Shown here: positions 1-64,000 of the stretch, piece by piece
How the letters are laid out: every line of letters starts with the position of its first letter
Numbering within the stretch: position 1 is the stretch's first letter
Source: Rhytidiadelphus loreus
Taxonomy: Eukaryota; Streptophyta; Bryopsida; Hypnales; Hylocomiaceae
NCBI GenBank assembly: GCA_947034895.1
Contig: OX344763.1
Location: 63,321,093 to 63,385,092, forward strand
DNA: 64,000 bases
Reading direction: 5' to 3'
Translations under genes and position numbers: made by a program
The notes under the pieces: generated by a model
The model's database searches: none
Told to the model about the DNA's origin: nothing
The model's input: the letters and a program-made list of their open reading frames with translations, nothing else

Positions 1-1476
1 TAAATTTGAATAAAATAAGAAGCCAATCCCTCTCTAGAGACACCCACCATGATGTGCTAAACCCTATTCTTGGACGTTTGATTAATTTGTTGCACTGTTA
101 ATAAATCATTAAATTCCTACAATGATTTGTGAATGTAACTAATATAATATAATTTTTGAAGTTTAATTTGAGGCTTACAAATGATGATTATCTTCATTCT
201 CATCTTATTATTTCAAAATGATGACATGGCATACATGTGTATTTGAAGCAAAATGAATAAGCTTCCATGTTGGAACCATACAATAGATTTTGGATTACAT
301 TTAGGGTCTCTATAGTGTAGCCACCCACAGATACTTACCAAATTATTGATAGTTGATTTAAAATTTAAACTCCATTGGCTTCAGATTTGTATCTTAAATA
401 TATACCATGACAACAATTATGTGTAGCCAGATGTGGTTCTTTTAATAGAATTTTATACTTGATTTCTTTTAGGGTTTTTTTCCATCAACCTGTTCTTGAA
501 ATAGTAGAGACTACATCAAGTGCAAATTGTCTAGTGTTTTGAATACAAAATATAAAATACAATAAAATCTCAACAAAAGGGGGGGGGGGGTGCCCTAGGA
601 CCAATGAGCCTCCCTTTTCACAAATTGTGCGAAATAGGTTGATCTCTTTGGCCCCTGGGCTGTTCTAATGTTTTGAGAGGACTCCTCTTATAGGAGCTCT
701 AGAACTCAATATCAAACAATATGGGATAAGTAGAAAGGTCGCGTCTAATCACAAGGCATTCCATCTTCAAGAAATAATATCAGAAAGTACATAGTGAGTT
801 CTAACTTACACTGTCAATTTTAGAGGGCTCATAAGTTACCTGACACTATAATTGTGTTTTTCACATTTACATAGCCAATCAATGCAATCCATAGAATTGG
901 TACATATAATTGGCACATATAATTGAAATACAGTAACCATTGGTGTTACTAGACAAGACTTTAAATTTTAAACAAAACAATTCATCCAAAATGGAACTTT
1001 GCCTTTCTTAAACCCAAATTTGGTATGCTTCAGAGAAATTGCACCTGAATTGAATATTCATCACACAATTTAACAAAAAATTTACAAAACTTATGAAAAG
1101 GGACCAAGCCACTATAATGTGGGAAAAAATATTTAACCCTACACAAAAAATAGAAGAATCCAGTTAAGAGTCAAGGAATGGATACAAATCCAGAGTTGAG
1201 AGAAATAACAGCATTGTAAGTCTAAGCGGTTATTTACTCTACATACGTCTCTTGGCTTTCCATTGATCCAAAGTCTGGTGCTTCCAATATCAGAGTCCAC
1301 CATGACCAATTATGCACATTGCATTGATCCAAAGCACTACTTCAATTATCAGGACGTGTGAATAACTCTGACTTACACGATTTTCATTGTTTCTCATACT
1401 GTTAATTCGTCTTCAGGCAACCAAAGAGTACTTAAAATTTGAGGAAGCTTGCATTATGGCACCCTAAACACAGACG
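1..1476. other. AT-rich non-coding stretch
   Basis: I see no gene here on either strand. Reading frames are short and there is no recognisable domain. The only marked local feature is a run of about ten G residues near 579-588. It lies downstream of the minus-strand gene that ends at 1677, so its right end may hold that gene's 3' untranslated region. Confidence 0.5.
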
Positions 1477-3625
1477 GTTATATAAATTCAAAACGATGCG
1501 CCTCATGGAATTCCTTATACTTCAAGTAGTCAAGCTTACCTATTCGATTACAGGTTCTGATTGGATTCAATAGAGACACAATGATGTACAACATGCCCAA
1601 TATCTTGATATGTGATATCATGCTACTGTAAATTACACAAAAAATGAATACATGGAGTGGAACTAGCATATCCATGCTAAGTACGCAATTTTAAGTAAGA
1701 GACTCTTGCCTCAGCATCCAAAACGGAATCTGTTATAGAATCTAAGATATTCACCCGTAGCTCATAACTAGCCTGACTTCCCTTTACAAAATGGGTTGTG
1801 GGGGGCATGCTAAAATCTGAAAGGAGTATGGCATGGCTATGCACATAAGCAAATGGCCGGTCATCCCTCAAAAGATAAGTTCTACTATTGTATTGGTATC
1901 TTTCATACCAATAGCCTTGAACTAACAATTCACCAAGCACAAACAAATTTCCAAAGTCATCTGTGAAGGCTGCCATGTTGACATGCGACCCCTTAGTCAC
2001 AAGCATCACCCAGAAAGTTTCGTCATTCTCACAGTCCGCCCTTACGGCAAAGTTGAAACCAACTCGCACCAAGTCTCCAGCAATGTCGGGCCTTGCTTCA
2101 GCTTCGTTGTTGTCCACCTCTTCTTCAAATATCAAACGTGCATTGCTCCTTGACTTGGGGCATATCCTTCGTAGCGTCCAGTCAGGAACATGGGATTGCT
2201 GTGTACAAGAAAATCCAAAGTTTGGATCAAGATACGCGACACAAAAGCAAGTGAGCTGTTGGAACTGAACCAAAGTAGGATCCCTGCAAGACAACGAACG
2301 GCACTGATGCATGGCTCTGCTCTCGCAAATAGTTTCAGCCTCCAATTTGTCAACCCTGTTTATAGCACCTTCTTTGATCTCCCAAAAAAATTTAGCGATT
2401 CTCTGCCGTTCACCTTGTCACCCTGCATGGTACTTGTTACTCTGCTCCTGCAAAAATCGAACCACCTCAGAAGCATTTTGCAACTTCCGACCATTTGGCT
2501 TCATCTGCTCTTTGAACAATTCACGTTTTAAAAGAGTCCCAGCCCCATCTACTTCCCCTTTACCATGTCCGGATGCAAAATAGTTCCACAACATTTGGCA
2601 ACCTTCGGGCAACTCGTCTGACATTGTCAAACTCGGGAATCTACTGATGAAGTACCATGCTCGGGCAGACTTGAACTGCCCACTGCATCCATTAGTCCAC
2701 ACAACGTGAGAACTTGGCTGAAATCCCTCCGATATCAGATAACCCCAATGCAACATAAAAGAATGTTGTACATAAAGTGAGTCATGCTGTTTGTCGTCTG
2801 AAACATAATAGTGAGTTTCCTTCAGTAAATAAGGCTCTCCATTAGAGAAGGTCCAGTCAGGGTTACTTCTGAAAGTTATATGCACTAAAATTGAGAGTTG
2901 CTCAGTGCGCCAATGCATAGGCTGTACCTCGTTTTGAATTTTCATCAAATAGTTCTCAGAAAAACCATACAAGATATTAGAGTACCATTGGGGATTGAAG
3001 TGAAAAGCTCCTTAAATTGTAGGTCTTGCCATGAGGCTAGAAAATTATGCACAATAAATCGTGACAATTTTGGTTTCAAGTAATGAATCAATTCCTGCGG
3101 TTTTGACTCACAGTATATCAGCTTCAAGGCCTTCTTTGGCTTCCCGTCTTCATCAATCCCAATGTTCTTGTACCTCGTACGTTTCCACTTCACTAGCTTC
3201 TCTGAAGAAACTTCACATGGGCAAATCCTGAGGTTTTGAACTCCATAGTTCAAACAGTCACCTAGAAGGCAGTCACACCGATACCATAGGTCAAAGTCGC
3301 CCTTCTGGCAAAGAACAGAAGTCCACAAATGCATTAATCTCTCGTATATTTCATTATGTGCATCGCATCCAACTGGACTGGTTTCAGAATCGTCAAAAAT
3401 GGCACAAACAATGCAAGCACACTGGCAATCTTTGTGTACCCCTTGCAAATCACGGCGCATGGCATTCAGAGCATCCCGGAGATCAGTCAAATCTTGGTGG
3501 TCCCTACACAAGCAGGTATTCCACATTTTCAACCTTCTTACCCACCAGCACTTCAATCCCTCGAAGCTCCTCAGACTGCACGGCACATCGGCATGCTTCT
3601 GTTTGAATTCTGTGAAGAACTCCAA

Positions 3626-4384
3626 CTACCAACAAAATTTGTATCAATGCTTAGGTGCTTGCAGAAAGCACTGTAAAGGAACGCAATGGATTAAGGAAAT
3701 ACTGCTTAAGGGTAGTTCCTTACAATAACCACAGCAAAGGACTAGAAAAGACACTTGCTGACCTGTTGACCTGCTTACAGAAAGCAGAGCAAATGGCCAG
3801 AAAGGACTTAAGAACTCCAAGCACACACCCATTTGCTAGCATGCTATGTACGATTACTTAGTTGCTTACATGAAAGTACACTTAATGACTTCGCTAAGCA
3901 CCTGAGCACTGCTAAGCACTTGTCTGAGCACCACTAAGCACAGACCGCTAAGCACCTAACCACCTGAAACACTTATTATAGACCGCTAAGCAACTCAGCA
4001 CCTAATCACGTACCTCCAAACCGCTACACAACTGAGCACCTAATCAACTAACCACAAATCACTAAGCACATCACTACCTAATCCAAAACTAGAAATGCTT
4101 TTTCCTTAGGATCACTTCAGTTCTTTAGACAATGAATAGTTTGCCTAAACAATAACAAGTACTGTCTTATCCGAGCACCACGAAAGGACTCCAACAACAT
4201 AATGGGCAACAAAACAACCATACGGTAGTTTGATCCGATTTGATAACTATAGAAATTGTTACCAAAACAAAGGCATTTGTAGAAAGCAGACAAGTTCAAA
4301 ATCTAGAAGACCAAAGAAGCTAAGACAATACCTGTAATCCATATACTCAATCATTGTAAGGCCACTGTGAGAGAGCAAACTCAC
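3626..4384 (-). other. Intron of the transposase-like gene
   Basis: The intron is inferred from the GTGAGT donor (reading right to left at 4384) and the AG acceptor at 3627-3626, which join phase 0 to phase 0. It is 759 bp long. An alternative donor about 50 bp further on (CAG|GTATTG) gives the wrong phase, so I preferred the first. Confidence 0.55.
3870..4085. repeat. Degenerate GCTAAGCACCT microrepeats inside an intron
   Basis: The motif CTAAGCAC or a one-base variant recurs about ten times, at irregular spacing of roughly 15-30 bp, with GAGCACC and CCGCTAAGCA variants. It lies wholly within the intron and has no reading frame of its own. Confidence 0.6.
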
Positions 4385-5377
4385 TTGGGATAACTGGAGA
4401 TAGTGAGTTGCATGCTCAATGTACACCTTTGGAGCTATGCATTTCCTCACAATGCCCTTTCTATTTGGCGAAACAGTGGTCTCTTCTTCCCACTACTTCC
4501 TAATGAGATTCTTCACTGCATCTGAGATTGAATCTGAGCGGCCTCTGTTTCGTGCTTGGAGCCAGAACGCATCTTGTTCAGTGTCTAGAAGGACTCTCCT
4601 TGCAAGTGCTTGTTTGATATTCCTCTTGTCCAAGCCAAGAATTCCTGCAACACCCCTTCCACTTCCGATTCCTGGTGCAACAGCAAATGTGTAAACAATA
4701 TTTTTTGCTACAACCGTTTTGGCTTTACGCAATCCTACTAAATGAGTCTGCATACCGTCTTTCAAGCTACCCAGAACCTCATGCCTCAATTTCACCACAG
4801 CAGGATCCTTCAAACAAGGCGGTATCATGTTTTTTAGTAATGGTTGGCCTAAGATTTTCATTATTGTAAGGTGATGAACTTCTGTATCGTGATTCCTCAT
4901 CCTCTGAGCTGCAAACAAATTAATATCCCGAGCAAGCACAGCACTAGCTCTCTGAGCCTGTTTCGGACCTGAAACTATGAACTTTGGATCAACATTGAGG
5001 ATTCTGGAAGCATGCGCACTTGATGCACTTTGTAACTCTACTTTTTGAGCACGACATCTACGAGTCCTTTCTCGGTTTGACGCCTTCCGCTTCTCAACAT
5101 ACCAAGCATGGTAATCGCACCCAGGTGGTGGTAAATCTCCAAAACTTGCACTAGATTCGAAATCATCAGACTCAGCGGCCGACCCTACCATTCTAATCTT
5201 TAACTACTAGATTTATGTACAGAAAGAGAGATTCACAAATACCTCAGCAACATCTCAAAATTGCAAACCTTAAGCCCTTACAAACTAAACCAAATATTCA
5301 GGTAATAAAACTTGACCCTTGTAACTCTAAACACCCTAAACCTGCAAAGCGCAACAAAGATGGTGATTCATGAAAGT

Positions 5378-5878
5378 TCAAGGCTTCGCATTCAAGCAAA
5401 GTGCAAAACTTTGGGGGGAATCACTCGGGATGCAAACTGTAGTCTGCCGCCAACGACACTTACGAACCGTAACATCAGCCGGACCCGGAAGCACACGAGG
5501 TTCCCAAAACACCTGATCTATAATTCTATCGTGCATTTCAATCAAACGGGTACCTTTTTTGATGCACTTAGAATCACCGCACAAATTGATCCCTACAATT
5601 GCGACCTGCAGATCTGGTGTTGCTTTCCTGATGCACTTAGAATCAACACAGAAATCGATCCCTGCAACTTCGACCTGCAAATCTCGTGGACTCTCGGGCG
5701 GTGTTCTAAAAACTTCCTCTTCTTCTATGTCTTCTTCATCAACGACAATCCTCCTCAAAGTTTTCCACATTGAAGTGCTCAGTCGTTGCAACCCCTTACG
5801 GTGAAGCCTCGAATTTGGGCCACCATACCTAGCTAGCAGATCGTGTGTGTTCATTTTCCAAAGATTCTCAACGCTCAC
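5378..5878 (-). CDS. Possible upstream exon or small hypothetical ORF
   Basis: This is a 166-codon open frame directly upstream of, and on the same strand as, the transposase-like gene. The first part (MSVENLWKMNTHDLLARYGG) and an acidic run (EEDIEEEEVF) look protein-like. The sequence contains an internal duplication: a stretch with DLQVEVAGIDFCVDSKCIRK is followed by DLQVAIVGINLCGDSKCIKK. I do not recognise a family. It could be a 5' exon of the gene ending at 1677, but I could not place a convincing intron between them. The stretch to its right (5880-6130) holds short GAAAGCRGC-type microrepeats and looks untranslated. Confidence 0.35.
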   Translation of the reverse strand: MSVENLWKMNTHDLLARYGGPNSRLHRKGLQRLSTSMWKTLRRIVVDEEDIEEEEVFRTPPESPRDLQVEVAGIDFCVDSKCIRKATPDLQVAIVGINLCGDSKCIKKGTRLIEMHDRIIDQVFWEPRVLPGPADVTVRKCRWRQTTVCIPSDSPQSFALCLNAKP

Positions 5879-5937
5879 CCTAAACCACTATTTTCTCTGA
5901 AAGAGAATAAGATCTGCTTGGAAGGCCTAAACGTTCA

Positions 5938-5957
5938 CGAACCCTAAACCCTAAACC
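5938..5957. repeat. Interstitial telomere-like repeat
   Basis: The plus strand reads ACCCTAAACCCTAAACC, more than two units of the plant-type telomere repeat. Single units recur at about 8643, 8733, 8651 and elsewhere in the first 10 kb. Confidence 0.7.
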
Positions 5958-6410
5958 AGATTGAAAGCAGCCGCGTTCAACATGATGAAAGCGGCGAAGC
6001 AATCTCACGAAATTCTGAAAGCAGCAACGTTCACAATGTGGAAAGCGGCAACACCCAAACAAGCGGCAACGTTCAAATTTAGACCAGATGCTTGCGCAAT
6101 CTCCTATATTGCACACTAATGAGCAAATCAACTCATGACTTCACCGTTTGATCCTAAACCTAGATCCGCTGTTCAGGGCCTTTGACAACGACAATGACAA
6201 ATTGCACCCATCAATTGAAAATCATCTAGTTTATCATCCAATTTCTATAGCAACTAAGGACAAAAAGGGCTGGTTACACGTGGTATTTTAACCTTATTCC
6301 ACTTAAAGACATTCTAGAACACCATCACTTTTTTGGACAAGGCAAATGTACTATATTAGAATGCACTTGTCAAAAAAATTTAAGAGAATTTAAAATTGTG
6401 TGACTTTAAA

Positions 6411-8035
6411 TCAAAGTTTTAACAAAAAATAAGGAGTTGTGACATCCAAGTTGGCTCCTATTAGTGTGCTTGGACCCATGCAGTGTGCCTCAATTCCGTG
6501 TGCCAAATTTGCAACAACTGATTCTGCCAATTGGAGTTCTATCTCTAAAACTGCAAGTCTTAACTTCTCATCATGCACCTGCTCCATAATGCCCTCCATT
6601 TTGATTCTCTCCCGGTCCACGTCAATTCCCTCAGCTATCATGGTGTCAATCTTCAAAGCCTTCTCCACCTACTAGTTTTCATAGCTTGCCAAGAGACACT
6701 CTGACTGCTCCACCTTTGTTTTGTAGCAATCCCTCCTCTCCAAGGCCGCCTTGTCTTGCACTTTGTCGGCTTTCATCTCCAACAAAATCACCACCATCAA
6801 GTGTACAATCTCCTTGGCCTTTCCTTGACTGAATCTGTAGGAATTGAAAAGGCATTCAAATTGCCTCTGAAAATCCGAAACAAAGACTGCACCCTAAAAC
6901 TTGAACCCTAAATCTCAATCAACATTGCAAAAATATAAGATTTCACATTCTAAAAATCCAAATATTCACGAATTCAGGAAAACTGTGACTTAACTACATC
7001 CGTAGGTGCAAGACTGCAAGGGGTAGACATTTTAATGAGGCATAATGAGGCAGATTGTGAGACAAATGTGTAGAAGCCAGGCTCATTCTAATAGATCCAG
7101 AGATGTTGGATTGACAAAGAGAACAACCAAAATTATTAAGAAATGAAGGTCTACATGTACTCCAACGTCCACCTCGGTGTAAATTCGTAGTATCACCTTT
7201 AGTGCAAACCCTCGAAGCCATCCCTGATTCGAAAACACCACCGCAATCTCCAGTTTCACCAAGCCTATTTCTTGTCCTCCCCTCTTCTCCCTTTCCACCT
7301 CCTCCAATTTCTCTCTTCTTCACCAATGCACTTAACATTGGACTGTCCCCACCTTCCCCTACCTCCACCTTTATCTTCTGCCACTCCCTACCACGGATTT
7401 GGAGAGGTTTGTCTCCCTCAAATGTTTTCCTCAAAGCGTGCAACTTTCGGACAGATTGCTTGTACCAGTTCACTTGCCTCTTGTTGGTGTCCGCCCCAAA
7501 GGCACATCAGTCTACCTTTCCTTTCCCCTCACTATACTCCACAGCAATACCCTCAACAAAATGAATTTTTAAATAAGGAGGCATCTCACTGTTTGTATGT
7601 TGATACACGATGGGATGGAGGTACTGAACCTTCTTCAACACGTCAGCATCTTTGCACATTACCCATGCGTAACCTTGGTGCCCATCGTCACCGTAAGGTT
7701 CTCCAAAAATCTCATGCAACAAAGAAACATGCACTCTACCTTTCCGAAAACAGTGTGGGTTCTCTCCTTCGCTCGCGAGTTTGGGATACTGCTGCTGGAA
7801 GTCTTGTTGTGTCAAGGTGCGAGGTGGTTGCTTTAGCCGTGCAATCGCTTCAGCCATCCTTGATCTTCTGGAATAGCGGCTTTGTTGTTTTCTTTGTTGC
7901 AGAGAGTTTCTTCTTTTTGCCACAATCCGGCGACTTGGTGCTCTCTTCTTGCAGATTGCCCGGATTAGTTGTTGGGGTCCTCTTCCCACTCAAAGTACTG
8001 CCAGAGCGTGCTCCTCGAGGTTGCTCCATTTGCAC
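6411..8035 (-). pseudogene. Decayed hypothetical gene with a C-terminal coiled coil
   Basis: I do not recognise the family. Reading leftward, a Lys/Pro/Ser-rich N-terminal stretch (8035-7850) continues after an apparent frameshift near 7860 into a conserved-looking segment (LHEIFGEPYGDDGHQGYAWV, then HFVEGIAVEYSEGKGKVD). A TGA near 7504 interrupts it, and the same frame continues to at least 7200 (NWYKQSVRKLHALRKTFEGD). A separate exon starts at 6866 after a strong TTTTCAG acceptor and encodes a helical, charge-patterned segment (AKEIVHLM, DKAALERRD, LRLAVLEIELQLAESV) that looks like a coiled coil. It is cut by two consecutive TAG codons near 6669-6674. The intron between the two parts is not resolved. 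A long open frame on the opposite strand (7272-8474) has no recognisable features and I treat it as an antisense shadow. Confidence 0.5.
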
Positions 8036-9969
8036 AATGCGTTGTCTTCTTTCCCCGGAAGTGGTAAATGGGTTTGGAATAAATGTACAGCCTCCTTTTC
8101 ATTGTCAAATTGGAAGCTTGAGTTTTAAAATACTAGACATACTTCTAGTAAATCGTCTAGCCAGACATGATTGTCGCCACTCTCATCCAATGCAAATTGT
8201 GGAAGGTCATACAAGAGAAGGGAAACTCGATCTATATCCTAAATACAAAAATTGCGACAGTAAATCCAACAACATCAATCCGAAGACAACAATGTCACCC
8301 GTACTCTCAACACACACTCAAATTCAAGCTCAAGTCGTACCTCAACTATCATTGTCCGTGTGCACAAATGGTGATAGAATGCACGATGAAATCGTGAGCT
8401 CTCAGCGTGCAAGATTCAACTGTCGAGTGCCACTGAGTCCCACACGGATGGGCTCCACACGAGGAAGACGATGACCGGTGACCACTAGTTGGCGATGGTG
8501 AGTGACTAGTGGTCACCAGTGGTGTAATTAGCAGTGATTTCAGACTTATGGTGTGATGCCTTGTTTCCACCTAAACCCTACTAAGCCTACCCTCCTCCCA
8601 ATAATTCCAATGATTGCCTGGTAAACATCTACATTATTTTCTAAAACCCTAAACCCTTAATCTATGAATTGAATTGAAAACAATATCTTCATCGTAATTT
8701 ATAATGTGAAGGTTGAATTAGTAATAAATTAACCCTAAACCCTAAAAATAAGTAACTAATGCTTTTATAAAAATAAGACAATGATAATCCCAAATACATA
8801 TATAGACTAAATTCAATATCCTTCTATTAATATTGGTGGCCCCCTTTTAACGTAATTGCGTTCGGATTGTATATTTAGTTGGTTAAAGTAAATAAATCTT
8901 TAATAGATTATGACCACAATCTAAAACCGAAATTTGTTTCCCTTCTACATTTTATACTCATTAAATCCTCTAATTTTCATATGAACTATAAACTGCTATC
9001 TAAAATAGAAGAACATAAATATATAAAATTTGAATATGAACAATTAAATAGACAAGTACTCACCTTGATGTTAGACAAAAATCAACACTATTTCTTGAAC
9101 TTTTTGGACCAATTTCAAAAATATGCTTACAATTGATTTACTTTCATATTTGATTACAAGGATATAATAGAAGAAAATTGACAAATGAAATTGAATTATT
9201 ATGATCCTAGAAACATTACCATACAACGAATGCAATGTCCACTAATTTTATTAAATTATTGATCCGCAATGAATATGCACTCATATTCAATTTGAGTGTG
9301 CATCTAGTTGATTATAAAATCCTACAATATAGCTAACATATAAAAATATGGTTGTCATATGAACATGAACTATACAATTGTCCACCACAAATTTAGCACT
9401 CTATTGTTTTTAACCCATTCTTGACCCATGACTTTGTATATCACCATTATTGATTTACATGAATAATGCAATTTAAAATAAAATTGTAAATATGAACACA
9501 ACCCTTCACTAAATGAAATAGTATTTTACATAAAATGTGGATCTATAATTTATAATATACCGTCATTTAATTATCATGATAATTAAGTAGAAAATCAATT
9601 TGAAAATGATAGAGACAAAAATTGCCCTACATATTGGAACACAATATTTTTAAAACCACTTTACTAATAATTAATTTTCAAAAACATTATCATCAAAGTC
9701 ATTCAAATTTGATGAAAAATGGTATAGAGTAGATGAAATTTTTCGCATTTTTATGAACACAAGTAAGAAACTAAAGTATCTCTTGTGCATTCACTTTCTC
9801 TATCCTAAACTTTGTAGTGCAAGAATTTAATCACTCTAATACACTCTCCATTTCCTTTGGCTCAAATGAATTACCAAAGCATTTTCAAAGTATTTTGTGT
9901 AGAAGTCAATAATCATAACACCCTCCCCAATTCTAAAATATTTTGTCAAAAAGGTCATTTAAAAATAAC

Positions 9970-10079
9970 AGTAGTAGTGGTAGTGGTAGTGGTAGGTGGT
10001 AGTGGTAGTGGTAGTGGTAGTGGTAGTGGTAGTGGTAGTGGCAGTGGTATTGGTATTGGTATTGGTATTGGTAGTCGTA
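9970..10079. repeat. GGTAGT hexanucleotide microsatellite
   Basis: About 18 units of GGTAGT with interruptions, drifting to GGTATT at the right end and followed by GTCGTAGTAC. The Gly/Ser and Val runs in its translations come only from the repeat. Confidence 0.9.
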
Positions 10080-10112
10080 GTACTATCATTTAAAAAAAAT
10101 AAAAGTTACATG

Positions 10113-10132
10113 AACCCTAAACCCTAAACCCT
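10113..10132. repeat. Interstitial telomere-like repeat, three units
   Basis: Three tandem AACCCTA units. This is the longest perfect telomere-like run I saw in the left part of the window. Confidence 0.75.
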
Positions 10133-11188
10133 ATTACCAAAATTATACCTCCGTAACCAAATTTAGTATTTAACATTGAGGAGATCTATTGATTAAATAA
10201 AAGATTCTAAAACAAATTACATCCAGGCTTCAGATACCATCGACAAAAATTAATTGAAAAGCATGATTCTGCCAAAAACGAGGGATTTTTCTTTGTCTTT
10301 CTGTAGCCAGGTGGCATGCCGTAATTTGATAAATTCAAAACTGAACCCCAAGACTCGCTGCCACGAGGTTCTTTTTCTTCCCCCTCAAGCGTCTAGACAC
10401 GTGGCATGCCTTCAATGGTCAAATTCAAACTAAACCCCGCCAGACTTGTTGCTAGAATGGCGGGCCGTGAATGGAGCATACATCCAAGCATACAAACAAA
10501 CAAAATTATCTATTTTGATTAAATTACTTAATGTTTAAGCTCCAACAACTTGTAATAATACCTCCCATTTCAATAAGTTAATTTGTAGATATAATTCATC
10601 TGTCATATTATTGGTGACTCATGTCAGAGTAGTACTTTCTATTGGTGGATTCAAATCCAATGCTAGATCCCCATTGCTCAGCCAAAAAGAGAAGACCTGA
10701 GATGGATATGAATATAAACAAGTACCTTTTAGTAGTCTCAGTACTTAAATTTTTTGCCACAAGTCTAAGGGGTGTAGCATACTTCAAATCCTTTGCCTTG
10801 AACTTCATAGTTCATGCAATATACTTTGTAAATTTAGCATTTCCAAAAATCTATACGCGTGTGAATGACTTGCATTTCTAAGATTATTGGCATGAAATTG
10901 TTCTTATTTTGTGTATAGTATCCTTCTACACTCTCCTATTTCACTATAATCTTCTCGATTTAATGAATATAGTGTAAATGTGGAAGAAGAAGGACATGAG
11001 ACCTACCTCCGTACTTTAATGACCAAAAAAATATAAAGTCATGAAATTCACGTACAAAGAAAATGGATAACATGTTGTACAAGTTGCAATTATTCATAAA
11101 ATCAAGAAACTGAAAAAACATGCAATTGGTGATCAGCTTGAATGGCCTTGTACTTGAAACCAAATACTGGGGCAACAACCATGCCCTG

Positions 11189-11393
11189 TGTCGTAAGCGT
11201 ACTACCGTAGTAAGCGCTCTTAGCTACAACTACGTGGTAAGATGACACGGAATATCGTCCCAGAGAACCCCGGAGGGTGTTGTAAACTCCTTCTTATCCG
11301 GTTTAATATGAATCACTTCAAATTTCATTCATTTTTCCGGATTCTACTACTTTCTGAAACTCACTACCAGATTTGGATCTCACCTGTCACCAG
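11189..11393 (-). mobile_element. Stub (terminal 205 bp) of the 3.4-kb TIR element
   Basis: The segment begins TGTCGTAAGCG and continues through GATGACACGGAATATCG and AACCCCGGAGGGTGTT, matching the right terminus of the element at 51659-55059 in reverse orientation. It stops at GTCACCAG and runs directly back into satellite. Only the terminus is left, so this is a truncated copy. Confidence 0.85.
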
Positions 11394-12987
11394 ATGTCCA
11401 AAAAAATATAAAGTCATGAAATTCACTTGCAAAGAAAATGGATAACATACTGTACAAGTTGCAATTATTCATAAACTCAAAAACTTAGAAAACATGCAAT
11501 TGGTGGTCAACTTGAATGGCCTTGTACGTGAAACCATATATTAGGGCAACAACTTGGCCATGTATTTTAAAGTCTAAAAATATATAAAGTCATAAAATTC
11601 ACGTACAAAGAAAATGTATAACATGTTGTTCAAGTTGCAATTATTCATAAATTCAAAAACTGAGAAAACATGCAGTTGGTGGTCAGCTTGGATGGCCCTA
11701 TACGTGAAACCAAATATTGGGGCAACAACCTGGCCATGTATTTTAAAATCTAAAAAAATCTAAAGTCATGAAATTTACATACAACAAAAATGGATAACAT
11801 GTTGTACAAGTAGCAATTATTCATAAATTCAAAAACCCAAAAAACATGCAATTGGTGGTCAGCTTGCATGGCCTTGTACGTGAAACCCAATATTGGGTCA
11901 ACAACCTTGCCATGTATTTTAAAGTCTAAAAAAATATAAAGTCATAAAATTCACATACAAAGAAACTGTATAATAGGCTCTACAAGTTGCAATTATTCAT
12001 AAACTCCAAAATCAGAAAAAACATGCAATTGGTAGTTAGCTTGAATGGCCTTGTACATGCAACCAAATATTGGGGCAACAAACTGACCCTTTCCTTCAAT
12101 GTCCAAAAAATATATTGTCATGCAATTCACGTACATTGAAAATGGATAACATGCTGTACAAGTTCAATTATTCATAAACTCAAAGACTGAGAAAACATGC
12201 ATTGGTGGCTAGGTTGAATGGCCTTGTACTTGAAACCAAATATTGGGGCATCAACCTTGCCATGTACATTAAAGTCCAAAAAAATATAAAGTAATGAAAT
12301 TCACATACAATAAAAATGGATAACATGCTGTTCAAGTTGCAATTATTCATAAACTCAAAAATTCGGAAACAGGTATTGGTGGTCACCTTGAACGACCTTG
12401 TGCGTGACACAAATTATCGGGGTAACAATCTTGCCATGTATATTAAAGTCTACAAAAATATAAAGTCATGAAATTCACGTACAACGAAAACGGATAACAT
12501 GTCGTACAAGTTGCAATTATTCATAAACTCCAAAACCCAAAAAACATGCAAATGGTGGTCGGCTTGCATGGCCCTGTACGTGAAACCAAATATTGGGGCA
12601 ACAACCTAGCCATATATTTTAAAGTCTAAAAAAATATAAAGTCATGAAATTCACGTACAAAGAAACTGTATAATAGGCTCTAGAAGTTGCAATTATTTAC
12701 AAAAGCAAAAAATAAGAAAACATGCAACTGGTAGTCACCTTGAATAGCCTTGTACGTGAAACCAAATATTGGGGCAACAACCTTGCCCCGTACTTTAATG
12801 TCCAAAAAAATATAAAGTCATGAAATTCACGTACAAAGAAAATGGATAATATGCTATACAAGTTGCAATTATTCATAATTATACTCAAAATCTAAGAAAA
12901 CATGCAATTGGTAGTCACCTTGAATGGCCTTGTACATGCAACAAAATATTGGTGCAACGGCCTTGCCTTGTACTTTAATGTCCAAAC

Positions 12988-13080
12988 AAATATAAAGTAA
13001 TGATATTCACGTCCAAAGAAATATAAAGTAATGATATTCACGTCCAAAGAAATATAAAGTAATGATATTCACGTCCAAAG
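12988..13080. repeat. 31-bp triplication inside one satellite monomer
   Basis: Three exact head-to-tail copies (12988-13018, 13019-13049, 13050-13080) of a unit starting AAATATAAAG and ending GTCCAAAG. The monomer is lengthened by 62 bp. The copies are identical, so the event is recent or has been homogenised. Confidence 0.95.
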
Positions 13081-15707
13081 AAAATGGATAACATATTCTA
13101 CAAGTTGCATTTATTCATAAACTCAAAAACATAAAAAACATACAACTGGGTGTCACCTGGAATGGCCTTGTACGTCCAACAAAATATTGGTGTAACAACC
13201 TTGCCCTGTATTTTTATGTCCAAAACAATATAAAGATATGAAATTCACGTACAAAGAATATGGATAACATGCTGTACAAGTTGCAATTATTCATAAACTC
13301 AAAAACCCAAAAACCATGCAATTCGTGGTCAACTTGCATGGCGCTATACGTAAAATCCAATATTGGGGCAACAAGCAGACCATGTATTTTAAAGTCTAAA
13401 AATATATAAAGTCATAAAATTCACGTACAAAGAAAATGTATAACATGCTGTTCAAGTTGCAATAATTCATAAATTCAAAAACTGAGGAAACATGTATGCA
13501 ATTGGTGGTCAGCTTGGATGGCCCTATATGTGAAACCACATATTGGGGCAACAACCTGGCCATGTATTTTAAAGTCTAAAAAAATATAAAGTCATGAAAT
13601 TCACGTACAACGAAAATGGATAACATGCTGTACAAGTTCAATTATTTATAAACTCAAAGACTGAGAAAACATGCATTGGTGGCCAAGTTGAATGGCCTTG
13701 TACGTGAAACCAAATATTGGGGCATCAACCTTGCCATGTACATTAAAGTCCAACAAAATATAAAGTCATAAAATTCATGAAATTCATGTACAAAGAAAAT
13801 GGAAAACATGTTGTACAAGTTGCAATTATTCATAAACTCAAAAACCGAGAAAACATGCAATTGGTGGTCAGCTTGAATGGCCTTGTACATGCAACAAAAT
13901 ATTGGTGCAACAACCTTGCCCTGTACTTTAATGTCCAAAGAAATATAAAGTAATGATATTCATGTCGAAAGAAAATGGGTAACATATTCTACAAGTTGCA
14001 ATTATTCATAAACTCAAAAACATAAAAAACATGCAACTAGGGGTCACCTGGAATGGCCTTGTACGTCCAACAAAATATTGGCGTAACAACCTTGCCTTGT
14101 ACTTTTATATTCAAAACAATATAAAGTTATGAAATTCATGTACAAAGAATATGGATAACATGCTCTACAAGTTGCAATTATTTATAAACTCATAAATTCA
14201 AAAACCATGCAACTCGTCGTCAGCTTGCATGGCGCTATACGTGAAACCCTATATAGGGGCAACAAGCAGGCCATGTATTTTAAAGTCTAAAAAAATATAA
14301 AGTCATGAAATTCACATATAACGAAAATGGATAACGTGCTGTACAAGTTGCAATTATTCATAAATTCAAAAACTAAGAAAACATGCAATTAGTGGTCAGC
14401 TTGCATAGCCCTGTACGTGAAACCAAATATTGGGGCAACAACCTGGCCATGTATTTTAAAGTCTAAAAATATATAAAGTCATGAAATTCACGTACAAAGA
14501 AAATGTATAACATACTGTTCAAATTGCAATTATTCATAAACTAAAGTACCTGAAAAAATATGCAATTGGTAGTCACCTTGAATGGCCTTGTACTTGCAAC
14601 AAAATATTGGCGCAACAACCTTGCCCTGTACTTTAATGTCCAAAGAAATATAAAGTAATGATATTCACGTGCAAAGAAAATGGGTAACATATTCTACAAG
14701 TTGCAATTATTTATAAACTCAAAAACACAAAAAACATGCAACTGGAGGTCACCTGGAATGGCCTTGTACGTCCAACAAAATATTGGCGTAACAACCTTGC
14801 CCTGTACTTTTATGTCAAAAATAATATAAAGTTATGAAATTCATGTACAAAGAAAATGGATAACATGTACAAGTTGCAATTTTTTATAAACTCATAAACT
14901 AAGAAAACATGCAATTGGTGGTCAGCTTGAATGGCCTTGTACGTGCAACCAAATACTGAGGAAACAACCTTGCCTTGTACATTAATGTCCAAACGAATAT
15001 AAAATGATGAAATTCATGTACAAAGAAAATGGATAACATGTTGTACAAGTTGCAATTATTCATAAACTCAAAAACCGAAAAAACATGCATTGGTGGTTAG
15101 CTTGAATGGCCTTGTACGTGAAACCATATATTGGGGCAACTACCTTGTCCTGTACTTTAATGTCCAAAAAAGTATAAAGTCATGAAATTCAAGTACAAAG
15201 AAAATGGATAACATATTGTACAAGTTGCAATTATTCATAAATTCAAAAATTGAGGAAACAAGAATTTGTGGTAACCTTGAACGGCCTTGTGCGTGAAACA
15301 AATTATCGGGCCAACAATCTTGCCATGTACTTTAATGTCCAAAAAAGTATAAAGTCATGAAATTCACGTCCAAATAAAATAGATAACATGCTGTACAAGT
15401 TGCAATTATTCATAAACGCAAAAACGCAAAAAACATGCACTTGGTGGTCAGCTTGAATGGCCTTGTACATGCAACCATATGTTGGGGCAACTACCTTGCC
15501 CTATACTTTAATGTCTAAAATAATATAAAGTCATGAAATTCACGTATAAAAAAATGGATAACATGTTGTACAAGTTGCAATTATTTGTAAACTGAAGTAC
15601 CTGAAAAAATATGTAATTGGTAGTCACCTTGAATGGCCTTGTATGTGCAACAAAATATTGGTGCAACAACCTTGCCCTGTACTTTAATGTCCAAAGAAAT
15701 ATAAGTA

Positions 15708-16767
15708 ATGATATTCACATACAAAGAAAATGGATAACATATTCTACAAGTTGCAATTATTCATAAACTCAAAAACATAGAAAACATGCAACTGGGGGTC
15801 ACTTGGAATGGCCTTGTACGTCCAACAAAATATTGGGGCAGCAACCTTGCCCTGTACTTTTATGTCCAAAACAATATAAAGTCATGAAATTTATGTACAA
15901 AGAAAATGGGTAACATGTTGTACAAGTTGCAATTATTCAAAAACTCAAAAAACATAGAAAACATGCAATTGGTGGTCACTTAGAATGGCCTTGTACGTCC
16001 AAAAAAAATATTGGCGTAACAACCTTACCCTGTACTTTAATGTCCAAAAAAATATTAAGTATTGATATTCACATACAAAGAAAATGAATAACATGTTGTA
16101 CAAGTTGCAATTATTCATAAATTCAAAAACATAGAAAACATGCAATTGGTGGTCAACTTGAATGGCCTTGTATGTGCAACAAAATATTGGTGCAACAACC
16201 TTGCCCTGTACTTCAATGTCCAAAAAAATATAAAGTCATGATATTCACATACAAAGAAAATGGATAACATATTCTACAAGTTGCAATTATTCATAAACTC
16301 AAAAACATAGAAAACATGCAACTGGGGGTCACTTGGAATGGCCTTGTACGTCCAACAAAATATTGGGGCAGCAACCTTGCCCTGTACTTTTATGTCCAAA
16401 ACAATATAAAGTCATGAAATTTATGTACAAAGAAAATGGGTAACATGTTGTACAAGTTGCAATTATTCAAAAACTCAAAAAACATAGAAAACATGCAATT
16501 GGTGGTCACTTAGAATGGCCTTGTACGTCCAAAAAAAATATTGGCGTAACAACCTTACCCTGTACTTTAATGTCCAAAAAAATATTAAGTATTGATATTC
16601 ACATACAAAGAAAATGAATAACATGTTGTACAAGTTGCAATTATTCATAAATTCAAAAACATAGAAAACATGCAATTGGTGGTCAACTTGAATGGCCTTG
16701 TATGTGCAACAAAATATTGGTGCAACAACCTTGCCCTGTACTTCAATGTCCAAAAAAATATAAAGTC
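15708..16767. repeat. Perfect tandem duplication of a 530-bp satellite trimer
   Basis: 15708-16237 and 16238-16767 are identical by direct line-by-line comparison, while neighbouring monomers differ from one another at many sites. 530 bp is three monomers, so this is a small higher-order repeat made by unequal exchange or replication slippage. Confidence 0.95.
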
Positions 16768-18954
16768 ATGAAATTCACGTACAAAGAAAATGGGTAACAT
16801 ATTGTACAAGTTGCAATTATTCATAAACTCAACAAACTCAATAAATATGCAATTGGTGGTCAACTTGAATGGCCTTGTACGTGCAACAAAATATTGGCGC
16901 AACAACCTTGCCCTGTACTTCAATGTCCAAAAAAATATAAAGTCATGAAATTCACGTACAAAGAAAATGGAAAACATGTTGTACAAGTTGCAATTATTCA
17001 TAAACTCAAAGACTGAGAAAACATGCAACTGGTGGTCAGCTTGAATGGCCATGTATGTTAAACCGAATTTTGGAGCAACAACCTTGCCTTGTACTTTAAA
17101 GTCCAAAAAAATACGAAATGATGGAATTCACGTATATAGAAAATGGATAACAGGCTGTACAAGTTACAATTATTCATAAAGTTAAATTTTTGTGGGAACA
17201 TGAATTTGTGGTCACCTTCAACGGCCTTGTGCGTGAAACAAATTATTGGGGCAACAATCTTGCCCTATACTTTAATGTCCAAAAAAATGTAAAGTCATGA
17301 AATTCACGTACAAAGAAAATGGATAACATGCGGTACAAGTTGCAATTATTCATAAATTCAAAAACTGTGAAGACATGCAATTGATGGTCAACTTGAATGG
17401 CCTTGTGCATGAAACAAATTATCGGGGCAACAACCTTGACCTGTACATTAAAGTCCAAAAAATTATAAAGTCATAAAAATTAACGTACAAAGAAAATGGA
17501 AAACATGTTGTACAAGTTGCAATTATTCATAAACTCAAAAACCGAGAAAACATGCAATTGGTGGTCAGCTTGAATGGCCTTGTATGTGAAACCAAATATT
17601 GGGGAAACAACCTTGCCTTGTACTTTAAAGTACAAAAAAATATAAAGTCATGAAATTCACTTGCAAAGAAAATGGATAACATACTGTACAAGTTGCAATT
17701 ATTCATAAATTCAAAAATTGAGGAAACAGAAATTTGTGCTCACCTTGAACGACCTTGTGCGTGAAACAAATTATCGGGGCAATAATTTTGTCTTGTACTT
17801 TAATGTCCAAAAAAGTATAAAGTCATGAAATTCACGTACAAAGAAAATGGATAACATGCTGTACAAGTTGCAATTATTCATAAACTCCAAAATCGGAAAA
17901 ATATGCAATTGGTGGTCAACTTGAATGGCCCTGTCCGTGAAACCAAATATAGGGGCAACAACCTTGCCTTGTACATTTAAGTCCAAAAAAATATAAAGTA
18001 ATGAAATTCACGTACAATAAAAATGGATAACATGCTGTTGAAGTTGCAATTATTCAGAAACTCAAAAATTCAGAAATAGGAATTGGTGGTCACCTTGAAT
18101 GGCCTTGTGCGTGACACAAATTATCGGGGCAACAATCTTGCCATGTATATTAAATTCCACAAAAATATAAAGTCATGAAATTCATGTACAACGAAAATGG
18201 ATAACATGTCGTACAAGTTGCAATTATTCGTAAACTTCCAAACCCAAAAAACATGCAAATGGTGGTCAGCTTGCATGGCTCTGTACGTGAAACCAAATAT
18301 TGGGGCGACAACCTTGCCCTGTACTTTAATGTCCAAAAGAATATAAATTCATGAAATTCACGTACAAAGAAAAAGAATAAAATGTTGTACAAGTTGCAAT
18401 TATTCATAAACTCAAAAACTAAGAAAACATGCAATTAGTGGTTAGCTTGAATGGTTTGCGCGTGAAACAAATTATCGGTGTAAAATTTTTGCCCTATGTA
18501 TAAAAGTCCACAACAAAACAAAGTCATGAAATTCACATACAACAAAAATGTATAACATGTTGTACAAGTTGCAATTATTCATAATTCAGAAACCCAAAAA
18601 ACATGCAATTGGTGGTCAGCTTGCATGGCCCTGTACGTGAAACCCAATATTGGGGCAACAACCTGGCCATGTATTTTAAAGTCTAAGAAAATATAAAGTC
18701 ATATATTCACGTACAAAGAAAATGAATAACATAGTTTTCAAGTTGCAATTATTCATAAACTCAAAAGCGCAAAAAACATGCAATTGATGGTCAGCTTGAA
18801 TGGCCTTGTGCGTGCAACAAATTATTGAGGCAACAAACTGACCTACTACTTTAATGTCCAAAAAAATATAAAGTCATGAAATTCACGTACAACGAAAATG
18901 GATAACATGCTGTACAAGTTGCAATTATTCATAAACTCAAAAACTGAGAAAACA

Positions 18955-18966
18955 TGCATTGGTGGT
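18955..18966. repeat. Left target-site duplication of the giant insertion
   Basis: TGCATTGGTGGT is the last satellite sequence before the 32.66-kb insert. The same 12 bp are the first satellite sequence after it (51626-51637). Confidence 0.75.
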
Positions 18967-18974
18967 TTGGGCTG

Positions 18975-19008
18975 CTAGCATGTGAGCCTGTGAGTATGAG
19001 CCTGTGAG
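18975..19008 (+). repeat. Left imperfect terminal inverted repeat of the giant insertion
   Basis: Begins CTAGCATGTGAGCC. Ungapped comparison with the reverse complement of 51586-51619 gives 22 matches in 34, with both copies starting CTAGC and sharing TGAGCCT. It starts 8 bp inside the 12-bp duplication. Its right part overlaps the 14-bp minisatellite. Confidence 0.4.
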
Positions 19009-19037
19009 TATGAGCCTGTGAGTATGAGCCTGTGAGC
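18984..19037. repeat. 14-bp minisatellite GAGCCTGTGAGTAT
   Basis: Three full units and most of a fourth, nearly identical, immediately inside the left end of the giant insertion. Subterminal tandem repeats are common at transposon ends. Confidence 0.9.
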
Positions 19038-20967
19038 CTTTCATTTTTTTGGAAAAGAAAAGTGTGAGGAACCTATGACCGTAGATTTATGGAATTTTGA
19101 TAATCCAAAAAAGTCAGCTCATTTATTCAAATTTACTTGTTTTTTGATAAGAGACTTCATTGCAATAAGTAAAAGTGGTCCATTTAGAATGAAATGACGT
19201 TATTAAAAATTAAAAAATAAAATAAATGACACTCCATATGTAGCCATAAAACACACAAATCCAATCATAATGGAAATCCATATATAGTAGTTCGACATAT
19301 GAGATATATCTATCTCATCAGTCTAAGTTGCAGTGGACTCAGTAGCTGAATCTTCATTGGTCGAGGATTCTAAAGTCTCTCTACCCTCAGATGCTGATCC
19401 ATCTATAAATTGTAACACATTGAGAGCATATGTATCTTTACTACGTTTTGGTTTATGACAACCAAAATCCGCAAAGGCTGATGCCATGTGCTCTGCATAG
19501 GGTGGAAGATCAAAACTCTTTTCTGGACTGTAGAAAAGACTTTGTTTGTTCAGTATCATATCTGATGATGTTAATCCTCGATGGCTGCAATTGGATATGA
19601 TAGAATGTTAGATTTGTAAAATACAAAGATGCAAATAAAAGAAAATACTAAAAGAAAATGCAAACTTACTTACTGAATTTTCCCCTTTGAGCAAATTTTC
19701 GAGGCATGTGAGCCCCAAATTCGTCACTTGGAACTCATTGTTTTCTTTTTTTTAGTTTATTACAAATTAAGGCATAAAGTAGTACAAAAAGCCCAAAAAA
19801 GAGTGTAGAACCAAAATAGGTATGTCACGTACCAGTATAGCATTTGGTCATAAATAGCCTTTTACCCATAGATTACCCATAAAACCCACTTGTATATAGG
19901 TTAGAACCCGTAATTAGTGGAAAACAATAGGGCTACTGGGAACTTACCCAAAATAGCCCAAAACCTAGTGCATGTGACCAGGATAGGCTAAATTAAGTCT
20001 TAGGAGAGTGGGGGAGGTCTCCACATAAATCTCCAAAGATAGGTTCTAGTTTCCCCATTCCACCGACGAAACATTAGGAATCCAATTTGTTAGCTTGCAG
20101 GTGTCGCTTGTCCCAGACAGGCCGCATGGAGGAATCCACAGCCGCCGGATGGTGTTCTCGGATCTGGAACATGTCGGGACATCCACGGCAAAACCCATTC
20201 GCCCAGATTCCCTCACATGTGAAAGATTCCCTGACTGCTGGTGATTCAACCGAAGTCAGTTTTCACCTCGCCACCAACTATGTGCCAGAATAGCCTAAGA
20301 TTTGGCACGTGGCTTGGGGGACTCCATGAGAGGTTCCCCAAAAAGTCTCGGTTTTTTCTGATCTCCAAAGGATCTTTTTCCGAGCAGTCAACCGCCAAAG
20401 GCCACGTTGGGAAATTCATAGAAAATACCCAGGCCGCGGTAAAATCTCACTAAAAATTAGACTAGCATCTTTTATGTTAATAACGCGCCCCAACAAAATT
20501 CATGGAGTTCCAATAGCGGGAAGTAGCCGAAACTGACAACATCCCCCCAATTAATATTTACGGCAGGATCTTTGCGGGGTTGACCGGCGTCCTGGGAGCG
20601 TACGAAGTCGGAACGAAGACATCAAGGAGCCTTTTCTTACTCCCTAGAGCCTCCCCAACAACCCTAGCTAGTTACCCAAGCCACAAGAGGTAAACCCCAA
20701 AAGTTAGGTTTTTACCCTTTTAATTGGCTCCAGTTGGCACTAGTTTCCGAGGGTTTTTTGGTGATAGAAATAGGGGGTAGGGGTCCCTTAGGCTAAAAAT
20801 GGAATTCTGAAGCCATTGGCGCAATCCATTTGCAATTCCGAGCTAAACTCCAAAAGTTAAAAACTAGGACCAACGTAAAATCCAAGATTAGGTGAAAATC
20901 TCAAAGTTGGATGAAAATCCGGATGGATGAGGTTACTCGTCGAGGGGGGGAGTGGGCCCTTGGAAAC

Positions 20968-20977
20968 CTATAAAAGG
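20968..20977 (+). promoter_or_regulatory. TATA-like box CTATAAAAGG
   Basis: A consensus plant TATA box followed by a pyrimidine-rich stretch (CTTCTCTCTCCC) about 20 bp downstream, where transcription would start. It lies in the GC-rich insert. No clear open frame follows it. Confidence 0.4.
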
Positions 20978-21405
20978 GGGCCCTTCTCTCTCCCAAAACA
21001 CCCCCAATACTTGTTTTGGGTCCGTGGGTCCAAGTTATCTTGGAATTTTTGGCGTTTAGGCCAAAAAACCTCTACGGTGTTTTTGGAGCACTTTTGGCTC
21101 TCGTTGTTTTTCTATTTGCAGCTTTTAAAGGTCCTTGGAGTCCTTCTTCTCGTACGTATGTACTTTGTGAGTTTTCTTTGGCTTTCTTTTGGTCCCATTT
21201 GAAGAGTCTTTGGTGAAGTTTATCTTGTGTCGTGCACTAACCCCAGAGTAACCCCCCACCGTACCTTGGCGATGCCGCTTTGGGGGGCCTTTGGTGCATA
21301 AGTCCTTTAACATTATCATCTTGCGTGTACGTGTGCCTTGGAAGTAAGTGCTAACCATAGTAACCCCCTTCTTTGTTGTTGACAAGTGGACCCACCCTTC
21401 GGGGG

Positions 21406-21560
21406 ACGGCGAAGCTTTGACCCTGTGACCCCTTAGTCCTAAAGAGTGTGTTAAAACGAGTCCTAGACGGCGGAGCTTTGAACCCCAATCCATTGCAAGT
21501 CCTAAAGTCGGTGTTAAAACCGATTCTACGGCGAAGCTTTGGACCCCGGTAGGTCTAAAT
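21406..21560. repeat. 61-bp tandem repeat with ACGGCGAAGCTTTGA
   Basis: ACGGCGRAGCTTTGR occurs at 21406, 21467 and 21528, 61 bp apart, each followed by similar GTCCTAAAG and GTTAAAAC stretches. A further isolated copy lies near 21691. A perfect hairpin TCCCAAGA-TCT-TCTTGGGA follows near 21574-21592. Confidence 0.75.
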
Positions 21561-21859
21561 TCCAAAGTTTAGTTCCCAAGATCTTCTTGGGAAAAATTAA
21601 AGTTTAGTTCCCAAGATACCCCTAGGTAGTAGAAACGCGGAAGAAACCCCCCGCCATGAGATAGATTGGTCAACATCCAAGTTCTTTCCCCCACGGCGAA
21701 GCTTTGACTTCAACACATCAAAATTAGTCTAGCCTCTTGGTTTACCTTGACCATAATCTGTAACGTCCGGTTTAGTTTTTAGTTAAGTGGGTTCCCATAC
21801 GGGAACCCGAGGTTAGGAAAGGAGTGTAAGGCCAGGGCCAGCCAACCAGGGCCAGCTAG

Positions 21860-22185
21860 GACCCCAGCAGCGGGCAACCCAGCCAGCCGGGCGACCAGCA
21901 GCGGGCGACCCAGCAGCGGGCAATCCAGACAGCGGGCGACCCAACAGCGGGCACCCAGCAGCGGGCTACGGGGGAGGGGGGCCAGGGCTTCGGGGAGATT
22001 GGGCAGGGCTTCGGGGAGATTGGCCCAGGGCTTTGGGGAGATTGGGCCAGGGCTTTGGGGAGATTGGGCCAGGGCTTTGGGGAAAGGGGGGGGGGGTCCA
22101 AGGGTTTCGGGGGGGGGGGAAGGGAAAGAGAAATCATAAGGGGGGGGCGAGGGGAAATCAAAACAAAACATACAAAAGGAGGGGG
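21860..22185. repeat. GC- and G-rich tandem repeats
   Basis: Left part: repeated CAGCAGCGGGC units of about 13-15 bp (21890-21970). Middle: four to five near-identical 21-22-bp units of the form GGGCTTTGGGGAGATTGGGC (21978-22085). Right part: uninterrupted G tracts of 7-10. The long Pro-rich frames on the minus strand are products of this composition. The G tracts could form quadruplexes. Confidence 0.8.
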
Positions 22186-22949
22186 GGGAAAAGAAAAAAA
22201 TACAAACTCCAAGCGGCGCCCTGCAAACCACATCCTCCACCTCTCAAACCAAACCTCATACAATGATGACAAAATTAGGAAGGGGGTAGTTATAGGAGAG
22301 GAAGGAGGGAGAGACGATAAATAGTGTTGCGTCATAGGATTAGGTAGGAAATCTCCAAAGCTTCTTGCCACCATTAGGAAAGAGATTAGGATGACACCAA
22401 AATGACGACGTAAGAGAATAGGTGACTCTTCCATTAGATTAGCGTCATATGGTGTAAGGCCTCATTTAAGGGGTTGGTAGGAATAGTGTTGAAGGAAAAG
22501 AAAAAGAGATAAGGAGAAAGGAAGGGCCCATTACGGGTCTTAGAGTGTACTCCTTCGCCAAAGACTAAGCCGTAGGCAGTTTACTACTTCAACCTACATG
22601 TCGACTATGGAATATGAGCACGCGGCCGGAGGTATGGAGGAAAAAGTCGCGCATGCCAACTTCGATCAGATGAGTCAGTAAATTAGCCCCCAGTGCTTTT
22701 TTTTTCCTTTTGATTTGTGCTAAATTCTGTTAAGAGGTGGTCAATGTCGATTAGCAATTAGGAATTAGACTACAAAACAAGGTAGAACAGGATAGGATAG
22801 GACTAGGGATTAGTAAACCGTTAGGGTCAAAATTCAACCAAGAAGTTAAAAATTAGATGAGGACAAAATAATCCAGTTAGGAGTTAAGGTTAAAATAGCC
22901 AATCAAAATTACCTTAAGTAATAACGACATAGGGTCAAAGGTAGAACGT

Positions 22950-23320
22950 AAAAAGATAGTCTAATTAGGAAAAAACTAAATTAGATTAGAGGATTAAATT
23001 AGAAAGATAAAGTAAATTAGATAAATTAAATTAGGAGACAAATTAGGAAAAAAGACAAATTAATTTAGAAAATTAGATTAGGAGATAAATTAGGAAAAAA
23101 GATAAATTAATTTAGAAGATTAAATTAGGAGATAAATTAGATAAATTAAATTAGGAAAAAAGATAAATTAATTTAGAAGATTAAATTAGGAGATAAATTA
23201 GATAGATTAAATTAGGAGATAAATTAGATAAATTAAATTAGGAAAAAAGATAAATCAATTTAGAGGATTAAATTAGGAGATAAATTAGATAAATTAAATT
23301 AGGGAAAAAGATAACTTAGA
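22950..23320. repeat. AT-rich tandem repeat of about 61 bp
   Basis: Reiterated GATTAAATTAGGAGATAAAT and AGGAAAAAAGATAAATTAAT blocks, several copies with small changes. It has no coding capacity. Confidence 0.75.
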
Positions 23321-26300
23321 TTAGGAAAAAAGCCCAATCAACTTAGGAAACCATAGAAGGGACTTAGGTAATCCCTCCTCAGTCTTAGGAAGGGTCAGTT
23401 AGCCTCAGATTCCCATAGATTAGAATAGATTCGGTAGTAGTTCGTATAGGCTGCCGTTAGGGGACGGTTAGCCCGAACTATTCCCTCGCCAATGGGGGCA
23501 ACCCCATTGTCACCTGCGGAAACTAGGAACTTAGTAAAGAAGATCCATTGCTTGGAAGGCACAATGGACCGACGCTTAGTCACCCGTTAGGTTAGAATTT
23601 AGTTAACCCCTAGAACCTGGTTGTGTCCGATTAATTACCAAGGGTGGGTAATTAAGCGCCCACAAGGCACCACTATCATTTCATCCGAATCATGTGTTTT
23701 TAGTGTTGGTGGTTTAGATGGGGCCTTCATCGAATCTGGAGTAGGCTTCCTCATGGGTTTGAGGAAAGCATTGAAAATGTCAATGTTCTCCTCCAAAGCT
23801 ACAATGTGGCGGCCTATTCCACAGCAAGCAGTAATTGATGCACCTGAAGTTAAGGTAATATAAAATATTAGTGAAATTTATGATTTTCAAAAAACCACAA
23901 AAAATGGACAATAATGAAATTGAATAATCACCTGCTGATGCGGTGCAATCGAGAACCAAATCTCCTTCAACGGTTGTAGCTTCAATGAGGAGTTGAAAAA
24001 ACCGAGGATCATTTTCACGTGCCCCCCGCCATGGTTTTCCATCATTCATTGCCATGTCATCCTCTTTGGTGTAGTTCATCAACATGTCATCTCGACAGAT
24101 GTCCACACCAGCACTCTTCATTAACGATGTGCGTTTGAAAGTGAAGTTGGACTTCCCTTTCTTGCCAAAGTCCTTGACGAGGAGGGTGATTCCAAACCTT
24201 TATGTTTGCAATTATGGAAACAAAATATACATTATAAACAAATGTAACATAACCATTAGAAAAAGACAGTTAGAACTTCAAGAGCCATGTTGGTTGAATT
24301 TACCGTAGAACTAGTGTCCAAAGCCAAAGTCAAGTGGAGACGATTCATGCCCCACCACTCCTTCTTCTTCACCATGCGGTAAGTTTCACACAATCCTGCA
24401 ATATCGCCCCTAACATCAGCGCTCCATGAATAAAATACAATCATGCATCCATGGTCTTATAGATGCATGAATGCAAATTTAAATGCCGCTTGAAGAGCCT
24501 CATTCTCCAAGTCAGCGTTCCAAGTCGGCACCTTTGTTGTTGGAGAAGACAGTCCCGGTATAGGCAAGTTCTCCGGGCAGTCAAAAAAGATTAGGTCCAC
24601 TCCAAGCCTAGCATTTGGTACTCCGTAAAACATGCGAGGCTTCCCCACCAACAACTGCAAGCACGCAATACTTTATCCAATCAATAAACCTTGCAAACAA
24701 TGTTCATGTTCTGAAATTCATGTATGACATTGAAATTTGGAATTCCTCCAGAATTTACCTTCTTCCAGAAGTCCATGACCTCTCTATACCAAGTTGGTGT
24801 CTCAGTCTCCATGTCTTCGACGAGGTCCTCAATTGAGATATTCATGATCAAGTCTTCACTCTTGTCCAACTCATCTTGCCAAGAACAATGACTTGTATCC
24901 TTTGAGTAATGACATCCTCCGTCAACTGCGTGAGTGCCTTCCTCTTGACTCCACTTTGAGCTCCACCTTCCATGTGAGAGGGTTGGTCCACTATCGATGA
25001 TGCTGGAACGATGGCACCACCGTCATCCTTCTTCTTGCCTTTGGCTAGGAGCTTTTCTTCTTGGTTTGGATTGTACATACAGTCCGCAGAACTACGGTCC
25101 AGCCAACTGAAAAGGAATGGAGGAAGATCGGTCCATCCAATTGCTCCTTTTGCCTCGAGTTCATGCTTGAAGTAACTGCAGCGAAAAACAGACACACATA
25201 TTTTAGAACATATTTATATTGGAGAAGCAAAGTACATGGCTTCTTGTGTTACCATGTTAGAGGTAGAGGCATTAGAAAAAGAAATATATAACCCAAATTC
25301 AGTAAGGGAATTGAAGCCATCAAATCCTCCAACTAAAAGACAAGTGATCAAATCTACTGAATTTGCATGTACTTGGCATGAAACAAGTACAAGAAACCTA
25401 CCAGAAAAGAACTCTTCGAACCGCTTGTTTGGATCCATCAAAATTCATGAAAGAGTCACTTTTCTTGAAATAGTTGGCTCCTCTAAGAACCGCCAAGAAT
25501 CCTTGATCCCAGATTTTCCTTCTCCATCCTTCTATGTAATCTGCCAGGAACTCAGGCTGCTGAGGAACTTTCATGTTGATGATGATATTGTCTTGCCTGA
25601 CCACGTCTTCAAAGTACTCCACAACTGCATCTTCAATCTGTGGAAACAAAAGGGCAATTAGAATTTCAGAGTTGCAGAGCCTAGTTCTAGAATTTTGATT
25701 ATTTAACAGTGAGGAATTGAATTACAAAAATTACTACATAGAAGGATGAAGAACACCACACAAATGAGCACTTACCCCAGCGTACCATATACATTTGTTC
25801 AAGAAAGGCCCGAACAACGTCTCAGATACAAGTTGTGGCGGAAACCTCCTAGCATCACGAGATGGCAATGAAGAGTTCTACCACTTGAGGAACTTGATCT
25901 TGTGAAATGGAGTTGTGTTGCAAGTGGCCACTAGTTGGAGTTTTTCCAGAGTCATCTCTGGAACCTCATTAGTGCTCCAATGCTTTTCCACCTATAGAAG
26001 ATGAAATTTGCACTTGCAATAAGAATTAAGACTTCAATATACAATAATACCTTCAAGTCAATTTCAAAACACATCACTTACTTCAGCTAGGAACTCAGGT
26101 CCGTGAGCGGGATTGGCCACGGTTACCAACTTGATCATTTTCACATACAACTTTGTATTCTTTACTTTGGCTCCAATTCTCATGGCATTTGCGACACCTT
26201 CATGACTCTTCTCTTCAAATGGAATGACCTCGTTGTACCTTCTCATTGCAGCATTTGCTGCTTGTGTGATCTCTTGCTGCGACAATCAAATGTTTCATGA

Positions 26301-27331
26301 ATTACAAAACAAATTTGGTAATGGATACAGAAAATATAGTAGAATAATTGATAAAGGCAAAAGAGTACAAAGTTGTTCTCACCCGAAAAACAAATGACAT
26401 GAAGACCTCCACCGGCATGGAGTACCAAGTTTTCTTCACTTTTAAAGCTCCACAACGTTTGACCTCTGATGGTCTGAGCATCTCATTGAACCTTTCCATA
26501 GGGAAAAGACCATACTTCTGAACACGATACAATATGTGTACCAGATTAGTCTTCACATGGGAGTCTTCTGTTGATCTGCAATTCATACAAGGACACTAAG
26601 TCATAACTCAACAATACATTTGGAAGTCATACAAAACAAACGAAGACTGAAAAGACAAAGGAAAAAATGAAATGCAGTACTCACTTATTTATGTCATGCA
26701 TGACCAATTCAATCTTCCCCTTCGTATCCAACACGATGGAGTCAACGCTACAATGCCAATCTTGTGAGGTGGAATGAAGTCTGGCAATATGGTTCATCCA
26801 TGCCAAGCGTCGGTGATTCCCATCACAAACGTAGAACTTCAAGTTCTTCAAGAAACTGAGCATAGCCATAGACTCCACATACTTGTTGAAGATGTCATTC
26901 TTTTCCTTCCATAGCCGGCCCCATGCATCCATTTCCTCTTTTGTGAACTCCACGCTTTCTCCGGCCTCATTTGTAGTCGTCACATAGAATACTGCTGCTC
27001 CATCTCGATATCTGTTGACAAATTCTTGCTCAAGCTTGATAAGGTTGCAAGAGAGGGTTGGCCACACCATGGGCATCAGCACAAGTCTGCAAAGTGGAAT
27101 TTGCAGCCCAAACAAATTCTTTGGCTTCATTCTAAGGGATGCGATTGTAGCCACCAAGTCTACCTTCTGGAGTCTTCGGAGCTCATCTTCCAACAACTCC
27201 TTCTCTTTGTCTTCCACAAAGTCTTCTTCACCTTCACGTTCATCTCCAATCTCTGGTTGCTCGGTGTCATCTGTTCTTGGAGTCTCTATAATTTGCTCCA
27301 CTTGTGATAAATTGACAGGGGACACATCCAT

Positions 27332-28411
27332 CTGAAAAAGGAAAATAGAAGATTCATCAAGATTGAACAAATTACAAAATTCGAATCAAATCCAAAATAA
27401 ATAAAAATTGCTTCAAAATAAAACAAAAAACAATAATATGAGCGTGAAAGTGCAGCAACATACTGGGAATAAAATATTTAGGATTATAAACAAAAATTTA
27501 TAGTCATAGGTACATTAGACATGCTAGGGTCTACATGATTATGACTAAAAGTTAATTCCAATCAAATGGAATCAATCAATGTCTACATCATCATCTTTAT
27601 CTGAACTCAAGAAACACTATATTCATTAATTTGGGAGTTTGGGACCCTCTCAAAATAATATATCTATTTAGATGCTAAAAATTGAATGTTGGATTTAGAC
27701 AATTTAGGTTGATATACACTAAATTCATTCATATCATTAGAGCAATTTCCATTAAAATGAGAGTTTTTTGAGTTATAGAGTCTTGCAATACATTTCATTC
27801 TTTGTAATAGCAATTTGTGATTCATATAAGTGAAGATCATTTCCTATCTTGAACACCAAGTCATGTCATCTGCGGTTGGTTGTAAAAGATCATTTTTCTC
27901 ATCCAAGCGGTCCGGGTTCGATTCCCATTGAATTCGTATGAGCGCATGACAAAAATACATGACTTGGTGTTGCTAAGTGAGCTTTGCAAGCAAAAAAGTT
28001 GTAACCTCCAACCGTCCCCCTATCCTAAATGTGACAAGTGCTTAACATGTTAACAAAATAAAAAGTGGGTATACCCACTACTTTTTTGGTTTTTATTCAA
28101 AGTAGAATTCCAAATGAAATATACACAATGTGAAATAAAAAAATGAATTGAATGAAAAATAGAGAAAACTGAGCACCATAATATATTACAAAAGATATGA
28201 ATACTAGATGTAAATGCATTATTTTTTCTAAACAAAAAACATACACTTCGAAAGATTTATGCATTAGCAAACATTAATAATATAAATTCAATCGCCCTAA
28301 AGAAATTCCACGTATTCTAATATTTAAATTCCATCAATTCTACAAAATATGACAATGTACTATAATATAATTAGGAAACATCCAACATACATACACACTT
28401 ATCATTAGATA
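27332..28411. other. AT-rich spacer between two minus-strand genes
   Basis: No gene is supported. It contains the tRNA-related fold-back element at 27852-27971 and otherwise AT-rich sequence. The right part is the 3' flank of the DUF7869-like gene. Confidence 0.5.
27852..27971 (+). mobile_element. tRNA-related fold-back element (SINE-like)
   Basis: A perfect 15-bp inverted repeat (AACACCAAGTCATGT at 27852-27866, its complement at 27957-27971) encloses a GGTTCGATTCC box B at 27915-27925 and an upstream TGCGGTTGGT stretch resembling box A, about 40 bp apart as in tRNA genes. No full cloverleaf forms: the T stem has only three good pairs and there is no acceptor stem next to it. I read it as a decayed tRNA-derived element, not a tRNA gene. 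Confidence 0.45.
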
Positions 28412-31251
28412 TCAAGTGTGTGATGCAAGACTCTGGTTGATGACTTCAATTTGAGCAGCCGGGATCTTGATTATGCACCGAACGGCATCTTTTTTTATTT
28501 GTGACCTCCATCCTGTCATCAAAGCGTTCGTATGCTCCCAAACTAGCGGCTCATTTTCATTGACCTTCCAACGCAAACCTCTTTCGCTATCCCATCCAAT
28601 GTAGTAGTTTTGAACATCTTAATTTCTAGATGTTGGACGGAAGTATTAAATGAATATACAATTCGGTTTCTCTGCATTACAGTTTGGATCAAACAATGCC
28701 CTTGCAATCCAAACCGGTCGATTGTCACCATCTGCAGGTCAAATTGCAACGAAATAGCCATTGAAGAGATCACGTCCCACCCTAAAGGATGGTTGTGGGC
28801 AACCTGACAAAGGCCCAACATAGGCATCATCCTCTGCAAACTCTTCATGATCCTCGCCATCTTCGCCTAACTGATCCACCAGAGTCGCTTGAATACGTGT
28901 TATCGGCCAAAAACCGTCTCGCAGAATAGTAGTGCTCGGTACCGGGTTTTGCATTGCCACCCTCACATCATGCCAATAGTGCACTAAATGTTCATAGCGC
29001 CTTCAGTACTTCCCAGTAACTTCTGCATTGCACAAGTTTTCCCAATACTTCTCAAATCCAAATATACCTTTCATAATGTCTTACGCGCCTCTCATGGCTC
29101 CTTATTGAACTGCCGAAGGTACTCCACGCGGCCACAAACTAAGCCCTTCAACATCTTCTTTCCACAACTTAATGCCTCTTCCATCGTCCCCCAACCAGTC
29201 CACGTCAATACACAATAGCTTGTACTTCATGACCGGAGTTCCATTTGAATCTAAATAGAATTTGACTTATTGTGGTCTTGTATGTCCTACGAGGATATCA
29301 CCACCGTCAACAAATGAACCTGCAATGAAGCCCTTGAAATTGGGCACCTCTTCAATTAGGTGAGGAATAGTAGGAATGGATTCCACATCCATGAAAGACT
29401 TCATAAGCGCAGGAACTGTCGGGAAACTCTCCTTCTTCAGTAGCATGCTCCATCTCCCAAACAACGCATCAATATCGTCGTGTGTATGACCAACGATCAT
29501 GAAGTTCACATACACTTCACGAAAAATCTTGTTTGCCACAAGTAGAGACCAAAAACAAAACACATATCTGTTTTTGTTGTCACCCGTGGCATTATCCATT
29601 TACACATTAAGAATAGGTGGCAACAGCGTTGCAGGCACTAAGGTTATTGGTGGTTCAAGAAGTGACGCTTGACACATCTCTTTGCTCTTGAGCACTGCTT
29701 CAAACAATGGTGACGAGCCTGCATTGACAAACAACTGTCTAGAAGAAGACTTTGGTGATTGTTCAAGGTCTCGCAACAACTTTGCCATTGAACCAATGGT
29801 ATAGTTTGAATCATGGGGAAAGAGATCCAATCCATAATGTGCATACTAGACATCACCGTGACCATGCGCAATCATACCAGTGACAGACATGGACAACTTC
29901 ATAAGGCCATCAAGCTCCTTACTTTTGTGAGAGAAGACAGGCGAAGCTATTTTTGCATGATCCATTTTGTCATGCATGATTGTAAGACATTCATGAGGAG
30001 AATTGTGCGACCAATATCGATTCGCATAATAGATCTCTCTGTGAGCCCTAGCAATGGCAAGGTGTTTGTCCAACCTCCGAGACCATAACATAGCGGTTTC
30101 AGAGCCCGCAAGAGTACTCTTCATGAGCTCTCGTAACTTGTCACAAGTACCACAACGAGCAAAATTATCTCCAGGTTGCTTCACATCATACTCAGGAAAC
30201 CTAATAGATCTGATTTTGCTCAAGTTAGATGTAAACACTTCCTTCAGCCCGAATGCAACATTGGTCTTGTTGATCTTTGCCATTTGACCTTTCCATTGAA
30301 AAGTAGCTAGTAAGATTTTGGAGACAACCTTGTCCCCCGACTTCAAAGTTCGGGTACGATGTGGCATGTGATCTGCTTCTTTTTCTAAGATACATTTCAG
30401 AGTAAAAGCCGCTTGTTCTGTGTGCTTTCTTGGCTTCATCAATCCCAAATTACCATACTCCCTGGCTTTACGTCCATCCTTCAAGGCATATTTCTGATAG
30501 CGATAAAAAGTAGACTTAGGGACCCCGGCAATGTGCATCCAAGCTCTCATGCAAACATCTATCTCATCAATTGTAACCACCCTTCTACCTCGCGAGTCTT
30601 GATGCACTTGTCTATGCATTCAGTTTTTATGAAAGCTCTATGCTTGAATGTTGAGTTTTGGTACATGCGCTGTCGGAAAGCTCGAATTTTTTCTCTTGGA
30701 AAAGGTTGTACACAATTTCTACTGCAGTACAATTTACTAGACACCAAGTTGATGGATTCCTGACTGAGAAGGTCCTTCATTTTGATGCAAGTCTCCCGAG
30801 GCGGATTTCGAATGCTACTTGTGTATGATCGGTTGGACTTCAATGAAGGTGGGTTCATATGGCTTGCCAGTAATCGGTTGTGATTATCTCTAGCATCATG
30901 GTCTTGTAGACTTGCTCCACGGCAGTGGACTAGGCGAATAGGCCAAGCTACCAACACACGTACCCTCTCCTGGGGGATATCTACTTCAGAATGAGTCTTG
31001 GAAATGTGCACTACTATATGAGTATCGCCGAGAGGACCGTCGGCACCGAGCACGAGCTCAGAGTTCGCACTGTGACATACACCATCACCAACAAGAGTAC
31101 CTTCCTCATTATAGAGAGTAACAACATTCGTATTCCATAGATGTCGTGGAATTCCCTCACACTCAGGAATGTCAACAGTCATATCATGTTCACTATCTTG
31201 ATCATCGTCAGATCAGAGTACATTGCTGAAAGGATCAATTGTCGAGCCCAT
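28412..31251 (-). pseudogene. DUF7869-like gene, decayed
   Basis: A single-exon frame from ATG at 31251 to TGA at 28412-28414. Recognisable blocks: AWMHIAGVPKSTFYRYQKYA, YGNLGLMKPRKHTEQAA, GDNFARCGTCDKLRELM, HDKMDHAKIASPVFSHKSKE, VTGMIAHGHGDV, then MDNATGDNKNRYVFCFWSLL and NFMIVGHTHDDIDALFGRWS. The last two blocks are the hallmark of the DUF7869 family, which is widespread in mosses, lycophytes and invertebrates and probably transposon-derived; its biochemical role is not known to me. The D.D/H-rich blocks (DKMDH, DNA..DN, GHTHDD) could be a metal-dependent nuclease site, which is inference. Breaks: TGA 31213-31215, a frameshift near 30610, TAG 29846-29848, TAA 29600-29602, TAA 29267-29269, TGA 28739-28741. 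The 5' flank holds six palindromic sites, the nearest about 100 bp upstream of the ATG. Confidence 0.7.
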
Positions 31252-31339
31252 AGTACCTACACAGAAACAATGTGATTTACAGTTAGAAGACAAATCCCCA
31301 AATGTGCTTGTTTAATAAAATGAGCAGTTATTGAATTTA

Positions 31340-31958
31340 TTAGGTTGAGTCGACCTAAACAATGAAACATAGAATATTGCAGAGAAGACGATTTACATAA
31401 CGACAGACCTAACATGAATTCATATGTGTGAAGACATATTTTAGGTCGATTTGACCTAATGTCGTTATATAACTGACTCCCACAAGTACAGAAGGTTTCG
31501 AAAATAAAAAAGATAAGGGTAAGTTTAAATTGTTACAAAGAACATAATAAGCAATATCTACATTAAACCCTAGAGTCAATTCTAATCATGAATTCAGTAC
31601 CATGATTTCATTTAGGTCGAATCGACCTATAAAATTCCTGAATTAAAAATCATTCATGGAAGATTTATCAATTGCTTAGAATTTGGGTATTACATTGTGT
31701 CGGATATACATCAATTTATTTGTGAGATTTAAATGAACATGAAATTCAGAAATCCAACTTTCAGGTCGACTCGATCTGAAATTTATAGTTTGATAAACTT
31801 GTATTGGCATATATGTTGACAATACTAAATGGAACATCGTCATTTAGGTCGAATCGACCTGATTATCAATATCAGTAATAAAGTTCCTTCACTCTGTTTA
31901 AAATATGATCACCATGATGAGGCTCCTCTCTATGTTCAATTAGGTCGACATGACCTGA
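31340..31958. promoter_or_regulatory. Left array: six TTAGGTCGA-N-TCGACCTAA palindromes
   Basis: Nineteen-base near-palindromes at 31340-31358, 31441-31459, 31612-31630, 31761-31779, 31844-31862 and 31940-31958. Centre-to-centre spacing is 101, 171, 149, 83 and 96 bp. Spacers share no sequence. Each copy departs from the consensus at one to four positions. The array lies just upstream of the minus-strand gene starting at 31251, in its promoter or 5' untranslated region. The form (two 9-bp inverted halves around one base) is what a dimeric DNA-binding protein would recognise. Confidence 0.8.
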
Positions 31959-34900
31959 ATGCCTCCGGACTTTCAGGAACTGCAAAGACTGTCTTCTCGT
32001 AATGTCATATTCTGTGTTTTCCGGCGACATATTTGGACAGTCTTCAACTACTACTATACGATTCTCAAATATCATGAACTGGTCCATATTTGAAAGCAGT
32101 ATAGAATGCAGTAGTTACAAGTGCATCATCTCGCAAAATATGTACTCTGTAGAAAACTCTGACTACCTTGAAATACAAAGAAATTCATGAGTTAGAAGGA
32201 GGATATTCATAAGCAAAACCGTAAATCGTAAGGTACATTTGAATGGAAATTTCCCAAGTCACTAAGGATTCTTACATGTCATACCAGAAACATCAAGCGC
32301 CTCAACGAACTACAACAATACAATCATACACACTCTGTGCTTCAACAACTCTTCAGAGAAATCAATAGTAGTGGAAAACAAAAGAGCAGTGCGTAAGCGG
32401 AGCTTCATAGTCGCTTGAGAGGAGAAAAGAAAAACGAAGAAGCCAGAAGTCGACACTACTCAACTACTTCTAGGTGGGAATGGAGATGGTGACAAGTACA
32501 ACAACGAATTTCAAATTCTAAGATGCCATGCCAACAACATTTGTGTTTTTAGTCGAAATTCCTGGAGTAAGTTATTGTTCACTAGGAAAACAACATGGAC
32601 AACTGGTAGCTATCTTTATTCCTTTGCCTTATTTAGGACTGACAGTTCATAGTCTAAATAATTCTGGATTTGGATATTTCGGTTTAGAATAAACTTTTTT
32701 TCTACTTCTTTTTTCAGCTTCCTAAAATTCTCTTTTTTACCCTGGACTGCAGTGTGCTTTAATGATTCCGTAATTGGTCGGAATTTTTCTTGATTCCCTG
32801 AACTATTTTTACTCCTAAATATCCAAGGCCTATTCTGAGCTTTTTGTAATTTGCTCCAAATTGAACAAATTGATAAGTTGTATGATTGTTTTTTGAATTG
32901 TAATTGTACAGAATTTAGGGTTTAGGGGTTAGGATTTAGGGTTTACGGTTTAGGTGTCAAAATTGCAAGAGTAATGTGAAGTCTTTCAATGCTCTTTGCA
33001 AAAGTGAGGATGTAAGAAATTGGTGACTGAGAAAATATGAGGTTTAAGGGCCTAACATGTATAACCTCAATCAATTTATGGCTTCTTCAAATATATTGTA
33101 TAATGATTTAAAATTGAATTTTGAATGTGATTTTTCTCCAAAATCTAGTGTTTTTGAGGCTCATTTCAAGATCTCTCAACACTACGGGTAGTGAAGATTG
33201 CAATGGGTACCCTTGCTCAAATTCTTGAATAGAAAAATCAATATGATTTATTTTTTTGATCAAAATTTTGATGCTAAAACTATAACTCTAGAAGTGTTTT
33301 TCAAAAGTATAAACTACTAAATAGGATTTATTTTTACTTTGACGTTTTGCAAATACTAGATTTTGGTGCCTTGGGCATTTAGAAGTTAAATAATTAGTTG
33401 ACATGTACTTGGGCTACAAATATTCATAACAAAGTCAACAATGTTTAGGAATATTTCCAGCCCAAATTCAAGTCAACTAATTCTTGAAAATATAGCACAA
33501 TTTTATTTTTTAAATTCATCGGAAATGTGATTCTTGTTTAGAGTTGTCCAATTACTTCACTTACCAAAATGTGAATAAAAAGTCAACAAACAAACAAACA
33601 ATATATTGTATATATGTATGATATAAAATATAAATATTAATAAAATTAATAAAAAAATAAATTAATAGTAAATAAATAATCAGGAAATAAGTTAGCAGTT
33701 CTTATTCTATATTCGATTCTATGAACTACATTCTCCATCACAAGGTGTAGAGTTTAAAGTTCAAGGTTTAAGGGCCATATAGGTTTCAGGTACCTTCATG
33801 TGGAAGGGGGACATTCCTATAAAAGGCCTTCCATAAGCTTTCTAATAAATAGAGTCCTAGACTAAGATACACATCCCAAAATAGAGACATTGTCATATCA
33901 AGATATTTGACAATGCCATCACATGAAAACTTGTAATGGAAGCCCAAAGAAGCTAATAAGAATTCACAAGTGAAGATTAAAATCAAGATCTTTGATGGTA
34001 CATTTTTTTGTTCATTACAACTTCAAAGTTAAATAGAAAGGTCATTGAACATCCACTTTAATTTGTATATACTCTAGTACCTTGTATATTTATATGTTGT
34101 TATTTAGACAAAAATATTTGATAAAAAATAAGAATGTGCATCATCCATAATTATTAATCTTATTAGACAGAGAGACAATTTACTTGTAGTACATTTGTGC
34201 TTTTACTAAATTTTTGGTAATTATAGCTTGAAAGGTTGAATTCTAAAAAGGTGACTTCTAATTTTATGGCTCCTACTCACTTTTGAAAGGTGCATTATAC
34301 CTTATTTATTCATGCACTTCACATGTGGACATAATTGCAAAACATACTAATTTAAGACACATTCAGAAGACTTTGAATTTCTCATGATTATTCTTAAATG
34401 AATGAATTTGATAATTACAAAGCATGGTCTTTAACATGATGTATCCTATAGTTCTAATTAATGATTACTTTGTTTTAGGGTATGAGTAGGCAATCAATTG
34501 AAGCATTCATTGTAAAAAGCCAAGAATGAATGAAAATGATTGATGGTTTAGGATTTATTAATGTTATCTACTTATGGAGGTTATTTAAGCATGCACTAAT
34601 TCCGCCTAATTGTTTTTTTTGGAATTATACCAATTATCATCAAGCATAACTGTACACTTTCTTGGGAAAGGCTTACTTAATTTTATAACAATTAAATTTT
34701 ATATTAATGCGCTTCACTTTATATATTCTTTAAAACTCACATGTAGTTTATAGTACAACTCATAGAATTATCAATGGCAGTATGCGTTGAAGAATCCCCA
34801 ATGAACTTCTGATTATTCTATTTAAGAGTTTATATTTATAGAATCATGTAACTATTATTTCTTTCATTGAAAACAAGACGTTAAAGCAAGTCACGTTTTC

Positions 34901-36233
34901 ATTCATTGTACTTTCAGATATTTCAACTTGAGTGCAACTCTTGTAATTGTTACATACATGCATGGAAACGAAAGCCGAGTTGTTTATAATTTCAAAAGTT
35001 ATAATTCATGGAAATGTTCAACGAAATTTGTTTATCTATAATTGACAACAATTGAATGAATTGAAATTCATAAAACCATTGAACTAATTCTTATTAATGT
35101 AAATAAAGAAGGAGAACACATACATTTCTATATGCGTTGAACTTTAATTAGATATTTTAAATGTGAAAAGTATTAGAATTATTAGTGAATTGTGTTCAAA
35201 TAGAACCTCTAGAACTTCTAAAATTTATAAAGAATTCTAATTCCAGGAACTTATTGAGAATTATTTTACTATGCATTTGAATGGGACTTCTATGTCTTTA
35301 ATCAATTAAGTCCCTTAAAATATATTTCATGAATTAGGGCACACATGACATCATGTGTGATTATTTGTTTTGCAAGCTAAAAGCTAGTAGGTCCAAGTAA
35401 TTCACAGAATTTCCTTTAATACTTATTTAATGATGATATAGTTTATTTCCAACCAATGGCTAACTAAGAATTGTTTAATGTACAATAGGAGTCGAATTGT
35501 TTATCCTTGCATTGTATAGTGGGACCAAAAAAACTCTTATAAAGCAGTATGAACTCTAATGATAATTCTTTTTTTTGTAGAGGTAGATGATGTCACCTAA
35601 ACGTACGGATGCATTCCACAATCATATTGAATTACAGTACTGTAAATTAAAATATTAATTTAATGTGAGATACTTATAAATTACATAGTGTGTAACAATC
35701 CATTTTCACTATTTCGTGTATGCTTTACACAACAATTTATGCGTGAGGAAGGTGCACATTATCAATAGGGAAGAGTCATATGAACCGTGGAATTTGAAAA
35801 TACTATATAAGGTTATTGACGAAGTGCTAGGGTATAAATAAGGAAGAGGTGTATTAGCTCTAATTTTTAGGAGGACAATATGAAATCATGAATTATACTT
35901 CTTGAAAAAAAAAAATAAGGTTTCTTTAACAATCAAGTAGCCTTACTACAAGAAAATTACTTTACGAGCCATTAAAGTCATTAAATATATATACCTATAT
36001 TTCAGATTTTACAAAGAGAGGTTCAGGACTCTTAGTTTCAATAGTGATTGAATTAAAAGTATTTAAAATGTAATCCTAAAGTACAACTCTTAATATACTA
36101 TAGAACATTCATAATTTAGTGTGGTTAAAATTTGTAAGGGAACTATTTTTATTTATATAATAAAGATACTACAAGTATTTAAATAATACAAAATATTTTT
36201 AATTCAGCGTAAGGTGCGAAGATGTTGTAATGG

Positions 36234-36289
36234 GTATGAATTCATACTTAAGATTCCCATTTTTTTTATAGATGGGTACGAATTCGTAC
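36234..36289. repeat. Two perfect 14-bp palindromes in a short direct repeat
   Basis: GTATGAATTCATAC at 36234-36247 and GTACGAATTCGTAC at 36276-36289 are each perfectly self-complementary. A third, decayed copy (GAGTATGAATTTGTGC) lies near 36313. The first and third are preceded by similar CGAAGAT..TG..ATG sequence, so the unit was duplicated and symmetry kept in two of three copies. Confidence 0.7.
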
Positions 36290-36739
36290 TAAAGTTTCGA
36301 AGATATCGTGATGAGTATGAATTTGTGCAAAGGTATTTTGATTAATGTTTTTATTTTCATTTTAAGGGAATCAGGATGTGGGCTCCAAGTAAGAAGTAAG
36401 TATCTGAGGTTAAGCGCTTTCAAATTTATTTTTGGTGCATAATCTAGCTTCAAGTTACGAAACTTTGTGAGTTGTATGGCTTCAAAACAAAACCTAGAAA
36501 AACAACTTTGACAATTTCATCTATTACAGTGGTGCAATATAAGGCAACCGGATTTCAAAGAGTCATGCAAAATCTAGGATGTGATCTAAGATGAGTATTT
36601 TACTTTTTTTACTTTTTTATCTCCAAAGTTTTCTATTTTTTTTTTTTTTTAGTCTTCTTATTGAAAAAACACCACCACTAATAGGTACAAATTAGGAGTT
36701 CGTATGATTACTCTAACACTTCTTCCTAAACCTCCTGAA

Positions 36740-36895
36740 TAGAGGGTTGGTTTTGGAATGGGGTTGGGTTTTGGGAGGGGCCAGGTCTCGTGAGGAGGAT
36801 GGGTCTCGGGGGAGGGTGGGTCTTGGAAGGGGTCGGGTCTCATGAGGAGGGCGGGTCTCGGAAGGGGTTGAGTCTCGGGAAGAGGGGGGGAGGAA
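36740..36895. repeat. G-rich minisatellite
   Basis: Five to six degenerate units of about 20-24 bp built on GGGTCTCG..GGAGG / GGTCTTGGAAGGGG, with G runs of up to seven. Pro/Arg-rich frames on the minus strand arise from it. Confidence 0.7.
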
Positions 36896-37600
36896 CATCT
36901 GCTAATTTTTTTTAGGGTTTGGCGCCCAGCTTCTGATTGTTGTAGCTGTGATTGCGTTCTTGTGGAAGTGAGTGATCGCTGCTGCTACTGAAGGTTTGTG
37001 AGGAGGCGGGAGGAGGGCGCTGTTGCTGAAGTTCTGTGAAGTTCAATAGTGTCTCGGGAGGAGGCGGGAAGAGCGCGCTACTGCTATAGGTCGTTGAATT
37101 TTTGGAGTGTCTCGGGAGGAGGCGAGAGGAGCACGTTGTTGAAGCTCAATCACTGCTCCTGCTGTTGGTGAAGTTCAAGCGGGGTGGTGCTCGTGAAGCT
37201 CGTCCGTCGCTGCAATGAATTTCGGAGCATGCACTGCAGGTTTGTATTCAGTTTAATGCTTCATTGTTAGAGTAATTAGCTTTGCTTCATCTTTTACAAT
37301 TGTTTTTTAGAGGGGGGAAAGCTTTCAGTTGGAAGTATTGAGAGTTCGTGCCAAAACTTTCGGTTCACTGTATACAAAGGATGTCATCTGCTTACCACAT
37401 CGTTCAGATGCGCAAGAAAAACAATACATATATATCTGGTTGAGATGTCTGGTGGTCTTTAGAAAGCAGAACCCTATTTCATGCAAGTAGTTGACGATCT
37501 GCCAATGTGACATATATATCACCATTTCAAAATGTTGAAATGCTTGAATAATTCTCTAAAAAAGTTGGTACGATGTTTTGTAATGTAATCCACATTGCAA

Positions 37601-37910
37601 GTGTTGCCACGACACGGTGACCATCCAATTCGGAGCGTTCTAGTTCAAGTTGCCCATGAGCTTATCAATGCGGGTCATCGCTGCTTGGATGTCAGGTTAG
37701 TTTTATCTACACTTCTGCGTTGAGATCGATATTTGTCGGGAAGTTTCGAAATGAGTGTCAGGATTTCTCTTTTGTTTTGATCACCTGCTAGAGTGTCACT
37801 AGTGAATCTAGTGTTTTTTAAATTTAACCGTAACTACATTGGACATGAACAGGACTGTAGAAGAATACAATGTTGGACATGTTGAAGGGGCTTTAAACAT
37901 TCCCTATCTC
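37601..37910 (+). pseudogene. Rhodanese-domain (thiosulfate sulfurtransferase) gene fragment
   Basis: Two exons join cleanly: one ends VQVAHELINAGHRCLDVR at 37695 (AG|GTTAGT), and the next starts at 37853 (CAG|GACTG) with RTVEEYNVGHVEGALNIPYL. This is the N-terminal half of a single-domain plant rhodanese of the STR16/18 type, which moves sulfur from thiosulfate to thiol or cyanide acceptors. The catalytic cysteine loop (CxxGxRS) should follow NIPY by about 40 residues; it is absent, and the frame reaches a stop after about 15 unrelated residues. The fragment lies inside the giant insertion just before the second palindrome array, so it may be a captured host gene piece. Confidence 0.65.
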
Positions 37911-38769
37911 GTGCACTGTATTGAAGATTTCGGTTCCATTGCACCTCTAGCTTCAGGGTTAATTGCCTCCACATTTACATTTCAGTGGTTCCTACTTCAT
38001 TTGGACATTACAATGGGTTTATGTTCCTGCTTCATTTCATCTGGCTTAGAGGTTCTAGGGTTTAAGGTTTCTGATTCATTGCATCTCGCTTCCGCATTTT
38101 AGGGTTTAGGGTTCCGATTGAATTTCGACGTTTGAGTGCTTGCACGCTTTGGTGTGAGTGGTTTTTGCTTTGTGTTTAGGGTTTTAGGTTCCATTCGACC
38201 TTGTCTTGTAGTTTGTGGTTTAGTTAGATTGAAGAATCTGCTGTGCATTTCATTGATTTTGAAAATTTAAATGGGAAAAATTGCCTTGTACAACTATTTT
38301 AGAACTTCCCAGTTCCTGCTACTCATACTTCAGTTTTTGTTCTGCATTTTGTTTAAAGCTTTGTTCAGTACATTGTTCAGTACTTTGTTCAATGTATAGT
38401 TTTTAGTGCGTTATTTTATAGCAGTTTGTCTCATCTATAAGGTGGGCTTATCGGAACGTGTGTATGTGTTTTTGTAAGTTTGTCTTTTAATATTTACATA
38501 TATGTAATGTGCTCAGGTACGTGTACCGGGTTTGGGATTGTTTCTTCATTCTTGGTGATTGAAGTGCATTTGTCTTCCCGTTCTCTAAAAGGTATGATTT
38601 CTTGGTCTAAGTTCTGTATCATTCCTAAACTCTGAATCCATGTCCAGTGTATTTCAAACCATTGTAAATGCTCACATTTAGTGGAATCCGAAGTCAACTA
38701 ACGTAAATTGAGGTCGACTACTATCATTTTAGATTGATTACAGTTTTCTTTACGATTGAAGATGTTGTT
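37911..38769. other. Spacer with TTTAGGG-like units
   Basis: No gene supported. Scattered TAGGGTTTAGGG units near 38057-38190 and repeated TTCCTACTTCAT/TTCCTGCTTCAT phrases. A half site of the palindrome (AGGTCGACT) lies at 38711. This is probably the distal promoter or 5' untranslated region of the rightward gene. Confidence 0.45.
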
Positions 38770-39315
38770 TAAGGTCCGATCGACCTAAAATGAGATGTGA
38801 GAAAGCATTCAATAAACACAACACAAATATTTGCATGTACTCAATTCAGGTTGACTCGACCTAAAATAAAAACATGGTACCCATAGAACAACAAAAATAA
38901 TTTCCCATACTTAAATCAAATAAAATGAGTTTAGGTCGAGTCGACCTAAATGACCGATAATCACTGAAATTGTATTAAAAAAAAAAAGTATTTCTAAAGA
39001 AAGAAACCACAAGAGCCGAAGCTTCAATAACATGAACAATAGTATAAATCGAACTTAGGTCGACTCGACCTAATCTTACAACATTTGCAGATTTACAAAG
39101 GATTTATCAGAAGTAGATATAAAGCTCAAATGTAAAATAAATGATTTAGGAATAAATTGAATAAAAAAAAATCTCAATATTACGATTCAGGTCGATCCGA
39201 CCAAAAAGCACTTGAAAAAAGAACCAACCAGTCCTAAGCAATAATTGAAACGAGTGAATATAGAAATGTTCGAGCTCCATTCATGAATGAAACAATTTAG
39301 ATCGGCTCGACCTAA
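38770..39315. promoter_or_regulatory. Right array: six TTAGGTCGA-N-TCGACCTAA palindromes
   Basis: Copies at 38770-38788, 38846-38864, 38931-38949, 39055-39073, 39187-39205 and 39297-39315. Spacing is 76, 85, 124, 132 and 110 bp. The copies at 38931 and 39055 are perfect 9+1+9 palindromes. The last copy ends 30 bp before the ATG at 39346. This mirrors the left array at 31340-31958: same motif, same number, same promoter-proximal position before a divergent gene. Confidence 0.85.
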
Positions 39316-40845
39316 ATATGATGCGGAAATAATTGGTTGTGCAGAATGGACGTTCAAGTGCCAAAACTTGAAGCCTTCTTCAAGCAATCCCAACGCGAAA
39401 GAGAAGAAGACAATGGAGATGACATTGACAATGAGGGAGAATATTGGGAGTTCCAAAACCCCGAAAAAATGCAATATTGGAGTCTAAAGATGATTCCCTG
39501 GAAAAATCTGATCTGCTTCACATACACATATGTGGACAGTGAACCATACTATTTTGTCTCATTCGAAGAGAAGATCAAGGATATTGCTCCAGACACCGGG
39601 AATATTGTAAAAGTCCACTACGTGACGGCATTGTCTGGGGTTCCTGAGAAAGAACAATGTCATTTCACTTTCATTGTAGACTCTGCAAAAATTCCATTCA
39701 ACATCACGCCCTTTTTAGTTACGCTTGAGTCCACTGAGTATAGAGATGAGATTCCAGAGCTAGAAAAAAAGATAGACGATAATTTCTTCAGATCCACGGC
39801 TGGGAAGACGTTCACTGGGAAGACATTGTACAATAGACTGAGGAAGATGTTCACCGATTTCACTGTGCTAGCAGCAAAGCTGGAGTCCAAAAGAAAAGAA
39901 ATGGCACCCAGATCGGTATCACAGGATATCCCAAGTCAAGGAGGAGAAGGCTAGGGCTCATTGGGTACCCCCGGCACACAATCTAGCAGAGGAACAAGAA
40001 GAATCCTGAACAGCGCGACACCTCCGTCCGGACCAAGAAAGAATAATCTAGTGTCCAGTTCATCGAAGAAAGTTGCAAAGTTGACTGTGGATGTCTCCGC
40101 CAACGTTGAGCAAAGCTTCGCCTCTGAAGTGACCGATGTATCTGAGGCGCATGATCCAAAATGTACACACGATTACAAGAAATCGGCAGAGGCGTACAAA
40201 AACTACTGGGCAACATGTACTGATGCGTACATCTTCGAAATAGAAGAGAAGAAGTCGATCCATATTTCACAATTAATCACGGCACCAACAGAGATGAATA
40301 TTAGAAGCCACGAAGATCGACTGGCAACAGACATGTTGCATTTTCTTGTACATATACCTAACCATACTACGAAGCAGACTCTATGCGTGATGCCAACAAA
40401 TCAGGCACTAAAACCCAGTAAAGAGTCGTGGGAGGAAATAAAAAATGGGAAGTTCTACATTACTAATGGCCAACACAGCGTAATGGCTAGCAAGAAGATG
40501 GTGGACATGAATTTAGACGAGTCCATTATCAAAAACTTTTGACAGTGGGATTGCTACATGGTCTGGTCTCAAGATACTGCAAAACTGAGGGCCATCTCTG
40601 CCTACTATAACTGAGTAACCATTTCATAGCTATGAAGCCCTCCTAGTCAACAAATATCCTAGGAGCCAGAACTGTTTGGAAGGCCATGGGAAGACCTAGA
40701 AACCCGAAAGATGCCATTCCAGTTGGAACGCAATCGAATGCCCGGAGAAATGCAAAGAACAAAGCAAACAAAGCAAAATTCCAGGTAACTAACAAACAAC
40801 CTAGTGGCATGTACTGAGAATGTCGAATTCATACTTGGTAGTAAT

Positions 40846-40864
40846 TTAGATCGACTCGACCTAA
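40846..40864. promoter_or_regulatory. Palindromic site in intron 1
   Basis: TTAGATCGACTCGACCTAA, one mismatch from the consensus, inside the 103-bp intron 40785-40887 and 23 bp before the acceptor. Confidence 0.75.
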
Positions 40865-42251
40865 ATGTGATTGTATGATGTTCACAGGAATTCGTGAAGG
40901 CTATGAACAAGCGATTCGCAATGTTGGATGTTGTCAAGTCGTAGAGAGCATCCCGTGGGAAGGATGCTGAGGAGAAGCTACAGATTAGGAATGACCACAA
41001 AATCATTACCACTCCAGATCCTATATTCGCATTGTGGAGCGAAGTCATTTCCAATAACGCTCACGGCGAACTCATAGACCCTGACACTCTTGTCAAATTT
41101 AATAAGAAGTCAGGGTAGAAGTCGGAGTCAGGGAATCTGACGCATGAATTCTTTAAGTGGCTTGGCAACCTCTCGTATGACGACATGAGCAAATTAGCGA
41201 AGCACATTCTTCACCAGGATAAAGTGAAGAGAAAGCACAGTCACCCAAAGGTGACTATCAAACAAGCTTCTTCCGTTTTGGAAAGTTGTTATATATGCAA
41301 GGAGTGGGTGGAGCGACGAAAGAGGAAGTACCTCGTAAAGAAGGAGTTGAACAATATTGACCCGAGCCTTGGCTTACTGAACGCCTTCAATGAACTCAAC
41401 ACCCAGAAATGGAGAGAGTTCAAAAAGAGTCGTTCCATTATAAGAGCGACAATGAATGTTCTGCTGGAGCAAACGGGGAATGACTATCGAAAAGAGGCAA
41501 AGCAGATGAAGTCACGGAATAAGAAGACAGAGGTAATTTCCCCCTACGCAGTAGAGTTCTTCAAGGTCTTTTTGGCTCAGCGTGCGGCATTTGTGAAGCC
41601 CATTGCTGTGGCGCATTACAGACCATATGACATCAACAAGGATGAGCACTCGAATTGGCCTGTACGTGCGTGGACGGAGAGCACTTTGTTTGGAATAAAA
41701 TTCAGCATATTAGATTTTTGATACACTCTAGTTGTGCTCAACAAGACCAAATGCACTCCAACGATGCCGTATTTCTTTGCGGTTATGAATTCGTTTCAGG
41801 AAATGAAGAAGCCATTGCTTCATGAAATTCAGACCTAGCTGTTCATCTGTTCCGATTTGGTTGAGCAAACTCAAGCTCTGCACTATATACAGAGCAATGA
41901 GGTCCTTAAGACATACCACATGGATTACGCGGACTACGTGCCAGCAAAACATAAACGAATGGGAGATTATTCCATGAGTAATAGCAAGGCAGTGGAGAAA
42001 GTGTACTTGACCTTTCTGCAGCATTCGGATAAAGCAACAATCATTCCCCCCAAACCGGCGTACCATGCTCCCAACACTGACATCTTCTATAAGCCGCGAG
42101 CATACAACGAGCTGGAGTACCGCATACACAATACTGAGTTGCGGATGGAGTTCTACATAAACATCCTTAGGCAGTACTCAATTGGTGGTAGGGGTGTCAT
42201 GTCATTGTTTGCAGGGACGAAATTCACTTGCGTTGCAATGGTAAGTTTCAT

Positions 42252-42409
42252 TTAGGTTGAGTTGACCTGATTATTGTGTGGATGATATATTGTGATTTGA
42301 ATTCTTACGTTGATTCATTCAAATAGCAACGACATCGAGTTATGCAATTGCTTGTTGATTATTTGAATTAGTGTGTAGTCTTAGTGATATTTAGGTCGTG
42401 ACGACCTAA
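42252..42409. promoter_or_regulatory. Two palindromic sites in intron 2
   Basis: TTAGGTTGAGTTGACCTGA at 42252-42270 and TTAGGTCGTGACGACCTAA at 42391-42409. The second is symmetric although its centre differs from the consensus (CGTGACG), so symmetry rather than the exact core has been kept. Confidence 0.75.
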
Positions 42410-43586
42410 ATTACATGAATCCTCTTCACTAAAATCTAGTATTTGAAATACTTGTGCAGATGCTAGGGCTAAATGTCTACGCTGTTGGGACATTTAACGA
42501 GTCGGATTCCTGAACAGCAATTGTCAATCTGGGAAAATCGTTAGACAAAAATGATTTTCTACCAGGGATATACTTCGTGGACGAGATGTACCACAGTAGG
42601 AAACCTAGTGGTCCTTCAACGCCATTATCATCTAAGAGAAGGCACAAGTCTGCGTGGAATTTGCCACAGACTCCTTCATTGCAACCAGGTCCATCACAAC
42701 GAGAGAGTGTCAATTTAGACACTGACGACGACGATGACAATTCAGATGACTTTGCGCTCGAGGAGGATTACACTCCCATTAATTTGTCCCAGAATGTGGG
42801 AACATTGTCAACGTCGTTGGGGCAACCGGTTCGCGTGGAAATGATTGTGACACAACCATCAAGCATGCCACCACCCGTACACCATGGGAAGCGGAGGAGG
42901 TCTGCCTTCGACCAGGATGACTACGGTTCGCAAATTGCCCAGTTGCGAGCAAAGAAGATTCAAGATAGGGCATCAAATCTTGCAATGTATGCGGAGACGA
43001 ATGTACGATTAGACTAGCTCCAAAATCTAATTTGCGATTATACAATGCGGTCGGGTAACCAATTTGAAGCCATCATGAACAGGATAAGTGGTGTAGTTCC
43101 TCTAGCAATGATAGAGCCCGCGCGGATTGCTTTGCAATTGATGATCCAGAGTCACTCTTCTAATCCGATGAATGTTGGAGGGGTCTCTACTCTAGATGCT
43201 GATCAAGCTCATCGCAAGCTGATGAATCTGAATCCAACACGACCACCTACAAAAGCCGACGTTCCTCCGCCGCAGCCCTTGAGCAACATTAGTCCAGATA
43301 TTCTACCGCCTCTTCCCCCAACCGACCTCGTCCCAGATGTTCCTTCGCCGCTTCCCGCAAGCAACATTGTCCTAGATACTCCTACGCCACCACCCGAGAT
43401 TGAATTCAAGGCTACAAGAACAAGGGACACGATTCTATCACCTCAAGTGATTCCTTTGATCCCTGTTGATTTGGATGTCGTTGTGGATGCAACAACAATG
43501 AATGTCGACCAGCAAATTGTCCATCCTAATGAACTAGATGAAACTGCAGGTTGATCCAAAAAGTCACTCAGTGACATTGTGTAGTT

Positions 43587-43605
43587 TCAGATTGGCTCGA
43601 CCTGA
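43587..43605. promoter_or_regulatory. Palindromic site in intron 3
   Basis: TCAGATTGGCTCGACCTGA, a decayed copy with the right half intact. Confidence 0.6.
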
Positions 43606-44261
43606 TTTGTATTATACGTAGGTGTAGTTTTTTAATCACAGACAAAAACTATTTTTTGGTGAATCAAAACTCTTAGTGAACGGAACGATGAAGTTCTTAA
43701 TTTTCATCAATATGTCTTGTGTTGTATTTTCTGTTTTCTGCGGAATTAATATATGATGTTCTTACATTTTCCTCTTTCTAAAATTTCTGAATGGCAGGCC
43801 TAGTTGATGTTGATGTTGTGTTTTCCTCGTCCAATCTCGATCCAAAAGAAGAGCATGATGCTCTTCATGTTGATCATGATGATATTTTGGATGTCCCCCA
43901 CGAAGTCACGGAGTTGCCAGCCCTTGAAGCTAAAATCCAACCCTCAACAGAACCGGAATTTGACAATGATGATTTATCCTTTGCTGAGATTTTACCCAAC
44001 TAGGGAGGTCGCAATTCAACAGTCTCCAATGAAGGTGTCTGATGTCGTCGAAATGTTGCGGGACTCAAATCCTAATTAGGTATTACTTCTGTGACTATAA
44101 ATTTCTATTGCAAAAAACTCAATTGTTATGTTCCGTGCAATGGTCAAAGTTCATCTTGTTTTTCAATTTTAATTTAAATTCATTTTGTATTTTGGTGTTT
44201 GGTTCGTAAATGTGTCAGTGCAGGCTAGTAACTGGCTGCACATTTGTATCTTTGATAGCAG

Positions 44262-45058
44262 GCTCCGGATCCTTCACGTTTGTGTGGAGAGCCGTCAAGG
44301 GAGGGAACTATTCCATCCAGGTCCGGGGTGATGGAGAAGTGGCTCAACGTCATCCTTGACCTGAATGGGATTTTATGTGCGACTACAGATTTGAAATCGA
44401 AGGGCTACTATAGTCACGTACTAGATCCTTCACAGGGCCAATCGGCCACAAATCCCACCATTCTGGAGTCAAAAGAAGTTCATGTGAGGCCGCACTGTTC
44501 TCAGTTCCTCAATGAATTAGGAAAGATAGCTACTATTTCAGTGTGGAGCTCCAGGGTTATGGCCAACACTAAACGTGTAGTCAACATCTTTTCGATGGTC
44601 TGGAGAGCCCCATACTTGTACTTGCTCAAGACACCTGCACGACTCTGAAGTGCAGGGATGGCTCTAGAAGGGTCACTACTTTCAAAGGGCTGGGTACGAA
44701 TAAGGACCTCTTCCTCAAGAACTTGAGTGCCCTGTTCAATGGCTCACGAGGAAATTTTACGTCGGATAATACTATCATAGTGGACGACAGTCCAAATAAG
44801 CAAATCATGAACAAGAGCAAGAATGTAGTTCTCCCAGACACTTGGACAAACAAGGGAAATGGTCCCAAGGATACGTTCCTCTTGGATGTCCTACTGCCAT
44901 GGTTGAGGCGCCTTCACTGCAGTCGTGAAATTGGCCTAAAATCATTTAGGGCTAATAGATCGGCAAAAATTGGTCGGCAAATGCTATGCGACGAGCGCAA
45001 TAGGCAAGAGTATAACAGGCTCATGAACGTGGTTAGAATGTCTAAGACTTTGACATGA
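44262..45058 (+). pseudogene. FCP1/NIF-type HAD phosphatase domain, frameshifted
   Basis: After an AG acceptor at 44260-44261 the frame reads VILDLNGILC (HAD motif I, usually hhhDxDxT; here DLNGI, the variant seen in LDLNG-type FCP1 proteins), then VRPHCSQFLNELG and ISVWSSR (motif II serine). A one-base loss near 44597 shifts the frame, which continues as FDGLESPILVLAQD and later IIVDDSPNKQIMN (motif III/IV acid pair) to TGA at 45056. FCP1 family members dephosphorylate the RNA polymerase II tail or related phosphoserines; with Asn in the second motif I position, catalysis is doubtful. The previous gene's last exon ends TAG|GTATTA at 44079 in phase 0 and this exon starts in phase 0, so a CAG-to-TAG change would make this the C-terminal domain of the same protein. 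Confidence 0.65.
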
Positions 45059-45072
45059 GTTGTCCCTTCATG

Positions 45073-45310
45073 TTTAGGTCGAATCAACGTATTAGACAAT
45101 TATTTTAGGACCACTTCAAGGACTGTGAAGATTAGCTCGAGTCGACCTCTTTCGAGGGCTGTCAACCTTAGCTAGAGTGAAACTATTTTATAGATAGTAG
45201 TCGATTGTAGTTATTTTTGACTTCCTTGTACATATTGTGATGTTTTTAATAAAATTGGAAAGCTTTTCAATTTCAAAATGTCTTTGTCTTTTTGTTTGGG
45301 TCGATCTCAT
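45073..45310. promoter_or_regulatory. Decayed palindromic sites in the 3' flank
   Basis: TTAGGTCGAATCAACGTAT at 45073-45091, TTAGCTCGAGTCGACCTCT at 45132-45150, and a half site GGGTCGATCTCA at 45299-45310. None is intact. They are the rightmost copies I found. Confidence 0.5.
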
Positions 45311-45422
45311 TTGCTTATGGCTCTATTATTTGAATACTTCTCAATTCTCATGATGTAATGTTTGCATTGTGGATCCTCTGTTTCTTCATTATGAATATTT
45401 TCTGAATGTTTTGTTTTTACAG

Positions 45423-46034
45423 AGCATTCGTATCTTCACGTCCTCAGATCCGAATGCAAGTCTTGCATGCGCTGCGTCGGTTGATTCAATTTGGGAATAT
45501 GGACAGAATGCAATTCTAAGCATTAGGAACTTTCTATGCTCTGTTGCAACAGCCAATTCCACTATGGATTTCTCTATGAAGCCGGTGGATGACGATGTTG
45601 TTGACAGTCTGCCAAGTAGAACTCCTCGTCCACCGAAATCATGCTCCCCTTCTCTCCTTCGATCTAGACCTCCATTCACGTCTCAAGTGTCGTTGACTGC
45701 TTCAGATAGAGTGCCACAAAGAAGATTGTACAAAGAAGATGGAACCTCATACTTCCCTATGTTGCAGGAAGAGGTGCCTGGAAAAACTATCGAAAATGTG
45801 GTCGGCCCTCCTTCTCCTAGACCACCACATCCATGAGACTGTGTTAGGTCCTTAGGCATGCGAAAGTCGAAGACACACGATGGAATACTGCCAAATCGGC
45901 GCATACCCCCATTTTCGGACGCATGGGATCGAAAGCACATTCAACTCCAGAAGCAACAGATGCTGCGAGAATACAAAAACGAGACAATGGATATAGCCGG
46001 GGTCCAGAGATCTTTCGGGCGATGGAAATGTTGA
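45423..46034 (+). pseudogene. Hypothetical Ser/Pro-rich exon
   Basis: Starts after a strong TTTTTACAG acceptor with SIRIFTSSDPNASLACAAS, continues through a Pro/Ser-rich region, passes a TGA at 45834-45836 and continues in frame with basic, polar sequence (RKHIQLQKQQMLREYKNE) to TGA at 46032-46034. I do not recognise it. Downstream position and strand suggest it belongs to the same cargo transcription unit as the FCP1-like domain or to a separate gene whose first exon I could not place. Confidence 0.4.
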
Positions 46035-46745
46035 AGAGTAAAACACACATGTAGTATCTGTTCATATTGTTTACGCATGGTCTATACATTCAAAGAAGTT
46101 GTGCAGTTACTGTATAGAACTCAAAGTAGTGCATTCATGGTGCTCTGCTATTTTGTAGCTAATGAACGAACTTAAATTGTTGATAGCACTTGGAATTACA
46201 TATGTTCTAAGGCAACGAGTGGAGTATTTTGCGCTACTGCCTTCTCTAGTATGCAAAGTAATCGTTAAAAGAAGGTGTTGAAATCACTTTATAGAGAATC
46301 CGGAGGGGATATGAGGGTTTGGTTCTTGGATTTCCGGACTACTCCTTCGCAGAGTACTTCTCTACTGTTGACTTTAGTGGTTCTAAGACCTTGTGGTGAT
46401 GGACTCAATTACCATGATATACTCTTTGCACACTTCAAAATCACTACATAGTATGGGAAATGGGGATGCTGTACTTCACTGCCTTGAATGAAATGATAGG
46501 CAATGCTTCTTATCCCGCACATTTTACTATGTATTCATCCATTACGTGTATATTTTATGGAAATCTTCTTCTGTTGATGGTGCATAACACAATCACTGCA
46601 TTGTTCTATGTAATATATTGTTTGGGATGCCATTCAATTGCTTTCGTCATGATCATTGAGAAAAAAAGCATCTTTGTTTTAGGTTTGAATGTCTCCACAA
46701 ATCCGCAACATGTTCAAAATAGACTCCCATTTCATTGGAAACCTC
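46035..46745. other. Intergenic stretch, nothing identified
   Basis: Short frames only (for example 46460-46777), hydrophobic and without family resemblance. It lies between convergent coding segments. Confidence 0.5.
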
Positions 46746-47249
46746 TCATTTTAATGAATATAGTGTTAAGAGAATGAGCACAACCTCACGTGGGCCTTGA
46801 CTAGTGCTACAAGTGCATTGACAAGTGTCCAGAAACATTGGACCATCAATTGAAGAAGATATCTCACTATCCGAGCTGTATTTAGTCTCTGAACTCTCTG
46901 GGGAGAACATAGGTGTCCTATGTTGGCGTCGCCATTTCCTAAGCCAAGGAATAGAATGGGAATGCCCTTCAAGGTCACTGACATGACTATGCTCAGAATG
47001 CTCAAGAGCATCTGCAGCACGATCAGCAGCATCCATAATATCATCAAAGCTTACCAGGTCTTCATTTGCAGACTCTTCCTCCTTTGAATCGTTGGAGACC
47101 TCCATCGTGGTATTTGCGGGAGTGAAAGGCTGAGATGGGCCTGGAGCTTGAGACACTGGGGCACTGATAGGTAGTCTACTTGGTCCAGATTCATGCTGAC
47201 CAACTCCAACATGTGCATAACAATGACATTTCTTTAAATCAGAAGTCAA
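46746..47249 (-). CDS. Hypothetical Ser/Glu-rich ORF
   Basis: An uninterrupted frame of about 165 codons. It contains a Pro/Ser-rich segment (SAPVSQAPGPSQPFTPANTT), an acidic segment (SKEEESANEDLVSFDDIMDAADRAADALE), a His-rich patch (HSEHSHVSDLEGHSHS), a basic patch (WLRKWRRQHR) and a Ser/Glu tail. The composition is like a disordered nuclear protein tail. An AG acceptor next to the start (AAAG|AAATGTC) suggests it may be an exon whose upstream part is missing. No stop or frameshift is seen, unlike its neighbours. Confidence 0.35.
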   Translation of the reverse strand: MTSDLKKCHCYAHVGVGQHESGPSRLPISAPVSQAPGPSQPFTPANTTMEVSNDSKEEESANEDLVSFDDIMDAADRAADALEHSEHSHVSDLEGHSHSIPWLRKWRRQHRTPMFSPESSETKYSSDSEISSSIDGPMFLDTCQCTCSTSQGPREVVLILLTLYSLK

Positions 47250-47362
47250 TTATGAAGTTGTACACAAGCCTTGGGCTTCACATACAATGTATAATCATCT
47301 AAGGCTGAAACAAAATTCACAATCAGCTTGTGGACCAATAATCCGATAATTCCATAGTAGAC

Positions 47363-50300
47363 ATGCCTTACATTGTACACGCCGTTTCACCTAATTCACC
47401 TAGTGACATTTCTCCAGTCTTTCCAAAGCATGTAGTACTTCGTGAAGTGAAACTTGAGAAATTAGATGCAATCATAGAATTGCCTAGTGAATCGGAAGGA
47501 GAGTCTCCTAACTTCATTCTCTATAAGAAAACAAGCTCCAGTCAAAATGCATCTGTGAAAACGACTCTTGTAAATTCAGTATGCAGTACCCCTTCACTAA
47601 GTCAGTCGAAGTCTTTGTCCTCACGGCCTCCATTGCATCCACCTCTAGCCGATAGAGTAAGTATCATGGAGTGTTTGAATAGACTAGCGACCATGCATAG
47701 ATCTCGAAATGAATTGTCTATGATGGATCTGAATGTTGTGCAACACCATCATGTGCAATTCCTTCCACCAGTATTCAATGGTGATGTTATCTTCGAGTTG
47801 CCTCCATGCTGATCATCTTCCTCTTCTTCTGCAGCCAAGAACTTAGAAGGGATGGACAAGCGCTATGATGAGCATCCTTGGTGCAAAGTTGTGACCACAA
47901 ACATCAACAACTCTGATAACCTTAAGTTTCGTAAATCATACTGCGCTGGTCATCTTGCTTGTGTGAATTCAAAGTGCGATTACTTGACTAGGGCTAGAAA
48001 ACGCAATGAAGTAGAGTGGACCGGGTATACAACCTTTCCTTTTGCAGTAGGGGATACTACTCCCAAAGATTGCACATTAGTTTGTAAGCTTTGCAAAGTT
48101 ACACCTACGTGTCTGAGCACATGCAATGCTAGAATTTACTATTGCTGTAGTGAAAATCCGAAAATGAGTAGGGCGGCTATTCATATCGGAGATCATTGTC
48201 ACCCCGTAGCAAAAGGCATGTATAGAGACTCTGCAGAAAAGATTTGTGGACTCATTGTAGAGCAGGTGGCCAAAACACCTCTCGCCACCAACTCCGCAAT
48301 TGTTCTCTCTGCTAGCAAAGATTTCCTAATAACCTATTTGTTTCACAATGAAGAGGGAGAGAAGAAGATGTTGAAAGGACAGGAACAAGAAGAGGTCATG
48401 GACCGCTTTGAGTACTTAAGCAGTCCAAACATCCGTAATGTCATATCTTCTTTCCGTTCAAACAATCGCGGAGGCGTTATCGACAATATTATGACCATAA
48501 AGAAAGAGGCAAAGTTCAAATTCATTCACGACAACGTTTTCCCTAAACAAGGGAAGGAGAAGGTGTACATTTTCAAGATGCTTACAAAAGGACTCGGGAG
48601 TGGAGTGGATCTGGTGAAGCGCATGCAATCCGGAGGGAATCTACAAAATGCGTGGATGATGTTCGACCACGTGAAGCGTGTGAAGGACTGGACCACGATG
48701 GCTTGCCACGTGTATGACCCTAAGTACAAAAAGGTGATGACCATTTCCACATGCGATATGCAATCAGAAGATATTGAGATTCAAGTGTTTTTTTGGATAT
48801 ACTTGAATGCTGTCATGTCACGACATGGAATAGAAAACCCAAACTTCAAGGGGTTTATGGCCAATAGTGCTATGGCCAATTGGAATGCAGTTCGTATCAT
48901 CTATGGTAGTGGCTCTGCCAATCAGAAAATGGAAAATTGGGAGTGGACTTGTTTGTTGCATTGGAGTTCGTCACTTCAAAAACACACACAGAAGTATATC
49001 AAGGAAGCATTCCAACAGCAATACACTTTATTATGTAAACAATACAAAGATGCAAAGAATATGGAGGACGCAAAGACCAAATACCTAGCAATTCGGTCAT
49101 GGTGGTTATCTTCTGGAGCTACCACAGAAGATGCACTTCATCACTTGGACCATTGGCTTGCATTTTGGCATTTCCGTTATAGGCAGTGGGGAGGCTTCAT
49201 GCAAATGGTAAGGTCCATGCACTATTGTAATTGTTTTCTTGTTTTTGCATTGGGAAAAAAATGTTATATTTTGTTGGTCTTCTATGTTTTATGGTATGTA
49301 ACTGTGAGTTTTCTCTAATTCGTTAAGAAGGCCTAGGATTGCAAATTTGAAGAGATCTAGCTTCTTTTTTTATTTAATTTAATTTAAGTGTGCGTCATCT
49401 CATGTACCCCATATATGAACTCGATGGTTTTCAAATCACAATGGTTCTTGCTTGTACTCTTTTCCATTGAATGTGACTTTTTTTTTTTGGGAGGGGGAGC
49501 ATTTTCAGGGATTCAGTTTGGAGGAGATGGCTGACTTGTCTTCATGCAACTTGTCGGAAACAATGCATAACAAGTAGCTTCAAATGTCTGGAAATCAAGG
49601 TAACAATTTGTTTGATGCAACTTGCGACGATAGTATCCGTGCATGGATGCAGATGATAAATTATCGCGCTTACTTGAAGGGACATGCATCTGGCTCTGGT
49701 CCATCAAAGGGGGAGTTGAAATTGAGAGCTGCAAAACGGAGCGGAGATCCCAAGAAAATAGCAGAGGCGCTAAATACACTACCCGGATTTGAAGGTGTTG
49801 GAAGTCGCATACCCCATTTAGAAGGAGAAGAAATATTTGGAAGCACAAAGAGGAAGTTAGATGTACCCATTGGTGATGCCAGAGACTCACATAGACCAGA
49901 TAAAGTAAATTTCTCTCAACCTTATGTTTGAACGAGGTCTACAACCGCGTTTGTAAACTCTGCTGAGGAAAAGTATACACACGCTCAAGTGAACACTTCA
50001 CCGCATGTGTCCATTGCGTTTGAAAGTGACTACAACACATCAAAGTGGCACATTGCGAGGATCAGCCACAAATCAAACGCAAAATGTCATGCTTAACAAC
50101 GGGAGTTTGATATCAAGTGCATTGCCAGAATTTCAAAAGGATGGAAGGGAACCCCTGCTCCCACCTATCGTGGGAGAAAAGAAGATTACGAGACTAAGCG
50201 CAAAGTGTTGGCGGACTTTTGGTTCTGTGCAGATGACATTGAACGATGTGTGAAGGGGACCAAGTGCAAGTGGGTTATAGATTGGCCGGATGTGCTAGAA

Positions 50301-50897
50301 GTATGGCCTGTTCTAACCGGGACAGACTTGAGCCAAGAGGAGACTTTATTCCTACAATATGTTGGATTTAGACTCCAAGAGCGTCCTACGTTGTCTCCTC
50401 GTTGTCTATTCAATATGTCCAACGTTTTCAAAAGCGTATTTTATGATCAACCACCTCCACATGATGCACACATGTATCCAACGATTCGAAATAGTCGAAG
50501 CATACGGCAAATCTCAACAGTACCAACTATAGAACAACGAAACAAGTGGGAGAGTGCTGGCAATGTGAAAGGACTAATACTTGGAGTAACATTGTTGCCT
50601 TTTCCAGGATTAGGTGCAATTGTGTCTCTAGAGACCAGAAGTGATCATAATCAAAATGTGTATCGAATTACAGTGGGTATGTACCTCTTGTGCACATGCC
50701 CGGACTTTACCAACATGTGTGTTTCAGCTATTGGAGGTCATCAACAATATGTAAATTGCAAGCACTTATACTACCTATTTCGGTATTTCTGCAAGATGGA
50801 CATCCATGAGGACAAATTCATTCATGCACCAAGTTTTAGCTTCAATGAATTGAAGCTTCTTCTTGTAAAAGCAGGGATCATCACAGTTCTAGAGTAA
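47363..50897 (+). pseudogene. Mutator-like (MULE) transposase with SWIM zinc finger, decayed
   Basis: Exon 1 47363-49207 and exon 2 49509-50897 join in phase (CAAATG|GTAAGG ... TTTCAG|GGATTC). N-terminus Ser/Pro-rich; then a Cys/His zinc finger (CAGHLACVNSKCDYL, CKLCKVTPTC, HIGDHCHP). The central domain has KVMTISTCDMQSEDIEIQ, KGFMANSAMANWNAVRIIYG, TCLLHWSSSLQKHT and WLAFWHFRYRQWGGFMQM, a MULE-type transposase core. A C-terminal SWIM finger (CTCPDF ... CKHLYYLF) binds zinc and DNA. MULE transposases cut at terminal inverted repeats and integrate with 8-11 bp duplications. Breaks: TGA 47810-47812, TAG 49575-49577, TGA 49929-49931, TAA 50094-50096. From memory, relatives have Asp where this copy has Asn in FMANSA, so a catalytic residue may be lost too. 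It lies close to the right end of the giant insertion and is the best candidate for its mobiliser. Confidence 0.75.
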
Positions 50898-51585
50898 TAA
50901 TGGTTACAGTAGCAAGTAGTATTACATTCTTATTGTATGAACTCCCATTTGGTACAATTTATGTGGTGTGAAGCATATGAATTAGAAAACGTCCATGCAT
51001 TTTACCCAATTTGGAGGTATATCCCACCAGAAAAAAAATTGCAAATGAAATTATGAATGGCTAAACCATTAACACAAACCAATCATCCCAAGGTGTTCAT
51101 ACGAATATGAAAACCTTTTTAGCCATGTTTTTGTCACTATCCCTTTTATTTATTTATTTTTTTGGCTTCCTTTTTTTTCTGCGCTTCCCCCCTTTTTTTT
51201 TGGGACTTCATTTCATTTTTTTGGCTTTCCTGTACCATTCCTTCTGTGTATTGTTCATTGTGTTTTTGTTGTTAACCCTACATTTGTTTTTTTAAATATT
51301 CTTTGCTTAATACCTTATATTAAAATCTCTAGCAAAATTTGGAAGTGGGTAAATATGTGAACAATGTTAGGGGGAAATAAATGCTTTATTATACACAAAG
51401 GTTTAAGGATTTTTTCCAACAAGAAATGGACCTACGTAGGTCGTAGTCATAATTCTTATAATCCACGGTAATAGGGGTAGCAGTCATAGGTCCCCTAATT
51501 TTTTTGATATAACAAAAAAATTGACAAGTTTTGATTTCTTTTTCAAACAATATGTGTTTTCAATATAAAAGTCTAAAAAACCTAA
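50898..51585. other. AT-rich 3' region of the giant insertion
   Basis: No gene. Poly-T-rich runs at 51140-51290 give hydrophobic frames without meaning. The right end of the insertion follows. Confidence 0.5.
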
Positions 51586-51619
51586 CTCCAAGGCTCACCG
51601 CTCCAAGCTTGCACGCTAG
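51586..51619 (-). repeat. Right imperfect terminal inverted repeat of the giant insertion
   Basis: Read on the minus strand it starts CTAGCGTGCAAGC and shares 22 of 34 bases, ungapped, with 18975-19008. It starts 6 bp inside the right 12-bp duplication. Confidence 0.4.
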
Positions 51620-51625
51620 TGTCGT

Positions 51626-51637
51626 TGCATTGGTGGT
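51626..51637. repeat. Right target-site duplication of the giant insertion
   Basis: TGCATTGGTGGT, identical to 18955-18966. It is followed by 21 bp of satellite (51638-51658) that continue the monomer exactly, up to the 3.4-kb element. Confidence 0.75.
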
Positions 51638-51653
51638 CAGCTTGAATGGCCTT

Positions 51654-51658
51654 GTACG
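51654..51658. repeat. Left 5-bp target duplication of the 3.4-kb element
   Basis: GTACG, paired with ATACG at 55060-55064. The satellite consensus here is CTTGTACGTGAAACC, so removing the element and one copy restores it. Confidence 0.7.
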
Positions 51659-51972
51659 TGTCGGAATCCGTAATAGCTTAGTACGGACCTTAAGAGACTA
51701 AGAAAAATTAAAATAGATCAAAATTGAAAAAAATTAGTTTAGGCGTAGACTAGCGGAAACAAATAAATACTTAGAATTAGTTTAGACTTCGTTCCGGAAC
51801 CAGTACGGAAGCATGACGGAACTTGACATCCGGGTGGACGGATTCAGGAACCGGAACGCAGGAAACCGGAACGTAGGCATTAAATTCAGTAGCTTGCGGT
51901 GGTAGACTAGGGATACGTTACGGCGTACCGTAGCCTGCGTTCCCGTTACAGTGAACGTTGGGCGCAGGAATT

Positions 51973-51982
51973 CTATATAAAC
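51973..51982 (+). promoter_or_regulatory. TATA box of the 3.4-kb element
   Basis: CTATATAAAC, 106 bp before the ATG at 52088, followed by a pyrimidine-rich TCCTCCTCATTTCTCGCCCTC stretch. Promoter-like position for the element's gene. Confidence 0.5.
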
Positions 51983-52087
51983 CTAGTTCCTCCTCATTTC
52001 TCGCCCTCTTTCAGTTGCTCCGCATCTGGCTGATAGTGAGAGAAAGTGTGGTGAGTTAGGATTACCGCGATAGGAGAGGTGAGACGG

Positions 52088-53959
52088 ATGGCAGGGGTTA
52101 GTACATGGTATATAGTACCGGCCCGGAAGATTAGTCCGGTATATCTGGAAGATCCGCTGCACTTGCGGCATTTAGAGGACGATTTGATTGTCTTAGGTTG
52201 TGCAGGTCTCCTGAAGAAACCCTGGAACATCCAGAGGGACCAGGTGCTCCGGGAGTTGGCGGCAGGTGCTCCGAACCAATACGACCAGACCGTACGTGGG
52301 CATCCGGACCAGTGGACGGAGGAGTTGTGGGCGGAAGTGTACGGGTTCTCCCAAACCGGAAGCGGATTCGCTGCCCGGACGGACCAGTACCACCAGCACA
52401 AATTCGTGAACCCACCACACGCGAAGGAGGGCTACGCAATCAAGGATTGCCGGGACGAGAGGCACAGGCGACTGCTCCGGTTTCTACTACCGATCCTGTA
52501 CCCGGACAAGAGTTCCATAGCCAACACGATCTTCGGGGCATTTCAGGACCGGGTCGTGAACTGGGGCCGGATCGTGGCGAGCGTGGTGGGGCGCTGCACC
52601 GGGAATTTGGCGAAGAACAAGCCGAACCCACTCAGCACGTACCTGCTCCACCTATACCAGCACCGGGAACTGTTGACGGAAGACGAGGCGACGGATTATG
52701 AGACCGGGCTCATCATGCTCCAATGCAACTGCTCTGACGACGAGGAGCAGGAGACATAGGAGTCTGAGGATGAGGAGGAGGAAGCGAAGCCGGAAGTCAA
52801 GCCGGAGATCAAGGAAGAGAAGCCGGAACCGGAACCAAAGCAGACACAGAGGGAGAAGGAGGAACGGGAGCAGGCATCGAGAAGCAAAAGACGGAAGTCT
52901 ACACTTCCGGCTGCCAGAGGTAAATTCCCGGGTCCCTTGCTCATCCAGGATAAACAGGAGTGGGAAGGACCACGCTTCTTCGAGTGCGGAGAAGAGTGGA
53001 TCCGGACTGCGAAGGATTACCACGACAGGCTCACGGAGATCGTACTCCGGTCCGCGGAAGTGGTGAAGTGCGAACCGAAAAACCTAGTGGACGCGCTGAA
53101 GGCATTACCGGCCGAGTCAGAATGGAACGAGATGAGGACGGAAATCCGGAACTTGAAGACGGAACGGGACGCGCTCAAGGGGAAGCTGATCTGGACGGAA
53201 GGAGAGCTGCACCAGTCTCAAGGGGCGACGCAGAAGGCATACCAAGCGTTCCAGACCTTCCAGAAATGGATGGTCAGTCCGGCGGACCTCTATCACAAGG
53301 CGGCACTGTATGACGAGATGCAGAAGACGTCCACGGCCCTCACCAACACGAAGATAGTCCAGGTGATGGTGGAGATGTCCGGAAGAATGGAGACATCGTT
53401 GAAGGAGTTCTGGTCCATGATGGCGAACATGGATCCGAACAAGCCTCTCGACTTCGGGGGATTTCCAGAAGTTCCGGATGTCATCACAACTCCGGCAACT
53501 CAACCTCCCATCTCGCCCATCAAACGAACACGTCAGTTTGGGTCACTGATCCACATCGTCACTCAAGGGGGGCACTCATCCGGATTTCTGGGTCAGGATA
53601 TGCCTGTCCGGAGCAGTTAAGATGCCCGGATCGACCTTGTCCAGAATCCGGCACGGACGCATCCGGAGCAGTTCGAGGATATCGAACCACCTCCACCGAT
53701 GCCTTTACCTACACCGGATCCCATCGAGATATCAAAGGAGGCGGAAGTAGAGGAGGCAGAAGTGGAGGAGGATCCGAAGTCATTGGAGAAGGCGGACCGG
53801 TCTCTCGTCCATACGGACGAGACGGATTCTGACAGTCCTCATGTCCGGAAGACGTCGATCATCACCCGGGCGTCTCTCCGTACACCCCAAGGCAAGACTA
53901 GCATCCGGGGACAGTTAGGATTTGACAGTAGTTCGAAGAAACAACGGAAGGGAAAGTAG
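52088..53959 (+). pseudogene. Element-encoded protein, unrecognised, two in-frame stops
   Basis: One reading frame of about 624 codons from ATG 52088 (MAGVSTWYIVPARKISPVYL) to TAG 53957, interrupted by TAG at 52757-52759 and TAA at 53618-53620. Layout: a folded-looking N-terminal domain of about 220 residues with Trp and His (WNIQRDQVLRELAAG, HQHKFVNPPHAKEGYAI), an acidic then Lys/Glu/Pro-rich linker with a basic patch (SRSKRRKS), a second domain (EWIRTAKDYHDRLTEIVLR) leading into a coiled coil (RNLKTERDALKGKLIWTEGEL), and an acidic C-terminus ending in Lys-rich SSKKQRKGK. The inverted copy near the window end has Leu codons where the second stop lies, so that stop is copy-specific. Gag-like or chromatin-binding roles are both possible; I do not assign one. 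No polymerase, integrase or transposase motif is visible. Confidence 0.6.
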
Positions 53960-53999
53960 ATAGTTAGACTGATAGTGTTTTCAATTATCTTTTTGTTAG

Positions 54000-55040
54000 A
54001 CTTAGAGTTTCGGGTCTCAGTCAGAATCCGGATTCCGGATTTTCAAGAGTAAGTTTCAATTAAACTTATCCGCCCGGACTTTTAGGGCAGTTTAGGATGG
54101 TGTTTAGTGGCACTTTCCGCGGGTTTTACGGCATGTTGTTTTGCTTATAAAAGGAAGGGACCGCTTGTGGTCCTTCATTCCTTTTCTTGCTATTCCTTAT
54201 TTTGAGCAATAAATATATGTTTGCATTTTTATTGTCTTTTTACTCATTGCCTTAGTTTTCTTTGCGGGTCCTTGGTTTCCTTTTTCTTGGGAGTTGTAAG
54301 GTTGCTTGGGCGCTTGCTTGAAGGTTGTAGCTAAAGAGTAGAGAGGTGGTAAGGAGGAGTCCAGATTCAGGGTTTCCCGGGTCTGTAAACTGTGTGTTGT
54401 CCAGGGAAGCGGTTTTAGCGTGTGTAGGAAGTTGTGCGGAGTCCGACGTTGGTGGTGTGGGTGCGAGTCCGGAAGGCCAGGGAGGGTTCCGTGCGGAGAT
54501 AAGCAATCGTCTGTGGAAAAACCCCGCTCACCCGGAAAGTTCCGTCAGTCTGCAAACACAAGTTGGAGTGCTAGTACCGGACCCCGTCTCAGTTTCCGTG
54601 TAAGTCTTGTATTTGTTGTTGTAGCAAGGGGAGTCGGGTTGTATTCTGAGTGACCTGCTTTTGGAGAAATCCGAAGTTGTGAGGGTCAGCCAATTTGTTC
54701 CTTGTTTGTGACGGAAAGGTCTTTGGGTACGTATCATTAGGGAGTTAGAGTTAGTGAAATACAAGGAGTGGTGTTGTCCTTACCCCTCCGGAAAAAACAG
54801 TGAGGACCCTCTGAAGGTAAAACAGAGGTATCGAAAACCGTGTGTTAAGTTACGGATCTGGTGTTTGTGATAATCCGGATCCGGTAGAGAGTCCGGATAG
54901 AGAAAGAATCCAGGTAGGGAGTGAAATTTGAAGTAGTTACAATAAACCGGATTAGAAGGAATTTAGAACACCCTCTGGGGTTCCCTGGGACGATATTCCG
55001 TGTCATCTTGCCACGTTGTTGTGTTTAAGAGCGCTTACTA
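54000..55040 (+). other. Non-coding 3' region of the 3.4-kb element
   Basis: No gene. It is rich in CCGGA and CCGGAT words and is conserved, inverted, at 62482-63580. Short frames here (for example 54346-54603) are not conserved in frame between the two copies. Confidence 0.55.
54144..54213 (+). promoter_or_regulatory. TATA-like box and AATAAA in the 3' part of the element
   Basis: CTTATAAAAGG at 54144-54154 and AATAAA at 54208-54213, with GGACC...GGTCC short inverted sequence between. The pairing resembles a retroelement terminal region, but in the other copy the TATA has become TTTAAAAAGG. AATAAA could serve as polyadenylation signal for the gene ending at 53959. Confidence 0.4.
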
Positions 55041-55059
55041 TAGTATTACGCGTACGACA

Positions 55060-55064
55060 ATACG
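55060..55064. repeat. Right 5-bp target duplication of the 3.4-kb element
   Basis: ATACG, one base different from GTACG at 51654-51658. The following TGAAACCAAATATT is the normal continuation of the satellite monomer. Confidence 0.65.
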
Positions 55065-58000
55065 TGAAACCAAATATTAGGGCAACATCCTTGCCATGTA
55101 CATTAAAGTCCAAAAAAATATAAAGTCATGAAATTCACATACAACGAAAATGTATAACATGCTGTACAAGTTGCAATTATTCATAAACTGAAAAACCCAA
55201 AAAACATGCAATTGGTGGTCAGCTTGTATGGCACTATACGTGAAACCAAATACTGGGGCAACAACCTTGCCCCGTACTTTAATGTCCAAAAAAATACAAA
55301 GTTCAAAAATTCACGTACAAAGAAAATGGATAACATGTTGTTCAAGTTGCAGTTATTCATAAACTCAAAAACTGAGAAAACATGCAATTGGTGGTCACCT
55401 TCAATAGCCCTGTTCATGCAACAAATTATTGGGGCACCTACCATTCCCTGTACTTTAATGTCCAAAAAAATATAAAGTCATGAAATTCACGTACAAAGAA
55501 AATGGATAACATACTGTACAAGTTGCAATTATTTATAAACTCAAAATCCCAAAAAACATGCAGTTGGTGGTCAACTTGCATGGCGCTATATGTGAAACAA
55601 AATATTGGGGCAACAATCTGGCCATGTATTTTAAAGTCTAAAAAAATATAAAGTCATGAAATTCACATACAAAGAAAATGGATAACATGTTGTACAAGTT
55701 GCAATTATTCATAAACTCAAGAACCCAAAAAACATGCAATTGGTGGTCAGCTTGCATGGCCCTGTACATGAAACCAAATATTGGGGCAACAACCTTGCCC
55801 TGTACTTTAAAGTGAAAGAAAATATAAAATGATGAAATTCACATACAAAGAAAATGGATAACATGTTGTACAAGTTGCAATTATTCATAAACTCAAAAAC
55901 TAGGAAAACATACACTTGGTGGTGAGCTTGAATGGCCTTGTACGTGAAACCGAATATTGGGGCAACAACCTTGCCGTGTACATTAAAGTCTAAAAAAATA
56001 TACAGTGATGAATTTTACGTACAAAGAAAATGAATAACATGCTGTACAAGTTGGAATTATTCATAAACTCAAAAATTGAGAAAACATGCAATTGGTGGTC
56101 AGCTTGAATGGCCTTGTATGTAAAACCAAATATTGGTGCAACAACCTTGCCGTATACATTAAAGTCTAAAAAAATATACAGTGATGAATTTTACGTACAA
56201 AGAAAATGAATAACATGCTGTACAAGTTGGAATTATTCATTAACTCAAAAACTGAGAAAACATGCAATTGGTGGTCAGCTTGTATAGCCCTATACGTGAA
56301 ACCAAATAATAGTGCAACAACCTTGTTCTGTACTTTAATGTCCACAAGAATATAAATTCATGAAATTCACGTTAGAAAAAATGGATAATATGTTGTACAA
56401 GTTGCAATTATTCATAAATCCAGAAACTGAGAAAACATGCATTTGGTGGTCACCTTGAACAGCCTTGTGTATGCAACCAAATATTGGGGCAACAACCTTG
56501 CCCTGTACATTAAAATCTAAAAGAATATATAGTCATGAATTTTACGTACAAAGAAGATGGATAACATGTTGTACAAGTTGCAATTATTCCTCAACTCAAA
56601 AACTCAAAAAACAGGAATTTGTAGTCACCTTGAACGGCCTCGTGCGTCCAACAAATTATTAGGGCAACAACCTCGCCTTGTAATTTAACGTCCAAAAAAA
56701 TATAAAGTCATCAAATTCACGTAGACCAAAAATCAATAACATACTCTACAAGTTGCAATTATTCATAAACTCAAAAACTGAGAAAACATGCAATTGGTGG
56801 TCAGCTTGCATGGCCTTGTACGTGAAACCAAATATTCGGGCAACAACCTTGCCTTGTACTTTAATGTTGAAAAAAATATAAAGTCATGAAATTCACGTAC
56901 AATGAAAATGGATAACATGCTCTACAAGTTACAAATATTCATAAACTCAAAAACTCAAAAAACATGCAATTTGTGGTCACCTTGAATAGCCTTGTGCGTG
57001 CAACAAATTATTGAGGCAACAAACTAGCCCTGTACTTTAATGTCCAAAAAAATATAAAGTTATGAAATTCACGTACAACGAAAATGGATATCAGGTTGTA
57101 CAAGATGCAATTATTCATACACTAAAAAACTGGAAAAACATGCAATTGGTGGTCAGCTTTAATGGCATTGAATGCGAAACCAAATATTTGGGCAACAACC
57201 TGGCCGTGAACTTTAATGTTCAAAAAATATAAAGCCATGAAATTCACGTACAACAAAAATGAATATCATGCTATACAAGTTGCAATTATTCATAAACTCA
57301 AGAACTGAAAAAACATGCAATCGGAGGTCAGCATGAATGGCCTTGTACGTGAAACATATTATTAGGGCAACAACCTGGCCGTGAACTTTAATGTCCAAAA
57401 GAATATAAAGTCATGAAATTCACGTGCAACGAAAATGGGTCACATGTTGTACAAGATGCAATTATTCATAAATTTAAAAACCGGAAAAACATGCAATTGG
57501 TGGTCACCTAGAATGGCCTTAAGCATGAAACGAAATATTGGGGCAACAACCTTGCCGTGTACATTAATGTCGAAAAAAATATAAAGTCATGAATTTCACG
57601 TACAATGAAAATGGGTAGCATGTTGTACAAAATGCAATTATTCATACTCTAGAATTCGAAAAAACATGCAACTGGTGGTCACCTTGAACGGCCTTGTACG
57701 TAAAACAAAATACTGGAGCAACAACGTTGCCCTACACATTAATGTTGAAAAAAAATATAAATTCATGAAATTCACGTACAAAGAAAATGGGTAATATGTT
57801 GCACAAGTTGCAATTATTCATAAACTCAAAAACTCAAAAAACATGCAAGTGGTAGTCACTATGAATGGTCTTGTACCTGAAACAAAATACTGGAGCAACA
57901 ACGTTGCCCTACACATTAATGTCCAAAACAATATAAAGTGATGAAATTCACATACAAAGAAAATGAATAACATGTTGTACAAGTTGCAATTATTCATAAA

Positions 58001-61000
58001 CTCAAAAACTAAGAAAGCATGCAATTCGTAGTCAACTTGAACAGCCTTGTGCGTGCAACAAATTATTGGGGCAACTACCATTCCTTGTACTTTAATGTCC
58101 AAAAAATTATAAAGTCATGAAATTCACGTACAAGAAAAAGGATAACATGCTATACAAGTTGCAATTACTCATAAACTCAAACCCCCCAAAACATGCAATT
58201 ATTGGTCAACTTGCATGGCCTTGTACGTAAAACAAAATATTGGAGCAACAACCTTGCCCCGTACTTTAATGTCTACAAGAATATAAATTCATGAAATTCA
58301 CGTACAAAAGAAATGGATAACATACTGTACAAGTTGCAATTATTCATAAACTCAAAAACTGAGAGAACATGCAATTGGTGGTTAGCTTGAATGGCCTTGA
58401 ATGTGAAACCAAATATTGGGGCAACAACCTTGCCCTGTACTTTAATCTTGAAAAAAATATAAAGTCATGAAATTCACATACAAAGAAAATGGATAACATC
58501 CGGTACAAGTTGCAATTATTCATAAATTGAAAAACTGAGAAAACATGCATTGGTGGTCAGCATTAATGGCGTTGAATGTGAAACCAAATATTGGGGCATC
58601 AACCTTGCCCTCTACATTCAAGTCCAAAAAAATATAAAGTCATGAAATTCACATACAAAGAAAATGGATAACATCCTGTACAAGTTGCAATTATTCATAA
58701 AATCAAAAACTAAGAAAACATGCATTGGTGGTCAGCTTGAATGGCCTTGTACATAAATCCAAGTATTGGGGAAACAACCTAGCCATGTATTTTAAAGTCC
58801 CAAAAAACATAAAGTCATGAAATTCACGTACAAAGAAAATGGATACATGCTATACAAGTTGCAAATATTCATAAACTCAAAAACTCAAAAAACAGGAATT
58901 GGTGGTCACCTTGAACGGCCTCATGCGTCGAACAAATTATTAGGGCAACAACCTTGCCCTGTAATTTGATGTCCAAAAAATTAAAAAGTCATGAAATTCA
59001 CGTAGAACGAAAATGGATAACAAGCTGTACATCTATCAATTATTCATAAACTGAAAAACTGAGAAAACATGCAATTGGAGGCCACCTTCAACAGCCTCGT
59101 GTGTGCAACAAATTATTGCGGCAACAACCTTGCCCTGTAATTTAATGTCCAAAAAATTATAAAGTCATGAAATTCATGTGCAAAGAAAATGGATAACGTG
59201 TTGTACATGTTGCAATTATTCATAAACTCAAAAAGAAAGAAATCATGCATTGGTGGTCAGCTTGCATGGCCTTGTACGTGAAACCAAATATTGGTGCAAC
59301 AACCTTGCCTTATACATTAAAGTCCAAAAAAATATACAATGATGAATTTTACGTACAAAAAAAGTGGATAACATGCTGTACAAGTTGCAATTATTCATAA
59401 AAGCAAAAGCAAAGAAAACATGCAATTGGTGGTTAGCTTGCATGGCCTTGTACGTTAAACCAAATATTGGTGCAACAACCTTGCCCTGTACATTAAAGTC
59501 CAAAAAAGTATACAGTGATGAGTTTTACATACAAAGAAAATGGATAACATCCTATACAAGTTGCAATTATTCATAAACTCAAAATTTTTAAAAAACATGC
59601 AATTGGTGGTCACCTTGAATGGCCTTGTACGTGCAACAATATATTGGGGCAACATCCCTGCCCTGTACTTTAATCTCCAAAAAAATATAAAGTCATGAAA
59701 TTCACGTACAAAGAAAATGGGTACCATGTTGTACAAATTGCAATTATTCATAAATTGAAAAACTGAAAAAACTTGTAATTGGTGGTCAGCTTTAATGGCA
59801 TTGAATGTGAAACCGAATATTGGGGCAACAACCTTGCCATGTATTTTAAGGTCTAAAAAATTATAAAGTTGTGAAATTCACGTAGAATGAAAATGGATAA
59901 CATGCTATACAAGTTGCAATTATTGATAAACTCAGAACCCCCCAAAACATGCAATTGGTGGTCAATTTGCATGGCCCTGTACGTGAAAACAAATATTGGA
60001 GCAACAACCTTACCTTGTACTTTAATGCCCACAAGAATATAAATTCATGAAATTCACGTACAAAAGAAATGGATAACATATTGTACAAGTTGCAATTATT
60101 CATAGACTCAAAAACTGAGAAAACATGCATTTGGTGGTCAGCTTGAATGGCCTTGTACGTGAAACCAAATATTGGGGCAAGAACCTTGCCCTGTACTTTA
60201 ATCTTGAAAAAAATATAAAGTCATGAAATTCACATACATAGAAAATGGATAACATCTTGTACAAGTTGCAATTATTCATAAAATCAAAAACTAAGAAAAC
60301 ATGCATTGGTGGTCAGCTTGAATGGCCTTATACATAAATCCAAGTATTGGGGGAACAACCTACTGTAGCCATGTATTTTAAAGTCCCCCAAAACATAGTC
60401 ATGAAATTCACGTACAAAGAAAATGGATACATGCTGTACAAGTTGCAAATATTCATAAACTCAAAAACTCAAAAAACAGGAATTGGTGGTCACCTTGAAC
60501 GGCCTCATGCGTCGAACAAATTATTAGGGCAACAACCTTGCCCTGTAATTTGATGTCCAAAATAATATAAAGTCATGAATTTCACGTACAAAGAAAATGG
60601 GTAACATGCTGTACGAGTTGCAATTATTCATAAACTCTAAAACTCTAAAAAACATGCAATTGGTGGTCACTTTGAATGGCCTTGTATGTGCAACAATATA
60701 TTGGGGCAACATCCCTGCCCTGTACTTTAATGTCCAAAAAAGTATAAAGTCATGAAATTCACGTACAAAGAGAATGGATAATGTCTTGTACATGTTGCAA
60801 TTATTCATAAACTCAAAAAGAAAGAAATCATGCATTGGTGGTCACCTTGCATGGCCTTGTATGTGAAACCAAATACTGGTGCAACAACCTTGCCCTGTAC
60901 ATTAAAGTCCAAAAAAATATACAGTGATGAATTTTAGGTACAAAGAAAATGGATAACATCCTATACAAGTTGCAATTATTTATAAAATCAAAAACTAAGA

Positions 61001-62481
61001 AAACATGCATTGGTGGTCAGCTTGAATGGCCTTATACATAAAACCAAGTATTGGGAAAACAACCTTGCCCTGTACATTAAAGTCCCAAAAAACATAAAGT
61101 CATGAAATTCACATAGAAAGAAAATGGATACATGCTGTACAAGTTGCAAATATTCAGGAATTCAAAAACTCAAAAAACAGGAATTGGTGGTCACCTTGAA
61201 CGGCTTCATGCGTCGAACAAATTATTAGGGAAATAACCTTGCCCTGTAATTTGATGTCCAAAAAATTAAAAAGTCCTAAAATTCACATAGAACGAAAATC
61301 AATGACATGCTGTACAAGTTGCAATTATTCATAAACTCAAAAACAGAGAAAACATGCAATTCGTGGTCAACTTGTGTGGCCCTGTACGTGAAACCAAATA
61401 ATAGTGCAACAACCTTGCCCTGTCCTTTAATGTCCACAAGAATATAAAGTCATAAAATTCACGTACAATGAAAATGAGTAACATGTTGTACAAGATGCAA
61501 TTATTCATAAATTCAAAACCTGGAAAAACATGCAATTGGTGGTCACCTTCAATGGCCGTGTACGTGAAACCAAATATTGGGGCAACAACCTTGCCATGTA
61601 CTTTAATCTCCAAAATAATATAAAGTCATGAAATTCACGTACAAAGAAAATGGATAACATGTTATACAAGTTGCAATTATTCATAAACTCAAAAATTCAA
61701 AAAACATGCAATTGGTAGTCACCTTGAATAGTCTTGTACTTGAAACAAAATACTGGAGCAACAACGTTGCCCTACACATTAATGTCCAAAAAAATATAAA
61801 GTCATGAAAATCACGTAAAACGAAAATGGGTATCATGTTGTACAAGATGCAATTATTCATAAACTGAAAAACTAGAAAAACATGCAATTGGTGGTCAGCT
61901 TCAATGGCCTTGTACGTGAAACCAAATATTGGGGCAACAACCTTGTCCTGTACTTTAATCTCCAAAAAAATATAAAGTCATGAAATTTACGTACAACTAA
62001 AATGGGTAGCATGTTGTACAAAATGCAATTATTCATAAACTCAAAAATTTGAAAAAACATGCAATTGGTGGTCACCTTGAATGGCCTTGTACGTGAAACC
62101 AAACACTGAGCCAATAACCTGGCCGTGTACTTTGAAGTCCAAAAAAATAAAAAATCATGAAATTCATGTACAAAGAAAATGGGTATCATTTTGTATAGGT
62201 TGCAATTACTTATAAAGTCAAGAACTTGAAAAAACATGCAATTGGTGGTCACCTAGAATGGCAATGTGCGTGCAAACAAATTATTGGGGCAACAACCTTT
62301 CCTTATACTTTAATCTCTAGAAAAATATAAAGTCATGAAATTCACGAACAAAGAAAATGGGTAACATGCTGTAGAAGTTGCAATTATTCATAATTTCAAG
62401 AACTGAAAAATTATGCAATTGGTGATAAGCTTGAATGGCCTTGTACTTGAAACCAAATACTGGGTCAACAACCATGCCTTG
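55065..62481. repeat. Satellite array, block 2 (about 42 monomers)
   Basis: Same family, orientation and landmarks as block 1. Its first bases continue the monomer interrupted at 51658. Variant subfamilies recur, for example monomers with TACAAGATGCAATTATTC, with CATTGAATGTGAAACC, and with CAGTGATGAATTTTACGTAC. It ends at 62481 where an inverted copy of the 3.4-kb element begins. Confidence 0.95.
58841..61270. repeat. Higher-order repeats in block 2
   Basis: A distinctive monomer (GGATACATGC, GCAAATATTC, AACAGGAATTGG, CGGCCTCATGCGTCGAAC, AATTTGATGTCC) occurs at 58841, 60425 and 61126. The offsets are 1584 bp (nine monomers) and 701 bp (four monomers). Neighbouring monomers are also shared, so multi-monomer blocks were copied. 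Confidence 0.75.
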
Positions 62482-64000
62482 TGTCGTAAGCGGTGTACCG
62501 TAGTAAGCGCTTTTAACTACAACTATGTGGTAAGATGACACGGAATATCGTCCCAGGGAACCCCGGAGGGTGTTCTAAACTCCTTCTTATCCAGTTTAAT
62601 ATAAATCACTCCAAATTTCATTCATTTTTCTGGATTCTACTACTTTCCGAAACTCACTACCGGATTTGGATCTCACCCGTCACCAAATCCATAACTCCAA
62701 ACTGGTTTGTTGTACCTCTGTTTTATCCTCAGAGTGTCCTCACTTGCTCTCTTACGAGGGGTAGGGACATTACCACTCTTTGTTCTTACACAAACTTTAA
62801 CTTCCTAATGACACAAACACACAAATACTTTCTGTTATAAACAAGGTCCGGACTGGTCCACTCTCACAACTCCCGGAATACTCCAAAAGTAGGTCACTCA
62901 GAATACAACTTGTCCCTCCTCACTACAACGAGAGATACAGAACCATCCGGAAGCTAAGAGGGGGGGTCTGGTACTAGGACTTGGACTTGATCCGTAGGTT
63001 GGCAGACCTTTTGAGTGAGCGGGTTTTTTCCATAGGCGGTTGCTTATCTCCGCATAGAACCCTCCCCGGCCTTCCGGACTCGCACCCACACCACTAACTC
63101 CGGATTACGCACAGCTCCTCCTTCACAATTCTATGCCCCTTCTCTAGACTCATATTGTTTAACAAATCCGGTAGAACTCTGAATCCGGATTCCTCCCTAC
63201 CACTTATGTACTCTTCAATCCAAACCTTCAAATATGCGCCTAACATCCTTATACACACAAGCAAAAGCAAAGCAAGGACACACATGGAAAACTTAGGTAA
63301 TGAATAAAAAGACAGAATATACCAAAATGTATTTTACTGCTCAGAAAATGGAATAGCAAGAAAAGGAATGAGGGACCACATGCGGGCCCTCCTTTTTAAA
63401 ACAAAACTACATGTCGGAAATCACGTGATAAGAATCGCTCCAACCAATCCTAAACTGCCTTGAAAATCCAGGAGGATCAGATGACTAAATAAAAGCCTAG
63501 ATATCCAGGATCCGAGTTGTGCATGAAGACCCAGAATCCGGTTTACAAAATAAACAACTTCCAAAACAACTACTCAACCTTAAACTACCTATTTACCCCT
63601 CCACTGTTTCTTGGAGCTGCTATCGAACCCTAACTTCCCCTGTGGTGTCCGGAGGGACGCCCAGGTGATGATCGAGGTCTTCCGGGGTGGAGGACTATCC
63701 GACTCCGTGTCATCCGTATGGAATAGGGATTTGTCCGCCTTGTCAAGAGATTTCGGATCTTCCTCCACCTCCACCTCCTCTGAAATCTCTGTGGATAGGA
63801 TCTGGTTTAGGAGCTGGGTTGGGTAGAGGAGTATGTATATCCTCAAACTGTTCTAGATGAGTGCGTGCCGGATTCTGCACGAGTTCAATCCGGACATCCA
63901 GACTACTCCAAACCGGTATCCCTGTATCTTGAAGTGGGGGGCTCTGTCGTCTAGTCATGATGTTGATTAGAGACCCAAAGTGCCCCGTACGCTTGGCTGG
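62482..64000 (-). mobile_element. Inverted copy of the 3.4-kb element, cut by the window end
   Basis: From TGTCGTAAGCGG at 62482 the sequence follows the right terminus and 3' region of the 51659-55059 element on the opposite strand: GATGACACGGAATATCG, AACCCCGGAGGGTGTT, a region with repeated CCGGA, and the C-terminal end of its protein. The other end lies beyond the window. Confidence 0.85.
63589..64000 (-). pseudogene. C-terminal part of the element protein, frameshifted
   Basis: Reading leftward: KRTGHFGSLINIMT and LVQNPARTHLEQFEDIH in one frame, then EVEVEEDPKSLDKADKSL and TSIITWASLRTPQGK in another, ending in SSKKQWRGK and TAG at 63589. It is homologous to the last 150 residues encoded at 53520-53959. 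A frameshift lies near 63795. Relative to the other copy it lacks a short TSIRGQ stretch. The N-terminal part is outside the window. Confidence 0.7.

What the first reader, a model, noticed from the sequence alone, without database searches (positions are those of the whole stretch)
18955..51637. A 32.66-kb segment is a single giant insertion in a satellite array with a 12-bp target duplication
Satellite block 1 stops at 18966 with TGCATTGGTGGT. The same 12 bp restart the satellite at 51626. Removing 18967-51637 and, 21 bp further on, 51659-55064 joins the flanks into a monomer of exactly 175 bp (106 + 21 + 48), the array's own period. Two chance breakpoints would rarely fall in phase. Imperfect inverted ends (22/34) lie 6-8 bp inside the duplications, and a MULE transposase gene lies near the right end. 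Together these fit a giant Mutator-like element with six cargo or passenger genes, far larger than ordinary MULEs.
Basis: partly seen in the sequence, partly recalled or inferred. Interest (0 to 1): 0.88.

Follow-up and report, generated by a model that had tools for sequence, protein, structure and literature searches.

The report
Nested giant transposons with ParB-like genes
The 32.7-kb block is a large Mutator-like jumping gene that landed in satellite DNA and was later invaded by a second giant jumping gene; its relatives in the same genome carry a ParB-like gene beside repeated palindromes, which may be a self-recognition system.

Summary
The outer boundaries are real, but the 32.66 kb is not one unit with six cargo genes. 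Both termini pair at 16 places among the scored matches. Eight of nine fully read relatives measure 13.6-15 kb. The window copy is that element plus a 3,958-bp LTR-type insertion and a 19,155-bp second DNA transposon with its own inverted repeats and 4-bp duplication. That second site is empty in the 12 other copies where it could be read. The copy also lacks about 4.9 kb of its centre, and its transposase is broken. The 'cargo genes' lie in the second transposon. The transposase resembles the IS256/Mutator clan by fold only. New here: an opposite-strand gene predicted to have a ParB-N fold and, in 9 of 9 fully read relatives, 3-5 conserved 16-bp palindromes (136 exact sites genome-wide, 0 for the reversed control). 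The 19-kb family has a different palindrome array (110 versus 0). I propose ParB-parS-like self-recognition; binding is untested.

The parts
18957..18966 (.). left copy of the 10-bp target site duplication CATTGGTGGT (satellite sequence)
18967..51627 (+). outer element as it now stands (32,661 bp), termini TTGGGCTGCTAGC... (family: CAGGGTTGCTAGC...) and ...GCTAGTGTCGTTG
51628..51637 (.). right copy of the 10-bp target site duplication
18967..19706 (+). element core, segment 1 (left terminus, tandem 14-bp subterminal repeat)
19707..23664 (.). nested insertion N1, 3,958 bp, TG...CA ends, 5-bp duplication AGGCA (19702-19706 / 23665-23669); solo-LTR-like
23665..27612 (-). element core, segment 2 with the opposite-strand accessory gene
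24259..25213 (-). remains of the downstream exons of the accessory gene (candidate methyltransferase part; interrupted and shortened here; identity as methyltransferase inferred, not shown)
26681..27385 (-). accessory ORF, 234 aa, predicted ParB-N fold
27613..46767 (.). nested insertion N2, 19,155 bp, second giant DNA transposon: 24/28 terminal inverted repeats (AACACTATATTCATTAA...), duplication AAGA (27609-27612 / 46768-46771)
29846..31212 (-). N2 putative transposase gene, DUF7869 (PF25273) family by homologues; split over two ORFs here, one 852-aa ORF in copy L062/L063
31342..31860 (.). N2 palindrome cluster A (5 sites AGGTCGANTCGACCT, up to 1 mismatch), 5' of the DUF7869 gene
38848..39071 (.). 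N2 palindrome cluster B (3 sites), 5' of the opposite-strand ORFs
39322..43554 (+). N2 opposite-strand ORFs (the ORF 39955-40542 carries an NGQHS..A motif that resembles the ParB motif; not significant)
44573..45058 (+). N2 ORF with NIF / FCP1-like phosphatase domain (PF03031)
46768..51627 (+). element core, segment 3 (right terminus and transposase gene); about 4.9 kb of the family's centre (measured on E5) is missing at 47336/47340
47342..49318 (+). transposase gene, N-terminal and catalytic part (IS256/Mutator-clan fold in the relative P0001); aspartate of FMADSA replaced by asparagine here
49419..50897 (+). transposase gene, C-terminal exon region with a CTCPDF...CKHLYYLF zinc-knuckle-like motif (motif read by eye); interrupted here
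51659..55059 (.). separate insertion N3 in the satellite, 3,401 bp, TG...CA ends, 5-bp duplication GTACG / ATACG (one mismatch); solo-LTR-like with GC-rich ORFs

Best explanation
Shown: a member of a DNA transposon family whose uninterrupted copies measure 13.6-15 kb inserted into a 175/176-bp satellite array with a 10-bp target duplication. It was then invaded by an LTR-type element (N1) and by a 19,155-bp DNA transposon of another family (N2). It lacks about 4.9 kb of the family's centre and its transposase is broken, leaving today's 32,661-bp composite. Inferred: relatives move by cut-and-paste, using a DDE transposase of the IS256/Mutator clan. On the opposite strand they carry an accessory gene with an exon predicted to have a ParB-N fold. 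Upstream of that exon lie 3-5 copies of a 16-bp palindrome. The most likely working is that the ParB-like protein recognises these palindromes on its own element and marks or shields the region between the two divergent genes, much as ParB works on parS or VANC on its motifs. N2 seems to run a parallel arrangement with a different palindrome. The confidence below is for the anatomy; for the ParB-palindrome mechanism I give about 0.35-0.4.
Confidence: 0.85

Rival explanations
1. One giant Mutator-like element that carries six cargo genes and moved as a 32.66-kb unit.
For: Outer termini and duplication are genuine; other copies reach 39 and 54 kb between paired ends with exact 10-bp duplications, so long copies exist.
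Against: N2 has its own TIR and TSD, its site is empty in 12 of 12 copies read, and it recurs alone elsewhere. N1 likewise is absent from the 14 copies read. The contents of the 39- and 54-kb copies were read only at their ends and, in the 39-kb copy, at the N2 site.
Confidence: 0.03
2. The palindromes are real functional sites, but bound by another protein: the transposase's own zinc-finger domain or a VANC-like anti-silencing factor, not the ParB-like protein.
Against: The sites lie near the accessory gene and not at the termini, where a transposase would be expected to bind. Canonical ParB sites are 16-bp palindromes (recalled).
Confidence: 0.3
3. The palindromes are by-products of an expanding, hairpin-forming central repeat with no bound protein.
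For: The centre holds internal repeats in E5 and its close relatives E1, E4 and E6. A few bases on each side of the 16-mer are also partly conserved.
Against: Information content falls from 1.3-2.0 bits in the 16-bp core to mostly under 1 bit beyond the nearest three to four flanking bases, over 23 sites from six copies (sites were picked by similarity to the core, which favours this). Exact 16-mers lie beside ParB-like exons only 66% identical to the window's.
Confidence: 0.1
4. The outer element belongs to a superfamily of its own rather than to Mutator.
For: PF10551 finds 30 MULE matches in this genome, none in the window element. Profile comparison with five of them is not significant. Terminal repeats are poor.
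Against: 10-bp duplication within the MULE range of 8-11 bp (PMC3903597, passages). ISCth4 tops the fold search. The non-significant alignment still pairs the second aspartate and the CxxH motif.
Confidence: 0.2

Closest known systems
Mutator-like elements (MULEs) of plants, with nested insertions
   Same: 8-11 bp duplication range; transposase with D, D and CxxH-type motifs (motif pattern recalled); nested TEs are common: 36% of 530 maize and 41% of 476 rice candidate coding-MULEs (PMC3903597, passages)
   Different: 13.6-15 kb, poor terminal repeats, transposase not recognised by PF10551, opposite-strand ParB-like gene and palindrome array
Sola1-1_Ec32 of the brown alga Ectocarpus (PMC12477816, passages)
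   Same: giant DNA transposon (21.5 kb) with a ParB-like gene on the strand opposite the transposase; [quoted passage not shown]
   Different: that gene also has a DNA methyltransferase domain, not demonstrated here; another superfamily; no palindromic binding sites are mentioned in the passages that I read
Vandal/VANC anti-silencing system of Arabidopsis MULEs (PMC13317346, passages)
   Same: element-encoded protein that recognises short motifs in non-coding parts of its own family
   Different: no ParB fold described in those passages; motifs here are 16-bp palindromes in one central block
Bacterial ParB-parS (recalled; folds compared)
   Same: predicted ParB-N fold; 16-bp palindrome in several copies near the gene
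   Different: eukaryotic transposon; no ParA was sought; binding, CTP use and spreading untested
ISCth4 (IS256 family) transposase structure
   Same: best Foldseek matches to the transposase model
   Different: a bacterial transposase; 11-13% identity in the alignment

Membership tests
Mutator-like elements (MULE) | target duplication of 8-11 bp | tested here: met
   10 of 14 copies exactly 10 bp, 3 more near-exact, 1 none
Mutator-like elements (MULE) | terminal inverted repeats over 75% identical (criterion in PMC3903597; MULEs without TIRs also exist, PMC2528002, passages) | tested here: not met
   16-19 of the first 24 bases (67-79%) in 8 copies, over 75% in 2 of them; 13 of 24 in the window copy
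Mutator-like elements (MULE) | MULE transposase domain PF10551 | tested here: not met
   no match in the window ORFs scanned or in 8 homologues; genome search gives 30 matches, none in the window element
Mutator-like elements (MULE) | significant profile similarity to MULE transposases of the same genome | tested here: inconclusive
   hhalign probability 0.3%, yet the second aspartate and CxxH align; the MULE profile had only 5 sequences
IS256/Mutator clan | RNase H-like DDE transposase fold of the ISCth4 kind | tested here: inconclusive
ParB-like proteins (core accessory gene) | ParB-N fold | tested here: met
ParB-like proteins (core accessory gene) | sequence match to a ParB family model | tested here: not met
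   none in Pfam (E5 exon at E <= 10; window ORF), none in NCBIfam at E <= 1, none in PDB sequences
ParB-like proteins (core accessory gene) | sequence-specific, CTP-dependent DNA binding | not testable with these tools
   needs protein
Sola1 (for N2) | 4-bp target duplication (recalled for Sola1) | tested here: met
   AAGA, CTCT, CAAG, AACT and TTAT exact; one copy 3 of 4
Sola1 (for N2) | transposase related to known Sola1 | not tested
   no Sola1 reference sequence in hand; the N2 protein is DUF7869
LTR retrotransposon, solo LTR (N1, N3) | TG...CA ends with a 5-bp duplication | tested here: met
   N1 AGGCA exact; N3 4 of 5
LTR retrotransposon, solo LTR (N1, N3) | a full-length relative with the same sequence as paired LTRs | not tested
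   no internal LTR pair within N1 or N3; the genome was not searched for one

The most novel reading that the evidence does not exclude
Giant eukaryotic DNA transposons carry ParB-parS-like systems: a ParB-fold protein and an array of element-specific palindromes (16 bp in the outer family) between the divergent genes, by which the element recognises and epigenetically sets itself apart from host DNA. At least two families with different transposases in this one genome (a Mutator-clan-like element and the 19-kb DUF7869 element) would have such a system, each with its own palindrome.
Probability: 0.35. Interest if true: 0.85.

Novelty: new variant of a known kind. Interest (0 to 1): 0.68.

Why it matters
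It corrects an apparent record-size single transposon to a nested pair of large ones, with base-level proof by empty sites. It also turns a published suggestion, that ParB-like transposon proteins bind and mark their own element (PMC12477816), into a direct test: candidate binding sites are now named for two families, CAGTCGGATCCGACTG (136 exact genomic copies) and TNAGGTCGANTCGACCTNA (110). If true, it would show how large selfish elements tell self from host in eukaryotes with bacterial-type parts.

Full report
WHAT IS IN THE SEQUENCE. The window is G000:C3:63321093-63385092 of a 407-Mb genome. The 175/176-bp satellite array stops at 18966 and goes on at 51638 after a repeated 10 bp, and the joined flanks keep the array's spacing. 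For 16 of the 40 scored left matches, window included, a scored right match lies on the same contig in the same orientation within 60 kb. Eight spans are 13.6-14.7 kb; the others are 18.3, 20.5, 20.5, 25.6, 32.7 (the window), 39.2, 52.0 and 54.0 kb.

THE ENDS AND THE DUPLICATION. Reading both ends shows a left terminus CAGGGTTGCTAGC and a right terminus GCTAGCGTCGTTG with few variants. Of 14 copies with both ends read (the window, E1-E5, E7-E13 and E15), 10 have an exact 10-bp flanking duplication, E12 has 9/10, E8 9/9, E1 8/10 and E9 none. Among 182 mismatched left/right pairings none reaches 9/10.

WHAT THE 32.66 KB CONSISTS OF. Nine relatives were read in full. Seven have both ends and measure 13.6-14.8 kb, E6 is about 15.0 kb without its right end, and E9 is 18.3 kb with a 3.9-kb insertion of its own. 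Against them the window element splits into three core segments, 18967-19706, 23665-27612 and 46768-51627, separated by two blocks that none of the nine has at those places. N1 (19707-23664) has TG...CA ends and a 5-bp duplication AGGCA, no internal LTR pair, and a 68%-identical relative over 1.3 kb in E9's insertion. N2 (27613-46767) has 24/28 inverted termini starting AACACTATATTCATTAA and a 4-bp duplication AAGA. The N1 site is uninterrupted in 7 of 7 left loci; two of these are E7 and E9 again, so 14 distinct copies in all. The N2 site is uninterrupted in three further copies (E11, E12, E13), so in 12 of 12 where it was read; in a fourth, E10, the fetched stretch matched neither reference and was not counted. 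Relative to E5 the window copy also lacks about 4.9 kb of the centre, present in some length in all nine and at least in part in E10 and E11, and about 0.3 kb near 25062.

N2 IS A FAMILY OF ITS OWN. For 16 of the 18 closest left-end matches, window included, a right-end match pairs within 60 kb; 8 spans are 18.8-19.7 kb, the rest 22.9-54.1 kb. Target duplications are exact 4-mers in five of six copies checked: AAGA, CTCT, CAAG, AACT and TTAT, with one 3 of 4. A second copy, read in full, has one 852-aa ORF of the DUF7869 family on one strand, and on the other strand a set of ORFs including a NIF-type phosphatase domain.

THE PALINDROMES. A scan for over-represented palindromes, not guided by any motif, led to CAGTCGGATCCGACTG. 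Each of the 9 fully read copies has 3-5 sites with at most 2 mismatches, 37 in all, in the fast-diverging centre, and 50 simulations of E5 give none. The window copy, which lacks that centre, has none. Over the nine copies the mismatch classes 0, 1, 2 and 3 hold 18, 15, 4 and 1 sites against 0, 0, 0.05 and 0.25 expected. At four mismatches there are 6 against 2.65, and at five 13 against 23.4. Information content is 1.3-2.0 bits in the core, 1.0-2.0 in the nearest three to four flanking bases and mostly under 1 beyond (sites were chosen by likeness to the core). The whole genome holds 136 exact sites and 0 of the reversed control. Only 50 sites were listed: 36 lie 0.8-3.0 kb from one of the 150 scored ParB-like exons, all 36 on its 5' side, over 21 exons, where about 0.4% would be expected at random. 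Of the other 14, 13 lie within 40 kb of a scored element end; one (C1:11168176) is near neither. This linkage partly reflects common descent of the element. The stronger point is that the 16-mer stays intact where its surroundings do not, including beside exons only 66% identical to the window's.

N2'S OWN PALINDROME. AGGTCGANTCGACCT occurs 10 times in the window's N2 and 15 times in the other copy (up to 1 mismatch). The main clusters are 5' of the DUF7869 gene and 5' of the opposite-strand ORFs. There are 0 hits in 50 simulations, 0 in 229 kb of other loci held and 0 in the window outside N2. Genome-wide the longer form TNAGGTCGANTCGACCTNA has 110 exact sites against 0 for the control, and 47 of the 50 listed lie within seven paired N2 copies; three do not.

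HOW IT MOST LIKELY WORKS. Cut-and-paste by the DDE transposase is inferred from the family's ends, duplications and fold. Self-recognition by the ParB-like protein at its palindromes is my preferred but unproven mechanism (about 0.35-0.4). CpG observed/expected is higher and TpG+CpA lower in the palindrome block than in the rest of the element in 9 of 9 copies, which fits, but does not prove, local protection from methylation. A VANC-like or transposase-bound role of the same sites is the main rival.

VERDICT. The size record and the cargo do not. [quoted passage not shown] The ParB-like gene with its palindrome array, and a second palindrome array in another giant family of the same genome, are what deserve follow-up.

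Noticed in passing
window 1677-3625, minus strand: ORFs left of the satellite read, to my eye, like another DDE-type transposase (WTNGCSGQFKS...SGHGKG motifs); Pfam gave nothing for the ORFs scanned.
   Followed up: partly
window 51659-55059: Insertion N3 in the satellite has TG...CA ends, GC about 0.56 and several long ORFs, but no paired LTRs.
   Followed up: partly
G000, N2 left-end matches: 22 further scored places share N2's first kilobase (or most of it) at only 72-78% identity, while most of the remaining right-end matches cover just about the last 45 bases: probably a second, related family with a different interior.
   Followed up: no
G000:C4:71664088 and C4:71752762: Two right-end matches and two ParB-like exons with identical scores lie 88,674 bp apart in parallel, suggesting a recent segmental duplication that carries a whole element.
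   Followed up: no
window 32913-32954 (inside N2): Short run of plant telomere-like TTTAGGG repeats, next to a segment that is inverted relative to the other N2 copy.
   Followed up: no
window 21863-22089 (inside N1): GC-rich tandem repeats of 15, 22, 44 and 46 bp periods.
   Followed up: no
window 55065-64000, satellite: The satellite monomer itself carries a recurrent GGCAA-N5-TTGCC inverted repeat (14 exact sites in this stretch).
   Followed up: no
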